The position numbers were made by a program, and so were the translations under genes. Under the pieces are notes generated by a model. It did not search any database. It was not told the origin of the DNA and saw nothing but the letters and a program-made list of their open reading frames with translations. Of a stretch of DNA of 64,000 bases, positions 1 to 64,000 are shown piece by piece; the first letter of the stretch is position 1; every line of letters starts with the position of its first letter. Origin of the DNA: Clytia hemisphaerica (Eukaryota > Cnidaria > Hydrozoa > Leptothecata > Clytiidae); the NCBI GenBank assembly GCA_902728285.1, contig CACVBU010000274.1, positions 586,942 to 650,941 on the forward strand. Direction: 5' to 3'.

Positions 1-235
1 TATTCCATTGCGTTCAATTGCGTTCGATTGATTTGGCGTTTGATTCGTTCGATTGATTCGGCGTTCGATTTGTTCGATTGACACCGTCTGGTAGTTTTAG
101 TAGGCACTTCGGTCACGTAAATAACCAGACGATCTCAATCGAACGGAATCGACGATCGAACCAGTCGAACCAAATCCAACGCAATCGACCGATTGAAATT
201 CGATTGTTTTCAAGGTTGGCTTGGCTCAATTTTTT
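1..235. repeat. AATCGAAC-rich dispersed repeat, two facing copies
   Basis: The stretch is dense in TTCGATTG and CAATCGAA words. One copy runs off the left edge and ends at 90 with GACACCGTCTG. A second starts near 126 with CAGACGATCTCAATCGAAC and runs rightwards. The same terminal words recur near 43503-43601, 54285-54480, 54575-54722 and in a degenerate form at 31794-32320, so this is a dispersed, probably mobile, low-complexity family. No coding potential is seen. Confidence 0.6.
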
Positions 236-512
236 TCATCTATGGCTCAAATTTTAGGCAATTTCTCAACGTTTTTGAAAATGTTAATTTCATTAAAAAG
301 CGCCGGGTTATTCTTTCATGATGAATCCCTTTACTTTAGAAGTTTTGCGGCACATTTTTTTGCTTGAGAGTCAAGTAAAAGATATAGCGCTTTCGCAGCA
401 TTAATCTTTGATACGCATTTTGGCGGGACGCTAGTGTGACTAACTGTTTGTAACGCACTGATTAAAGCTGATTAAAGAAGTCTGCTGTCCCACAACAATA
501 ACTACGCTACGC

Positions 513-1618
513 CAGTCAGGCATCCTGCTTGGCAAATGAACGGGGTATTTTTCACTTGCGACCATTGGCAAATGAACGGGGTCGAAAACGAAAGTGACGT
601 AATAGCGCCGAATACCCAGTTTAATAGACCTTTTCGCCTTTGCGTCCGCCATATTGAATTGTATGCAAAAGTTATGGTTGCCGAATTGCCGTGGTGAAAT
701 TCCCTTAGAAAGTATGCAAAACATATGCAAAAAGAAAGTATTAAATAAAAACTTACATGCATAATTGGCATTATATTAAAGTGTAATCTTGTAGAAGAAA
801 GATTAAATTTGCTTCTTTTGAAAACTAAAAACAATTATATTCACTCATCTCTTAGAACAAGCACTTCAAAAAACCATAACATTAGACATAAACTCAAACT
901 GAAAAATCACCCGCGAAGGTAAAAAACAATCCTTATTCGGCTGACGGCAAATTATTCTCCTGGGAATAGAGCCGCCAAATGATCAAATCAAAACATTGAT
1001 GAAGTGTGACGTCATAATTACTGCTTTCAGTTTGCGTGTTTTGAAAGTTTGATGTGTGTACTCCGTCTTCGTGGAATTTTTTAATGGCATGAAAACAGAA
1101 TATGCAATGTCTTTAAGAACAAATTCCTAAAAGGCTTTTGTTGTTCTGTAAATATTTCCTTTTGGATTAAGAAATTCCATCTTTTATTGTTCTAATGATT
1201 ATAATATTTATTTATAAGATGCTTTGTTGTCTTTTTAATCTTTGTGTAAACTTGCATATGTTTTGCATACTTTCTAAGGGAATTTCACCACGGCAATTCG
1301 GCAACCATAATTTTTGCATACAATTCAATATGGCGGACGCAAAGGCGAAAAGGTCTATTGAACCGGGTTGGAAATATTTTGCTTCATTTCAAAGAACTGC
1401 ATAGATGAAATTTTTTTTCCATGGGTCAATTTTGTCTTCGAAGATTGAAGAAACTTTTAACGAAAAAATAAAGTTCCCAGTTTTCTTCCTTTTTTCCCTT
1501 TTTCAGTTTGAAGTTCATTTTTATTCATTTTCACGCTTAGTCCTATCTCATTTACACTGGGTGACGAATACCCCATGCAAATGCTCACCCCGTTCATTTG
1601 CCAGGATGTGCCTGACTG
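513..1618. mobile_element. MITE copy A with CAGTCAGG ends, carrying a nested insertion
   Basis: The ends are CAGTCAGG...CCTGACTG, with a terminal inverted repeat of about 30 bases that includes TGGCAAATGAACGGGG. It is flanked by a 5-base direct repeat, TACGC (508-512 and 1619-1623). Removing the nested 731-base element and its 2-base duplication leaves about 373 bases. That matches the uninterrupted sister copy at 23337-23706 in content and length. It is non-autonomous: no transposase reading frame is present. The superfamily is not assigned. Confidence 0.75.
626..1356. mobile_element. Foldback element with 105-base inverted ends, nested in MITE copy A
   Basis: Bases 626-730 are the reverse complement of 1252-1356 with about one mismatch. 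The ends are AGACCTTTTCGCC...GGCGAAAAGGTCT. The dinucleotide AT is duplicated on both sides (624-625 and 1357-1358), and the intact sequence without the insert is present at 23420-23460. The 520-base interior is AT-rich with no convincing reading frame. It is therefore a non-autonomous inverted-repeat element that inserted into an older MITE. Confidence 0.8.
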
Positions 1619-2108
1619 TACGCTGTTTTATCATGTCTGTTGTACTCAAGAAATGGAAAAAAAGAAACCATACCACCTTCTTTATGATGTATCTGAAAGG
1701 AACCTTGATGATGTTGATGAGAATCAGGTGGAACACGTTGAGATAAAAAAGCATAAAACCACAAAAACAAACCAAAAACCAACAAAAACTAAAAAAATAT
1801 TTTTATCACTACTCTGACTACCATCTTTTTTTATTTCCCTGGACTTTCCGCCAGCATAGGCACCCGTAGTTTAAGGTACCCGAGCCTTCTACGGAAACCG
1901 CCCTTGAGTGACGCTAGTGTCAAGAGCTATTGCAAATTAGGCTATGTTCGCCGAATTCGCCGTTGCTGACCTAACTTGGATACATGGCCAAGGATGGCCT
2001 AATAAAGCCCCCAATAAAGCCAAAAATTGTAGCCTATTTGAAAAAAATTTCACTTAAAGTTAAAATACTCTTCTTAAGTCCAAGTAACAACAAGTCCATG
2101 TATTAAGA

Positions 2109-3709
2109 TTGACGCGGATTTTTACTTGTCCTCAAGATTCCCGAACGATTCCCGACTTTCCTACACGAACGGAGAACATCATCATAACAGAAGATATGAT
2201 GAGAAAACAGATAAAATTGCTGGACGTGAGTAAATCCTTCGGTCCGGATGATATACACCCGAAAATGTTAGTTGAACTGATTGACTATCATCATGAATAA
2301 GACCTTGTCTGAGGGAACAATACCAAAAGATTGGAAGATGGCACATGTGACTCCAATTTATAAAAACAAGGGTGTCCAAAACCTTGCGATAAATTACAGA
2401 CCTGTTAGTTTGACTTCAGTAGTCTGTAAGTTAATGGAATCATTTATAAGAAAGCACATTATGAAGCATCTAACTGACGAAAAGCTTCTAACCAACAAGC
2501 AATACGGTTTCATTAGTCGCCGCTCCACCGTCACACAACTCCTAAATTATTTGGACAAGTGCTGTGAAAGTATAGCTAACGGAAGTGTTGTTGACACTAT
2601 ATATTTCGATTTTGCAAAAGCTTTTGATACTGTTCCCTATCGCCGTCTACTTAAAAAGCTGAAAGGATATGGAGTATCTGGAAACATCTTGAGATGGGTA
2701 GAGTATTTTCTGACTGACAGAAAACAATTGGTTAAGGTTAACAAAACTCGATCTAAGACGGATGATGTTATCAGTGGTATTCCCCAAGGAAGTGTTTTGG
2801 GACCACTTTTCTTCGTTATCTACATCAACGACCTCCCTGACAATGTGCTGTCTTCGATTCTCCTATTTGCTGACGACACGAAGATTTTCAGAGAAGTCAA
2901 CTCGATTGAGGACTCATTGGCTATCCAACAAGACATACACAAACTTGAAAAGTGGTCAAATGATTGGCTATTAAGATTTCACCCAGATAAGTGCCACGTT
3001 CTCACTCTCGGTAAATATTGGAATATTGTCCACGGCGCACCCTTATTCACTTAGAGGTGAACAACTTGAACATGTTTTCGTTGAAAAAGATCTCGGTGTT
3101 CTGATAGACTCTGAATTATCCTTTGAAGAACACATATCAAAACAAGTGAAAAAAGCTAATTCCATTCTAGGAGTCATCAGAAGAGGTTTCGAAGACCTTA
3201 GCCTTAAAACTTTCTTCACTCTGTACACAACCTTTGTCCGGCCTCATCTCGAGTATGCCCAATCTGTATGGTCACCAAAACTACGTAAGGCCATCAACTT
3301 AATTGAGGGCGTTCAACGACGTGCCACTAGGATGGTCAGAAGGTTAAGTAATCTACCATACGAGCAGCGCCTACGAAAACTTGACTTGCCTTCTCTCGAA
3401 TTCAGAAGACACTTCGGAGACATGGTTCAGATCTACAAACACTTGCACTTCTACGATAAGGACACCACAGTTGGAAAGTTTATTCGCAGGGTGCGTCCAT
3501 CTCGAACTCACGATTACGAACTGATACCAAACTTTGCAGACGATGGATTTAGAGGTGTCCAGACCAAGTCGTTTTACTATCGATGTGTGACAGCATGGAA
3601 CCAGCTACCAAAAGAGACTGTTAACGCTACTAGCATCAAAGCGTTCAAAGAAGAACTAACCAAGGCATGGATGGAACATCCATTGCGCTACGAATCAAGA
3701 TCTTTGTAA
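2109..3709 (+). pseudogene. 5'-truncated, frameshifted CR1/Jockey-type LINE reverse transcriptase
   Basis: Conceptual translation gives a non-LTR reverse transcriptase. The fingers begin KSFGPDDIHPKML, followed by INYRPVSLTS, YFDFAKAFDTV, GIPQGSVLGP and the catalytic LFADDTK box near 2865-2885. A thumb and C-terminal region follow, with the typical RPHLEYAQSVW segment and a final TAA at 3709. The frame is broken near 2290 and again near 3020, and there is no endonuclease or ORF1, so it is a dead 5'-truncated copy. A short A-run at about 3766-3776 marks the 3' tail. It is a different family from the LINEs at 20.5 and 45 kb. Confidence 0.85.
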
Positions 3710-3779
3710 TTGTAGACGATAGATCGGTTTAGAGGCCCTCGTGTGCCTGGACTGTAAATCTTCATAAAAAAAAAAGATA

Positions 3780-5790
3780 TTTAGCTTAGGTTTGAATATT
3801 TATATATCTAACTTAAGTCATTACAAAATATCAACTAGCAGCACTAGGATAGTCAGATAGGTAGGTAGATGAGCACTAGGATGCAATTGTGGCTTAATTA
3901 GGCAGAACATCTTAATTTGGCCATCATAACCTAATTTGCAATAGGTCTTGACTGTATAACAATCCAAAAGCAAGCTCTCTTAATAAGAACAAGAAAGTTT
4001 TTTTGATAAGAATCAAAAGCGCTAAAGCCTCAAAAATTTAGATATTTGTAAATTTGAGCTGTGATACTCACGTTATGTTTTATAAAATTTATCATTTTTG
4101 TCAACGATTAAATTGGTGGTTATGGTCATGTAGGTCGTGAGTATATTTCATATTTCATTAAATATTGGATTCTGATGAAAACTTGGCCTCTGACTGGTAC
4201 CGACCCAGGCTATCAAAAATCCGGATATTTGCTGCAGTATAGCCACTTTTTGCGATTTTAGCGCTTTTTTATTATTAAGGCCATAAGGGAGCGTTTAGAT
4301 TGTTAGTACGGTAGCAAGATATCCTTAGACGAACACGCTCGCAGATGAAGGAGCTATGTTATAATTATTGTGAAGTTTATCGAACCAGTGCCGAAAATTT
4401 AAGGCTCTATAGTCTTTCATAAAGAAATTTTCCTTAATCTTAAACACATTTCATATTCTTACATATTACTCATCGCGTTACCATTTCCAGCTGCAGTCAT
4501 AAGACAAAGTTATCACAAAATGGCTTAACCTTTTTTATATACTAGGCAGGGATGGTGCGAATCTATTCTCGCCATCAAAAAGTAGAAAACGAAAATCGTG
4601 CTAGTCTGTGTAGGAACTTTTTTTCTGCGCAGACACAGACAAAAATTATTTGGTTTATTCTGCTTTGTAAAGAATAGAGGCACGCCTCACCTCCCCTCTC
4701 CATCATAAAACAGGATACCTCAAGGGAAGAAATTTTAGCGGGAAGAAAATTTGGCGGATTTGGTGGATTTGTTTTAAATCCGCGTCCTAATTAAATTTTT
4801 TCGGCATCCACCTTTTTTATGAGTCCGATTTTCAAATTTACTCCCGAATCAATGTTTTCATTTGATCGGATTAAAAATCCGTCATCCGCCAAATTAAATT
4901 CTCGCCAAAATTAGCTTTTTCCCTGATCCGCAAAATTAAAGTCCCCACGAAAAAATTTTCAGCCATCCCCAAATTATTTCCTCCAAATTTCTTCCCTCCT
5001 TCTTCAACAAACATTAACGTTTATATGCTGATTCTCAACATTTAGTTATACAAATTACATTTTCATATATAACTACAATACAAGAAATATGATTTCCCCG
5101 GCACTCATTTATACACAATTGGAGGGCGTTATTTGCGTTCAAAGTTTTCAACTAGCGTAATGATTATTTTATTAATTCTATTATTATTCAGCATATGAAT
5201 TAACAGACAAAAAATGTGACAAAAGATTTTGGATTTAAAACCTGGTGTACTTAACCAGTAAAATAATCAGGATTCACAAAGAAATTGCGATAAAATTGTT
5301 TAATGAAAACAAAGAATATTTATACAAATCACAACACAAAATTCAATTCAATGATAGATAATTCAATGATTCACAAAGAGATCAAAAACAAAATTTCAGT
5401 AAATATACAGAGCAGAAATAAAAACTAAGTTAAAGGGAAATACTTTACATACGGAGCGGGGAGTAATTAGACCAAAAAGGTGCTGCGTATGTGCAAACGG
5501 TAAAGGTCGGTTTTTCACCTTTCAATGTCTCTCCTAGGGTTGCAAACATTAGAAAATGTTTAATTAGTTGCTCTAATTCACGATTTTTAGGATTTTTTTC
5601 AGTTTCGAGACAAAAAAAACGTAAAAAAGCTCTCTAACATCTAAGGGTAGGAAATTTTCCGAAAATCGAAGAGATTTTTTCAAAAAGTCTGTATTTTCAG
5701 CAAAAATCAGTCTCACTAAGCATCGGTTTCCGGAGGTCCCGTCCGCACATACCCCTCATTTGCCAATCCTAGTACCCCTCTGATAAAATA
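3780..5790. other. AT-rich gene-free stretch with element relics
   Basis: I see no supported gene here. About 4718-5003 is a relic of the GGCGGGAA-type TA-flanked family also found at 6797-6992. About 5455-5775 resembles a decayed member of the poly-G-ended family: CCGTCCGCACATACCCCTC and CCTAGTACCCC near its right end recall the 8050 and 33433 copies. Near 3985-4015 there is a fragment of the AATAAGAACAA family. Confidence 0.4.
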
Positions 5791-5796
5791 CAATGT

Positions 5797-5802
5797 CTTT
5801 TT
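5797..5802 (-). other. Candidate poly(A) signal for UPF3
   Basis: TTTATT on the plus strand reads AATAAA on the minus strand. It lies downstream of the UPF3 terminal exon and would place the transcript 3' end near 5780. The segment 5800-6166 would then be transcribed, as 3'UTR or extra coding sequence. Confidence 0.35.
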
Positions 5803-5877
5803 ATTCTTTACCTAGCCAATTCATTCGATAGCGTTCTTGTTCTAATTCTCTCTCGCGCTCTTTGTCAACGTCTTTTT

Positions 5878-6093
5878 TCACGGTGACCGAGACATCTTTC
5901 TGTGATGAAGATTTTTTTGTCGAACTCGAAATTCGTTATTTTTGTTTTTGGAAGATTGAGGTCGTGTTGAAGAAGAATCGTCACGTTTCTCTTTATCCCG
6001 GTTTCCCGATTTTTCGTTATAATCGGAACCCCGTTTGCTGTTTCGGTTATCGGAATAATGCCGACTTTCGTGACTGTCGTTGTTCGATCGTGC
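5878..6093 (-). other. Coding-like Arg/Asp/Ser-rich frame after the UPF3 stop
   Basis: One minus-strand frame is open for 71 codons to a TGA at 5878-5880. It is composed of Arg, Asp, Ser, Asn and Lys, like the C-terminal half of UPF3 proteins. It is separated from the reconstructed last exon by stops and by a GATCGT simple repeat (about 6105-6150) in which the frames slip. It may be real coding sequence disconnected by indels, an alternative terminal exon, or a decayed 3'UTR remnant. Confidence 0.35.
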
Positions 6094-6166
6094 CTATCGT
6101 TCCTATACGATACGATCACGATCACGATCAACGATCAGGGATACGGTCACGATTGGATCGGCGACG

Positions 6167-9100
6167 TCACGGTATCGCGGTGGCTTGTTGTTTTACTTCC
6201 ACCGTCATATTTGGAATACTACTTCGGTGAGGAACGAACCTTGGTCGGTCGTCTAAAGAAAGATATACTTTTCATATTAACTGAAATTTTAAGGGGAATA
6301 TTGTATATTTCAACTAAAATCTGACAGACTTGGCTCGCGCTAAGATTGCGAGACGTGAAACCGATACCTTATATACACAACAGTAAAGCTGGGTGTCCAC
6401 TGGAAAAAATCATATGTCTGGTATTTGCGACGAACTTATTCTTTTTCAGTGGACACCCAGCTTAAGAATCTCAAAAATTTTAACGAAATTTTATAAGGTC
6501 GTTTTCCAAAGTCAACAAATTGCATGATCTTGGATGATCGTTAAAATTAAGTTGTAGCCTATACAGAGCTTTATCATACTCTATACCGCTTAAGCTATAT
6601 ACAGTAGAGTCTCTATGACGCAAATTTGTTGAGTTAGGAAATCTCGAGTTATGTAGTTTGTAGGACCAGAAAATTCGTTCGAGTTGAGGAGACATTCGAG
6701 TTGTGGAAGTTCGAATTACAGAGACTCCACTGTAGTAATAACCAAAACGATTTTAAATTCCATTTCCAGTTATGGGTTGAATAGAAATGGAAACTACCTT
6801 AAGGGAACTTATTTTGGCGGGAATTTAGTTTGGCGGGAACTAATTTTGACGAATTTGGCGCATTTAGACAATATTCGCCAAAATTAAGACCCGCCAAAAT
6901 TAAATATTTTGCCCACTCGCCAAAATAAGTTCTCGCTCAAATTAAAAATTTTCAGGATTTTTGCCGCTCGTCAAAATTAGTTCCCGCCAAGGTATCAGAT
7001 TCGAAACAGATAGACGATTGTTGCTTTTAACCAAAACAAAACAAACGAGCAAACTGTTGTGTTCGGCTTACCGAAATCTTTCTCTGAAGATAACGTCACA
7101 TTCTTAGAAGAAGCAGAAGAGGGCCGTTCTGATGGTGGTCGGTAGATTTTCATCTCAGGTCGTGGCTGTAATAAAAAAGTTAATTCTACTTGTTATCTTC
7201 ATATTTTTCAAGTGTAGAAGAGTAGTAGGTACAATAAAAGCACAGTAGCATTCACTTTGCAGTTTCCAGGCTAATTTACATCCATTCCATTTTATATACA
7301 TACATGGGGGGGTGGGGGGCGAACTTTTTAAAGAGGTAATCCGAAGAAGAATTTTCAATGGAAGTTGTTTTTTATTTTTCCAAGTGGCAAAATTATTTTA
7401 AACTTCCAAGGGGTAAAAGACTATTTTTATGACCTAAAAGGTTATAGTTCGTCCACCATCACTTTAGTTCGTCCACCATCAATTTTAAGGTATTAAGGAG
7501 AATTTTTTTGCACATTTTGCCATTTTCCAGGGGTTATATTCACATTTTCAAGAATTTTTTGGTTACCTTTCGATTATTCTTATTCGGGCTTGCTTTTTCA
7601 GAGGAGTTTCCATCTTCTGGCGTATTGTCTTTAGATGCAGATTGAGATGCAGATTGAGATGCGGTTGTGGAGGACGAGGTTGGTGTATCGTCACTGGTGT
7701 CACGTTCCTTGTTCCGTTTGTCTTTCTTTGCTGACTTCTCTGGTGATTCTGTAAAGAGACATCTCTCTTTGTTGTATTATAGTATTTAAAAAATACATTT
7801 CATAGGTTTCTTTCTGAAGGATTATATGGATAAAACATGGCACGGGATAAAATTGGAATTATCGTAAATTCGATTTCCTAATGGATATACCGGGTGCGCC
7901 ACAAAACAGTTTCTCACTTTGAAACTAATTTTCTCGAAATCTAAAAATTTTAAAAGAACCATTCCTATTTCGTTGGAAAGAAGAAAGATAAACTTAAATT
8001 TTGATGGGTCATTTATCAAATTTGATTCATTATAGATCAAAAGTTACGGCCCGGGGGGGGGGGTACTTAGGCAAATAGAGGGTACGGTATGTGCCGCCCT
8101 TAAGGGTAACCTTTTTGACTTCCAAAGGTCCCCGGGTCGGAAAATCAGAAATCAAATTTTCAGTCCCACTAGGGTTGTAAATGGAGAATTCAACTTTTTT
8201 ACCCCTGAAAGATCGAATTGGTCAATTTGTCCCGCTAAGGTCGTGAAATTCACAAAGTTTTCCTTTGTTTTCTCCTTTTTAGTCCCGGTAAGGGTCCCAA
8301 GTTCGAAAGTCGGGCGACACCCCCCCCGCCTCGCAACCCTAGTACCCCCCCCCCGGGAGTTATGCTCAATTGAATAAAAAGTTACTTTCAGAAAGTGATC
8401 GAATACGTTAAAAATCGACCTATCAAATTTTTATTTTAAATTTGGCAATCGCAATAGCCTTTACAATAGCCTTTACATGTTTAAGAGCGTTTTTCAGTAA
8501 CTAAATACATAAATTTTGAAACTGAAGGGTCGAAAGGGTTTAAAATCTTCATCAAAATCAATTTAATTTACTTTTACCGAAATTTTCCTCAGATTTTTGG
8601 TGCTAGACTGGATAAAGTCTATGTAAGGCTCGATCTACCTCGAAACCCATATTTGATGTATTTTTATGAATTTCAACTAAAACTTTTGGGCTTTTTCGAC
8701 GAATTTTCTTCCTTTCATTGAAATTAAATTTTCCTTTATTATAACAAGGTCATTTAGACAGCTAATCATCATTTTTAATGACTGAAACGAAAATACTGGT
8801 GTCTCATGTAATTATGGTCTGTTTAATTTGATAGGACGATTTTTAACGTTTATGAGCATTTTCCGAAAGTAGCTTTTTTATTCAATTGCCAATAACTTTT
8901 GATCTAATGAATCAAATTTGGTAAATGTCCCATCAAAATTTAAGTTTATCTTTCTTCTTTCAAATGAAAGAGGAATGGTTCTTTTAAAATTTTCAGATTT
9001 CGAGAAAATGAGTTTCAAAAAGAGAAACTTTTTTGTGGCGCCTGGTAGATACTAGTACTTCTCAGCAATGAGTAACAATGCTTTGCAAGTTCTTTTATGT

Positions 9101-12100
9101 TATCCAAGTAAACAGGAAGACGTCTTAATGATGAAACCGAGACGTTTTTATGTGCCGAGATTATCCCAGGTATTTTATATTTTGCTGAATTTTGCGAAAT
9201 TCCAAGGCGGAAAATTTTTGATTAATCATACAAATACTGTATACCTTATCGGCCAAAACTTAGTCGGCCTTAATTTTAGTCGGCCTTAATTTTTAGTCGG
9301 CCTTAATTTTTAGTCGGCCCAAATTTTTTAGTCGGCCCTAATTTTAGTTACCAAGCCAAAATTTAGTCACTTAGGACCGACTAAGTTTTGGCCGATAAGG
9401 TAGTTGAAGGAGAATCATTTTTACCTCCTCTGGACCCTTTTTCGGGAGGTGTCAAGCGTCTGTTTTCTTTTTTCGAAGAATCTTTAGACGAATCTTTATT
9501 TGACGATGAAGAAGAAGAACTTTTGTCTTTTGTCGTGTCTTTGCTTTGATCTTTTGACGAGGACGGATATTTCTCGTTTTTGGCTGATGATGAGGAGCGT
9601 TGCTCATTTTGTCGGTTGTCATTGTTGTTACGACCTAGTATGAGGATGAATAAACGATGAAAAAAGCCATAATACTCATGAGGTGGCAAGAGATATGTCA
9701 TATATATAAATGAGAAAAAGCTCACTCGTATATCATAAAATCATGTCACTAAGAATAAACCTCACTAGCCAAATTGAGTTGTTTTTACCCAGGACAAAAA
9801 GCATCATTCGACCCAGGCCCCCGGCCTTTCCTCCCACCAAGCAGCTAAATATAGTCCTGGACAGAATCAATATACACCATGTCCCCTGCATAAGAATGAA
9901 AACGACAACTTCTTTGTTACAAAAACATCATCAACTACAGTTGAGTCTACTCAACTCGAAAACCCTATAATTCGAATATCTCTTAACTAGAACAAGTTTT
10001 ATGGTCTTTTCAGTTAATAATGCCTTATAAACCTTACTCTATAACTCGTACCAATCTGTGTTCCCCGTGTGTGTTCGAGCTACGGAGACTGTTCACCTTT
10101 TTTTCTGTCGCTGGCTCGTTCACGTGGTCCACGTTTACCGCCCCCGCCACCACCACCGCCGCCGCCTTCGCCCAGGCGTTCTTTCTTCTCTTTCTCGCGA
10201 TGATCGTCTTTATCTTTACTGTTGTTGCTTGCTGAGGACGACCTGTCTTGTTGTTTTGTATTGTTGTCTTTCTTGTCTTTTCGTTTGTCCGACTTACTGT
10301 TGATTTCCTCTTTCTCTTTGTCCTGAAAATAGACACATGATGGGTAGACTATGCTATAGTATAAGACAAATTCGAATAATAAAGAATTTCCGGGCGGAAA
10401 TTTTGTCCGCACGCACAAGAATAGTCGGAGGGGCTCAATATAAACACAGACTCTATTTTTCCGCCACGCAGCATATTACGTTTTATAATATACAACTATG
10501 TTATATCATAATATCATCATAATATATTACACGGACGATAGCATCGTCTACATGGTGGGTAATTTTCTCACTCTCAGTCATTCTAGGGTCCGATTTCACT
10601 TCCAAAGATTGAATTGGATATTATATAACCCAGACCGTCACCTAAGACAACTAGCGACGCGAGAAGTAATTTCATTACTTAGATAAAATAAATAACAACA
10701 ATATTCTTGCCAGGATGATCCAAATAAATATCATTCCAATCCACAGCAAGCTAGCAAGCAGAGAAAGGTCAGAAAACATTTTGTAGGTAGGTAATATCAA
10801 CCGGTTCAAATAAATAAACACGCGGGAAAACGAATCATAGGAGTTCTCTTGCTGTAACATAAAGATTTAGTACGAAAACGGAGCGATCTGAGTAAACTGG
10901 AGAATTTGGTGTCATGCACGAACCACTAAAAAACACTGAATTTTCAAAGATGTTTCTAGCCATATAGGGACCAATTTAGTAGACCACGCGCACATTTTAC
11001 CAAACGAGATCTCATTTTACCTCCAATCTAAAGTCTTATACGATGGGGAAGTTAAACGAGTTAACCTCCCGACCATCGGTTCTTCATCGGAACATAATTT
11101 TTAGCGAACAATTGGAAGAATTAAATTAGGATTGAAAGGGAGAGAGAATGGTAACTTGGTACTTGAAAAAATATTTTTATCCAACCAGTTCACAAAGATT
11201 TACAAAATCCGAATAAGAGCCACTGGTGTTATGGTTTGACGAAAATAACTTTGAGATTCGGTGTAGTGTCCTATTTTGATATTTTGAGTGAAATTTTAAG
11301 TGGCGATTGTAAATACGTGAGAAAAGTGTTTTAATATTGTTAATATAATCATACCTTGTATTTGTCTTTTCGTTCCTCGTTTTTCTTCGAATCACGATTG
11401 GATGATTTGTCGGCAGATTTTCTAAAAAATATTCTCCATAGTTAAAGAAATTCGAATTTGTTTTTCAAGAATTACTTCAGGCGTACGAACTTTCACGAGG
11501 TCGAAAATTCACGACATTTACTTTCGCGAATTTGACGAAATAATCTTTTTCGCGAATAATAAACTTTCGCGAATCAAGACAAAAAATTCAAGAATATTTC
11601 AAGAAAGTTTCCGCTCGCGAAAGTTTGTACGCCTGAAGTAATTCTTGAAAAACAAATTCAAATTTTTTTAACTATGGAGAATATTTTTTCTCGGTCGACG
11701 CAACAACCTCGCAAGCTCGGTCGTTACTTGAATTCGAGCAATATTTCTCAGTACTGCCCTCACTAACCAGTCATTATTGTATTAGTCGAACTTCTAAATA
11801 TTCAAACATTTCTATAATTCAAACTTGTTTCCAGACCCCGTCAAGGAGAAGACCTCTTAAAATACTTCATATTATTCGAATCTCTCTGTAATTCGAATAA
11901 ACAAGTTGTTGTTGTTAACGTATTCACGTATTCACAACTTCAAATCTGTTAAAACGAAATACAACATACCTTTCACTCCGTTGTTCTTCGTGTTTGTTTT
12001 GCTTCTTGTCTCGTTGTTCCCTTCTCTAGAAGAATGAAACAAAACAACTTTGTATGAAATAAACAACTTTGTATGAAATAAACAACTGAAATGAATACAT

Positions 12101-15100
12101 CTTTTCGACCGTAGTCACGCAGTCAGGCGCGTGCCACTTTATTATTTAATCATCCCTCTAAATCCTTTTTTTACACCTTTTTCTATCATTGTCTATAGGG
12201 GCGAAAAAAGAACTGGAACAAAAAAAATGCCCGCGCGGCAATTGGTGACTACGGTCTGAAAGGTGTGTTGAAGCGGATTAATGGAAAGGATTTGTATTCA
12301 AGTAAGACTCTTTGATATTGCTGGTTAAAATAATTATATAAAAAAAATATGTCTAGTTGTATTTCAGCAAATCGGCTTTTTTCAACTTTTGAATTAACAA
12401 TTTAAAGAGGTCACCTACCGGGTGTGCCGCAAATAAGTTACCTTTTTTGATCTGATATTGTAGGCAGTAGAAAAGAGATTTTTCAAAGATTGTTTCGGAT
12501 TAATTCAGAAGAAAGCCTAACTTAAAATTTGGTGTATTACTTTTTAATTTCACTTCATTGGTTCAAAAGTTATGTTCAAGAATAAAAAGTATTAATTTTT
12601 AAAAATGTCAAAAAAGGCAAAAACGAGAGTATTAAATTGGCTGTAATGAATAGAGACACAAAGCCATTTTATGAATCAGGAAATGTATTTCCATTATGTA
12701 AAAAGCACTTATTTATTTAGCATTTTTGCTCAAAGCTTTCACCTTATCTACCTTTCTCGACGATGATGCACATACAGAAAAACTTTCGGAAACTCTTGGA
12801 AAGATGTTGAAAATTTTGTGGGGGTTGAAGCATTTTGCATCTTGTCTATGCCCAAGGGAACACAGAAGTAAAAAAACAAAAACAAAAACAAAAAAATTGA
12901 GATAAAGAGTGTTACAAGGAGCAAGACTTGGTAAAAGTCTCTCATAAAACGATACCCTTGTTTCTAGCCTTTTTTGACATTTTTAAAAATTGACATTTTA
13001 GGTCATAAAAGGAACATAACTTTTGAACCAATGGAGTAAAATTAAAAAGTAATACACCAAATTTTAAGTTAGGCTTTCCTCTGAATGATTCCGAAACAAT
13101 CTTTGAAAAATCTTTCTGCTACTGCCTGCAATATAAATTCAAAGAGGGTAACTTATTTGTGGCACACCCGGTATATTTCCTATTGCTCCTCCTCAGTTGT
13201 TCCCCACCCTGGATTCAGAAATTTTTCCTCCCCTTAAACCTCCCTTTGGTCTCAAAACCTATATCCCCCTGACCCTAGGAAGACGACATCTAAGATGGCT
13301 TAAGTTCTCTACAATAAGCGAATACAGTGAGTTTGACTGACAATTCCTGCATTTAATAACACACAGGCGTAAATTTATCGTTCTTTTAAGCCATTAGTCG
13401 TTGATAAACAAAGAGGAATCAAATCGTACGGGTGGACAAACTATCCGGGTCGGGGCTGTGGACGTCGAATTTTGTCGTTCTTTTTGTCTATTTTTAGCAA
13501 ATGCAGGAATCGTAACGCTGAAGCCTTCATAGAAAAATATACCTTTTGTTCCCTTTCTTTTCGTTCCTTCTCTTTCTGAAAAAAAACAACAAACGAAAAC
13601 ATTAAAAAAAAAAACTTTTTCAAGTTGATTGGAATATCGCTATTTACTACACCCATTATAGCTCCCCTGTAAATTTCCTTAACTCGAATAAATTTGTGTT
13701 CCCCATGTGTGTTCGAATTATGGATTTTAATTATTCCTAATGATTGTACTTCTCGCTTTTCTTGATAATATAGCAAGGTTCTGCAAGGTTTTTTCAAAAC
13801 ATATCATTATACTGGACGTTACCTGGGCAATGGCAGCTAACCGAACATCTCTCTTCTCTTTCAAATAATCGATCAATGGCGTGGTAAACTTCACCTCTAC
13901 GAAAAGCAAAACAATACTTTAAAGAAAATACACAAAATATCCATGTATCCCAGATATTACTAAGGCTGCTGATGAATGACAGGGTCGCCAACTCGGTGTG
14001 TGAGTAGCTTAGATTGGGTAATCTGACATAGGTTGGTTAGTTAAAATAGATGCCGAGAGTAGATGTAGTTCTCCCCCTAGCACTCCTAGCAATCTCCCAG
14101 GTCAGCGCAATTAGAAAAGGTGATTAACTCCCCCACTCCCGGCTCCACCAACAGCAACCAGATGAATATACTTACTTATATTAAATTTAAGGAGAGAACA
14201 AAAGGAAAGGGGGCACAATCTGTATTCCAGTGGTAATTTAGTTTCCACGTAGGTAAGCATCTTATTGGGCTTTCAAACATTGATCGATGATGCGAGAGAG
14301 AAATAAAATTCCAATAGGAGGATATCATTCTAAACATCCTGTTTGAAGCAAAAAAAGCTTACTGTTTTTATCGATAGCTTTGGCTGCTTCAATTTCTTCG
14401 ATGTAGATCTCAGCACTCGGTAGCTTCTCTTCTTCTTTGTCCAACGATTCCAAGAATTGAATGAATTCTGGATCTGAGGAATATAAAAAGAATTCATGAT
14501 ATACACCACTGGAGAGTCTTCTGGGAACTTTTAAAATTTTCCACCCAATATGTCACTTAAACAATAGAAAAAGTGATGCATTGCTGGGTGGAACAAAAAG
14601 AGAAAAGTTGCATAATTTCCTGAAGTCATATTGCAGTGGTGCATATCATGAATTGTCGAGTGTTGTTGATTGATTTGGGAGTAAAGTGTGGAACAAATGA
14701 TAGAATTAGATAAACAACAAATATTTGTTAGAAAGAATACACCCCGTTTTATCAAGGATAAAATAAAGGGGCCAAATCCCACCCAATGGGAATGTGGATA
14801 TTCTTCTCACTTGGACAGTTTTAAGCCGATTTCTCCAATGAGGAGTAGGTTTTACCGGTTTTTGACGAGTGTACTGTAATATGTGTACTGTAAATAGCAC
14901 TACACAAATGACGAAGGATTCTTTTGATGTAAATAAGTAAAGAAAGCATTTTCACCCTTTTCCAGTGTTCCTGTTTTGTGGTCTTTCTTTTGTCTCTCTT
15001 TGGGTACAAGTTGACACGGTGCAAACTCAACCACCGCACTAAATTCACGACCTGTGGAAAATCAGGAGTATCAGTACATTGTACAAGATAAAACTTAATT

Positions 15101-16457
15101 CTAAAATTGATTTTTCCATGGATCAATGTGAAGTCAGATCACAAACAACAAAAGTTTTTCAAAAAATGAAAATTTTGTTGTTTGTCAATAATATTCGGAT
15201 TAAGTTTTATTTTATTTTTACTGAAGCTGTCATATGGTCAAAGTACACTGTACGCTTTTCTCTTTTATAGCATTATGGGTTTTCATCCATTTCATCATGA
15301 ATATTCGTTACTTTTTGGACGAGGAACCAAATATTGGTCAATTTTGGCCCTTCCAAAGTACACACCTCCTTTGACCTTTGACACAAAACAAAGAGAAGTC
15401 TTGGTGTATCGTTAATAGGATAACACTCTTATAACAGTTAAATTTATACCTGTTGTGTCATAGAAAAGATGTCCATCAAACTTATTTCGAAAATCGTAAA
15501 CATCGTCATAATTTTTGAAGCTAATGTATGCTCTTGAATATGGTTGCATACCAAAGCTAAAAACCAAATGAAAAGTGTTGGGTCACAGTTCTAAAATATC
15601 AGTATATCTAAAGGCTTGGGGACACGAGAACTTTTTTTCGCGTTGGTGCAATGCAACATGCTCCATCCCACCAACACAAGAAAAAAAGTACGTAGTTCCA
15701 TGGTTTATTTATTTTTTTTTTCATGGGACAAAAAGTGAGGGAAATACCCAAAAGACACCATTACTTAATGGCGGGATGTAGGGCGGGCAATAATAAATGA
15801 AATTTCCATCAAACCTTGTGTCACCAGTAGTGAAATAGAAGTATTCATATTCTGGAATGTTTCCTAGCTCTTCTTTCAACGTTTCCTCGTTCAAACTTGT
15901 TGGAAGTCTTCGAATGACTAGCTACAAATACAAAAATTAAAATTATTTTGAAAAAAACAACTTATCCAATCATATAAATTATTTCAACAAAATAACGACA
16001 AAAATCCAGTCAAGAAAACCGTGTTTCTCCGCAAAAAAACATTACTTTAAACAACAACAAATCAAAAAAGTGTTCTTCACACATTTTTTAATAAGAACAA
16101 ACTATGAACCATCTAAAGAACATATTATGGCTTCGATTGCCAAAAATTAAGGAATTAAGAACGCGCAAAGAATTCTAAGGATTTGTGGAATCGAAACACC
16201 CGATTTCTTAGGAAAATGGACAAATTTCGACAAAAATACTCAGAAAATGGTGATGAAAATGTTAAGAACATTTTTAGGCTTTTAACTCAAAAAAGTTAAG
16301 AGCATTCAAAGGATTCAAAAAATTTTGATGTTCTTTATATAATACAAACGTGTGTTTCGAAATTTACCTTTCTGGGATACATGTGTTTTTCTTTCTTCGT
16401 TTTTGGTTTTTCCTTTGGTTTTTGGTCAACAGTAGTATCTGATGCAAGCTTCCCCAT
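6167..16457 (-). CDS. UPF3: UPF3-family nonsense-mediated mRNA decay factor, 14 exons
   Basis: Exons (minus strand): 16368-16457, 15815-15921, 15450-15556, 14956-15051, 14363-14473, 13823-13896, 13543-13575, 11970-12025, 11355-11421, 10139-10322, 9425-9634, 7567-7748, 7072-7165, 6167-6252. All junctions are GT-AG, phases match throughout, and the total is 1497 bases (498 aa; human UPF3A and UPF3B are of similar size). After a basic leader, exons 2-4 encode the RRM-like Smg4/UPF3 domain that binds UPF2: LVIRRLPTSLNEE, YSRAYISFKNYDDVYDF, VVEFAPCQLV. Exon 5 holds the following DPEFIQFLESL helix. Exons 6-12 encode a charged Lys/Arg/Glu/Ser region. Exon 13 has RPEMKIYRPPSERP, matching the C-terminal exon-junction-complex-binding motif. 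By family knowledge, UPF3 links exon-junction complexes to UPF2/UPF1 on mRNAs with premature stops. Oddities: a poly-Gly run at the end of exon 10, an in-frame 12-base tandem duplication in exon 12 (Ser-Gln-Ser-Ala twice), and an uncertain terminal exon. A or B paralogue identity is not resolvable. Confidence 0.9.
6386..6463. repeat. Short hairpin element (about 78 bases)
   Basis: AAGCTGGGTGTCCACTG at the left is matched by its reverse complement at 6447-6463. This is a short foldback sequence just past the last UPF3 intron boundary, and it has no coding potential. Confidence 0.65.
6602..6732. mobile_element. TA-flanked mariner-type MITE, 131 bases
   Basis: CAGTAGAGTCTCT at the left pairs with AGAGACTCCACTG at the right, and TA dinucleotides abut both ends (6600-6601 and 6733-6734). 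The end sequence and TA target are typical of Tc1/mariner/pogo-type miniature elements. It lies in the last UPF3 intron. Confidence 0.7.
6797..6992. mobile_element. TA-flanked MITE with GGCGGGAA motifs
   Basis: The left end is CCTTAAGGGAACTTATTTTG and the right end is TTCCCGCCAAGG, with TA on both sides. The interior repeats forms of TTGGCGGGAA and CCGCCAAAATTA. A decayed relative lies at 4718-5003, and a fragment lies near 41120-41175. Confidence 0.65.
7890..9045. mobile_element. TA-flanked element with about 160-base inverted ends, split by a poly-G-ended insert
   Basis: The left arm (7890-8049) begins CCGGGTGCGCCACAAA. The right arm (about 8888-9045) is its near reverse complement, ending TTTGTGGCGCCTGG. 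TA flanks lie at 7888-7889 and 9046-9047. The related element at 12418-13171 shares the first 16 bases of the end, so both belong to one mariner-like non-autonomous group. The element sits in the UPF3 intron between exons 12 and 11, and 8050-8357 is a later insertion. Confidence 0.75.
8050..8357. mobile_element. Poly-G/C-ended element, copy 1
   Basis: The left end is CCCGGGGGGGGGGG followed by TACTTAGGCAAA; the right end is AGTACCCCCCCCCCGGG. The flanks AGTTACGG (8042-8049) and AGTTATGC (8358-8365) look like a diverged 8-base target duplication. The interior has repeated TAAGGGT-like words and no reading frame. It has the same architecture as 33433-33769 and 56217-58685. Confidence 0.6.
9244..9400. 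mobile_element. 157-base TA-flanked MITE with internal TTAGTCGGCC repeats
   Basis: CCTTATCGGCCAAAACTTAG at the left pairs with its inverse ending CGATAAGG. TA flanks lie at 9242-9243 and 9401-9402. The interior is about five copies of an 18-20 base unit, TTAGTCGGCCTTAATTTT. The right end is only 22 bases from the splice donor of UPF3 exon 11. A right-end-only copy lies near 28243-28267. Confidence 0.75.
11422..11690. repeat. Inverted repeat abutting the UPF3 exon 9 splice acceptor
   Basis: An arm of about 70 bases at 11422-11495 (including ATTCTCCATAGTTAAAG and ACTTCAGGCGTACGAAC) is mirrored at 11618-11690. The loop repeats TTTCGCGAA-type words. The outer end of the left arm is the T-run that serves as the polypyrimidine tract of the exon 9 acceptor on the minus strand. 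It is probably an inserted foldback element. Confidence 0.7.
12418..13171. mobile_element. 754-base TA-flanked element with about 210-base inverted ends
   Basis: The left end CCGGGTGTGCCGCAAATAAG is mirrored at the right, with TA at 12416-12417 and 13172-13173. The arms are near-identical for about 210 bases and include ACTTAAAATTTGGTGTATTA. The central 330 bases are unique and AT-rich. It is non-autonomous and lies in the UPF3 intron between exons 8 and 7. Confidence 0.8.
16090..16355. repeat. AATAAGAACAA-family repeat in UPF3 intron 1
   Basis: It shares AATAAGAACAAACTAT, GGCTTCGATTGCCAAAA, ACACCCGATTTCT and GATGTTCTTTATA with the better-bounded copy at 34852-35102. It ends about 12 bases from the exon 1 splice donor (16367). 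A half copy lies at 28630-28690. Confidence 0.6.
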
Positions 16458-17570
16458 CTTTCAAACGTGAAATGTAATCTCATATATCTTTTTTTTTGGT
16501 CAATTGCTAAAATCAATAAAATAATCATATCGTTTGAGAATTATCGTAAATAAAAATGTTTTAATATGCTAATCATAAAAGAGAGAGAAAAGTACAGTAG
16601 CTGTCCAAGCAAGCAGAAGACAGAAGGGTGTTTGACTTCGTTCTCTTGGGTTGTTTACGTTAATCTTAGTTAGTGGCGTCAAATATATGAAACTTTGAAG
16701 GTATCGATTAACTAAAACTCAATTCACTCGAAAACTTCATGAGATTCAAAGGCAAGGATAATTTTTTTGTCCATTCTACACCCTATTAGAAGCGTCAAAT
16801 TAAGAATTTGCCCAGATCTAAGGGTTCTCCTACGAAAACCTGTTTTAAAAAGGCCTTTTCTGAGTTTCGGACACTGGTCTATAGTTAGGAGAATTATACA
16901 ATTACACCTGATAGTTGAAAAAGAATTAACAAGTGATACTTTTATGGATCTACCTGGTTATCAAGACTAGTCAATGAATATTAGAACAATGAAACACATA
17001 AGACATAACTGGTCAAAATAAAAAATAATAAGGTTTGTTCGGGTAAAATGGTAATTTATTCATTTATAAACTAAAAGAATATTGATATAATGCTTGTAAA
17101 TAGTGATTCTTTCATAGCTAGATGAAAGACAAATTTCATCATTTTCACATTCGATGAACTGACAAAGGTGTTTTGTGATTTAAAGACTGACGGAGGTAAC
17201 AATAAAGAAATGTTTTAGTTTTAAAGCATTTACAATTATTTTCACAACGCAGAACAATTATCATTACATTGTTAGTAGTTTGATAAAGGTATAAGCAGGT
17301 ATCATTCATTTCAAAATAGCAGTTTTTTTTTTAATTTTGCATATGATACTTAAAAATACATTTCCCCTTGATAAAAGTTAGACTAGTCCAGTCAGGATTA
17401 ATTCTTAAGTCTCTTACAACATTGCACATTTTGATAATGAATTTCACCTATTTCTAAGCCTTTAAAAATGTGAAATTTTATTTCCAATTATTTCCCAAGA
17501 CAGCAGTCAATCATCTTTACTAAATTTTTATCCACAGGAGGCTGGTTGGCTGTAGCCTTTAGCTACTGTA
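16458..17570. other. Region upstream of UPF3; no gene recognised
   Basis: It is AT-rich with many T- and A-runs. It presumably includes the UPF3 5'UTR and promoter. The short open frames here show no recognisable domain. No clear core promoter element can be assigned. Confidence 0.3.
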
Positions 17571-17981
17571 GCTGTAGTTGATGATGCGAATCCTAATGAA
17601 GTAAGATATACATTTGGCAATAGATCTCAGCTTCAAAATGTGCAAAGTGGTCAATTTGCACTGGAACCAACAGCTCTGTCAATTCTACAACAATACATTG
17701 GTTTCACAGAATTCAGAATCAAATGCTTCAAGCCTGGACACAATCGCACACTCAGTGTGGGTTTGTCTGGCACACAAATAATTTCATTCTTACTGAACCC
17801 CTTTAACATAGCTTACAATGGTCATTGTGGTGCATCAAGATTTTTACCTGATGATAGCTCAGTCATTGGTGGAACGAATTGTCAACAGACATGCACGGGA
17901 TATCATATACATGGTGATATACACATGGCCCGTTCTATGCAGGATCGAATCATGTTGTTTGGTTGCAAATTTCAGATGTGA
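17571..17981 (+). CDS. Orphan 3'-terminal exon, extracellular cnidarian-type domain (tentative)
   Basis: After a possible acceptor (TACTGTAG at about 17563-17570) a frame is open for about 137 codons to TGA at 17979-17981. It contains FTEFRIKCFKPGHNRTLSVG, then spaced cysteines in NGHCGASRFLPDDSS and GGTNCQQTC. The pattern of an RI-K-CFKPGH-RT motif followed by CG-S...LPDD resembles extracellular proteins that I recall from cnidarian genomes, including some skeletal-matrix-associated proteins. That is recognition from memory, not a search. Stops lie just upstream in frame, and no partner exon was found. It could be a terminal exon, a gene fragment or a pseudogene. It diverges from UPF3, lying head to head. 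Confidence 0.4.
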   Translation, partial: AVVDDANPNEVRYTFGNRSQLQNVQSGQFALEPTALSILQQYIGFTEFRIKCFKPGHNRTLSVGLSGTQIISFLLNPFNIAYNGHCGASRFLPDDSSVIGGTNCQQTCTGYHIHGDIHMARSMQDRIMLFGCKFQM

Positions 17982-20479
17982 TGATGTTTTTTCCTTAGAC
18001 ATTGGAACTTGGGAGTTTTATCTTCGTTAAATTGAAACACACTATACAGAATTTATCTGGGCACTTACAGGAAATTTGTTATCTAATTGGTGATGGTAGT
18101 CTTGTAATAAGCCTTGAAATTTCGATTTTGACCTCAGACTAGTTTTAAAACGATCACCATGCTGCAAATCCTGGTAAATTTCAAATTCTAGTTTTAGGAA
18201 ATAAGAATATTCCTAAAGAAATTTCTGTTAGAAATGCAACAATGAAATCTGCGAATTATTATATTAATATCATTCAACATTTCTCCAAATTTAGGTCAAG
18301 AGTAAGGAGTTTTAACTAGATATTCAAAACGTTCTACATCTTGAGCAACAAAAGTTGTTATTTTAACAATATTTAATTTTATTATATTATGTCAATAATC
18401 AAAAATGTGCACTTGTTAATTTGAATGCATTGTAATAAAACATAAGAGACATATAAGACACTGAAATGTAAAACAATTCATGAAATTCAGCTTTGCTTTC
18501 TATAATGTCAGGTCAACAAAATTTTGAATCTGAAGTTCATGCAATAAATTGTAGCAAAGATATATTATGAAGAAATAAATTTTAACTTCAGAAAAAAAAT
18601 CAGCAGACAATTTATTTAAAAGGCTAACTCTCAACGTTTTGGAGCCCAATCCCTTCTATTCCCAGTAAGCCTGTTCTGGAAAAAAGTTCCTGGAATATCC
18701 AAGTTCCTGGGATATCTAAGCTCCAGTCCTTAATTATTAACGAGGTCCAGTTTGCCCATTGTTTTGCATACTTTGAAGGATTGTAAATTTTGGTTCTAGA
18801 CTGATGTGAAAAGGTTAAAAAGACAAGTATTATGGGCAAAATTTGGGGCATTTGTCTGTGCTCTATTTCAGTTTTGCTAGGCTAAACAAGACAAACCAAA
18901 AATGTATGGAATCCAGTGAATATTTCGCCAAGGGAAACCCTTGCCATAGAAGACAGAATATTCTTTGAAACGAGTATGGCAAAGTCATATTAGAATTGAT
19001 TGAATGAATTGATTTTCCAAAGGCAAGATATTATCCACAGTCAAAGCCATATTTCTATCATCCACACATAACTCCACCATTTTTAAATGATTTTTTTGTA
19101 GCTGAGCCTCTTTAAATAATGAACTGCAAAAAACATAACAAAAAAACAAAATTGTAAGCAGCGATGCAGGATTTTCAAAGATTAGCATTATCTAAGTTAT
19201 TAAAATGTTGATTTTTAGTATTTCTATTTGGTTACAAAGGAATCTCCAATCACGGTCGCTTCATTATTTCTTATTCGGCATTTCAAAAAAGGGTCCGAAA
19301 ATCAGAAGGTTTTCTTCTTCAATTTCCGAAGAACATGTTCAAAATCTTTGAAGCCATATTTTTCTGATAGCTTGACCGATCAGTGAACGGGATCTGAAAA
19401 CAGAATGGAAAAAGACATTGTCAGTGAAGTATGAGAGGCGATTAAACAAATTATCCGATTCACCCCGGGTATCCAACTCACCCCGTCCTATGGTAACCAG
19501 TGCGCGAACGATCTTTTGAAAGAAAAAATTACAGCTCCACTCGCAGGTAATAGTAATACTTTAACTCTCCTCCGAGATGATACAGGGGTATTTGAACTTT
19601 TCAAAACCACGCGCTTTTTCACTTAAAAAGCATCTTTTTTATAAGAACTTTAGCGTTTTACTAACCTGCTTATTTTTGTAAAAAAATTTTTGTCGTCCGT
19701 TTTTTGTTTTCTTTTTCAAGTTTTTCTCATCGAAAAGCACGACGTGTCTTCTTTTCCCCTTCTTTTTTAATTGTGATCGCAAGCTGTCGAATGTTTTGAC
19801 GTTGCAATGTCTTCATTTTGAATATAGTGTGTTTGGATTGTTCAGAACTCTTCTTGTTCATAATCACCTTATAAAAAACATTTCATCTCGCGATCAGCCA
19901 TGTTTACAAAAATCCCAAATTTCATGATTTTTTTACTTGGCTTCTCTCAAAATTGGTTTGGTCGGTGTTGTTCGAGATCTAGTGCTCCGTTTATTTTAAT
20001 TTTTGGACAGATTGCTAGGAATAGTTCGAGGATTCTGCTGCACAAAGGAAATTCTATAGAAATTTGTTTTTGGTTTTTTTTTTTCAAGTTCAAAGAGGTG
20101 CGTTGTTCGTGCACTGGAGTCATTCGTGCACTGGTAACTTGACTCCTATCTATATATAGCCAATCAGTGATTCCAGTTTTCGTATTATTCTTAAATATCT
20201 CTAAAAGAAGGGTGTCAGAATTAGATGAGGAATGTCACTATAAGACCAACTTACGGTACTACTGTTGACTGTTTCATATTGTTTGTTGCTCTTGAGTCTT
20301 GTACTGTGGTGGAAAATAAAAGTCTATTATTGATTTGGGAGGAAAGCAACAAAGAATGCTAGAGGCCTGGCTACTCGAGTATGTGATGTGTGTTGCCACT
20401 GTAGAAAAAACTATACTTTACCATTCTTTGATTTACTCTAACCTTAAATCCAATCGATATTCGAAATCTTCTATATCGC
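17982..20479. other. Gene-free stretch with repeat fragments
   Basis: It is AT-rich. About 19490-20150 shares segments with 24000-25700, for example an AAAGAAAAAAT...CTCGCAGGTAA-type stretch and a GGAAATTCT...AATTTGTTTTTGG stretch, so it is probably a dispersed repeat. Near 20205-20270 a fragment, TCTAAAAGAAGGGTGTCAG, matches the ends of the element at 59048-59425. A minus-strand frame starting with ATG at about 19861 is basic and short, and I cannot assign it. Confidence 0.3.
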
Positions 20480-23333
20480 CGCTCTCTTACGAAAAGAAGA
20501 AGAAAAATTACAAAGCAATTTTTAAAATGCACGTCCCAATCAAAGAAGACTAAAATAACAAAGGAACTTTTGACAATTGAAAAGGACTTACAAAAATCAT
20601 TTAGGGATTCCATGTGTTATGTTGAAAATATAGCAATCAATTCCATAAAGAAAAACTCAAAATATTTCTTTGCTTATGCGAGAAAGAAAGCAAAGATAAA
20701 AACGAAAATTGGCCCTCTGCTGAACACAAATGGTGAATTAACGCAACAAAGCAAAGAAATGGCTGAAATTCTGTCAAGACAATATGATTCCGTCTTCAGT
20801 GCACCAAAACCATTTGATATATAATGCAGAGTGAAAATGATGAAGTCAACGTAGATATCATTTCAGATCTACAAGTTACAGAAGATGATTTAATAAAAGC
20901 AATCAACGATCTGTCCCAAACTGCAGCACCAGGTCCGGATGGTTTCCCTGCAACCTTTCTCAAACAATGCAAAGAAGAACTTTCTATTACTCTTTGTATC
21001 CCCTGGAGACAAAGTTTGGACAAAGGGATTGTCCCAGACGAACTTAAAAGATGTACAATCACACCAATCTACAAAGGAGGTACAGTAGCAGATCACTTGC
21101 ATCAAATTATAGACCAGTAGCCCTAACATCGCATGTCATCAAGATATTTGAAAAACTACTCAGAGCACATATTGTAAAGCACATGGATGAAAATAATCTG
21201 TTCAATCCCAATCAACATGGATTCAGAAGCGGGCGTTCATGTTTGAGTCAGATTTTGGAACAATATGACCTGATACTAAATATATTGGACAAAGATGCTA
21301 ATGCGGATGTTGTTTACCTAGATTTTTCAAAGGCTTTTGACAAAGTAGACCATTCAATTGTCCTACGAAAAATAAAGAAACTAGGAATAGATGGAAAATT
21401 ATTATAGTGGCTAAAGTCCTTCCTAACAGAGAGAAAACAATCAGTGCTAGTGAATGGTGTCACTTCTGAATCACAACAAGTCATTTCAGGAGTCCCTCAA
21501 GGTAGTGTTTTGGGACCTTTAATTTTCCTCATATTGATTGGGGATATTGAAAAGGAAGTGGTGCACAGCTTTCTCAAATCCTTCGCTGATGACACTCACG
21601 CCACAAAGGAAGTCAAAACTCTAGAAGATACTGCCCTACTTCAAAACGATCTTGATAGAATATATAAATGGACGGATGACAACAATATGAAGCTAAATGA
21701 TATAAAATTTGAACTCTTGCGCTATGGAAAGAACCATGAGATCAAGACTCAAACAAGCTATACATCACCGTCTGGTGTTGAGATTGAAAACAAAGATGTT
21801 GTGAAAGACCTTGGAATCCTGATGGGCAGTAATTGTACATTTCAGAAGCAAATTACTGCAGTAATCGAAAAGGCTAAAAACTTCTTGGATCCTGAGAACT
21901 TTTTCTTCACGATCTTTAAATTGTATGATCGTACTATATAAATCATTGGTGATACCAATATTAGAATATTGCTCCGTTCTGTGGAGCCCGAATGCAGTTG
22001 GTCTCATTCAGAGACTTGAAGATATTCAAAAGTCCTTTTTGAAAGGTAAATGGCACCCCAAATAATTATTGGGATAGTGTCTAAAATAGACAAAAATTTA
22101 CTCACTTCAAAGGTAGGGTGCGAACTCATCGGGATTTTTTGCGTGGAAAAAGTCAAAAATCAAGATTAGAACATTCCATCCATCATAATTTATCTTTAAC
22201 AACTCCAAACTTGTTCATTCTTTTTTTTAAATACTCAGAATTTATCAGAGAAAACAAAGAAAAAAACCCCATCCCATTACCTACCATCAATAAAAAGATA
22301 TACCATTTATTAGACATCAAGGTGAAAAAATGGCGACTCGGAATTCGTGGCACCACCGTCGACCTTGACCACCATTTTTCAAATGGCTATCGCTATTGAG
22401 CTGGATTACTTAAAGACTCTCGGTTTTTTAATAAAAAGAAAGATAGTACTTTAGTTTGTCACGTGGTAGCCTTTTCGATAATCTACGGGTCGTCTTTAAA
22501 TTGAGAAAAGAGAAGAAATTTCGATTTTTCGGCACTTTCCTGAAATTTTTATCAGGACTACCATATATCGTTGGAAAGCTAAGGGTTTCAGCTTTTCATT
22601 GGTAAAATTTGTTTTTAGCTATTATTTCCAGCTCATTGATTGGCCATAGGCTAAAGTTTAACATACATCGGGATGATTTTCAGACCGAGCCAGCAAAACT
22701 CCTCACGCCCCGCCACGCGGAAGGCTAGAATTCACCCGCCATCTTTAATGTTTTTTGGTGCTGGCCAAAGGTCATTTCTTGGTTGCGCGTCGTGGTAGGG
22801 AGACGATTCCTTGAAAAGGTGGTTTTTTTGTGGTTTGAAAATGGAATAACTTTGGAACTACTTAACCAATTTTAACAAAATGACCCCTCATTTTTCTCAC
22901 AAAGGTAAGGACTTTCAAATAAAATTAGTTTGGTTTTCGAAATTTGAGGGGAAAATTTTGGCCTGACCACCCTACAAAGGCGAAGAGAACGCTACAGAAT
23001 AAAATAATGTATGTCTGGAAGGTGATGGAAAAGATTGTATCTACTGTAAATGGTATCAAAACCACTAAAACCCCCGGCTGGGCCGGATGTGTACACTGTC
23101 AATTCCAAAGAACCAAACATCAAAATTTAGAGACAGCACACTTGACTTGCAGTAGTGCAAGGTGCAAAACTTTTTAATGCTATGCCAAAGAGCATCAGAA
23201 ACCTCAAAAACATTTCTATCGATAAATTCAAAAGAGCCCTGGACACACACCTTAAGTCTATCCCAGATGAACTCCATGGATATATTGGGTGCAGGAGAGC
23301 TAAATTCAAATTCATTCAATAATTGACAGTCAG
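20480..23333 (+). pseudogene. Dead LINE reverse transcriptase, same family as the 45 kb LINE
   Basis: The translated pieces run in order. YFFAYARKKAKIKTKIGPL lies N-terminal to the reverse transcriptase. Next come APGPDGFPATFLK, NYRPVALTSH, HGFRSGRSCLSQ, VVYLDFSKAFDKVDHS, ISGVPQGSVLGP and the catalytic FADDTHATKE (about 21583-21612), then VVKDLGILMG. The frame breaks near 20822, near 21100 and at a TAG near 21405, and more follow. The C-terminal end (GAKLFNAMPKSIRN, about 23160-23330) is displaced about 900 bases downstream by unrelated sequence at about 22060-22970. No endonuclease is present, so it is 5'-truncated. Confidence 0.85.
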
Positions 23334-23336
23334 GCA

Positions 23337-23706
23337 CATCCTGGCAATAAATGAACAGGGTATTTTTCACTTGCGACCATTTGCAAATGAACAGGGTTGA
23401 AAACGAAAGTGACGTAATAGCGCCGAATACCCAGTTTAATTGAACCGGGTTGGAAATATTTTGCTTCATTTCAAAGAACTGCATAGATGAAATTTTTTTT
23501 CCATGGGTCAATTTTGTCTTCGAAGATTGAAGAAACTTTTAACGAAAAAATAAAGTTTTCTTCCTTTTTCAGTTTGAAGTTCATTTTTATTCATTTTCAC
23601 GCTTTTAGTCTGAGACGTCCTATCTCATTTACACTGGGTGACAAATACCCCATGCAAATGCTCACCCCGTTCATTTGCCAGGATGTGCCCAGGATGTGCC
23701 TGACTG
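23337..23706. mobile_element. MITE copy B with CAGTCAGG ends (uninterrupted)
   Basis: CAGTCAGGCACATCCTGGCA at the left mirrors TGCCAGGATGTGCCTGACTG at the right. The body is near-identical to copy A at 513-1618 minus its nested insert, including CCCAGTTTAATTGAACCGGG across the empty site. No clear target duplication is seen. It abuts the dead LINE on the left and the CAGTCT element on the right. Confidence 0.75.
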
Positions 23707-24331
23707 ACAGTCTAGGAAATCCTCTCAATTGCACGCTTATCAAAGCGCGCCGTAAGCGCGCAATTGCACGGTTATCAAAATGGCAGAATTTTTATACACG
23801 CTTATCGAAATTGTTCTGAAACGGGCGGTAAGCGTTAAGCAAGATTGACGGGTGACGGCTTTTGCAATATTGCACGCTTTAAAATTTCCTATATTTTTGA
23901 CACGCAATTCCTTCCGAAAGCTCTGTTGAATTTCAAAAGCCTAGGGCAGTTTTACTCAAAAGTTAGAGTACCCTGCCTAGTTGGCGACCGAAATTTTTCG
24001 ATTCAAATTTTTCACTTACTTTTTACTTTTTTGAAAATCCTTTTCGACCAACGGTTAAACAACTTTTCACATGCTCTTCGTGTTTGTTTTGATTTTTTAT
24101 TTGAGGCGATCTTCTTAGAATAAAAAACTTTCGAAGCGAGCGGTACTAGTGCCCAGTTCCCGACCGACGTACCAGTCTGCGACCGATCACGAGAAAGAAA
24201 AAATCAGTGCTCTACTTGCAGGTAAGGTTGTATTAATTGATCAGGATGATAAAAAAACTCATAAGCTTTCCGGTATTACATTTATTTACACTCGTTCTTT
24301 TGTTTTAAAATAGCTCACTTACATTTCGCTA

Positions 24332-25111
24332 CCTTAATTCAAAAGGTGCCTAAGTCCTGTGAGCCTTAATTCAAAAGGGGCCTAAGTCCATTTGGGTCAT
24401 TTTGAGAAAATTGCAATTAAAGTTTTTCCTTGATTCTGAAACCATTTTTGATGGTAAAGCTTTGAAGTAAATGTTTTCTGAAAGCCATAGCTGTAAGTTG
24501 TTTTTCCAATGAAAAGGCATTCGTTTGAAAGGAATGTATTTTTGTATGTAACAGGTGCAACTTAGTAAATCTTGCAGAGTGGACTTAGGCCTTTTTTGAA
24601 TTAAACATGAATTTTGAAAAACGTGTGAGGGTTAATTTCTGCCTTTTAGAGTTCAAAACCTGCACATATGACACTCCAAAATAAAACCACTTACACCTAG
24701 ATTCAAGATAAAGAGAAAAGACAATCTCAGTAAAATAAAGAAAAACTCAACTAAACTTTTTAGGATGCATGGACTTAGGCCCATTTGCAATTCAATTGGA
24801 CTTAGGCCTCTTCAAAACTTAACAAACTTATTTTGGTGGACTTAGGCCTTTTTATTGTAAAAAGTTGATGGACTTTGGCCCTTAATTGTAAAAAGATGAT
24901 GGACTTAGGCCTCTTTTGAATTAAACATCACTTTTATCAGAGCTTCAGTATGAAGTTTTGAACCTTTTTAACTTTAAAAACTACTTGTTATGTACATCAA
25001 AAGAGAGCAAATGAGCCAGAGATTGAGAAAAACTAAAGATCTCAAATCTCATAAAAATGGACCCCTTTTGAACTGGGGGGTACCTGGACTTAGGCCCCTT
25101 TTGAATTAAGG
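24332..25111. mobile_element. 780-base TA-flanked element with GGACTTAGGCC array
   Basis: CCTTAATTCAAAAGGTGCC at the left pairs with GGCCCCTTTTGAATTAAGG at the right. TA flanks lie at 24330-24331 and 25112-25113. The word GGACTTAGGCC or its inverse recurs about eight times inside, often followed by CTTTTGAATTAA, so the terminal motif is iterated through the body. No reading frame is present. Confidence 0.75.
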
Positions 25112-26054
25112 TAGCGATTTATTTCCCTTCGGCATGTTTTTTCAGAATTTTTCTTCAAGTCGCCATTTTTTTCTAAAATTTGTTTTTGTTTTGTTTTGAA
25201 AGTGGCGGTCTATGGAGAGTCTTCATTTGATAAAAACGCGGGAATTTTTTATGTCTGTTTTTTTCTCTTCGCGTCTGGAATTTTTTAATCGCAATGTAGA
25301 GTCTTCTTTTTCATTTTTTGAGTTTGGTCGGTCGCAGACTGGACGTCAAATTTCGAAGCTGATTGCGTCAACTTTTTTATCAATATTTCAAACGAAAAAA
25401 ACTGTATCGAGCTTATTTTTACAGAAATGCTTTCTAACATATTCATCGTTTTGGACAAGTATTTTTTGGAGTGGGAGTTGAAGCGTTTTTTCTTACGAGG
25501 CTTTTTTGTCCACAGGTGGCCATTTTTTATTTTTTTCGAAAAATCCGGGTTTTTCATGTGCTTCCGTGCAAAGTTGGATCTTTCGGATTCTACTCGTTCT
25601 TTTCTAGAACTTTTTTTACACAGTTATGGGAAATAGGTCAAGGCAGATTACTACCAAAAGAAATTCTCCAGAGGTTTGTTTTTGCAGTTACATCAATATG
25701 CCTTCTTACCTGTCTTTAAAAATATAAATAAAAGTAATCACGGAAAAGGTCGCAAAAAAAAAAGACATATATAAGTGTGAGAACAGAGTAATCAAACTCG
25801 TTAGAAAAAGTACCATTAGAAGTCATAAAAAATCAACCTGAATAAATGCAATCGAAATTCCAGAGAACTTCATAATTCCCCAAACAACATTACATTACTA
25901 TGTCAAACTCCCATCACATAAATTTTACAATTACGTCAGAGTAGACTACGCTCGCCACCGAAGAGGTTTATTTGGAAAGGGTAATTATATTTTATTGTTC
26001 ACTTCTTTTTTAAAGATTTGCCAAGTTGGAAAAGTATGAATTTCTTTGTACATA

Positions 26055-27106
26055 CCGTAGAGTCGTTTAATCTCGACATACGTCTTGCAATCTCGACATA
26101 GCTGTAGGCTGGTCTTCGAAATAAAAAATCAAACATAAACAAATACATACCAAAGTTATCAATCAATCACTAAAATGTACTCTCTCTCTATCACGTCACA
26201 GATTGTTAATAGAATATGAGAAATGTGAAGTGTTATTACTTATACTTATATTTGAAAAGAAAACTTTAACGATGTAGTAATCGCTAAAAACTAATTAGCA
26301 TGCTTTCAACGAAGATGTCCAAATCACAACAACACAACATTTTGCACGCGAGAAATTTTTAGTAGACATTTTTACCGTGAACCGAAAATAATAAAAAGAA
26401 CCCGGTTTCCTTTTGAATTTAATGTGACCGCCATACTGGCCATCACGGCGTGCGGCCTGTTAGCGCCTAGAGCGGGTGTTTTTATATATAAGGAAGGGGA
26501 AACCATTGAGTTTTAAGCCCGAAGGGCTAGAGGTCAATCTCTAACCTTTCTCAGGCAAGAAAAATTGAAGCCTTAAAATATGAGCCGTATTTTTGATGAC
26601 GGATTGAATCTAGCAATTCCTTTGTTTCGAGTGATATATTTTTCGAAATTAAGCGGTAAATTTTAGTTTCAATCTGTCATTTGTGTAAAAACCAGGCGGG
26701 TCGCTCAAGGCCGCGCAACTTTGGTAGGATTTGTTGGCTTCAAATCCTACCAAAGAGATTGACCTCTAGCCCTTCGGGCTTGAAACTCAATGGGGGAAAC
26801 CAGGCTAAGCGCGCGAATTATTTTTATCACGTGACTTGAAGCGTAATAAAGTTGTAAAATTTTAATGATGCGATGGACACGAGAAAGTTACGAGGAAGTT
26901 TGCATGCGTTTCGTGTGTTGTGTAAATTATAATTTAGCTGTTTTTTTAATTGAAAGGATTGCAATTTTTTATTGAACTTCTAGTTTGATGGATGAACTTG
27001 TTCGATAAGAATGATACCAAGAATTTCATTCAAGGTTTGTTTTGATTATTTTACAGATCCGGTGTCGAGATTGCAAGACGTATGTCGAGATTAAACGACT
27101 CTACGG
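26055..27106. mobile_element. 1.05 kb TA-flanked element, TIR CCGTAGAGTCG
   Basis: The left 44 bases (starting CCGTAGAGTCGTTTAATCTC) are an almost perfect inverse of 27063-27106. TA lies at 26053-26054 and 27107-27108. The end itself holds two copies of AATCTCGACATA. The interior has no transposase but contains the inverted-repeat element 26503-26793. It is mariner-like and non-autonomous. Confidence 0.8.
26503..26793. mobile_element. 291-base inverted-repeat element with GCCCGAAGGGC
   Basis: CCATTGAGTTTTAAGCCCGA (with AGGGCTAGAGGTCAATCTCT following) at the left is mirrored at the right, giving arms of about 42 bases. GGGAAA flanks both sides. A second member lies at 63190-63466. It is nested inside 26055-27106, itself inside 23708-27625. 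Confidence 0.7.
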
Positions 27107-27839
27107 TATTTTACCTAACCCAAATATTTGGGACGCTGAGTTTTAAACGAATGGTCAAGTTGAAACGAACGATAAATGTATCAAGGTCTGTTTTATTTAC
27201 CCCCTGGTGACTTAACAAAAGAGACTTAACTCGATGTTACAATCCAATTATTGAAAGTTTGTCTGGGCCTTTTTATAATGAGCGAGACATACGTTCTCTG
27301 ATTATACGCAATTTTCATATCAACATTTTCGAGGCATTTTGATGTAACTGTTTTGTATGACTTTTCTGGGTTCAAAGACGTTCGGTCGCCAACTGGACCG
27401 GTCGCCTATTGGGCAGGGGACTCTATCGTAGAAGAAGATTCCGTAAAAATGGATTGCCCGTTAAACCATGCCTCCGATCGCCCGAATTAGAGAATTCTGA
27501 ACCCCCTTGAAATCCCTAAGCAATTTCAACCGGGGCAGGAGCGGGCGTAAATTATAACCATGCAATTGCGCGCTTACGCCCTCGGAACATAAGCGTGCAA
27601 TTGAGAGGATTTCCCAGGCAGACTGACTGCTGATTGACATGAAAAATATCTGCTGAGATTATTTTTCTCTCGACAGATTGATCACACAGAGGCGTGGTTC
27701 ACCAAGAACCTTACCTGAAGCAGGATGCTCAAACAACTACACAAGTAACACAAGTAAGTAACTTTTGGGATCAGATTGCACCACTGGGACTGATCAAAGT
27801 TGAAAAAGCTGAATCATCTCAAAGTTGACTGTTTTCGCC

Positions 27840-28114
27840 GGAAAAGGATAATTACAAGGTCTCAAAAGAAGGTTGTCTATTGCTCATTCCGACATTTTAA
27901 ATTTTCCGGGGGTTTTGTTGTTTGGAATTGATTAACTAACAGTTAGGTAGGGTCAGGGTTGCTAGTAACGGCTTGTCACTGTGCCGGGTGCATACTCGGC
28001 GCCTTGGGCCCCGCAGGGTTGCTAGTAACGGCTCGAATTTCAGTCAGGTTAAAAGTCGATGTCGGAATGAGCAGTAGACAACCTTCTTTTGAGACCTTGT
28101 AATTATCCTCTCCC
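27840..28114. mobile_element. 275-base element with 9-base target duplication (MULE-like)
   Basis: The inverted ends of about 57 bases begin GGAAAAGGATAATTACAAGG at the left. The flanking direct repeat GTTTTCGCC lies at 27831-27839 and 28115-28123. A 9-base duplication and long inverted ends fit Mutator-like elements. The interior contains a direct repeat, AGGGTTGCTAGTAACGGCT, twice. Confidence 0.75.
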
Positions 28115-28123
28115 GTTTTCGCC

Positions 28124-29185
28124 ACTGCTTTAGTCTACCATGTTTGTTTATTTGCAATTTCCGTAACATTGCCTACCCGCATCCAATGTACGGTACAACA
28201 CTTGAGGTACCCGCAAAAAAATTCCCAGCCCGCCCTCTGGGCCGACAAAGTTTTGGCCGATAAGGTATGTTGTTAAAAGTTCGAGTAAAGTTCGAGTATG
28301 TTTGAAAATTAAAAATCTGCCAATTTCTCGTTCAACCATGGCGTATACCCGGTAAGGCTCGTAAAATCCACAGAATCGTCCTTGTTTTTCGAGTATAGAA
28401 CTTTTCGAACTAATCGAACTTTTCTTCAATCGGACTTTTCGAACTAAACCGAACTTCTCGAACTCTTCACAAATCTCATGAAACTTTCCAATAGTTCAAG
28501 TAGAGAAATTACTCGAACTTTACTTGAGTAAATACCATTCTCGAACTGTTTGAGTAATTGGGTTTGGAATAGACGTTAATTGCGTAGAAAAAATGATGGT
28601 GACGTCTAGCAAAGGCATACACTACTCGTTTTTTATAAGAACAAATTATAATTATATAAAAAAATTGCTTAGATGGCCGGAATCTTAAGAATAAGTTAAG
28701 AATTTCTTATATGGGTTTGAGGGAAAGAAAAAAAGAATGTCCAGGTCTAAATTAGGACGTTTTGTTAAAAGTGTGTTTACATTATGGTGGGACCACTTAC
28801 TTAGGCAAAATCGGGTACGGGAACGTGCCCTTTTTTAGGCTTTGAAAATATCTGAAAGTGTTCCAAATTTATTAATTTTCGAGATGTGTTCCTGGTAGGG
28901 TCGACTTTTGGTTATACTATTGCTTCTATTGGTTATATTTTTCGACAATTTTCAGGGTGGAGATTTTTACTAATTATTTTTTGTTTGATATTTCAAAATA
29001 TGTATATTTCACGCACATTATCCCTGGTAAAATATTTAAAATATTTAAGATTTAGATATTTACAAAAAGAAAAGGATTAAAAATTAAAAATATATACGGA
29101 TTTTTCATTCTCTATTAAAAAATAAAACAAGTTGTTTTTAAATACAAAAATGATAGATTAATTTTGTTAATATAAAAGATAATTT
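28124..29185. other. Intergenic stretch between the MULE-like MITE and the EFHC2 3' end
   Basis: It holds a right-end-only fragment of the 9244 family (about 28243-28267), a half copy of the AATAAGAACAA family (28630-28690), and a decayed poly-G-family left end near 28795-28835 (ACTTAGGCAAAATCGGGTAC). No gene is recognised. Confidence 0.4.
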
Positions 29186-32100
29186 CTAAATTTTGATGCC
29201 AAGAGAATCGATAATTTTATTGTAGGCGACTTCATTGAGTGTGTCCAAGGGTCCTTGTCGTTTTCGTGTTTCAACACCGAATGCTAGTCCAGGCAAATAC
29301 TTCTGTGAAATAACTATGGCGAAAAAGAAGAATGGAAATGATAAAAAGATAAGCTCACTGTGCTTTACATAAGCCCTGGAGGAAGTAGACTTGATGTAGT
29401 ATACTTTTTTTGCTCAGAATTTCATACCCCATGCGATGATGAACAATCATTTATGTTGAATTCGACTTTTAAAAATCGTCAATTTCTTACTCATTTTGGG
29501 GGTTAGGAGCAAGCAACGTTAGTTTTTTAGCCATAAAGACTTTAGCTAGGCTTTATCCTCGAGGCCTCTCTCAAAAAAAGTTTCAAAATCCTTATCTACT
29601 TTCGAACCAATCACATGCAGTTGAGTCCCACGAAAGATGAGATGCTGCGGATCATAAGATACTAAGAAGAACGTTAAATAAAAATAGAATGCAAACACTT
29701 ACTTGGTTGATCACGCCAGTTCAAGAAGCTAATGAAATGTTGGTAATCAAGATGTCCATCACCATTCGATTTAGTATGGTATAACAATTTCTCTAATAAA
29801 TGGTCTTGAATTGGAAGTTTGAAAGATTTCGAAATATTCTTTAGTTCACCAAGAGGTATGAATCCTGTCTTACGTTCATCAACGTAAATACATGCGTCGT
29901 TCATGAGTGAGAAATTCTCGTAATTCACTTTACGTAATTGTTCTTGGACGGAGGCGACCAATGTTTCAAAATCTTCATCACGTAACTGAAATTTGGAAAG
30001 GATATTTATTAAGAGGTTCCTCCCAGGACAAAAAAAAAACACCCCATGGAGAGTAATGCCCTTAAAAACACCAAGTTGTTTGTATTGGAAAATTCAAACA
30101 GTTTCTGTAATCAACTTACTGAGCGTCCGAGATGACAATCTAAATACAGTTTACTTACGATATTTCAAACTCGAACGGGAAGTCTAATTTGTTCGAGATA
30201 CATGTTTTTTACAAGCAATACAAAAATTTGAAAACAAGCTCTGAGATGCTTAGTTCCAGGGTTTAAAAACACCTATAAGGATGCTTATATCCCAAGTAAA
30301 ATTTTAGGGGAATTCCAAAAATCCGCAAAATCCCAGCCAAAAGAGGCAAGATCAGGAAAATACATTCGTCGTAGGCTTGAGGTAATGCTTAGCACATGCT
30401 TAAATTTTTACCTATTTGAGCCTAGACAGGCCTAGATAATGCTTAGCTATAGTAGTGTATAGCTTAAAAACATGCACAGGTATCGATGATCCAACGTGAT
30501 TCAACACAGTATTTGCCAATTTTTGTCTATCAAGATGAAAACTAAATGGCTACTTACATGAAAGTCACCAAAATGACGAGCAATGGTCAAAATCTCATGT
30601 GCTGAAATGTTTTCTCCTCCTATCTTCTTTACAATTTTCCTGAAAAAAGTCATTAAGAATTCAAAAATGAAACTTCTATGATGATACCAAATACATTTTT
30701 TTACGAAAGAAACTATCACAACCCAAAACCCCGAGGCAATGGTGATTTTAGCCAAAAATGGGTCTCATAGCCAAAAACTACTTCCGTAAATAATTTAATA
30801 TATACAATGATAATATAATGTATACACTCAGCACGCATACATTCTAGTTTTGCAGTACACGTTGTGAGGTCCCATAGCTGAAGTCTACTTCTTCTCCCAA
30901 AGGTGCTTAAAAGTTCTCGATGGAAGCTGTTTATATTCTTATACAACCCTGTGTCACAGACACGCTGGGACCCCAGCCCAACTGGAAGATTTGGTGAAGA
31001 TTTCGTCCCCGGTGGGACAATACCCTGGAATTTCAGCCCCACTGGGAAATTCACTTTGATTTCATCCCCACTCTAAATTCAATGTTTAAAAAATTGCACT
31101 CCTAAACCATTCCCACTGGATTTTTAATTTCGCATAGCGAAAGTATTACGATCGTCTTTCTATGTGTGTGTGTGTGTGTGTGTGTGGCGAGAAAATTTTT
31201 GGGGCGCAAATTATGGCGTGGGCGTTTGGCTGCGGGCGTACTACGGCCAATGTTCTAAAAGTGGACTCACTCACAAAGATAAAAAACAGCGCTTTTCTTA
31301 ATAATTAAAATACGCTAGTGCAAGAAGTGTAACCAAGCCTTTGTAAACATTTATCTTCATCATGAGAATTTTTTAATGGCTGCTTGATTGCACGTACGCT
31401 TTTCTCTTTGAAACTTGACCTGTATAAATTTTTATCATGTTTTCTGGTCTTTTGTAGAGTATTTAGAGGTTTATTATTCATTTACTACTAAGTATTTTAT
31501 GTTTGTGTAGTTAGTGAATGCACCAATAAATTGATAATGCTCAGTACGTATACAAAAAGAGTTAATTTTACCCACAACAACACTCACACATAAAACCCAC
31601 TAGAACCCTCTTCTTTACTGAAACTACAAACAGCACAGGTATGATCTTTTTTTCCTTTTTTCACCAGATAGTTATGTGTTAAATATTAACCAGTTGTGAC
31701 AAACAGTCTGGTTTAGCAAGTTTTTCCATGACCATGTATTTCCTAGAAATCATGTCAATTGAAATTCAGCAATTATTTTCATAATCGAACTGTCAAGCTA
31801 TCCAACGAAATCAAACGATTTAGCTGTTTGATTACTGAGCCTAATTTGGTAAGACAATTTTTTGATTAGTTTGATTATATAAGTTTGATGACAGTTTTTT
31901 ATCTGATGAAGTTTGATTGTTTGATTGGTGTTCGATGAGTTTGGTTTAAGTAAAGGTTCCATTCCAGCTTTTCCTCCCCGATGCCAGGCGATGATCAACC
32001 GAACCCTATCAAACCGATTTTGGTAATTGAACCATTTCATCGAACGAAATCGAACGATAGGTGTTCGATTATCGAACCTAATCTAGCAGTAATCGAACTT

Positions 32101-35100
32101 TGCCGGAAAATCTTCAGTTTGATGTTTGATTAAAAAGTTTGATTACTTACATTGCAGTTCGATTAAGTTCGATCAGTGTTTTTGTAGCTCAAATGATTCC
32201 AGTTATTGCTAGCGCAACCAGCTCAATCAAACACATCGTACATCAATCAAACTAACCGGAATTTCTTGGTTCGATGACTGTTGGATTTGGTTCGGTAATC
32301 ACACAGTTCGATTGACATCGCTTGGCCGATGGGATGATAGATATTGGCCTGCTCTTTAAGCTTTAGCGTTGGTGTCTACTAATAAGCCATCAGAGTGTAA
32401 CAAGAATGGGCAACCAAGTTAATAAATCAAACTAATTGAACTTCATCAATCTTGATACCTCTTTTGCTAATCAGAATTTTCATTTTGAATCATTAAAAAC
32501 TCCAGTGGTACTGTTGTTTTTTATGAGATTCCCATTTCCGCACTAAGATTCTTTTCTGGAATCTCTCCCCTATATATATATTTTACGGGATAACCAGCAA
32601 GAGATTGGGGAAGGTTTGTTTTAATGGGATGCAAGGATTCTTTGTTGTGATTTTCTAGAAGGGCCATTAATCAATTACGTATAATATTGATTATTTTACT
32701 GTTTTTAGCACTTACTACTTTCACTGGTGTGTAAACATTTATTTTATGATTTTGAAAGATTTACGGTCAAGCTAGAAATAATTAATTTTAAAGGTCTATA
32801 ATAGCATCAGAAAATAATTGCATCACTTTTAGTGAGGTTTAGTCAATTAGTATGTGGTGGGAAAATTGGAGTGACAGGTGGTAAATAAATCCCCATATTC
32901 TATCTTGACCGAAGTCTGTATCCTTAAGTTAATGTATTTTTATATGGATTTTTGTGTTGAAATTTTAATCTCAAGGAGTATTATTTCTTTAAAGCTTAAA
33001 GTTGGCTAGATTTTATCCTGCCATTCTCTAGTTCAGAAGCTTGAGCTCAACTACTCAACTGCTTTTTGCCTTTAATGGCCTCTTCCAGAAAATGCCTATA
33101 CATGGGGGGGTGGTGGAGAATATAGTGTCCAGGGGCAGGGGGGTTAGTGAAAAATCTACAAAATTTGCCTTGTCCGGTGGGTGGGTAAACTTGCTCTGTT
33201 TGGGGTAATTTTGCTCTGTTTTAGGGTAGTTTTGATTGTCCATGGAGTCAACTGATGCTTTTCAGAGGGTTAGACCTGCTGTACGGGTGGTTAGACCTGC
33301 TGTCTGTGGGTCAAAAGTCTCAGGGTAAATTTCAAAAAAATGTTATATCCTCCAACCCCCCCCCCTACAATATTCTGCAATATTCAAATTTTTTCTGGAA
33401 AAGCCCAATAATTTTGATGGTGGTGCGCCATCCCCGGGGGGGGCAGCTGGGCAAAAGGACCGACGGGTATGTGCGGGCACTAAGGGTGTCTTTTTCAAGG
33501 CACCTCAAATGCACTGTAAGGGTCGGAAAAACTAGAGATGCACTGTAAGGGTAGAAATTTCAGAAAATTCTTGAAAAATCTAGATATTTTGACCAAAAAT
33601 GCTAGAATTTTGACCATTTTTTGCACGAAATAGATCGAAAATTTGGGGGAAAATGCACTCTAAGGGTATGATTTTCACTGATTTTTGCTGCACTGTAAGG
33701 GTCCAATTTTAAAAGCCAATTTTTGGCCCGCACATACCGTCAGTCCGCAAACCCAGTGCCCCCCCCGGGGCGCCATCATTCATATCAGAAAGCGAAGATA
33801 GTATACAGCAGATTTTTCTGACTACTGTAGCTATTTTCTCAATTTTAGAAAATTCTAAGAAAGAAGTTGATATAAACTTTACGCAAGTGAAAGAATTAAG
33901 TCTTATCACAAGTGACTTGTTATCAAAGCACAAAATGAAGTTTCTGGCATCAAAGAATGGAAAGTTCTTTTTTTTCTCTTCATTTTCAAAAAATTTTAAA
34001 ATTATTTTTCTCAAGTACATATATTGCAGTTCTCTGATTTATTCTGAACCCAATTAAAAGATCTTTTTTTACGCTTATAAAAAGGATTTTTTTAGAAGTC
34101 GCATGTTTTAGGAATTTTTTTGTTTTTAATGTATTGAAAACAGGGTATCTACGACCTTTGTGTACAATAAAATGTGTATATTTTGTGTAACGCTTCATTC
34201 AAAATCCATAATGCTGCAGGAGTCACGTTTCACGCGTCTTCGTCGTTGATGTTCAAATATTATGCGAAATTTTCGACTTTAAGTCGTCTTGTTTAAGCTT
34301 GGAACAATATAATTTCTCCCCATTAGGATTTCCAAAGGAATCTTTATCCCCAATGAGGAAAAAAGTACCATCGGGGCTGTGAGACAGGGGTGTTCTTATG
34401 AATAAGCTTGTTTAATTTTTGGAGCTTAAAGTTTCATGCCGTCCGTATGAACGACAATAATGAGGCAAAAAAAAAATAATCCAAAGATAATCAATCCACT
34501 AACTTGAAAGTTTCGAAAGACATGCTGCCTGTTTTCTTGCGGTCCGCACTATCAAGCATTAATCTAACTTCACTAGCATTGTCGGTCAACAATCGACGTA
34601 TTTTGTTGGACACCAATTGAGGATTAGCATGTGGGAATTCATCAGCATGACTTTCCATATAGTTGATTGCATATTCGTCAGCATCAATGAGGATGAATGG
34701 ATGTTTACAAAATTGGACATTGCCACCAATGAAAAGATCCTAGGAATAAAGAAATATGGGTATGGGTACTTGAAAGCAAGTAAAGTAAATAAAACAAGAT
34801 TTACTTGGACGTCTTTCTGCACTTAGCTAATAGTCCCTAATACACTAACTACACGTTAAAAAAAATAAGAACAAACTATATAAGAACATAAGGCTTCGAT
34901 GGCCAAAATCTTAAGAACAAGTTAAGAACATTTTAAGACTCCGCGGACTCTAAAACAACACCCGATTTCTAAAAAAAATGAACAATTTTAAGAACAAAAA
35001 GGTGAAAATAAGAGCATGTTAAGAACATTTTTAGGCTTAAAACTCAAAACGTTAAACATCTGAAGGCTTAAAAAATTTTGGATGTTCTTATAAAAAAACG

Positions 35101-38100
35101 TGTATCTTTAAGCGTGATAAGACTGGGTTAGAGTTTAATAGGAAGAAAAAGATATCGTCAAAATATCTGAAGTCACTGCATTGACATTCTCATAAAACAA
35201 AGAATTTAGACCTTTAGATTTCCTTGTAAGGGGCCATCCACATAGTACGTACGCAGTGAAGGGGGGGGGAGGGAAACTTAACAAAAGCGTACGTCTATTA
35301 TTTAAATGACGTCGTTTCTATTGTTCTCTGCGTACTAGGGGGGAGGGGGTATCCAATATCTGGAAAAATTTTGCGTACGTACTATATGGATGACTCCTAA
35401 ACTCATTAACGGATCAGTCAAAAGCCAATAGTGCTGTTAAGGGCTGATCGGTGTATAAGAAACACGTGTTTTATATGGAACGGGTCACTTTTGGGTCCAG
35501 AAAACCAAAACTACGTCACCAAGGGTGACGTACATATACATGTCAAATTATGTCTTAAAATCAGATTTTGATGCTCTCATTAAACCAATGAGGCTCATGC
35601 AGACCACCAAAAATAACGAACATTCAAGAACAATCTAAAATGAAGAAACCAGCCTGGAATGTGATTAAATCGAGAAAACGCAAAAGTTCACAGATTCTTA
35701 TAACTCAAAAAATATATTACCTGTGCAGTATAATGGCCACCATCTGGTTTCTTGACACGTCCTCGTTCAAGAAATTTACCACCAATGATACCAGAGTTAC
35801 GTTGTGGTGGTTCAAAGACCAAGATGGTATCGTCAGATAAAAAGTATGAAATAGTAAAACGTCGGTCAACTTCGATTGGTTTTTGTGTATCCATTTTGGC
35901 AACAAATCGTAGCACATTGCTTTCCAAACCATGTCTGTGTGAATAAGAAATGAGAGGTCCGTAGTAGTATTACAATAGAAACCATAGTCATTATCTAAAG
36001 CCCTGGTCTGGTAATGTATTATTTTAGCTTTATTGTTATATTTTCTTTTGTTGTAAATTAAAGGCAAGTTGCGATTTGCATGCTTTTTATTAACATGTCA
36101 CAATTTTCGCCTCTTGGGATTGGTTTATTTTCTAGTCACATGATAAAAACTATGCAATACAAATCCATTTACGTACGAAAGCTCGAACTGTTAACAATAG
36201 AACACAAGCCTTCTAGACCGGGGTTTTTTATAATGACTATGTAGAAACTACACTATGAAACAGTATGACAATTCCTATTGAAAAACAGACAGGAAACCTA
36301 ATTTTTATTTTACAATTATTTTCTGGATGACTCTAAAAAAGATTTTCGACTGACAAATAAATTTTTGGACCATCAAAATTGTAGACCATTCGTTTCATTT
36401 CTATTCAACATTTTTAACGTCATAAGTATTCTAAATTGATCGTCTGCATTATGTAATCTTGAAAAGAAGACATTCCATTGTCAAATAGAACAATGACGTA
36501 GCGTGCGCGAACTGTTTTGTTTTGATGATTCGCTTTAAGGCCGGTCTCCACTTTCGCGAGACATGAGCGAATACGTATTGACGTTTTTGTAAGGTCATTG
36601 GTCGGTTGAAAAATGAAGCAATTCCATTGGTAGAAATTGACGTAACGGATGAAAAAAGTAGAACTTCCTTTAGTGAGCACCTCACTAAAAACCGGGATTT
36701 TTCATCTCGTTTCTTAATTGCGTAAAAAAACGCGGGTGACGTCTAGTATAGGCTAAACTTCCTCTTTTAACCTTCTAAACTTCTTTTTTTTTGTTCGCGC
36801 GAAACTTTTTTATGACGTAATCTTTTCTTCAGGCAAAAAAGGTTAAGAAAAAAACTGTCGCCTATTTCGCGCGAAAGTGGAGTCCGACCTTTATAGCAAC
36901 TGCAATTTTTTGCAAGTTCAACAATTTTCACGGCGATTCCCACCTCCTATATAGCCTTTATCTTAGTTTTAAGATCGCCAGTGAAATTCATTCCAGAAAA
37001 GGAACTTTATTCATGATGTATGCACCATTGCAAGGTATTCTGACATTCACCGAACCAATAGCTGATTGGTTATAAGTGACGTAAAATCAGTCAATACGTC
37101 ACTTTCAACCAATCAGCTGTTGGGTCCGTGGAAGATATTGCAATGGTGCATTTTCAAGAATATGAAATCACACTCACCTATCTTTCTCCATGAACTTGAT
37201 GAAATCTCTTCTTGGTGGTTTTGGAATCAAACTCAAACAGTTACAAAGTGAATCTTCTTCAGATCCAAAACCATTATAAGGAGGCATAACACGTGTGGCA
37301 GGTCCATCTTTCTGTGATTTGTAATCTACAGCATCGAAGTTATCTACGAAAAAAAAAATGGAAATGGAAAATGGAAAAGCCTCTACAACTTGAATGTCTC
37401 ATTAACTCAAACAAGTTTTCTCGTCCCTGCCTTATAAACCTTACTCCCTCAGACTCCGTAACCTTTTGAAAAAAGTAAAACCTTGTGATCACGCCCTTGA
37501 AAGTGAAAATTTTGAAAAAAAGAAAAAAATACCCCCAGATATTCAGCCAAGGAACAAGTGTGCAAAATTTCAGCCAAATCGGACTATTTTTTAAGTCTCC
37601 AGCCTGCCCCAAAGTTTCGAGGTGACAGACAGACAGACAGACAGATACTAGCTCAACTGAAGTTGAGTAAAGTGAATCCCTAAAAAATAGATCCTGAAAA
37701 GAGCTTTCCAACGAACCCAAACAATGACCTATTTAACTTTATCCAAAGCTGAGAAAATTGCATTTGAAATTGGCTTTGAAAAAATCCTTGAATTTCCGTT
37801 TGCCACAGTTACTAAAAGAGTTAAAACTAATGAGCCATACTCACCATAACCGTATTTGGATCGATAATATTCCTGTGTGAATTCATCACAACCACAAATC
37901 GTGAATTTCCTCCCCCAAACATTGATGATTGCACCAACAACCAAATCAGAATCATGGTAATATTCGGTATGGACAGCTCCAGTCTTCAAACTGTCTAAAA
38001 TGTATCGGCCACCTTGCCCAGTAGGACCAAACACATTTAGAACGGTTCTTTTAGTGACTTTACCCGGTTGATGCATCTCTGTAGATTCCTATGGATACAT

Positions 38101-41100
38101 TTATAAAGTTTCATTCGATTATGTCCAAAAGAGTGTCGATCGGATAACTCATCGAATTATTTAACACATAGTTTATCGAATGAATTATCGTGATCGAATA
38201 TTTTATCACATACGGCAGCTACGAGGTTCCATATCTTTCGATAGCTAAGGTTTTATGGTGTTTATGGTTTGTGTTTTGGTTAGAAAAACTTGTACTCACT
38301 TGAATGTTTATCGTTCAAAGACAATATTCTAAAAGTTGAGAAACTTCATACCACTTCATCTTTAAAGAATAAAGTAGACAAACGTATAGGATATTTAAAA
38401 AGCTCAACATGCTGAGTTAGCAACAAAAATAATGCAATTCAACTTGATAGACAAACCTTTGGCAGTTTAGCTCTTCTCAAAAACAAGGGTACTGCATCAC
38501 GTCCAGAATTTTGGTTGAATAATTTCACGAATCTCCACAGTATCATCAGCCAAGAAATAATGCAAAACACATTCTCGTGGATCACCAAACATGGAATCAG
38601 TATCATCCCAATAACAATAGAATCTCAATACACGACGATCATTTTCTAAGAATTGTCGTAGAGTATCTTCCTTTTCGTATGGTCTCAAAGGTTGCATGCT
38701 TTCAGCTAACTCGTGTCTATGTGAGCTGTAAGGATCATTAGGTGTATTTAGTGGTGGTTTAACTCGAACTCCTAATTTCTTTAGGAAGTTGTGAGTGAAT
38801 TGATCACAGCCCTATAAATAAAATGAAAATATCATCAGTCAAAATATCGATCTATTTTCTTCAATTGTCTTAAAAGAGCCGCTTTCTAAAGTAAAAAAGA
38901 ACAAGGGTTTTGGTGTTGAATAATTTTTTTGGCAGTAGGAGTTTTCCTAGAGAAAAATGATGTTGTAGATTAGTTATTATTAAAGGCTTGATCCATTTGG
39001 TCAATTTTCCTCGGTGGACAGACTCGAAGTGCCTCTCCATTCAACATCAACCTTCTTTTAAGTTACAGCTTTTAATGCTAAAAAAAGATATAAAAAATAT
39101 AAAACTTACTGTCAAATGGTAGACTCTTGAATACATTTTAATTTCTCGACCAACATTAAAATGATCAACAGTATAAAATTCTTCATCTTGTGGTGCTGGC
39201 AATGGAATGCGATGTCTTCTAATCAATGTTCCTTGAGGAATACCACTATTCTCTACTTTGCGTTCAATCACTTGTATAGTATCATCTTCCAAATAGAAAT
39301 AGATTTTACATTTTCGTATACGATTCTTTTCTTCTCGCTTCTCGTGCACAGTCTCTTGAAAGTATGCATCAAAGCATAAAACTTGTCTATCAAAGGCAAC
39401 CCAAGCTGGCGCCTGCTTTCCACTACCTTTAGGATATGAACTATTTCTTGGCTTTGCTTTACTGCCAGGCATTAATTCACCTCCTGAAAATAAGAAAAAT
39501 ACAATCAAACTCGTAAAGAAATCTTGCTCGACTCGACTAAAAGATAATCAATCAATCTGAGAATTCTAAGGATTTAACCTAGATGAAGACAACATTCAAT
39601 TCGAATTATAGAAAGATTCAAATCAAAGTGAGTTTGAATTGAAGAAAGTTCACTTGATGTGCGAAAGGTGCTAGTGTGACAGAAACAGGAGTTTTGAATA
39701 TATAGATTTCCCAATATCAAAGATAATTCAAAAAATTTCACCATCACTATCTTGATCAGAAAATAGACGACGAAAGTTTCGTTGTTAAAAAAAAAAATTC
39801 TACATTTCGTGTACATCTAACAGAAATGAAATTGAAATTCACAGATTATTTCCCAAGTCAAGAATTTAGGAAAAAACCTTGAAAAACAGAATAGAATACT
39901 TCCAAGGTCATAAATTCTCTATCGATTTGAAAATTATTGTCATACCTATTCCAGATTTGTGTTCAGCCACATGAACTGCAACATCATTTCTGTAGTCAAA
40001 ACATTGTGATTTGTGGAATTTGTCTTTTCCAAGCTATAAGAAAAGAAAAATACACATCCCCATTATGATATATCTTTGTAGGCTTTTAAATTTAAATCAA
40101 ATAAACAGCTGATAAACTATCATTATATCAGAGCTAGGATCATATGGGGGCTGGGGTCTTTAGCTATCGAATTGCTTAAAAAAGAAATACTTGATCATAA
40201 AATTGGTTTAATTCAACTGTTTCTGTATATAGTGACCCTTTGAGAATCCCCCACTATCTTCAAATTTTTATTTATCATTTTAATATTGATGGGAATGGAA
40301 TGTTAATTTTAATGTTGATGTTGCATGGGGCATAATGAGATAATAATGCAGCAACAATCAAACAGTTATTTTTCTATGGTCCAAAGTCTCGTGTTAAAAA
40401 TCTAAATTCCAAAAGTAAATTAGAGGGCCTAAAACCCATTTGTTGAGTTTAAAATTTCGCAGGTCCCCTTATGTCTCAAATAATTTGTAGAATTTAAAAA
40501 AATGCTAAGGGTTTTAGAAAAAGAACTAAAAGCGTCACTTTTTGGTATCATTGATTGATATAAACAGGTCCATAATATTCCTCATTCTATTCGTCTGATA
40601 ACCCTGCCAATGCATTGGACTGTCTAGTATTATAGTCTGGTTCAGAAAAGTATTACAATCAAGTATTATCAAATTTTCAGAGTTTTTTTTTAGCCTTTTT
40701 AACTGGCATCGGGTATACTGGTTTTGGTTTGATTTCAGGGTAAAAAGTTTTCTCATTTGACACTGGCTGTTTCGTGTTCAGTATTGTTTTCTTTGTTAAA
40801 TATTTGCAATGTTAGCTATTTTAATGTAACATTAATGTAACATAATGTAACAGGAGCTAACTGTATAGACCTTTTGCTAGTTAGGATGTCATTTTGAATA
40901 ATTAAAAACCCTAGCCTAAAAAACAACCCATAATATGACCCAAACTAATTATTTGGGCCACTAGGCAGTTTTGAACTTAAAAAAGTCCTGAACATGACCC
41001 AAACTTGTCTGTGCATTTGTTGCGCGTGTTCAGGCCAGGTTTTAGGAGGCATGTCTGGGGTGCTTTCGGGCCATACCATGGGTCGTCCAAATGTGCAATT

Positions 41101-44100
41101 ACACACTTATCACTATCACCGCAAAAATAACTTCTGTGATAATTAGTTCCTGCGAAAATTAGTTCCTTTAAAGTATTTGCTTTTAATCACTGAATTTCGA
41201 AAACAACATCAGTCAACTAAAGGATGAATTTGCATCAACAAAGATGAGTTACGCCAATCAGGTTTCTAAGACGATCAAACTAAAATTGAAAGCTTGACAG
41301 AGCTTGAGAAAAAAAAATAAAACATACATCAGCCAGCTTTATCAATTAACTAAAATTTGTTATTTTAAATCCCAAGATAGCCCTTTGATTCATTAGGCCT
41401 GGTTACACGCTACTGTAAAGAAAAAATAATTCCGCATATGTAAATGGTTCAGTGTAAGGTCTGGCAAAATTTTCAGGAAATATCCTGCAGAGTGCCGATT
41501 TGGGTGGGTGTTTTTCCCCATAGATCTTTTTCTTGGGAAGTTATTCTTCAATTTAGTCTTCCAGGTTGGCTTGGGTTAAATTTCTTCATCTATTGCTAAA
41601 ATTTAAGTAATTTCACATAGTTTTCAAAAAATGTTGATTTCATTAAAAAGCAACTGTTTATTTTATTATAAATCTATTTGAAGTTTTGCAGCACATTTTT
41701 GACCGATTTTCGACCGACCCTATTTTTGCTAAAATCAAAAAAATAATAATATTGAATTTCCACTACAGTACAATATATTTTACACACTAGTTATTTGTAA
41801 GAATCAAATTTGAATAAGCTGAAAATTAATTCAAGAAATTGAAAAATTTAGAAAATCAAGCATTCCATACACTTTTATTATGATCTTCATCGGAGATAAA
41901 AAAAAGTGAATTTTTGATCCATATTTTTTTGGAAAACATCTTTGGTACTTTACCAACCCTGATAAATGAAAAATTTATTCTTATTTTACCGACCGACCCA
42001 TTTTTTGCTAACAATCTGCCCGTAGAACAACAAATTAAATTGATCTCGCCTAACTGCCTGCCTTTCATAACGGGCAGGTCTAATACCTACTTCTTACTAC
42101 TTACTACTTAATACTTAATACTGATTACCTAATCCGTTTGGATACTTTACAGACCAGAACTTCCAGGCCTGACTCTCCTTCGCATGTTCAAAATCTCTAT
42201 TCTATGTTTCGTGGAATTTGAATGCTAACACATAAGTCTTTGCTTTATATTTACTTAAAGTCTTTCAATGTGTTATCTAAAAGAAATATTTGCATTAAAG
42301 TAAATATTTTCTTCGCCCCATATAAGTATAAAGCAAAAGGTCATTATCTTAGTTTTTTTCTTTTTTTCTGCTCTCTCGTATTTAATTATAAGAAAACATT
42401 CAAATCAGTTATTCTTATACACCCATGTCTCCTTTATAAAGATCCAATTGGCTAAAACGTTATTCAAACGCTCTTCGAGATTAAATATAGCTTATTAACT
42501 ATATCCTTTTGTATTATCTGCATTATATCGAGTAGTGTCATAATACTTCTTGAGATTGGTTCGTAGGGATTTATATTCAATAACTATAATAATATTTTTG
42601 TCAAATAATGTCACTTTATCAATAATAGGCAAAAGTTCAATAATTGGCACCTTCAAAAATCTCTTTTAGCATTTTCTACTAGAAATTTAGTGAAAATTCA
42701 AAGCATCTTATTCAGCACATTGATAATGCTTACTACAATAAAGTTTAAAAAGGTTATATTAAATGACCGTGTCAATATTCTGGCTCGAAAGGGTCATTTG
42801 TAATCAGGTTTGTAATAAAATCAAGTCATGTCAAAATATTCTCGGCCATCTACTTCAGTTACCTGCTCCAATGAAACAGGGGCATACTCACTTATTTTAA
42901 TTCTTATAAATAAAGCTAATATGAATGAGCAAATGAGCATATCTTTTTCATACGAAAAAGTGTGTCTTGACATAATCTGTGTAGTCTGTAAACTTTATTG
43001 AAAAAGTGCGGGAAAATAAAGTGAAGAGAAAAAAAGGGAAAAAATATTTTCATGTCTTCAAAACGCTTTAAAACAAAAAGTTGAAATTTTTTCAACACAA
43101 AATTTTCAAATAAGGTCAAATTAGGCATGCTGATTATTTTAAAGGTATTTTTGAGCAATTTTGAGGTATATACAGTAAATATTCAAGTATTAGATAGTAA
43201 GTATTAAGTAGTAGGTATTAGGCGTTTTAGACCTGCCCCTTTCATAACTGACTATCTTACTCACTCAAATTTATTGAAAAAAACTACTGTATCATAATAA
43301 AAACTGTTTTCTTATTATATTTGATCATTTATTTACCATTTTTAAATCCTCTGCTCAAGCAATCTCAACCGACAGAGATTTTGCAAGCAAACTGCACGCT
43401 TCAAGGCTTGCAGACTTAGGATTTGATCGTGCAATTAAGAGGATTTCCTAGACTGCCAAAGCAGGAATGTCAATGATAACACCAGCGGACTTTTTGGATA
43501 TTCAGACGGTGTCTATCGAACAAATCGAACGCCGAATCAATTGAATGTTTGATTGGTTCGATTGCAATTTTTGTTTGAAGTTGTTCGATTGACACTGTCT
43601 GGGGATTATGGTGTGCCCCCCCCACAATAGAATAGAGTCTACTTCTGACTGAACTTTGCTTTGATTTTGATCTGATGATTTTGATGGGGCCTAGTCCAGT
43701 GAAGTAGACTAGAGGATATTGCCATATTGGAAGTTTTTCACTTTCGTTTTCAAAAGTTATATAAAACAACAAAAGAATAAAATATATTCTAAATCCAATC
43801 AAAGTTTATGACACTACAATAAAAACATTACAATATATACGTCCAAAATTTGAAAAAAATTGGTCTAGTATTGGACATGGTTTTCTGTTTCTTTTTCTCC
43901 AAAAAGGGACTGGATCTAGTGGCATGTATTTGCTACCACCTCAAGCAAAGCCAAAATATGAAGCCTGCCAAATTACCCCGGGCCACTTATCAGCACCATC
44001 CAGTCTATCAAAAAGGCATTTAAGTGGCCTTACGGGCTACCCCAGTGTGGAAATGATGCAATGTCGACACTTACAGTTATTTGTTAACACTGAGGTCTAC

Positions 44101-47100
44101 GCCAAAAACAGTGTACTGTAGCTGGAACCTCAATATTCCAGGATTAAACAATACCTGTTATCTTTTTTCTTTAAAGAATCAATAAGCCATCAACATCGAT
44201 AAATTACACATATTTCCTCAGAAACTTTTAAAATTATCTGCCATTATGACTTTCTTGTGGTAAGTATAAAACACAGGTCACAGGTCACGGGTCACCAGGT
44301 TACAGGTCATACAAATTACAGACCGGAAAACTGTAAGACAGATAAAAAATACTCATTCCATTTAGTCACTGAGTATAAGATTTTAGATTGATAAAAAGTA
44401 CAAAAAGAACGGTAGATGCTGTGAAATCCGATAAATACAGCACTAAACAGGGTTGCGATCAACCTGGCACTCTTAGAGAAGTGCGAAGTTCATTTTTTGG
44501 TATTGGTTGTATCAATTGGATCAATATCAAAGATAATCAAATAATAACAAAAATTGGCCATATATTTCATTGGATCTCTGGCTAACATCAATCGCTACTG
44601 GACCAGATGTGGTACCATAACATTTCTGCAAGAAAAGATTACTAAAGACCACATGGCTTTAACACACCAGGTTAGCCCTGGATCATAGAGGTATACGTTT
44701 ATATTTTTACTTCCAAGTCAGCAACAAGGGTCCTGTGGCTGGTCACCCAGGCATTTTGCCAAATCCTGAGGAACAGCTGCACATGACAGTGAATCTGATA
44801 TTCCCATGTGCAGCTGATCAGGTAACTTTTCATCTTTTCGCAATTCTATGGTTTAGACTGACTCCTACTACATTCATTATATACCAGTTAAGTGCTCCAG
44901 TCTCTGGTTTCCGTTGCGGAGACTACCTAAAATGTCTAAATCTACTGAAGTTAACGGTGTCTCTTCGGACGTGATTCAAGGCTGGAAAACATCCCTCGCT
45001 GAACTTGCAGAGCAGGCTTCAACACCTAAAATCAGAGATTGCCTCAGATCATACAATCCAGAAAATCCAACGAAAGAAAACATAAATTCTCTGAAATCGT
45101 CATTCAACAAGGACGTTATTATGGACACTCTATCTTTTCTATCCAAAGCTCCTGTCGACACCATCCGACTTTAAGATGAAGCTGTCAAGAAGCTTTGCCT
45201 AAAAATAAAAAATTATTTTGAAGACATTTGTCAAATCTGCACTGAACCATACAGAATCAAACTCGATCATCAACCATTTATTAACTGTATTGTGTGTGGC
45301 CAAGAGGTTCACAAACAGTGCTATATTGACCATCTCAAAAGTATGAACTTAATGAATGAAAACAAAGAATTGAGATTTCCCATATTCAACATTCCAGGTG
45401 TCTGTTACATATGCACATCATGCCAAACGAAAATTGCCAACTTTCCAAACTCCAAACCTCAAACCAGTGATAATCACGAAACTTCACCACCAACCAAGTT
45501 CCAAGAAGAATCTACTGCAATTAAAACTAAATCTATTCTTGAACGCACCAGTCTTCCATCACCAAAAAGAACCATATTACATGAACGATCTCCTAATACA
45601 ATTAAAGATATTAACCAAAATGTTAGTATTCCATCACCAAGAAGAACTCTTCCGCATATACCATTATCACCAAATATTGTTGTCACCAACAGACAGGACA
45701 GCGATATCTACCTAGGAAGAACTGAGTTTATGCGAAATAAATTTCAAAGAGAAATCCAAAACAGTATCATGCTTACCTCAGAAAATATCACAGAAACAAA
45801 TTCACAAAATAACAATTTTTCAAAAAGCAGTGACTTTTCTCCAAAAGAAAACCTTTCTCAAAATAACGAAAACGAGGAACCTATTTGCATTTTCTATAAA
45901 AAGGGAAAATGCAAACATGGTATTAAAGGAAACCGCTGCAAGTACAAACATCCAAAAGCTTGTCCGAAGCTGATGAGACATGGCAACAAAAGCCCTAAAG
46001 GATGCAACGCAGGAACAAAATGCCCTCATTTCCATCCAAGAATGTGTTCATCATCAATCAAAATAAGTCAGTGCTTTAATGACAACTGTAATTTTGTTCA
46101 TGTAAAAGGCACCAAGCGCAAGCCCCCTACACAAAGAAAGATCAGCTCACCGAACACCCTTCAACAGCTGGATTTTCAGAAACTATTGGACAATTTCAGA
46201 ACAGAAATGCTGTCACTGATACGAGACGAAATGAAACAGCCACCTCAACTTCCAAATCATCAGAGCAATCAACTAAGATTCCATCCTCCAATCCTTCCAC
46301 AACCATTGATGCAATCCAAAAACCTGAATTTCAACCGAACAAACCATCTACCGAACCATCAATATCCAACGTTACACCAATAACAAAATATTCATTTCTT
46401 AATATCCAAGGCTTGTGCCCACAAACAAAACCGTCATCAGTTCCATACCTACGTGACATTCTACACACTGACAATCAAATATTTTTATTTGTAGAAACAT
46501 CACAATAAAGCTGAGCTTGAGATACAAGGTTATAGAATTTTTAGAAAGGATCGAAATCGACCAAAAGCCAAACATGGTAGATACAGTGGCGGTGTTGCAT
46601 TATACATCCGTGAAGATGTTGCCCCTTTTTTCACTCCACTACTGGAATTCTCAAATGGAGTCAACGAAGCCCTTTTACTCTACTCTAAACAATTCAATAT
46701 TGTTCTTGGCATTGTTTACAGGCAACCAACAAACAAACTCCATAAATCGGACGCCCCAGAATTTATCCAATTGATTTATTCTATAATATCAAAAATTGAA
46801 TCACTTCAAGATTACACCCCAGACATTGTAATCTGCGGTGATTTCAACATCCCTCATACCTTAATCAATGACAGATACACCCCAACTGAAAATTGCAATA
46901 AACAACTTTTAAATGCTTTACAATATTTCATGATACACCTAAACCTGAATCAATCCATTCACAAAGAAACTCATTCAGATGGAAATATTTTAGACTTTCT
47001 ATTGACAAACAATCATGAAATGATATTTGATTATGATGTTATTCCTACAGTCCATTCAGATAATCACTTAATAGACATTTTAACACATTTGACTTTTACT

Positions 47101-50100
47101 GAAACAAGAAAGGTTGAAAACAAAAAAACTTTGAACAGCAAATTCGATAATTTCAATTTTCTTAACAAAAACATGAATTGGGAAGCCATAAACAAAGATT
47201 TACAATGTATTGACTGGCGTAAGACTTTGCACTCAACCTCAGACCCAGAGAAACAATACGAGTTATTTCAGCAAACAAAGTACCAGCTCGAAAACCAAAA
47301 CATTCTTATAAAATAATCCCAAGAGACAGACGTGTTTTAATGCGTAATAGATCAAAATTTAAAAAAAAGCATCGAACTAACAAAACCGCACAGAAACTTA
47401 TCGATATTGAACTCAAGCTTCAACAGTCACACATAAATGAAAGACAAAAGCAAGAACTTGATGCTACTTCAAAAATTAAATCTAATCCTAAATATTTCTA
47501 TGCCTATGCAAAGAAGTTTTCAAAGCATAAACCCAAGGTTGGACCCTTAATGGATCCGTCAACAAATGAACTTACAAATGACAGTAAACGTATGGCTAAC
47601 ATACTTCAGAACCAATACAGTTCTGTCTTTACTCAACCATTGGAGAGATACGACCTGAATGAAAATGACAACAACACTTCTCAACTATGTGATATAGACC
47701 TCACAGAAGCTGATTTTATCAACGAAATCAACACCCTATCTTCAAACTCTGCCCCTGGACCTGATGGTTTCCCTGCCATCCTGCTCAAAAAAGCCAGACA
47801 ACAACTTGCAACTCCTCTTTGTCTTATCTGGAGAAATATTCTAGACAAAAGTCAAACTCCCCATCTACTGAAATCAAGCTACATCACACCAATCTTCAAA
47901 AAAGGCAATCAAGGTTTACCAGAAAACTATAGACCAGTCGCTTTAACTTCGAATGTCTCAAAAATTTTCGAAAAAATTGTCAGAAGTAAGATACAAAAAC
48001 ATCTTGAAGACAACAATCTTTTCAATTGCAACCAACATGGCTTCAGATCTGGTAGATCCTGCCTGAGCCAACTTCTCTCTCATACAGAACGACTTACCAT
48101 ATAGAAAATGGCAATAATGTGGACGTGATCTACCTTGACTTTAGCAAGGCTTTCGACAGAGTCGACCATACCATTCTTCTGAACAAAATTAAAACCAATG
48201 GCATCAAAGGCAAACTACTTGCTTGGATCAAATCCTTTCTAACAGGTAGAACGCAACAAGTCTCTGTTGACTACACACTATCAGAAAGGTCAGAAGTCAT
48301 CTCTGGTGTTCCCCAAGGATCTGTGCTTGGACCACTACTGTTTCTGATAATGATACAAGACATTGACAAAAAGATATTACACTCTTTCTTATCATCATTT
48401 GCTGATGATACACGTCTAATGAAAGAAATCAAAAACCATGCTGATATCATTCAGCTCCAAGATGACATGAACGCAGTCTATGAGTGGACTGGATTGAATA
48501 ACATGAAATTGAATGGACTTAAATTTGAACATCTCAATTATGGTAGAAAGGAAGAACTTAAAGAACTCTCCAAATACTTCTCTGATACCCAAAAGGTGAT
48601 AGAGACCAAGACTACAGTCAAAGACCTTGGGATCACTTTAGATGTGGGTATGACATATGACAATCATATAGAAAATGAAAAAGCACTGAAAGAGCAAATG
48701 TATTAGTTGATAATCTCGAAGTTAACGACAACGGTCAAAGATTTCACACCTTCTTCAACGAAACAAATCAATCAGTACTTAATACATGGTTTACCCACAA
48801 GAAATGTAGAAGGGTAACCTGGCACTCACCAGACGGAAAAACTCAAAAAGTATACGATTTTATTTTATCGTGTAGCTGGATTAGACAGTATGTTAAAAAC
48901 TGCAGAGTTTACAACAGCTTCGACTTCGACAGCGATCATCGACTCGTAACAGCCATCATAATGAAAACCCCGACTTCTAAAGCTGCTCGATTCATCAATA
49001 GAAAGAAAATAAAGCAACCCCTCAAACACAATCTATCAGCCCTGAAAGATCAAACAATTGCAACAAACTTTAAAACTATGGCAATTAATAGGTTGAATTC
49101 TTTAGTCTTAGACGTAGACAACAACACCCTCAACAACAGCCTTCTGAAAGCAATAAACGATGCTGCAACCGAAACCCTCCCAAAGAAAGTGATCAATGTC
49201 TCACGTCAACCCTGGCATAATGATGATAAATTGAATGAACTGTTTAACCTCAGAGATAAACTTGTTACTGAGAATGCAAATATAAATTCTATCAAAGCTG
49301 TACGAAAGAAAATTCGTTATCGTGCCAAACACCTCAAGAATGTTTATCTTAAACAAGAAGCAGACCAGATCAACCAACTGGCCATTAACAGAGAAATCGA
49401 AAAACTTTTTCAAAGAGCCAAAAATCAAAATAGTACTCTTAAACCAGTCCCGAGTTCATGTGATCCAAATAAACTTCTTGAACATTTCAAATCTCATTTT
49501 AACCCCCCGCAACGACCAGATGAAACAATGCCAAACGAATTGCGCAATGATCATGATAATCTCCCTCGTTTTATTCAAGAACTTCGTCAAATATCAGCAA
49601 ACACAGATATTGAAGACAGCCCACCCACTATTGAAGAAATCCAAAAACAAATCGCCAGCTTAAAAAACAATAAGGCTAATAATGACGTAGATCCTGAACT
49701 TCTAAAACTATGCGATGATCCCGTCTTATCACAAATAATCCACCATATTACAACAAACCTATGGATGAATAATGATATCCCAGAAGCATGGAGCAACTCG
49801 CGCCTTAAAGCTCTTTGGAAAAATAAAGGTTCCAAACAAGACCCCTCAAAATATAGAGGGATCAGCATAGGGTCAACAATATGCAAACTTGTGACTAACA
49901 TTGTCTTAAATCGCCTGCAACCGTGGTATGAAGCTCAACTTAGTGATGATCAAAACGGTTTCAGGAAAGATAGAGGGACGACGGACGGCATTTTTGAACT
50001 GAAACGTGTACAGCAAATCACTAACCGAAAGAAGCAGCCCCTCTTCCTACTGTTTGTAGATTTATCTGCAGCATTTGATCACATTCCGAGACATTGGTTA

Positions 50101-53100
50101 TTCGAATCAATCAAAATGCGATTTCCCGATAACAATCTACCACCACTGTTCACCATACTCGAACAACTCTACAAACAGACAACTCTCACTTTCCAGGAAT
50201 CAAATACCTTTCAAACTACATCAGGAGTCCGCCAAGGAGGCCCAGAGAGCCCGTTCCTCTTTAATCTCTACATCGATTTTGTCATGCGTGTCTTTATGAG
50301 TGAAGCCAATGCAGAAAGTATCAACTTCTATAAACATTCATACCGTTTGAATCCAAGAAGTATCTCTAGAGCAAATAGAATATCTATGAGAGAGAACAAT
50401 TTACGCAATTGGGGGACATCAACATTACCGTGGTGCGGATACGCGGACGATCTCATCCTTTTTCTCATCAGTCAACTAGATTTGCAAAGCTCTATCAACT
50501 TTCTAGATCAAACGTTTACTCGATTTGGACTATCAATAAACGCTTTGAAAACCGAATCTATGATACTTAACTGTACCGAACAGGATTACCCAAAATCCAT
50601 CATCAAATTGAGGAACATTGATATCAAAAACGTCAAAACGTTCAAATATCTCGGAGCTTTCATTCACTTTGAGGAACCGAATACCGGTGACATCGAGATT
50701 AATTACCGTATTCAACAGGCGACTAACAAATTCGCAGAAATGACCAACCTTCTTCAAAATTTCAATGTCCATTTGAAAACTCGTATCATCTTCTTAAATA
50801 GTTATGTACGTAGTCGCTTAATCTACTCATGCCAAAATTGGAATTTATATTCAAGCCAACTTGAGCGACTAAACGTCACATATCGTCGATTCCTAAGTCG
50901 AATGATTAGAGGTGGTTTTCGTTTCGTAAATGAGTCTAACAACGATTTCCGTTATCAGGTAACCAACAAAAGACTCCATGAAATATGTGGTACATCAGAT
51001 TTGTCAAATTTCATTGGAAAACAGCAGCTGGAATATGCTAAACATGTTATTCGTATGACCCACGAGCGTTCCATTAAACTGTTGATGTTCAACGATGATA
51101 AGTATACGAAACGTGGAAGACCATTTAAAACTTTGCTAGATCAAGTAACTGATCAAAACTCCCTTACCACAGATGGTCTTTGCAACAGTGCTATGTTGAG
51201 AAAATGATTTTCTAATATATTTTTTGTAGTTGTTCTTGCTGATATGATGATCGGTGGGAAGTATCTTGCAATCCAGATCAGCTGATCTGGATTTCTCGAT
51301 GCTTCCCACCCCTATAGTACTAGTCATAGTATTTTGGTAAAATTTATAATGTCGCCTGACTGTCTTGAATGACAGTCAGCCTGTCCCAAGCCAGGATAAA
51401 GACAGAGGGACCCAGAGAGGACTAATTACCCTTTCATTATAACATCGTCTCTCTAAGAGGAAAAAGAATTCGGCCATTCTTTGTTGTTTGTAGATCTGAC
51501 AGGAGAAAACATTTTATTTTCATACTATATATATTTGCCTAGTACATCAGGATGTGCGAGGATGTCCCCTGCCTGGTGTCTAGTGCAGTCGGCTCCAAAG
51601 GAGTCTAAGGTGTTTACACCTTCGTTGATTCATTTTTTGTTTTCTTCTCCTGTCAGTCTACCTGGAGTTTGTTGTCATCTTGTACAGGCCGCTGGGGTAA
51701 TGTCGCCTGACTGTCTTGAATGACAGTCAGCCTGTCCCAAGCCAGATAAAGACAGAGGGACCCAGAGAGGACTAATTACCCTTTCATTATAACATCGTCT
51801 CTCTAAGAGGAAAAAGAATTCGGCCATTCTTTGTTGTTTGTAGATCTGACAGGAGAAAACATTTTATTTTCATACTATATATATTTGCCTAGTACATCAG
51901 GATGTGCGAGGATGTCCCCTGCCTGGTGTCTAGTGCAGTCGGCTCCAAAGGAGTCTAAGGTGTTTACACCTTCGTTGATTCATTTTTTGTTTTCTTCTCC
52001 TGTCAGTCTACCTGGAGTTTGTTGTCATCTTGTACAGGCCGCTGGGGTAATGTCGCCTGACTGTCTTGAATGACAGTCAGCCTGTCCCAAGCCAGGATAA
52101 AGACAGAGGGACCCAGAGAGGACTAATTACCCTTTCATTATAACATCGTCTCTCTAAGAGGAAAAAGAATTCGGCCATTCTTTGTTGTTTGTAGATCTGA
52201 CAGGAGAAAACATTTTATTTTCATACTATATATATAATCGACAAGGTCAAAGGTATCAGTTCATGGATATATCGAACTTTCAAAACAAGGGACCCTACTG
52301 TAATGCTGACCCTATGGAAGACATTGGCAATCCCTCACACTGATTACTGTTCACAGCTATGGTCACCATCCAAGAGACACCAAATGCAACGACTAGAACA
52401 GCTTCAAAAATCATTCCTAAATGGAATATTCTCTTTACAAAAACTGAACTATTGGGAAAAACTTAAAACTCTAAAACTATACAGTCTGGAAAGACGTAGA
52501 GAAAGATATCAAATCATCTATACTTGGTATATCTTAGAGAAATATTCTCCAAATTTCAACCACTCTGAGAACAAAGGGGGTATCACCTGCTACGAAAACC
52601 AGAGGCTCGGACGAAAATGCCACCTTAAAGAAGTAAATTCTAAACACAAAAACATTTGGAGAGGCTCACTATCTGAAGAAGGACCTAAGCTTTTCAATTC
52701 TCTCCCATTCTACATTCGTAATATCACAAACTGCACAAAAATTAAATTCAAAAGACAACTTGACCTTTTTCTTTCCACACTGCCGGACGAACCACTGCTC
52801 CCGAATTATTATCCCTACAGGAGAGCGGATTCAAACAGTGTGAGAGAAATGGTGAATCATCGGATTTCCAAATTGGATGATTGAGAGACTCAAAGAACCC
52901 ATCAAAAGTATCAAAAGTAAGTAACGCACTTGTAACATACAACTCAAAACATACAACTCATAACAAAAGTTCCTGAAAATATTATATGTAATGGAAATGT
53001 AATAATCAAAATATTTTATTTAGAAGACTTAAAAAAACGACACATCATCAACCCCAAAAATTGACAACAAAATGACACTTAAATTATGTAAATAATGATG

Positions 53101-55664
53101 TTATCTCAAAGTATGAGGTTTTGTACAATAAAATATTTATCATGCGTAATAGGATGCCGACGCTGCAAGGTGAGATCGATATTCGAATATTTCTTTATTC
53201 TTTGTATATAACATACGTAACATGCGTATAACTTGAAAAGAAAATTTTTTTGCATGTGTGATATAGATGTAATATAATACAAGTATTACAGGTCTGTGTT
53301 ATACACGGCATAAAACGGGAAATCAAGTGGTAAGCACGTGGGTAGATTTTTAGCTTTAAAATAGTACTAGATCAATAAAATACATTTGGAATTATATTAA
53401 CACTGACCTGTGACCCGTGACCTGCGTTTAACACAACCGACTTTCTTGAAGCCGTTCTGAAATTAACCAATCTGGTTATGTATCGGAATTCCTATGGGAG
53501 TTCTTTTCCGAGATTTGTAAAATAGCTAAGTTGGCAAAAAAACTTTTCCCGGGGGTTTGAGGATAAAACAGAACAAACAGAATAAACAGAACTGCTATCA
53601 TTTGTTTTTTTGTTTAACCATAACATTTAAATTTGCGCTAGAAAATACTTAAATGAATAAGTTAATAATATTCAATACTATTTGTATCTCTCAGAAAATA
53701 AACACTTACAGAACGACATATATAGTTTAGCATTTGGAATACTCCCGTGTTTGGACCATTCTATTGTGGGCGCAAAATAGGGCGGAAACTAAGTAGCTCC
53801 CTCAGTGCAAGATTGCCGTCTCATCTTTATTCGTTGGCGAGAGAACGCAAGCTTATCATTTTTTTCTTGCGCACTCAAGGGGAAAAAGAAAGTGATTGAT
53901 ATTCTTTGAAGGAAAAACGTCAGAAACAAACCCAACAGACGTATTTTGTTGTTGACAATCGATCCTGTGAAGATGAAAAAATTTCTGCTATGCGTTTTTT
54001 CGGAATGCTGAAAAACTCTAATTTCGACCTTCTTTAAGGTAAAGAGGTTGCAAGATTTGGGTTAGCAAGGCAAAAATTGCTAAAAAGCTGGTAAAAAATC
54101 GTAATCCTCAAAAATCGAAGTTCCCGCCTCACTGAAAAACAGTTCCGCTTGCGGAACAGCAGCAATATTGCAGGGTTGTAAGCCCTGGTGGGGGTTAAGC
54201 CCTAGGATATTTGATTTTTTCAACCCTAAAAGTTGCTCATAAGTTTTAAATTCTATTACGTTGTTAGATGTCGGTCAATAGGGCCAGGCGATCTCAATCG
54301 AACGGAATCGTCGATCGAACCAGTCGAACCAAATCGAACGCAATCGACCGATTGAAATTCGATTGTCGAACGCAATCGAATCTCAATCGAATATTACCGC
54401 AATTTTCAGATTCGATTGATGTTCGATTGCGTTCGATTGATGTTCGATTGCGTTCAATCGTCGATTCATTGACCCCCAGATTGTTCATCGCATAATTTCT
54501 ATGGGAAATCGAAAGTAATTTCATTTGGCTTGTGATGTTTGAGAGTTTGGATGTTGGGAAGCTACAAGAATAAAGCCAAACGATCTCAATCGAACGGAAT
54601 CAACGATCGAAGCAGTCGAACAACAATCGAACCAATCGAATATTACCCAGAATTTTGACATTCGATTGAGATTCGATTGCGTTCGACAATCGAATTTCAA
54701 TCGGTTGATTGCGTTCGATTTCTAGCGCCATGAAATGGGACGTTAGAATGGCGGTGGTTCACTTTGACTTAAGCCAATATCTTACTTTACATTGGCTCCT
54801 TATTTATGCCAATAAATACGCCAAAAGTAATTACTGCCTCACTCCGAATATATAGACCTTTTTTCAAAGAGGCCACCCTGTTGAATAATTATGTAGTCCA
54901 GCAGAAAAAAAATGATAAAACCATGCATAATTATATCAATATGCATGATACAGTAATTATCATAGCTGTCAACTTCGCCTCACAAAAATGCGGGAGAGCT
55001 CCAAGTCGGAAAAATTTTCCCCGATAATCCGATTTTTCAAAATCGGAAAATCGGGAAATCGGGGAAATTTTCTCGTAAAATCTGATTTTATTGGAAATTT
55101 TTTTCAGGAAATTGGGGAATTTTTCGTTCTGATCTTTCAAAATCAAGAAATTTCGCCGTTTGGTTTTTCCAAAATCAGAAAATTTTTGGAAATGCGGGAG
55201 ATGCGGGAGAAAATCCCAAAAATGCGGGAGATTTGGCAGAATTTTCTTCACGCGGGAGAAATCGTTGACATGCGGGAGTCTCCCGCTCAATGCGGGAGAG
55301 TTGACAGCTATGAATTATGCATGGCTCTATCATTGTTTTTATGGCTGGACTATAATTATTCAACAGGACGTCCTCTTTGAAAAAAGGTCTATTCGGTGTA
55401 TTATGCACTATTTCCAGCCAGCAGAACAGTCTAACTATATAGAATTAGGCCACACTTGTCCCATTCCAATCCTTGGGATGTTTCATTGTCACTGCACAAA
55501 TATTTCACTCATGTAAAATTTGTGAAAAATAGAATTAGTCCAAAACGCTATCAAAAAAGTATAAACTGTAAACCAAGCAAAACAAAAATAATGTAAACTT
55601 AACAAAAAGATAAGTTTCTTACCCTTCTATCAAAATTGAGTCCAGGTAAAAGTGGTAAAGCCAT
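29186..55664 (-). CDS. EFHC2: EFHC2, DM10-domain axonemal protein, 11 exons
   Basis: Exons (minus strand): 55623-55664, 39946-40033, 39110-39483, 38457-38811, 37845-38088, 37178-37343, 35721-35934, 34504-34739, 30558-30639, 29703-29985, 29186-29313. Junctions are GT-AG and phases match. The total is about 737 codons, close to vertebrate EFHC2 (about 750). The N-terminus MALPLLPG matches EFHC2. Three DM10 domains follow, with signatures YFYLEDDTIQVIERKVENSG, LHYFLADDTVEIRE and ISYFLSDDTILVFEPPQRNSG. The linker PPYNGFGSEEDS is diagnostic. The C-terminal part carries degenerate EF-hand-like segments (GDGHLDYQHF). By family knowledge, EFHC proteins are microtubule inner proteins of ciliary doublets. 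Exon 4 has one extra base in a four-base homopolymer (38509-38512) that stops the frame at 38497. Removing one base restores the conserved NSGRDAVPLFLRRAKLPK. Intron 1 is 15.6 kb and full of retrotransposons. Confidence 0.92.
31164..31187. repeat. (TG)n microsatellite
   Basis: About 12 TG units lie in the EFHC2 intron between exons 9 and 8. Confidence 0.9.
31794..32320. repeat. Degenerate TTTGATTG/TTCGATTG repeat tract
   Basis: Irregular recurrence of GTTTGATT, TTCGATTA and AATCGAAC words over about 500 bases, related to the family at 1-235 and 54285-54722. It is in an EFHC2 intron and is non-coding. Confidence 0.5.
33433..33769. mobile_element. Poly-G/C-ended element, copy 2
   Basis: The left end is CCCCGGGGGGGGCAGCTGGG and the right end CCCAGTGCCCCCCCCGGG. 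A perfect 8-base direct repeat, GCGCCATC, flanks it (33425-33432 and 33770-33777). The interior repeats TGCACTGTAAGGGT three times and CTAAGGGT twice. CCGACGGGTATGTGCGGGCA near the left end is mirrored in type by GCCCGCACATACCGTC near the right end. No reading frame is present. Confidence 0.7.
34852..35102. mobile_element. TA-flanked 251-base MITE, AATAAGAACAA family
   Basis: CACGTTAAAAAAAATAAGAA at the left pairs with TTCTTATAAAAAAACGTG at the right, with TA at 34850-34851 and 35103-35104. Relatives lie at 16090-16355 and 28630-28690. It is in the EFHC2 intron between exons 8 and 7. Confidence 0.7.
35230..35397. mobile_element. 168-base TAA-flanked MITE (Harbinger-type target)
   Basis: The 26-base ends are GGGGCCATCCACATAGTACG... 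and, inverted, GGAGTCATCCATATAGTACG..., flanked by TAA (35227-35229 and 35398-35400). G-runs lie just inside each end. The three-base TWA-type target fits PIF/Harbinger-like miniature elements. Confidence 0.7.
36538..36890. mobile_element. 353-base TTA-flanked Harbinger-type MITE
   Basis: AGGCCGGTCTCCACTTTCGC at the left mirrors GCGAAAGTGGAGTCCGACCT at the right, with TTA flanks (36535-36537 and 36891-36893). It lies between EFHC2 exons 7 and 6. Confidence 0.75.
37021..37150. repeat. 130-base imperfect palindrome near EFHC2 exon 6
   Basis: TGCACCATTGCAA pairs with TTGCAATGGTGCA, and the interior continues pairing (CCAATAGCTGATTGG against CCAATCAGCTGTTGG, and GTGACGTA against TACGTCAC). The outer arm ends 26 bases from the exon 6 splice donor (37177 on the minus strand). 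Confidence 0.75.
37624..37645. repeat. (GACA)n microsatellite
   Basis: About five GACA units lie in the EFHC2 intron between exons 6 and 5. Confidence 0.85.
40034..42061. other. Proximal part of EFHC2 intron 1
   Basis: No gene is seen. The segment 41560-41720 is similar to 215-360 (CAGGTTGGCTTGG... against CAAGGTTGGCTTGGC, then a shared CATTAAAAAGC and GTTTTGC(A/G)GCACATTTTT). A fragment of the GGCGGGAA family lies near 41120-41175. Confidence 0.4.
42072..43238. mobile_element. 1.17 kb MULE-like element with 10-base target duplication
   Basis: The ends are GGGCAGGTCTAATACCTACT and, inverted, GGGCAGGTCTAAAACGCC followed by TAATACCTACTACTTAA. A perfect direct repeat, CTTTCATAAC, flanks it (42062-42071 and 43239-43248). 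The subterminal zones are arrays of TACTTAATAC-like words. No transposase is present. The 9-10 base duplication suggests a Mutator-like non-autonomous element. Confidence 0.8.
43503..43601. mobile_element. 99-base AATCGAAC-family element with CAGACGGTGTC ends
   Basis: CAGACGGTGTCTATCGAACA at the left is mirrored by TGTTCGATTGACACTGTCTG at the right. This is the most compact bounded member of the family seen at 1-235 and 54285-54722. Confidence 0.65.
44932..46383 (+). pseudogene. CR1-like LINE ORF1: PHD-like finger plus CCCH fingers, one in-frame stop
   Basis: One frame runs from ATG at 44932 to TAA at 46381-46383, broken only by TAA at 45172-45174. The same protein continues directly after the stop (DEAVKKLCLKIKNYFEDICQ). 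A Cys-rich PHD-like module follows: ICTEPY, INCIVCGQEVHKQCY, CYICTSC. A Ser/Thr/Pro-rich linker comes next, then a cluster of CCCH-like fingers with spacing CIFYKKGKCKHG...CKYKH, CPKLM...CNAGTKCPHFH and CSSS...CFNDNCNFVH (about 45885-46105). ORF1 proteins of CR1-group LINEs bind RNA, and PHD-like ORF1s are known in that group. The 3' end overlaps the start of the ORF2 endonuclease frame. Confidence 0.75.
48679..51207 (+). CDS. RTE-like endonuclease C-terminus plus reverse transcriptase, open frame
   Basis: Open for about 842 codons from just after the stop at 48676-48678; the first ATG is at 48961. The N-terminal part is the end of an AP-endonuclease: QRFHTFFNETNQSVLNTWF, TWHSPDGKTQKVYDFILS and the catalytic FDSDHRLVTA motif (about 48925). 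Reverse transcriptase motifs follow: ALWKNKGSKQDPSKYRGIS, NGFRKDRGTTDGIF, LFVDLSAAFDHIPR, SGVRQGGPESPFLFNLYID and the catalytic CGYADDLILFL (about 50433-50465). TFKYLGAFIH and a C-terminal region with AKHVIRMTHERS end the protein. YADD instead of FADD, and GVRQGGP instead of GVPQGS, set it apart from the CR1-like LINEs here. It is intact after the truncation point, so it is a young copy, but with no complete endonuclease it is not autonomous. The clade assignment (RTE or RTEX) is inferred. Confidence 0.85.
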   Translation, partial: KSTERANVLVDNLEVNDNGQRFHTFFNETNQSVLNTWFTHKKCRRVTWHSPDGKTQKVYDFILSCSWIRQYVKNCRVYNSFDFDSDHRLVTAIIMKTPTSKAARFINRKKIKQPLKHNLSALKDQTIATNFKTMAINRLNSLVLDVDNNTLNNSLLKAINDAATETLPKKVINVSRQPWHNDDKLNELFNLRDKLVTENANINSIKAVRKKIRYRAKHLKNVYLKQEADQINQLAINREIEKLFQRAKNQNSTLKPVPSSCDPNKLLEHFKSHFNPPQRPDETMPNELRNDHDNLPRFIQELRQISANTDIEDSPPTIEEIQKQIASLKNNKANNDVDPELLKLCDDPVLSQIIHHITTNLWMNNDIPEAWSNSRLKALWKNKGSKQDPSKYRGISIGSTICKLVTNIVLNRLQPWYEAQLSDDQNGFRKDRGTTDGIFELKRVQQITNRKKQPLFLLFVDLSAAFDHIPRHWLFESIKMRFPDNNLPPLFTILEQLYKQTTLTFQESNTFQTTSGVRQGGPESPFLFNLYIDFVMRVFMSEANAESINFYKHSYRLNPRSISRANRISMRENNLRNWGTSTLPWCGYADDLILFLISQLDLQSSINFLDQTFTRFGLSINALKTESMILNCTEQDYPKSIIKLRNIDIKNVKTFKYLGAFIHFEEPNTGDIEINYRIQQATNKFAEMTNLLQNFNVHLKTRIIFLNSYVRSRLIYSCQNWNLYSSQLERLNVTYRRFLSRMIRGGFRFVNESNNDFRYQVTNKRLHEICGTSDLSNFIGKQQLEYAKHVIRMTHERSIKLLMFNDDKYTKRGRPFKTLLDQVTDQNSLTTDGLCNSAMLRK
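51253..51310 (+). other. Strong RNA hairpin after the RTE-like ORF
   Basis: GGTGGGAAGTATC pairs with GATGCTTCCCACC, enclosing the perfect palindrome TCCAGATCAGCTGATCTGGA (51272-51291). It lies 45 bases past the stop codon. It could be a recognition structure for target-primed reverse transcription, although that is inference. Confidence 0.6.
51351..52231 (+). repeat. About 350-base tandem repeat, 2.5 copies
   Basis: Copies lie at 51351-51701, 51702-52051 and 52052-about 52231 (partial). They are almost identical; the visible difference is CCAGGATAAAG against CCAGATAAAG. Each unit starts with the hairpin CTGACTGTC/GACAGTCAG. Full units also contain GACAGGAGAAAAC paired with GTTTTCTTCTCCTGTC. 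The same 80-codon open frame appears in copies 1 and 2 only because the DNA is duplicated, so I do not call it coding. The array forms the 3' region of the RTE-like LINE. Confidence 0.85.
54285..54722. repeat. Two AATCGAAC-family repeats
   Basis: The segments 54285-54480 and about 54575-54722 both begin with a CAGGCGATCTCAATCGAACG-type end and continue with CGATCGAACCAGTCGAAC and CGATTGAAATTCGATTG. These match 126-215 closely. No coding potential is seen. Confidence 0.65.
54855..55389. mobile_element. TA-flanked palindromic MITE, interrupted copy
   Basis: GACCTTTTTTCAAAGAGGCC at the left is mirrored by GAAAAAAGGTC at the right, with TA on both sides. The arms also share CCTGTTGAATAATTATGTAGTCC. 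Removing the insert 54961-55312 and one AATTAT leaves about 177 bases, the size of the intact relative at 58740-58912. Confidence 0.75.
54961..55312. mobile_element. 352-base element with CATAGCTGTCAACT ends and ATGCGGGAG repeats
   Basis: The 14-base inverted ends are CATAGCTGTCAACT. The 6-base duplication AATTAT flanks it (54955-54960 and 55313-55318), and the empty site is visible at about 58846-58856. The interior contains about seven copies of TGCGGGAG plus iterated AAATCGG and GGAAAT words. No reading frame of known type is present. Confidence 0.8.
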
Positions 55665-56209
55665 AACGAAGCCCAAAAGTGGGTGATCCCCTGTCCCCAA
55701 AAAAGTAAAAAAGTGTGTCTGCTTGTAAACTGCTCCTTTGGTTTTTATAGTTGTTTTGATTTCCAGATTACGCTTCGATTCAGGGTGATTGTAAAAATAT
55801 TTATAAAGATAATGTCTAGCTATTCCTGTTGAATTGACAATAAAAAATGAAATAAAACTCTAGAATCATTTCAAAAATGCATTTAATTCATATAGTATTG
55901 TACAAAAAAATTTATTTTGGGAATAAATACTGATCTTTATTTGCTTTAAACCCCCTGAAAAATAAAATTGTTTACAGATCATAGCAACAGCGAGCCATTT
56001 AATTAAAAATGGTAGCTGCATAATGGCCGACTGTTTACATTCGATTTTAGAATTTTTTAGATTTAGATTTTTTTCACTCGTGATTCTGTCTTTCTGTGTC
56101 ATGCCATCATCTTGCCTTGGCCTGCTGCCAACAATATCACTTTAACCATACATCTGTAATAAGAATGGGCAACCACTTGCTTATTTATTTTGCTACTATT
56201 TATTAGGTA
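55665..56209. other. Region upstream of EFHC2 exon 1
   Basis: It presumably holds the EFHC2 promoter and 5'UTR. It is AT-rich. I cannot point to a definite promoter motif or another gene. Confidence 0.3.
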
Positions 56210-56216
56210 CCGTAAC

Positions 56217-58685
56217 CCCGGGGGGGGGGGGGCACTGACCTTGACGACCGACGGGGACGTGCCGCTGGAGTTTCAAAAGTCGATCCTGTCAGAAATGAAA
56301 TTTGATGAAAAATAGACCCTGTCAGAAGAAAAATTTGATGAAAAACCTACCCTGTCAGATTCTACTGTGAAAAACCTTACCCTGTCAGATTCTACCCTGA
56401 AAAACCTACCCTGTTAGATTCTATGTTAAAAACCTACTCTTTATACACGTTTTTCGCGTTTTTCGTAAAGTATAACGTGATATCATCAACATTTCCAGGC
56501 TAAAAAACTACAGCATTGCATAAACATTAAACCTCAATACCTGGAAAACCGACCAAAAGAATCGACGACGAGAGTTATGCTTGAATTGATTTTTTCAGGC
56601 GAAAATCTGAATCGAAGTTGATTGGATACTACTCGAATTGAGACATTTTAAAAATAAATCCTCTCTAAATCGAAATCTATTGGAATTAGTAGGGTATTTT
56701 CTTATTCCTAATGAACTAAGGAAATGTGGAAAATAGTCCATTTGAATATTTATTGTTCTAAGTTAGATATTTTAACGAAAATGTTTGACCTACCTTTTGG
56801 GGTTAGTTGACCTACAATTTGGGAGCCTTCATAACCCGACATGAAAAGTCTGTCAAATTATATAAAACGTTTTTGTTGTACTTTCATAAGAGATGATTAA
56901 TGTTGGTATTTTAAGCTTTTACGACGTGTCCCAGACCAGCTGGGACCCCAGCCCAATCAGAAAATTTGCCTAAGTTTTGAACAATAAATTTCTATCCCCA
57001 TTGGGAATTTGTAGAAATTTTTTGACCCGATGTAGGAAAAGTTCCACCGGGGCTGTGAGGCAGAGGTGTTGTTACATTATTCACATATTTTAACACAGAA
57101 TCTTCAACCTAAAAAATAAAAACAACTTTCTTGTCTCTTCTTTTCGTCCTTTCTTTTACTTTTCATCATTTGTAGCACGATAAAATTAATATCTTTATTA
57201 TTTTTTTGTCAGAGTATATTTCTAAAGTATAAATTTCACTTAGAGAACAAAACTTTCCGATGAATACTGAAATTTTGCTCTCAGCAACCCAATCTTTTCA
57301 CCTACATTCTGGGGGTTAAAAAGCGAAAAAATCCAATTTTCAGAATACCAAAAGCTCTTTAGAATATTATTTTGGCATAAAATATTTCTAAAATTCAATC
57401 GAAAAAATATCAACATTTTACTATGGAGGAGGAGGAGGTGAACCTTCCCCTGGCACAGGGAATAGGCCCTAACTTAACTTAGGGTTCACAGCGCTAAAAG
57501 ATTGAAGATTATTTCCCAGCACTGTTATGAAATTTGGTCAGCATGAAAGGAAGTTCTTTATTTTCACTAAAAAGTAATATTCTATTTGCCAGACTTAATT
57601 TTTCTTTACTGTTTCCCCACCTTTTTACCATAAAAGATTTAGACCAAAACCCTTGGGGGATAGGCATTTTTAAAGGTTGGGGGGTGTCAAGAAGGGGGGT
57701 CAGACCCCTTTCCACACTATGAAGAAGCCATTCCAAACCTACATTCTGGGGGTTATAACGAAAATGGGAGACTTCAAAGACCAAAAAATTAGCCTATCTA
57801 TCAAAAGTAATGAAACTAACCCCTGGGAAAGGATTTTGGGAGTTCAAATTTTGTTTAAAACATTCAATATTTTTTTAAATGCATATCTACATCTCTCAGG
57901 TCTGATTCAAATTTCACCTACATTCTCGGGGTCAGGTGCTGTAATGTTTTGATTATTTTTATAATCGGCCAACTTGTTTCATTGTTTTCAACTAGTCGGA
58001 ACTAACTATCATCTGTTTTCAAGTGGCAAGTGGAATGTTATAGCAGGAATCGGAATCTTACGTGATCCTACGGTAAGGGTCTCAAAATCAGAACTGATGA
58101 AGTCTAGGTTTGAAAGGACTATTTTGCAAGTATAAGCTTTAAAACGACGCTTTTACAAAGAGGACGAGAGCAAGCTTGCTTTGTTTGATTACCTATGTTG
58201 TGTGGGAGATGCGCAAGACTCAGAAGGTTTCGATTTCGAACTCGAAAAGAATACAAGTTTCAAAAAAAATTTCCGGAAACAATGTTGTTAGTACCACTAT
58301 TCAGCTGAACATTTATTCTAAATAGTTCAATAGAGATATCGTTGAAATTAGCCTCGATCCCTTTAAGAGGGCGCAATGGCGGGCGTGTAGTGCGAGACAA
58401 CAGCAGCAAAGCGCCTGTGTTGGCCGTGCGATAAGTATTTGCAATAAAAACTGTTTGCCCCTCGCAGGGGTCTGCTCACCGCCACGTCAAAACAATTTGC
58501 GAAAGAACTCTACATGTAAAAACGGCAAAAACAGACCCTGTCAGACACACATCATGAAATTGCGCCCCTGTCAGATCAGGATTTTGCAATTTTAGATACC
58601 CTATCAGTAATTCTGCAACACTGAAAAAGGTACCCTGACCAGCGGCACGTCCCCGTACCTATTTTTGCCTAAGTGCCCCCCCGGG
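56217..58685. mobile_element. Poly-G/C-ended element, copy 3 (2.5 kb)
   Basis: The left end is CCCGGGGGGGGGGGGG then CACTGACC; the right end is TTTGCCTAAGTGCCCCCCCGGG. A 7-base direct repeat, CCGTAAC, flanks it (56210-56216 and 58686-58692). CGGGGACGTGCCGCTGG near the left end is mirrored by CAGCGGCACGTCCCCG near the right end. ACCCTGTCAGATTCTA-type units recur at 56325-56430 and, more loosely, at 58530-58610. A related segment to 30945-31070 (GCTGGGACCCCAGCCCAA) lies inside at about 56940-57065. No transposase is recognised. Confidence 0.65.
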
Positions 58686-58739
58686 CCGTAACTTGGTCTA
58701 ATGTCGACACCCCTCCTCTAAATAAATTAAATACTACAC

Positions 58740-58912
58740 CTTTTTTCAAAGAGGCCACCCTGTTGAATAATTATGTAGTCCAGCAGAAAAACAATGATAC
58801 AACCATACATAATTATTACAATATGCATGATACAGTAATTATGCATGGCTCTATCATTGTTTTTATGACCGGACTACATAATTATTCAACAGGACGTCCT
58901 CTTTGAAAAAAG
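58740..58912. mobile_element. Palindromic MITE, intact copy
   Basis: TTTTTTCAAAGAGGCCACCC with GTTGAATAATTATGTAGTCC at the left is mirrored at the right, ending GAAAAAAG. It holds the uninterrupted sequence CAGTAATTATGCATGG, which serves as the empty site for the insertion at 54961-55312. Confidence 0.8.
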
Positions 58913-59047
58913 AATTTTACTTTACACCCTTTTTACGTTTTTATCAGCTGAAATTTATAGGAAGGTTGAAACTGTTTTTCTTTGCTTAGTGGTCAGAGTG
59001 GAATAATCCTTTTTCAATCAGTGATTCAAGCTTCATATTATTCCTTT

Positions 59048-59425
59048 CTCTCTAAAGAAGAAGGGTGTCGATATTATTAAATTAGACTAACTTACGGCTA
59101 GTAGATCGATAGAATGGATCAGTTATATTATTTATTATATAATTGATACCATGTCCCTTGTATAGTGCCAACAACAATGAGGGAGACTCCCACAGCACAG
59201 TCCGGACCAAGCTATCCTCACCTGGTGGATAGGCCTGTAACAGATGAGCCTCAACGTTCACTTCTACTTGCTCATTTGAAAAACGATGAAGACATATTTA
59301 GATATATTAGGGATCTTAATTTTTTATTTTTTTTATGTAAATACCACTTAGAGACTAATGATTATACCGTTAGTTGGTCTAATATCGACACATCCCTCGT
59401 CTAATTCTGACACCCTTCTTTAGAG
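59048..59425. mobile_element. Inverted-repeat element carrying a short open frame
   Basis: CTCTAAAGAAGAAGGGTGTC at the left mirrors GACACCCTTCTTTAGAG at the right, followed inward by GATATTA...TTAGAC...AACTTACGG matched by CCGTTAGTTGGTCTAATATC. A partial relative lies at 20205-20270. Inside, ATG at 59177 opens a 75-codon frame (to 59404) starting METs as MRETPTAQSGPSYPHLVDRP that looks more protein-like than its surroundings. Whether it is translated is unknown. Confidence 0.5.
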
Positions 59426-61002
59426 GGTAAGGTCGTCTGTAGTCCGACACTTTCTAGTCCAACAGTAAAAATGTCCAACGTTGGATTTGACGAATGCGTC
59501 AGTATTCCGACAACAATTTTGTTCGACAGCGGGTCAAAAAAAAAACATATACAACCATGATAAAACAAAACATGAATCGCCGAAGAGGAGGCACATCTTT
59601 TATAAGCAATCACGTGCTTATAAAAATCCAAAGTTCCGAGTCTGAGGTTGGGCCCCTAAACCCGACTTCTCTTGAATTTTGGGAAGCTTATTAGGATAAG
59701 GCTTTCAAAAGTCAAGAAATTAGATTTAGCTGTTTTTACGACCCTTTTTTTTGGGGGGGGGGGGGGGCTGGAATTGAAGTTTGTGATTTACAACCCTTAC
59801 AGCAATTCTGAACATGCAAAAAGGGACCCTTAAAGGCGGTTCTTTTTGCTATAAATTATCTTTATGCAAATTGATCGGCGTTAGCATAGAGAATTAGGTG
59901 GAAAGCTGTTTTTTAATGACCCACTGACTCGCTTGACTCCATCTGTTTTACTTTGGTTTCTTTCTTTGGCTTCCTGCGCAAGGTCTTTGAAGTCCTTCCT
60001 TTGAAAGGGGTAAGATCCTCACAAAATGCTGACACCTTTGTGTATTGGGCATTCCCTTTCAAGGCATGAAAGATCAGTTTCAAAAATTGTGTGACATTTT
60101 TTAGAACACAAAAAAATGGCAAAAATATTTAAAATCTAATAAAATCTAGTGAAATTTATCAAAAACTTTGAAATTTTAACAGGTTATAGGGAATTTCATT
60201 AGGTTTTCAAAAATATATTTATTAAGTCATTATTTGTGACACTAAATGACTTACTAAATGATTTAACTTCTTATCTTTGAAGTATGTCACAATTTGTCAC
60301 TTTTTGTCACATTTTAATTCTGGCTAAAACTTGAGATATAATAAGTCAGTAAAGGTAAAATTTAAAGCATTATTTAACGAAAATATCTGGGTTAAATATA
60401 TCCAAATTATAGCTACTAAGTATAAGGTACCCTGTTTCTATAAGATATAATGTAATGGTGTTCAAAAATGTCACACACTCAGTACTTAATTTTTGAAACT
60501 GATCGAAAATTTCCTAAACAAGCTTTCGTTTTCTTTCTCGTTCTTAAAGGTAACAAGTATTGGTCTACTCTTGTCATCAGCTTTAGATCCAAATCTCAAT
60601 TTTCAATAAATAAATTCTTTCAGTCATTCTTCAACCTTCTTGGTAGAATCCTCTGTCGTTCATGTTATACATTTACGCTTAAAATGGTGAAAAAACTTTT
60701 TTATTTATTCAAGGCAAATAGCATCTGTCTTGAAATGCCATATCATAGCTCAAGAAATCAGATCAAATCAGAATACATGATCATCCCAGGTTGAAATGTA
60801 TATACATTCAATTGCCCCTTATGGTTATTGAATAATAAAAGGCATTTATTGAAAATAAATGATGAACTTTTATAAGGTAAATAATCTGATTAAAAGTTAT
60901 ACCAGGAAATAAAGAATTAAAAAGGACACTAGCTTAGTAAATTTTGGAAAATGTAAAACTTAACTTGGAATAAAAAGAGGTTGAATATAAATTATGTTTC
61001 AG
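59426..61002. other. Gene-free stretch upstream of the CAP-Gly exon
   Basis: It includes a 16-base poly-G run at about 59751-59767 next to CTGGAATTGAAGTTTG, possibly a decayed poly-G-family end. A minus-strand frame at 59915-60090 (ALKGNAQYTKVSAFCEDLTP) has an Arg/Lys-rich tail and I cannot assign it. Any first exon of the CAP-Gly gene would lie here, but none was identified. Confidence 0.3.
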
Positions 61003-63816
61003 AAGTGAAATGTATGATAACATTCATGTTGGATCAGAAGTGGATGTTTCGCGCAATGATGGTGAAATTTTGAAGGGCAAAGTCAGATGGAAAGGTTCAA
61101 TAGCAAACAGGAAGGGACATTGGATTGGTGTCGAGCTAGATACTCCAGGTTCTTCCATTTCACACTTCGATTTCACACTTCGATTTCAATTTTTTGAATG
61201 AATCTATTGGGCCATTCCATTTGGAATGCCAATTCCAAATGGACGAACATTACCAGAGGTTATTCCGAGAAAAAATTCCAGGTGGTGTCTTTTCATATTT
61301 CAAAGGGGATAAAGAGTTATTCTAAAATTTCCAGGGGGGGGTAAAAGACTGATTTTTGTTCGTCCATCTTCGTTTAAGGTTTGAAAAGATTTTTTCCTAA
61401 GGTATTTTTGAAAATGTTGCCATTTTCTAGGGAGTATCCACACATTTTCAATAATATTTCTTTTTGACTTGAAAATGTTCATATACCCCGCATCAAAAGT
61501 GTCTTTTTAAAACAGTGGTATATTTGCGGTCATGTCAACCCAACACATGACCGCAAATATACCACTGCAGGTCACCTGCATAGACTGCATGGAAATGATG
61601 TTGATACTTTTGTTCATAATAATATTTTTATTTAATTTTTAGATGGGAAACACGATGGCATTCTAAACAGAAGAAGATATTTCCAATGCAAAGCATATCA
61701 TGGAATATTTGTACGGCCTTCACAAGTTCGATTTTCACTAAAACAAACGCGGTATATAATTGAATAATTGAATAGTCAAATGGATTATTAGTTCCAAATG
61801 ACCCTTTTAGGCTGAGCTTAAAGATATATAAGGGAGTTGCTCATCTTATGCTGACAAAGCAGAATTAACATAAACAAAAAATCTTCTCATAATTTGTACT
61901 CTTACGGCGCGGGGGAGGAGCATTTTGATAACTACTAAAATCTAAGATGACAGTATATACTATTTAAATCATTTTCAAAAAAAAATTACATTGTTAAAAT
62001 TAAAATTTGTTCTTAAGCTTTTACCAGCTCTTTTTTCAATATACTTCATTCAAGGCAAATTATTTTAGGGTTATGTACTTTTTTTTCAGGAGGAAATATG
62101 TGAAATATCGCACACTATCATCACAATCAATAGTTGACGAGGCACTGTTTTTCAGAGGAAATTTGGAAGCAAGTCAATCAGGTCTTTTAATTAAGTTTGT
62201 TTGTCAATCTCTAATAAATATTTTCACTGGAACGATGTGTTTTGTGGTCACGTACAGTACGATCTTTCTTATTTTAAAGAAATTATCCCTCTTAAAGTTT
62301 TTGCTCGCCAAAAGGGACATCCTGCCAATTGGGGATTTCGAATCGTATTATTTATAAGTGCAATAAATCTACCAATTTAACCAAACCCTCCTAGGGATTA
62401 CTGAAGTTCTAAGAACATTGATCTAATAGAACTGAAACATTTGTAGATATTTTTTCAACAAAGGCGATTTTTAGATCTGCTTTAGAGGTATTGCTTGGTC
62501 AATAGCGCTATGATGTTATTAAATAATATGAAAAGTGGTACTTTATAGCTCAGCAATCAAATATTCGAGGGAGTGCCGCCCTTCCTAATTTTTACTTTGA
62601 TCAACAGCTATCGAAGTGGGATTTTTCGGGCCTTCTTAGGTACAATAGACTCAAATTTATATTATTTTCCCATTTTGTTTCCCAGGAGGTGTTTCTGCAA
62701 TATCAATGGACAGCCCTGTCTTTGAACAAATCAAAGATATCATGAAAGGTAACAGTCAAACTGACAGATGATGTTATTAATAAAAAAATATTGTTTGTTA
62801 AATTTAAAACTGTCAAAAACTGCAAAAAAGTGCAACCATCGGGCCTTATCTACGACAAGAGCTTTGAAACCTTTGTGTATTTCTTTCAAGTAATTACATT
62901 ATGGATGTGTGATTAATAAAGTGGGTAATGAGTTTCATGTCAGTTTCTTTTTCACATTTTTAATCATAGGAGTCAACAAATAGAACTTTTCGATGCGATT
63001 TTCAAAGAAATTTTCAACCGCGTGGTTGATTTTTTAGGGGTCTGGTAATAAGTTTAGGAAATAACGTCTAAATTCTTTCTTTTATGAGAATGTCATTACA
63101 ATGACTTCAGATATTTTGACGATATTCCTTCCCGGTAAACTCGAACCCAGTGTCCTCGCGCTTAAAAGGTTGATGGGTGTAGAAATTGACTTCCAAGCCT
63201 GAAGGGCTAGACTCGAGACTCCTAGATGGGAAATGAAGCCACTTATTTTCCATCCAGAATGCCCGTCCGTTGTTTTTACACAAACGCTGGATTGAAACCA
63301 AAATCTATCGCTAGATTTCAAAAGATACAGTCTTCAAAAACAAGGGAACCGCTAAATACAATCCTTTGTCATCATTTTAGGCGTGTTTGGATGGGAAATA
63401 AATGGCTTCACTTTTTCTTGCCTCGGAAAGGTTAGAGATTATACTGTAGCCCTTCGGGCGTATAACATTTCTTTTAATTGTTACGTTTAGATTCGCGTTG
63501 TGAGTTTCCCTATCAACAATCTACATATCGAAAAGCACACATGGTTGGTAACCAATTGAGACCTGCTAAACATGATTTTAGAAAGGGCGGTTTATCCTTC
63601 ACTTCGTTACAAATTTCTCCACGAGATATCAAAAGAACTGATCCTAGTAGTAATTATTTCCTGCCGAAGAGTTCTCGTTCTTGGACAGCACACGAAACGT
63701 TCAGAAGCCCGTCATCTATACCAGTTATAGATAGGAAACCAGCTCATTGCTCCTCTACCGAACGCTTTTATGAGATGAAAAGTATATCGAAACATAGTCT
63801 AAATAAAACGCTTTGA
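61003..63816 (+). CDS. CAP-Gly domain protein, at least 5 exons
   Basis: Exons: 61003-61148 (ATG at 61010), 61643-61751, 62090-62181, 62686-62748, 63491-63816. Phases match at every junction, giving 242 aa from that ATG. Exons 1-2 make one CAP-Gly domain: VGSEVDVSRNDGEILKGKVR, KGHWIGVELDTP, then GKHDGILNRRRYFQCKAYHG and IFVRPSQV. The GKxDG signature is present as GKHDG, and the usual aromatic residues are conserved. CAP-Gly domains bind C-terminal EEY/F motifs of alpha-tubulin and EB proteins, so a microtubule-linked role is expected. The remainder (RKYVKYRTLSSQSIVDEALF; SPVFEQIKDIMK; a Ser/Arg/Pro-rich tail) is not a family I recognise. The donors after exons 1 and 3 (GTTCTT, GTCTTT) are weak. 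An in-frame acceptor just before the ATG means upstream coding exons are possible. Confidence 0.8.
63190..63466. repeat. Second copy of the GCCCGAAGGGC element family
   Basis: The right part (GGTTAGAGATTATACTGTAG then CCCTTCGGGC) is the inverse of CCCGAAGGGCTAGAGGTCAA... at 26517-26560. The left part has CCTGAAGGGCTAG. It lies in the last CAP-Gly intron and ends about 25 bases before the exon 5 acceptor. Confidence 0.55.
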
Positions 63817-63819
63817 CGC

Positions 63820-63825
63820 AATAAA
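63820..63825 (+). other. Poly(A) signal of the CAP-Gly gene
   Basis: AATAAA lies 4 bases after the stop codon TGA (63814-63816), which supports 63491-63816 as the terminal exon with a very short 3'UTR. Confidence 0.55.
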
Positions 63826-64000
63826 AGACTTTTTGAAGGTGGCGTTTCTAATCTTCAACCAATCAGATTGAGTTTTCTTTTTGTAGATTTTTTCTCTTTG
63901 GTCATTGTAAGGAAGTTCAACATTGTACGTAACAACAACTTGGGACCACGCGAACAAAATTAAAAATGGCTTCGGACCCGTGAACTGAATATTTGCCTTC

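Follow-up and report, generated by a model that had tools for sequence, protein, structure and literature searches.

Results and discussion

Poly-G-tipped loci in the window

The 64,000-nt stretch of Clytia hemisphaerica DNA analysed here (the window) contains three loci that are bounded by CCC plus a long G-run and by the mirror image of that tip, which raises the question of whether they are genuine transposable elements and, if so, of what kind and moved by what. Within the window, CCC followed by at least seven G occurs only at 8050, 33433 and 56217, and at least seven C followed by GGG only at 8345–8357, 33759–33769 and 58676–58685. The three loci put forward in the initial annotation, denoted E1, E2 and E3, were thus recovered with exact coordinates and as the only such sites. 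E1 (8050–8357, plus strand) is a non-coding element of 308 bp with tips of G11 and C10, being an old member of a family in which many copies are young. E2 (33433–33769, plus strand) spans 337 bp and contains four units CACTSTAAGGGT. E3 (56217–58685, minus strand) spans 2,469 bp, has no long frames and carries units CTGACAGGGT. Each element has two different ends, A and B (see below); A lies on the left in E1 and E2 and on the right in E3, so that A to B runs along the minus strand in the latter.

Flanking repeats of 7–8 bases had been claimed for all three loci. This holds for E2, where GCGCCATC is found at 33425–33432 and 33770–33777 (8/8), and for E3, where CCGTAAC (7 bp) is present at 56210–56216 and 58686–58692; in E1, AGTTACGG at 8042–8049 and AGTTATGC at 8358–8365 agree at 6/8 positions. 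Next to their A ends, E1 (8042–8049) and E3 (58686–58693) carry eight identical bases, which read AGTTACGG toward the element. A target shared by E1 and E3 was considered and rejected; as no such consensus is seen among 22 exact duplications of the E1 family, the identity is taken as chance.

Two suspected decayed members also follow the shared plan. D1 (5458–5778, plus strand) has an A-like end on the left, recognised by eye and with a profile built from all arms, a B end on the right, and units TAAGGGT; it is 74% alike over 232 nt to a D1-family copy in locus L032 that retains a G11 tip. D2 (28798–28960, plus strand, right limit approximate) is, judged by eye, what is left of a short E3-type element, with a decayed A end and some of the interior preserved; its partner end was looked for and not found.

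G/C runs of at least seven number 14 in the window, six of them being element ends and eight lying elsewhere, so an element cannot be diagnosed from a run by itself. At 59753–59804, a G15 run is followed 25 bases on by a reversed CTGTAAGGGT-like unit, a site at which neither end type was called. The surroundings include an inverted repeat around E1 (arms 7896–8032 and 8905–9041, 137 nt, 93% complementary), a tandem array at 51347–52235 (350-bp unit, 2.5 copies, 99% matches) beside LINE-like coding frames, window frames that by eye resemble LINE reverse transcriptases, and a DM10-domain stretch (E 1.8e-31); the last two give the DNA the look of an animal-like nuclear genome.

Genome copies and target-site duplications

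The assembly from which the window derives (417,433,876 bases, 951 contigs) was searched for further copies. For E1, a first look gave 2,244 candidates, 40 of which were scored, and 27 full copies besides the window E1 (7 + 20), the best-scoring of these candidates, were read with their flanks. The segmental duplicates L028 and L030, a duplicate record (L003) of the window E1 and a partial copy (L027:959–1216) were left out of the duplication count, which kept 26 copies including the window E1; 25 of them have readable ends, and one (L026) lacks clean ends. The initial annotation had called for an alignment of 50 or more copies with tabulated flanks; the 26 E1 copies were aligned, and the tabulated duplications are exact over 8 bp in 22/25 copies, match at 7/8 in two, and at 6/8 in the window E1. 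When the left flank of one copy was mispaired with the right flank of another, 8/8 was reached in 1/600 and 7/8 in 9/600 pairings. The placement of element edges was free to vary by at most 4 C and 4 G, likewise in the mispaired control, and one of the 22 exact duplications counts for little because it lies within a G-run. Leaving the window E1 aside, the 25 copies, all top-scoring matches, deviate by 0.3–3.1% from the family consensus, compared to 14.6% for the window E1. As the copies read are the best-scoring ones, both the youth of the family and the share of intact duplications are biased upward. One E1 copy is nested within an E4-type element (L010), and another abuts the tip of a different E4-type element (L021).

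Flanking duplications are not confined to this family. By eye, a further E2 copy is flanked by GTCATATC and an E4 copy by GTAGGCAG (8/8 each), while the match is only 7/8 in L023, a copy of the D1 family, and in L015, an E3-type copy of 200 bp. In the genome, 226 places (110 forward and 116 reverse) carry an E3-type B end tipped with G4, whereas the reversed pattern gave none. Among the first 100 matches listed, 11 of these places were fetched, and six of them have an A end within 1 kb; 8–9 bp flanking words are common to both sides in three of the six two-ended copies, with no flanking repeat in the other three. These three copies and the two 7/8 cases weigh against the transposon reading. 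Three of the five places with no A end up to 1 kb away (L040, L046, L047) are E3 bodies that continue beyond the sequence retrieved.

The possibility that these loci are independent simple repeats or chance look-alikes draws on the eight window runs that are not element ends and on the weakness of profiles trained in the window alone (see below). Against the 22/25 exact duplications set beside 1/600 in the control, the full-length genome copies and the 226 places versus none for the reversed pattern, it can hardly be entertained, and for E1 it is refuted by the duplication count relative to the mispaired control. The initial suggestion of a genuine transposable element group with such ends is borne out, with duplicated flanks and numerous copies in the genome.

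E3, the longest of the three, has no open frame above 94 aa. At 56580–57948 it carries part of another repeat, ~1.28 kb long and with short inverted ends; this part matches L031 and L032 and by eye is absent from the E3 copies L040 and L047. The two genome copies of this repeat (L031:803–2084 and L032:682–1950) are 94.5% alike. Genome matches to E3's own parts are mostly 90–99% alike; a set of matches near 90% belongs to the foreign repeat. E3 as a shortened autonomous element was rejected, since more than half its length is a piece of foreign repeat and a long frame is lacking; the absence of any frame above 94 aa, together with the separate repeat at 56580–57948 that is missing from L040 and L047, implies that E3 is non-autonomous as well.

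Two different ends and one-way units

The A end reads, from the tip inward, G-run, YACTTAGGCAAA, GGTACGG and ATGTGCCGC, and the B end G-run, CACTRGGTTTG or similar, GACGG and ATGTGC. A is on the left in D1, as in E1 and E2, and the two-ended E4, D1-type and E3-type copies examined have one A and one B end each. Of 27 interior units (A/C)AGGGT in ten element stretches, 26 are oriented from A towards B, compared to 32 versus 29 in the two directions elsewhere in the window; a sign test on unit direction gives 4e-7, a figure to be read with the reservation that members of a single family do not count as independent. That A and B ends differ and that the units point one way goes beyond the initial annotation, which had noted shared subterminal words.

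The strength of those words depends on the material. Profiles built from the arms of two window elements and tested on the third recovered the A end of the latter with E values of 0.0097 (E1), 3.5 (E2) and 1.2 (E3) and did not find the B end of E1, E2 or E3; D2 was matched at E 0.14, 0.0091 and 3.1, and the D1 B end at 0.4, 3 and 14. Once arms from several genome copies were added, 7/9 window arms were matched, with the E2, E3 and D2 arms among those used for training. The D1 B end, which was not used, was matched at E 1.8e-4, and the E1 B end and D1 A end were not among the matches listed. The end words are modest evidence from the window alone; it is with the genome copies that the observation becomes firm. 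Viral contigs with the pattern GGGGGYACTTAGGCAAA were examined as a further candidate and dismissed: the two matches are apparently the same stretch in two contigs, and by eye no CCC precedes the G-run.

G-runs at A ends range from 6 to 17, with one copy longer. An extreme case is the E1 copy at L007:1470–1511, whose left tip reads G26, T, G13. At least four interior types were seen, namely E1; E2 with E4; D1; and E3 together with its shorter relatives. The separation between them is incomplete, as the D1 copy in L032 is 75–77% alike to E1 copies along some 140 nt starting at the A end, and judging from this similarity the families may be splits of one lineage.

Candidate transposases

The initial annotation had suggested hAT-like chemistry and a search for a full-length copy with a transposase. 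No such copy emerged: in about 298 kb of fetched genome and the window, with the frames partly searched, an autonomous partner with the same ends was not met, and a Pfam scan of ten other frames in the fetched loci assigned no family.

For hAT-superfamily MITEs, the suggestion is carried by duplication length alone, which fits. Tips of hAT elements follow YARNG, and hAT duplications favour T at position 2 and A at position 7. The tips found here are CCCGG/CCCGGG, and the 22 exact E1 duplications have T2 in 6/22, A7 in 6/22 and both in 2/22, making a hAT origin unlikely even though subterminal repeats, which count for it, matter for the hAT-derived Kat1 according to PMC4763223. Another known superfamily with duplications of about 8 bp, i.e. 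KDZ/Zisupton, Merlin or MULE, is a possibility that we lean against but take more seriously; 8-bp duplications are given for Zisupton and Dileera in PMC12730594.

P-superfamily (THAP9-type) transposases as the movers, with the AGGGT units serving as THAP-domain sites, were followed further. TAAGGG presumably resembles the THAP1 site, which is counted in favour of this reading; the THAP1 site string itself had no occurrence in the literature searched. The domain PF21787 gave 247 candidates in the genome, 150 of which were scored, with every listed match above the cut-off and frames of up to 901 aa, compared to 0/14 control genomes. Five of the proteins were scanned, and the RNase H domain was found in 5/5, the GTP-binding insertion domain in 4/5 and THAP in 3/5 at E ≤ 0.001 (two reaching the cut-off). 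The duplication length of the E1 copies fits as well, 8-bp duplications being ascribed to P elements in PMC10983969 and PMC1562414.

Seven P loci (L033–L039, 6–8.5 kb each) were read, stretches outside which some P ends may fall, and in 0/7 does the transposase gene lie between G-run A and B ends. The A and B profiles found one end in these loci, an A-like end in L034 (E 0.0003), 235 bp before a 900-aa frame. As an end of the autonomous partner it was rejected, because copy boundaries put it outside the P unit: 19/61 match rows start at q296–309 (L034:2195–2208) and none earlier except the self-match, in a search that skips very common words; L036 aligns to L034 only from L034:2208; and the unit itself seems to start CATAGTCACTAG. 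On this comparison the P route appears weakened, not closed, since most P loci lie beyond the seven read, and we regard it as improbable, slightly more so than hAT. In their own right, the matches to P/THAP9-type transposase domains, which number at least 150 and in many cases lie in long open frames, amount to a large P repertoire. One stretch (G000:C870:32974–47261) holds six P-type RNase H domains on the same strand, 2.75–2.79 kb apart, each with two TAA in the matched part, and looks like a tandem array of a P element.

Conclusions

In summary, the loci are very probably MITE-like, non-autonomous cut-and-paste DNA transposons with unusual poly-G, asymmetric ends. The duplication has a fixed length (exact 8 bp in most E1 copies, with flanking words in half of the two-ended E3-type copies), the ends are inverted terminal repeats in that CCCGn/CnGGG tips are joined to related, non-identical A and B ends, and lack of coding capacity (at most 94 aa in E3, E1 being about 300 bp) coincides with high copy number (2,244 candidates for E1, 226 places for the E3 type). 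As far as checked, the elements are non-coding. What the data show is that insertion was accompanied by an 8-bp duplication in most of the E1 copies read, that copies are numerous and some of them young, and that the ends are polar and conserved.

Because no autonomous copy was found, both cut-and-paste movement and a shared transposase are what we infer. A DDE-type transposase, or close relatives, would be supplied in trans and would recognise the A and B sequences immediately internal to the G-run, probably together with the one-way (A/C)AGGGT units, and the element would be cut and pasted with an 8-bp stagger. As its length varies, the G-run is a tip that is probably not read exactly; variable lengths would be tolerated and may drift by slippage.

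MITEs are a known kind of element, of which the tips, the polarity and the one-way units would make a variant. The 8-bp duplication agrees with the rule for hAT elements, and the terminal bases and duplication pattern fall outside the corresponding hAT rules. The overall structure resembles that of hAT MITEs such as mar of Drosophila (PMC3517528). P-derived MITEs of Anopheles (PMC1562414) are likewise short and non-coding, with conserved end stretches, 8-bp duplications and middles not similar to the parent; unlike them, the present elements have CCC plus G-run tips, polar ends and one-way units, and no P parent with such ends was found at seven P loci. The likeness to Zisupton/KDZ concerns the 8-bp duplication length (PMC12730594). 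Non-equivalent left and right ends, as proposed here, are a property of Tn7 and Mu. In the open-licence literature searched no description of such ends was found. A distinct lineage, possibly a superfamily, defined by homopolymeric G tips, two non-equivalent ends, one-way recognition units and a transposase that reads element polarity, is a tentative proposal that we consider rather doubtful.

To our knowledge, poly-G tips joined to asymmetric ends are unusual for animal MITEs. As the group is large and has young copies in this genome, its transposase should be findable and end recognition testable. Such tips could drop out of short-read assemblies, so that the group may have been missed elsewhere.
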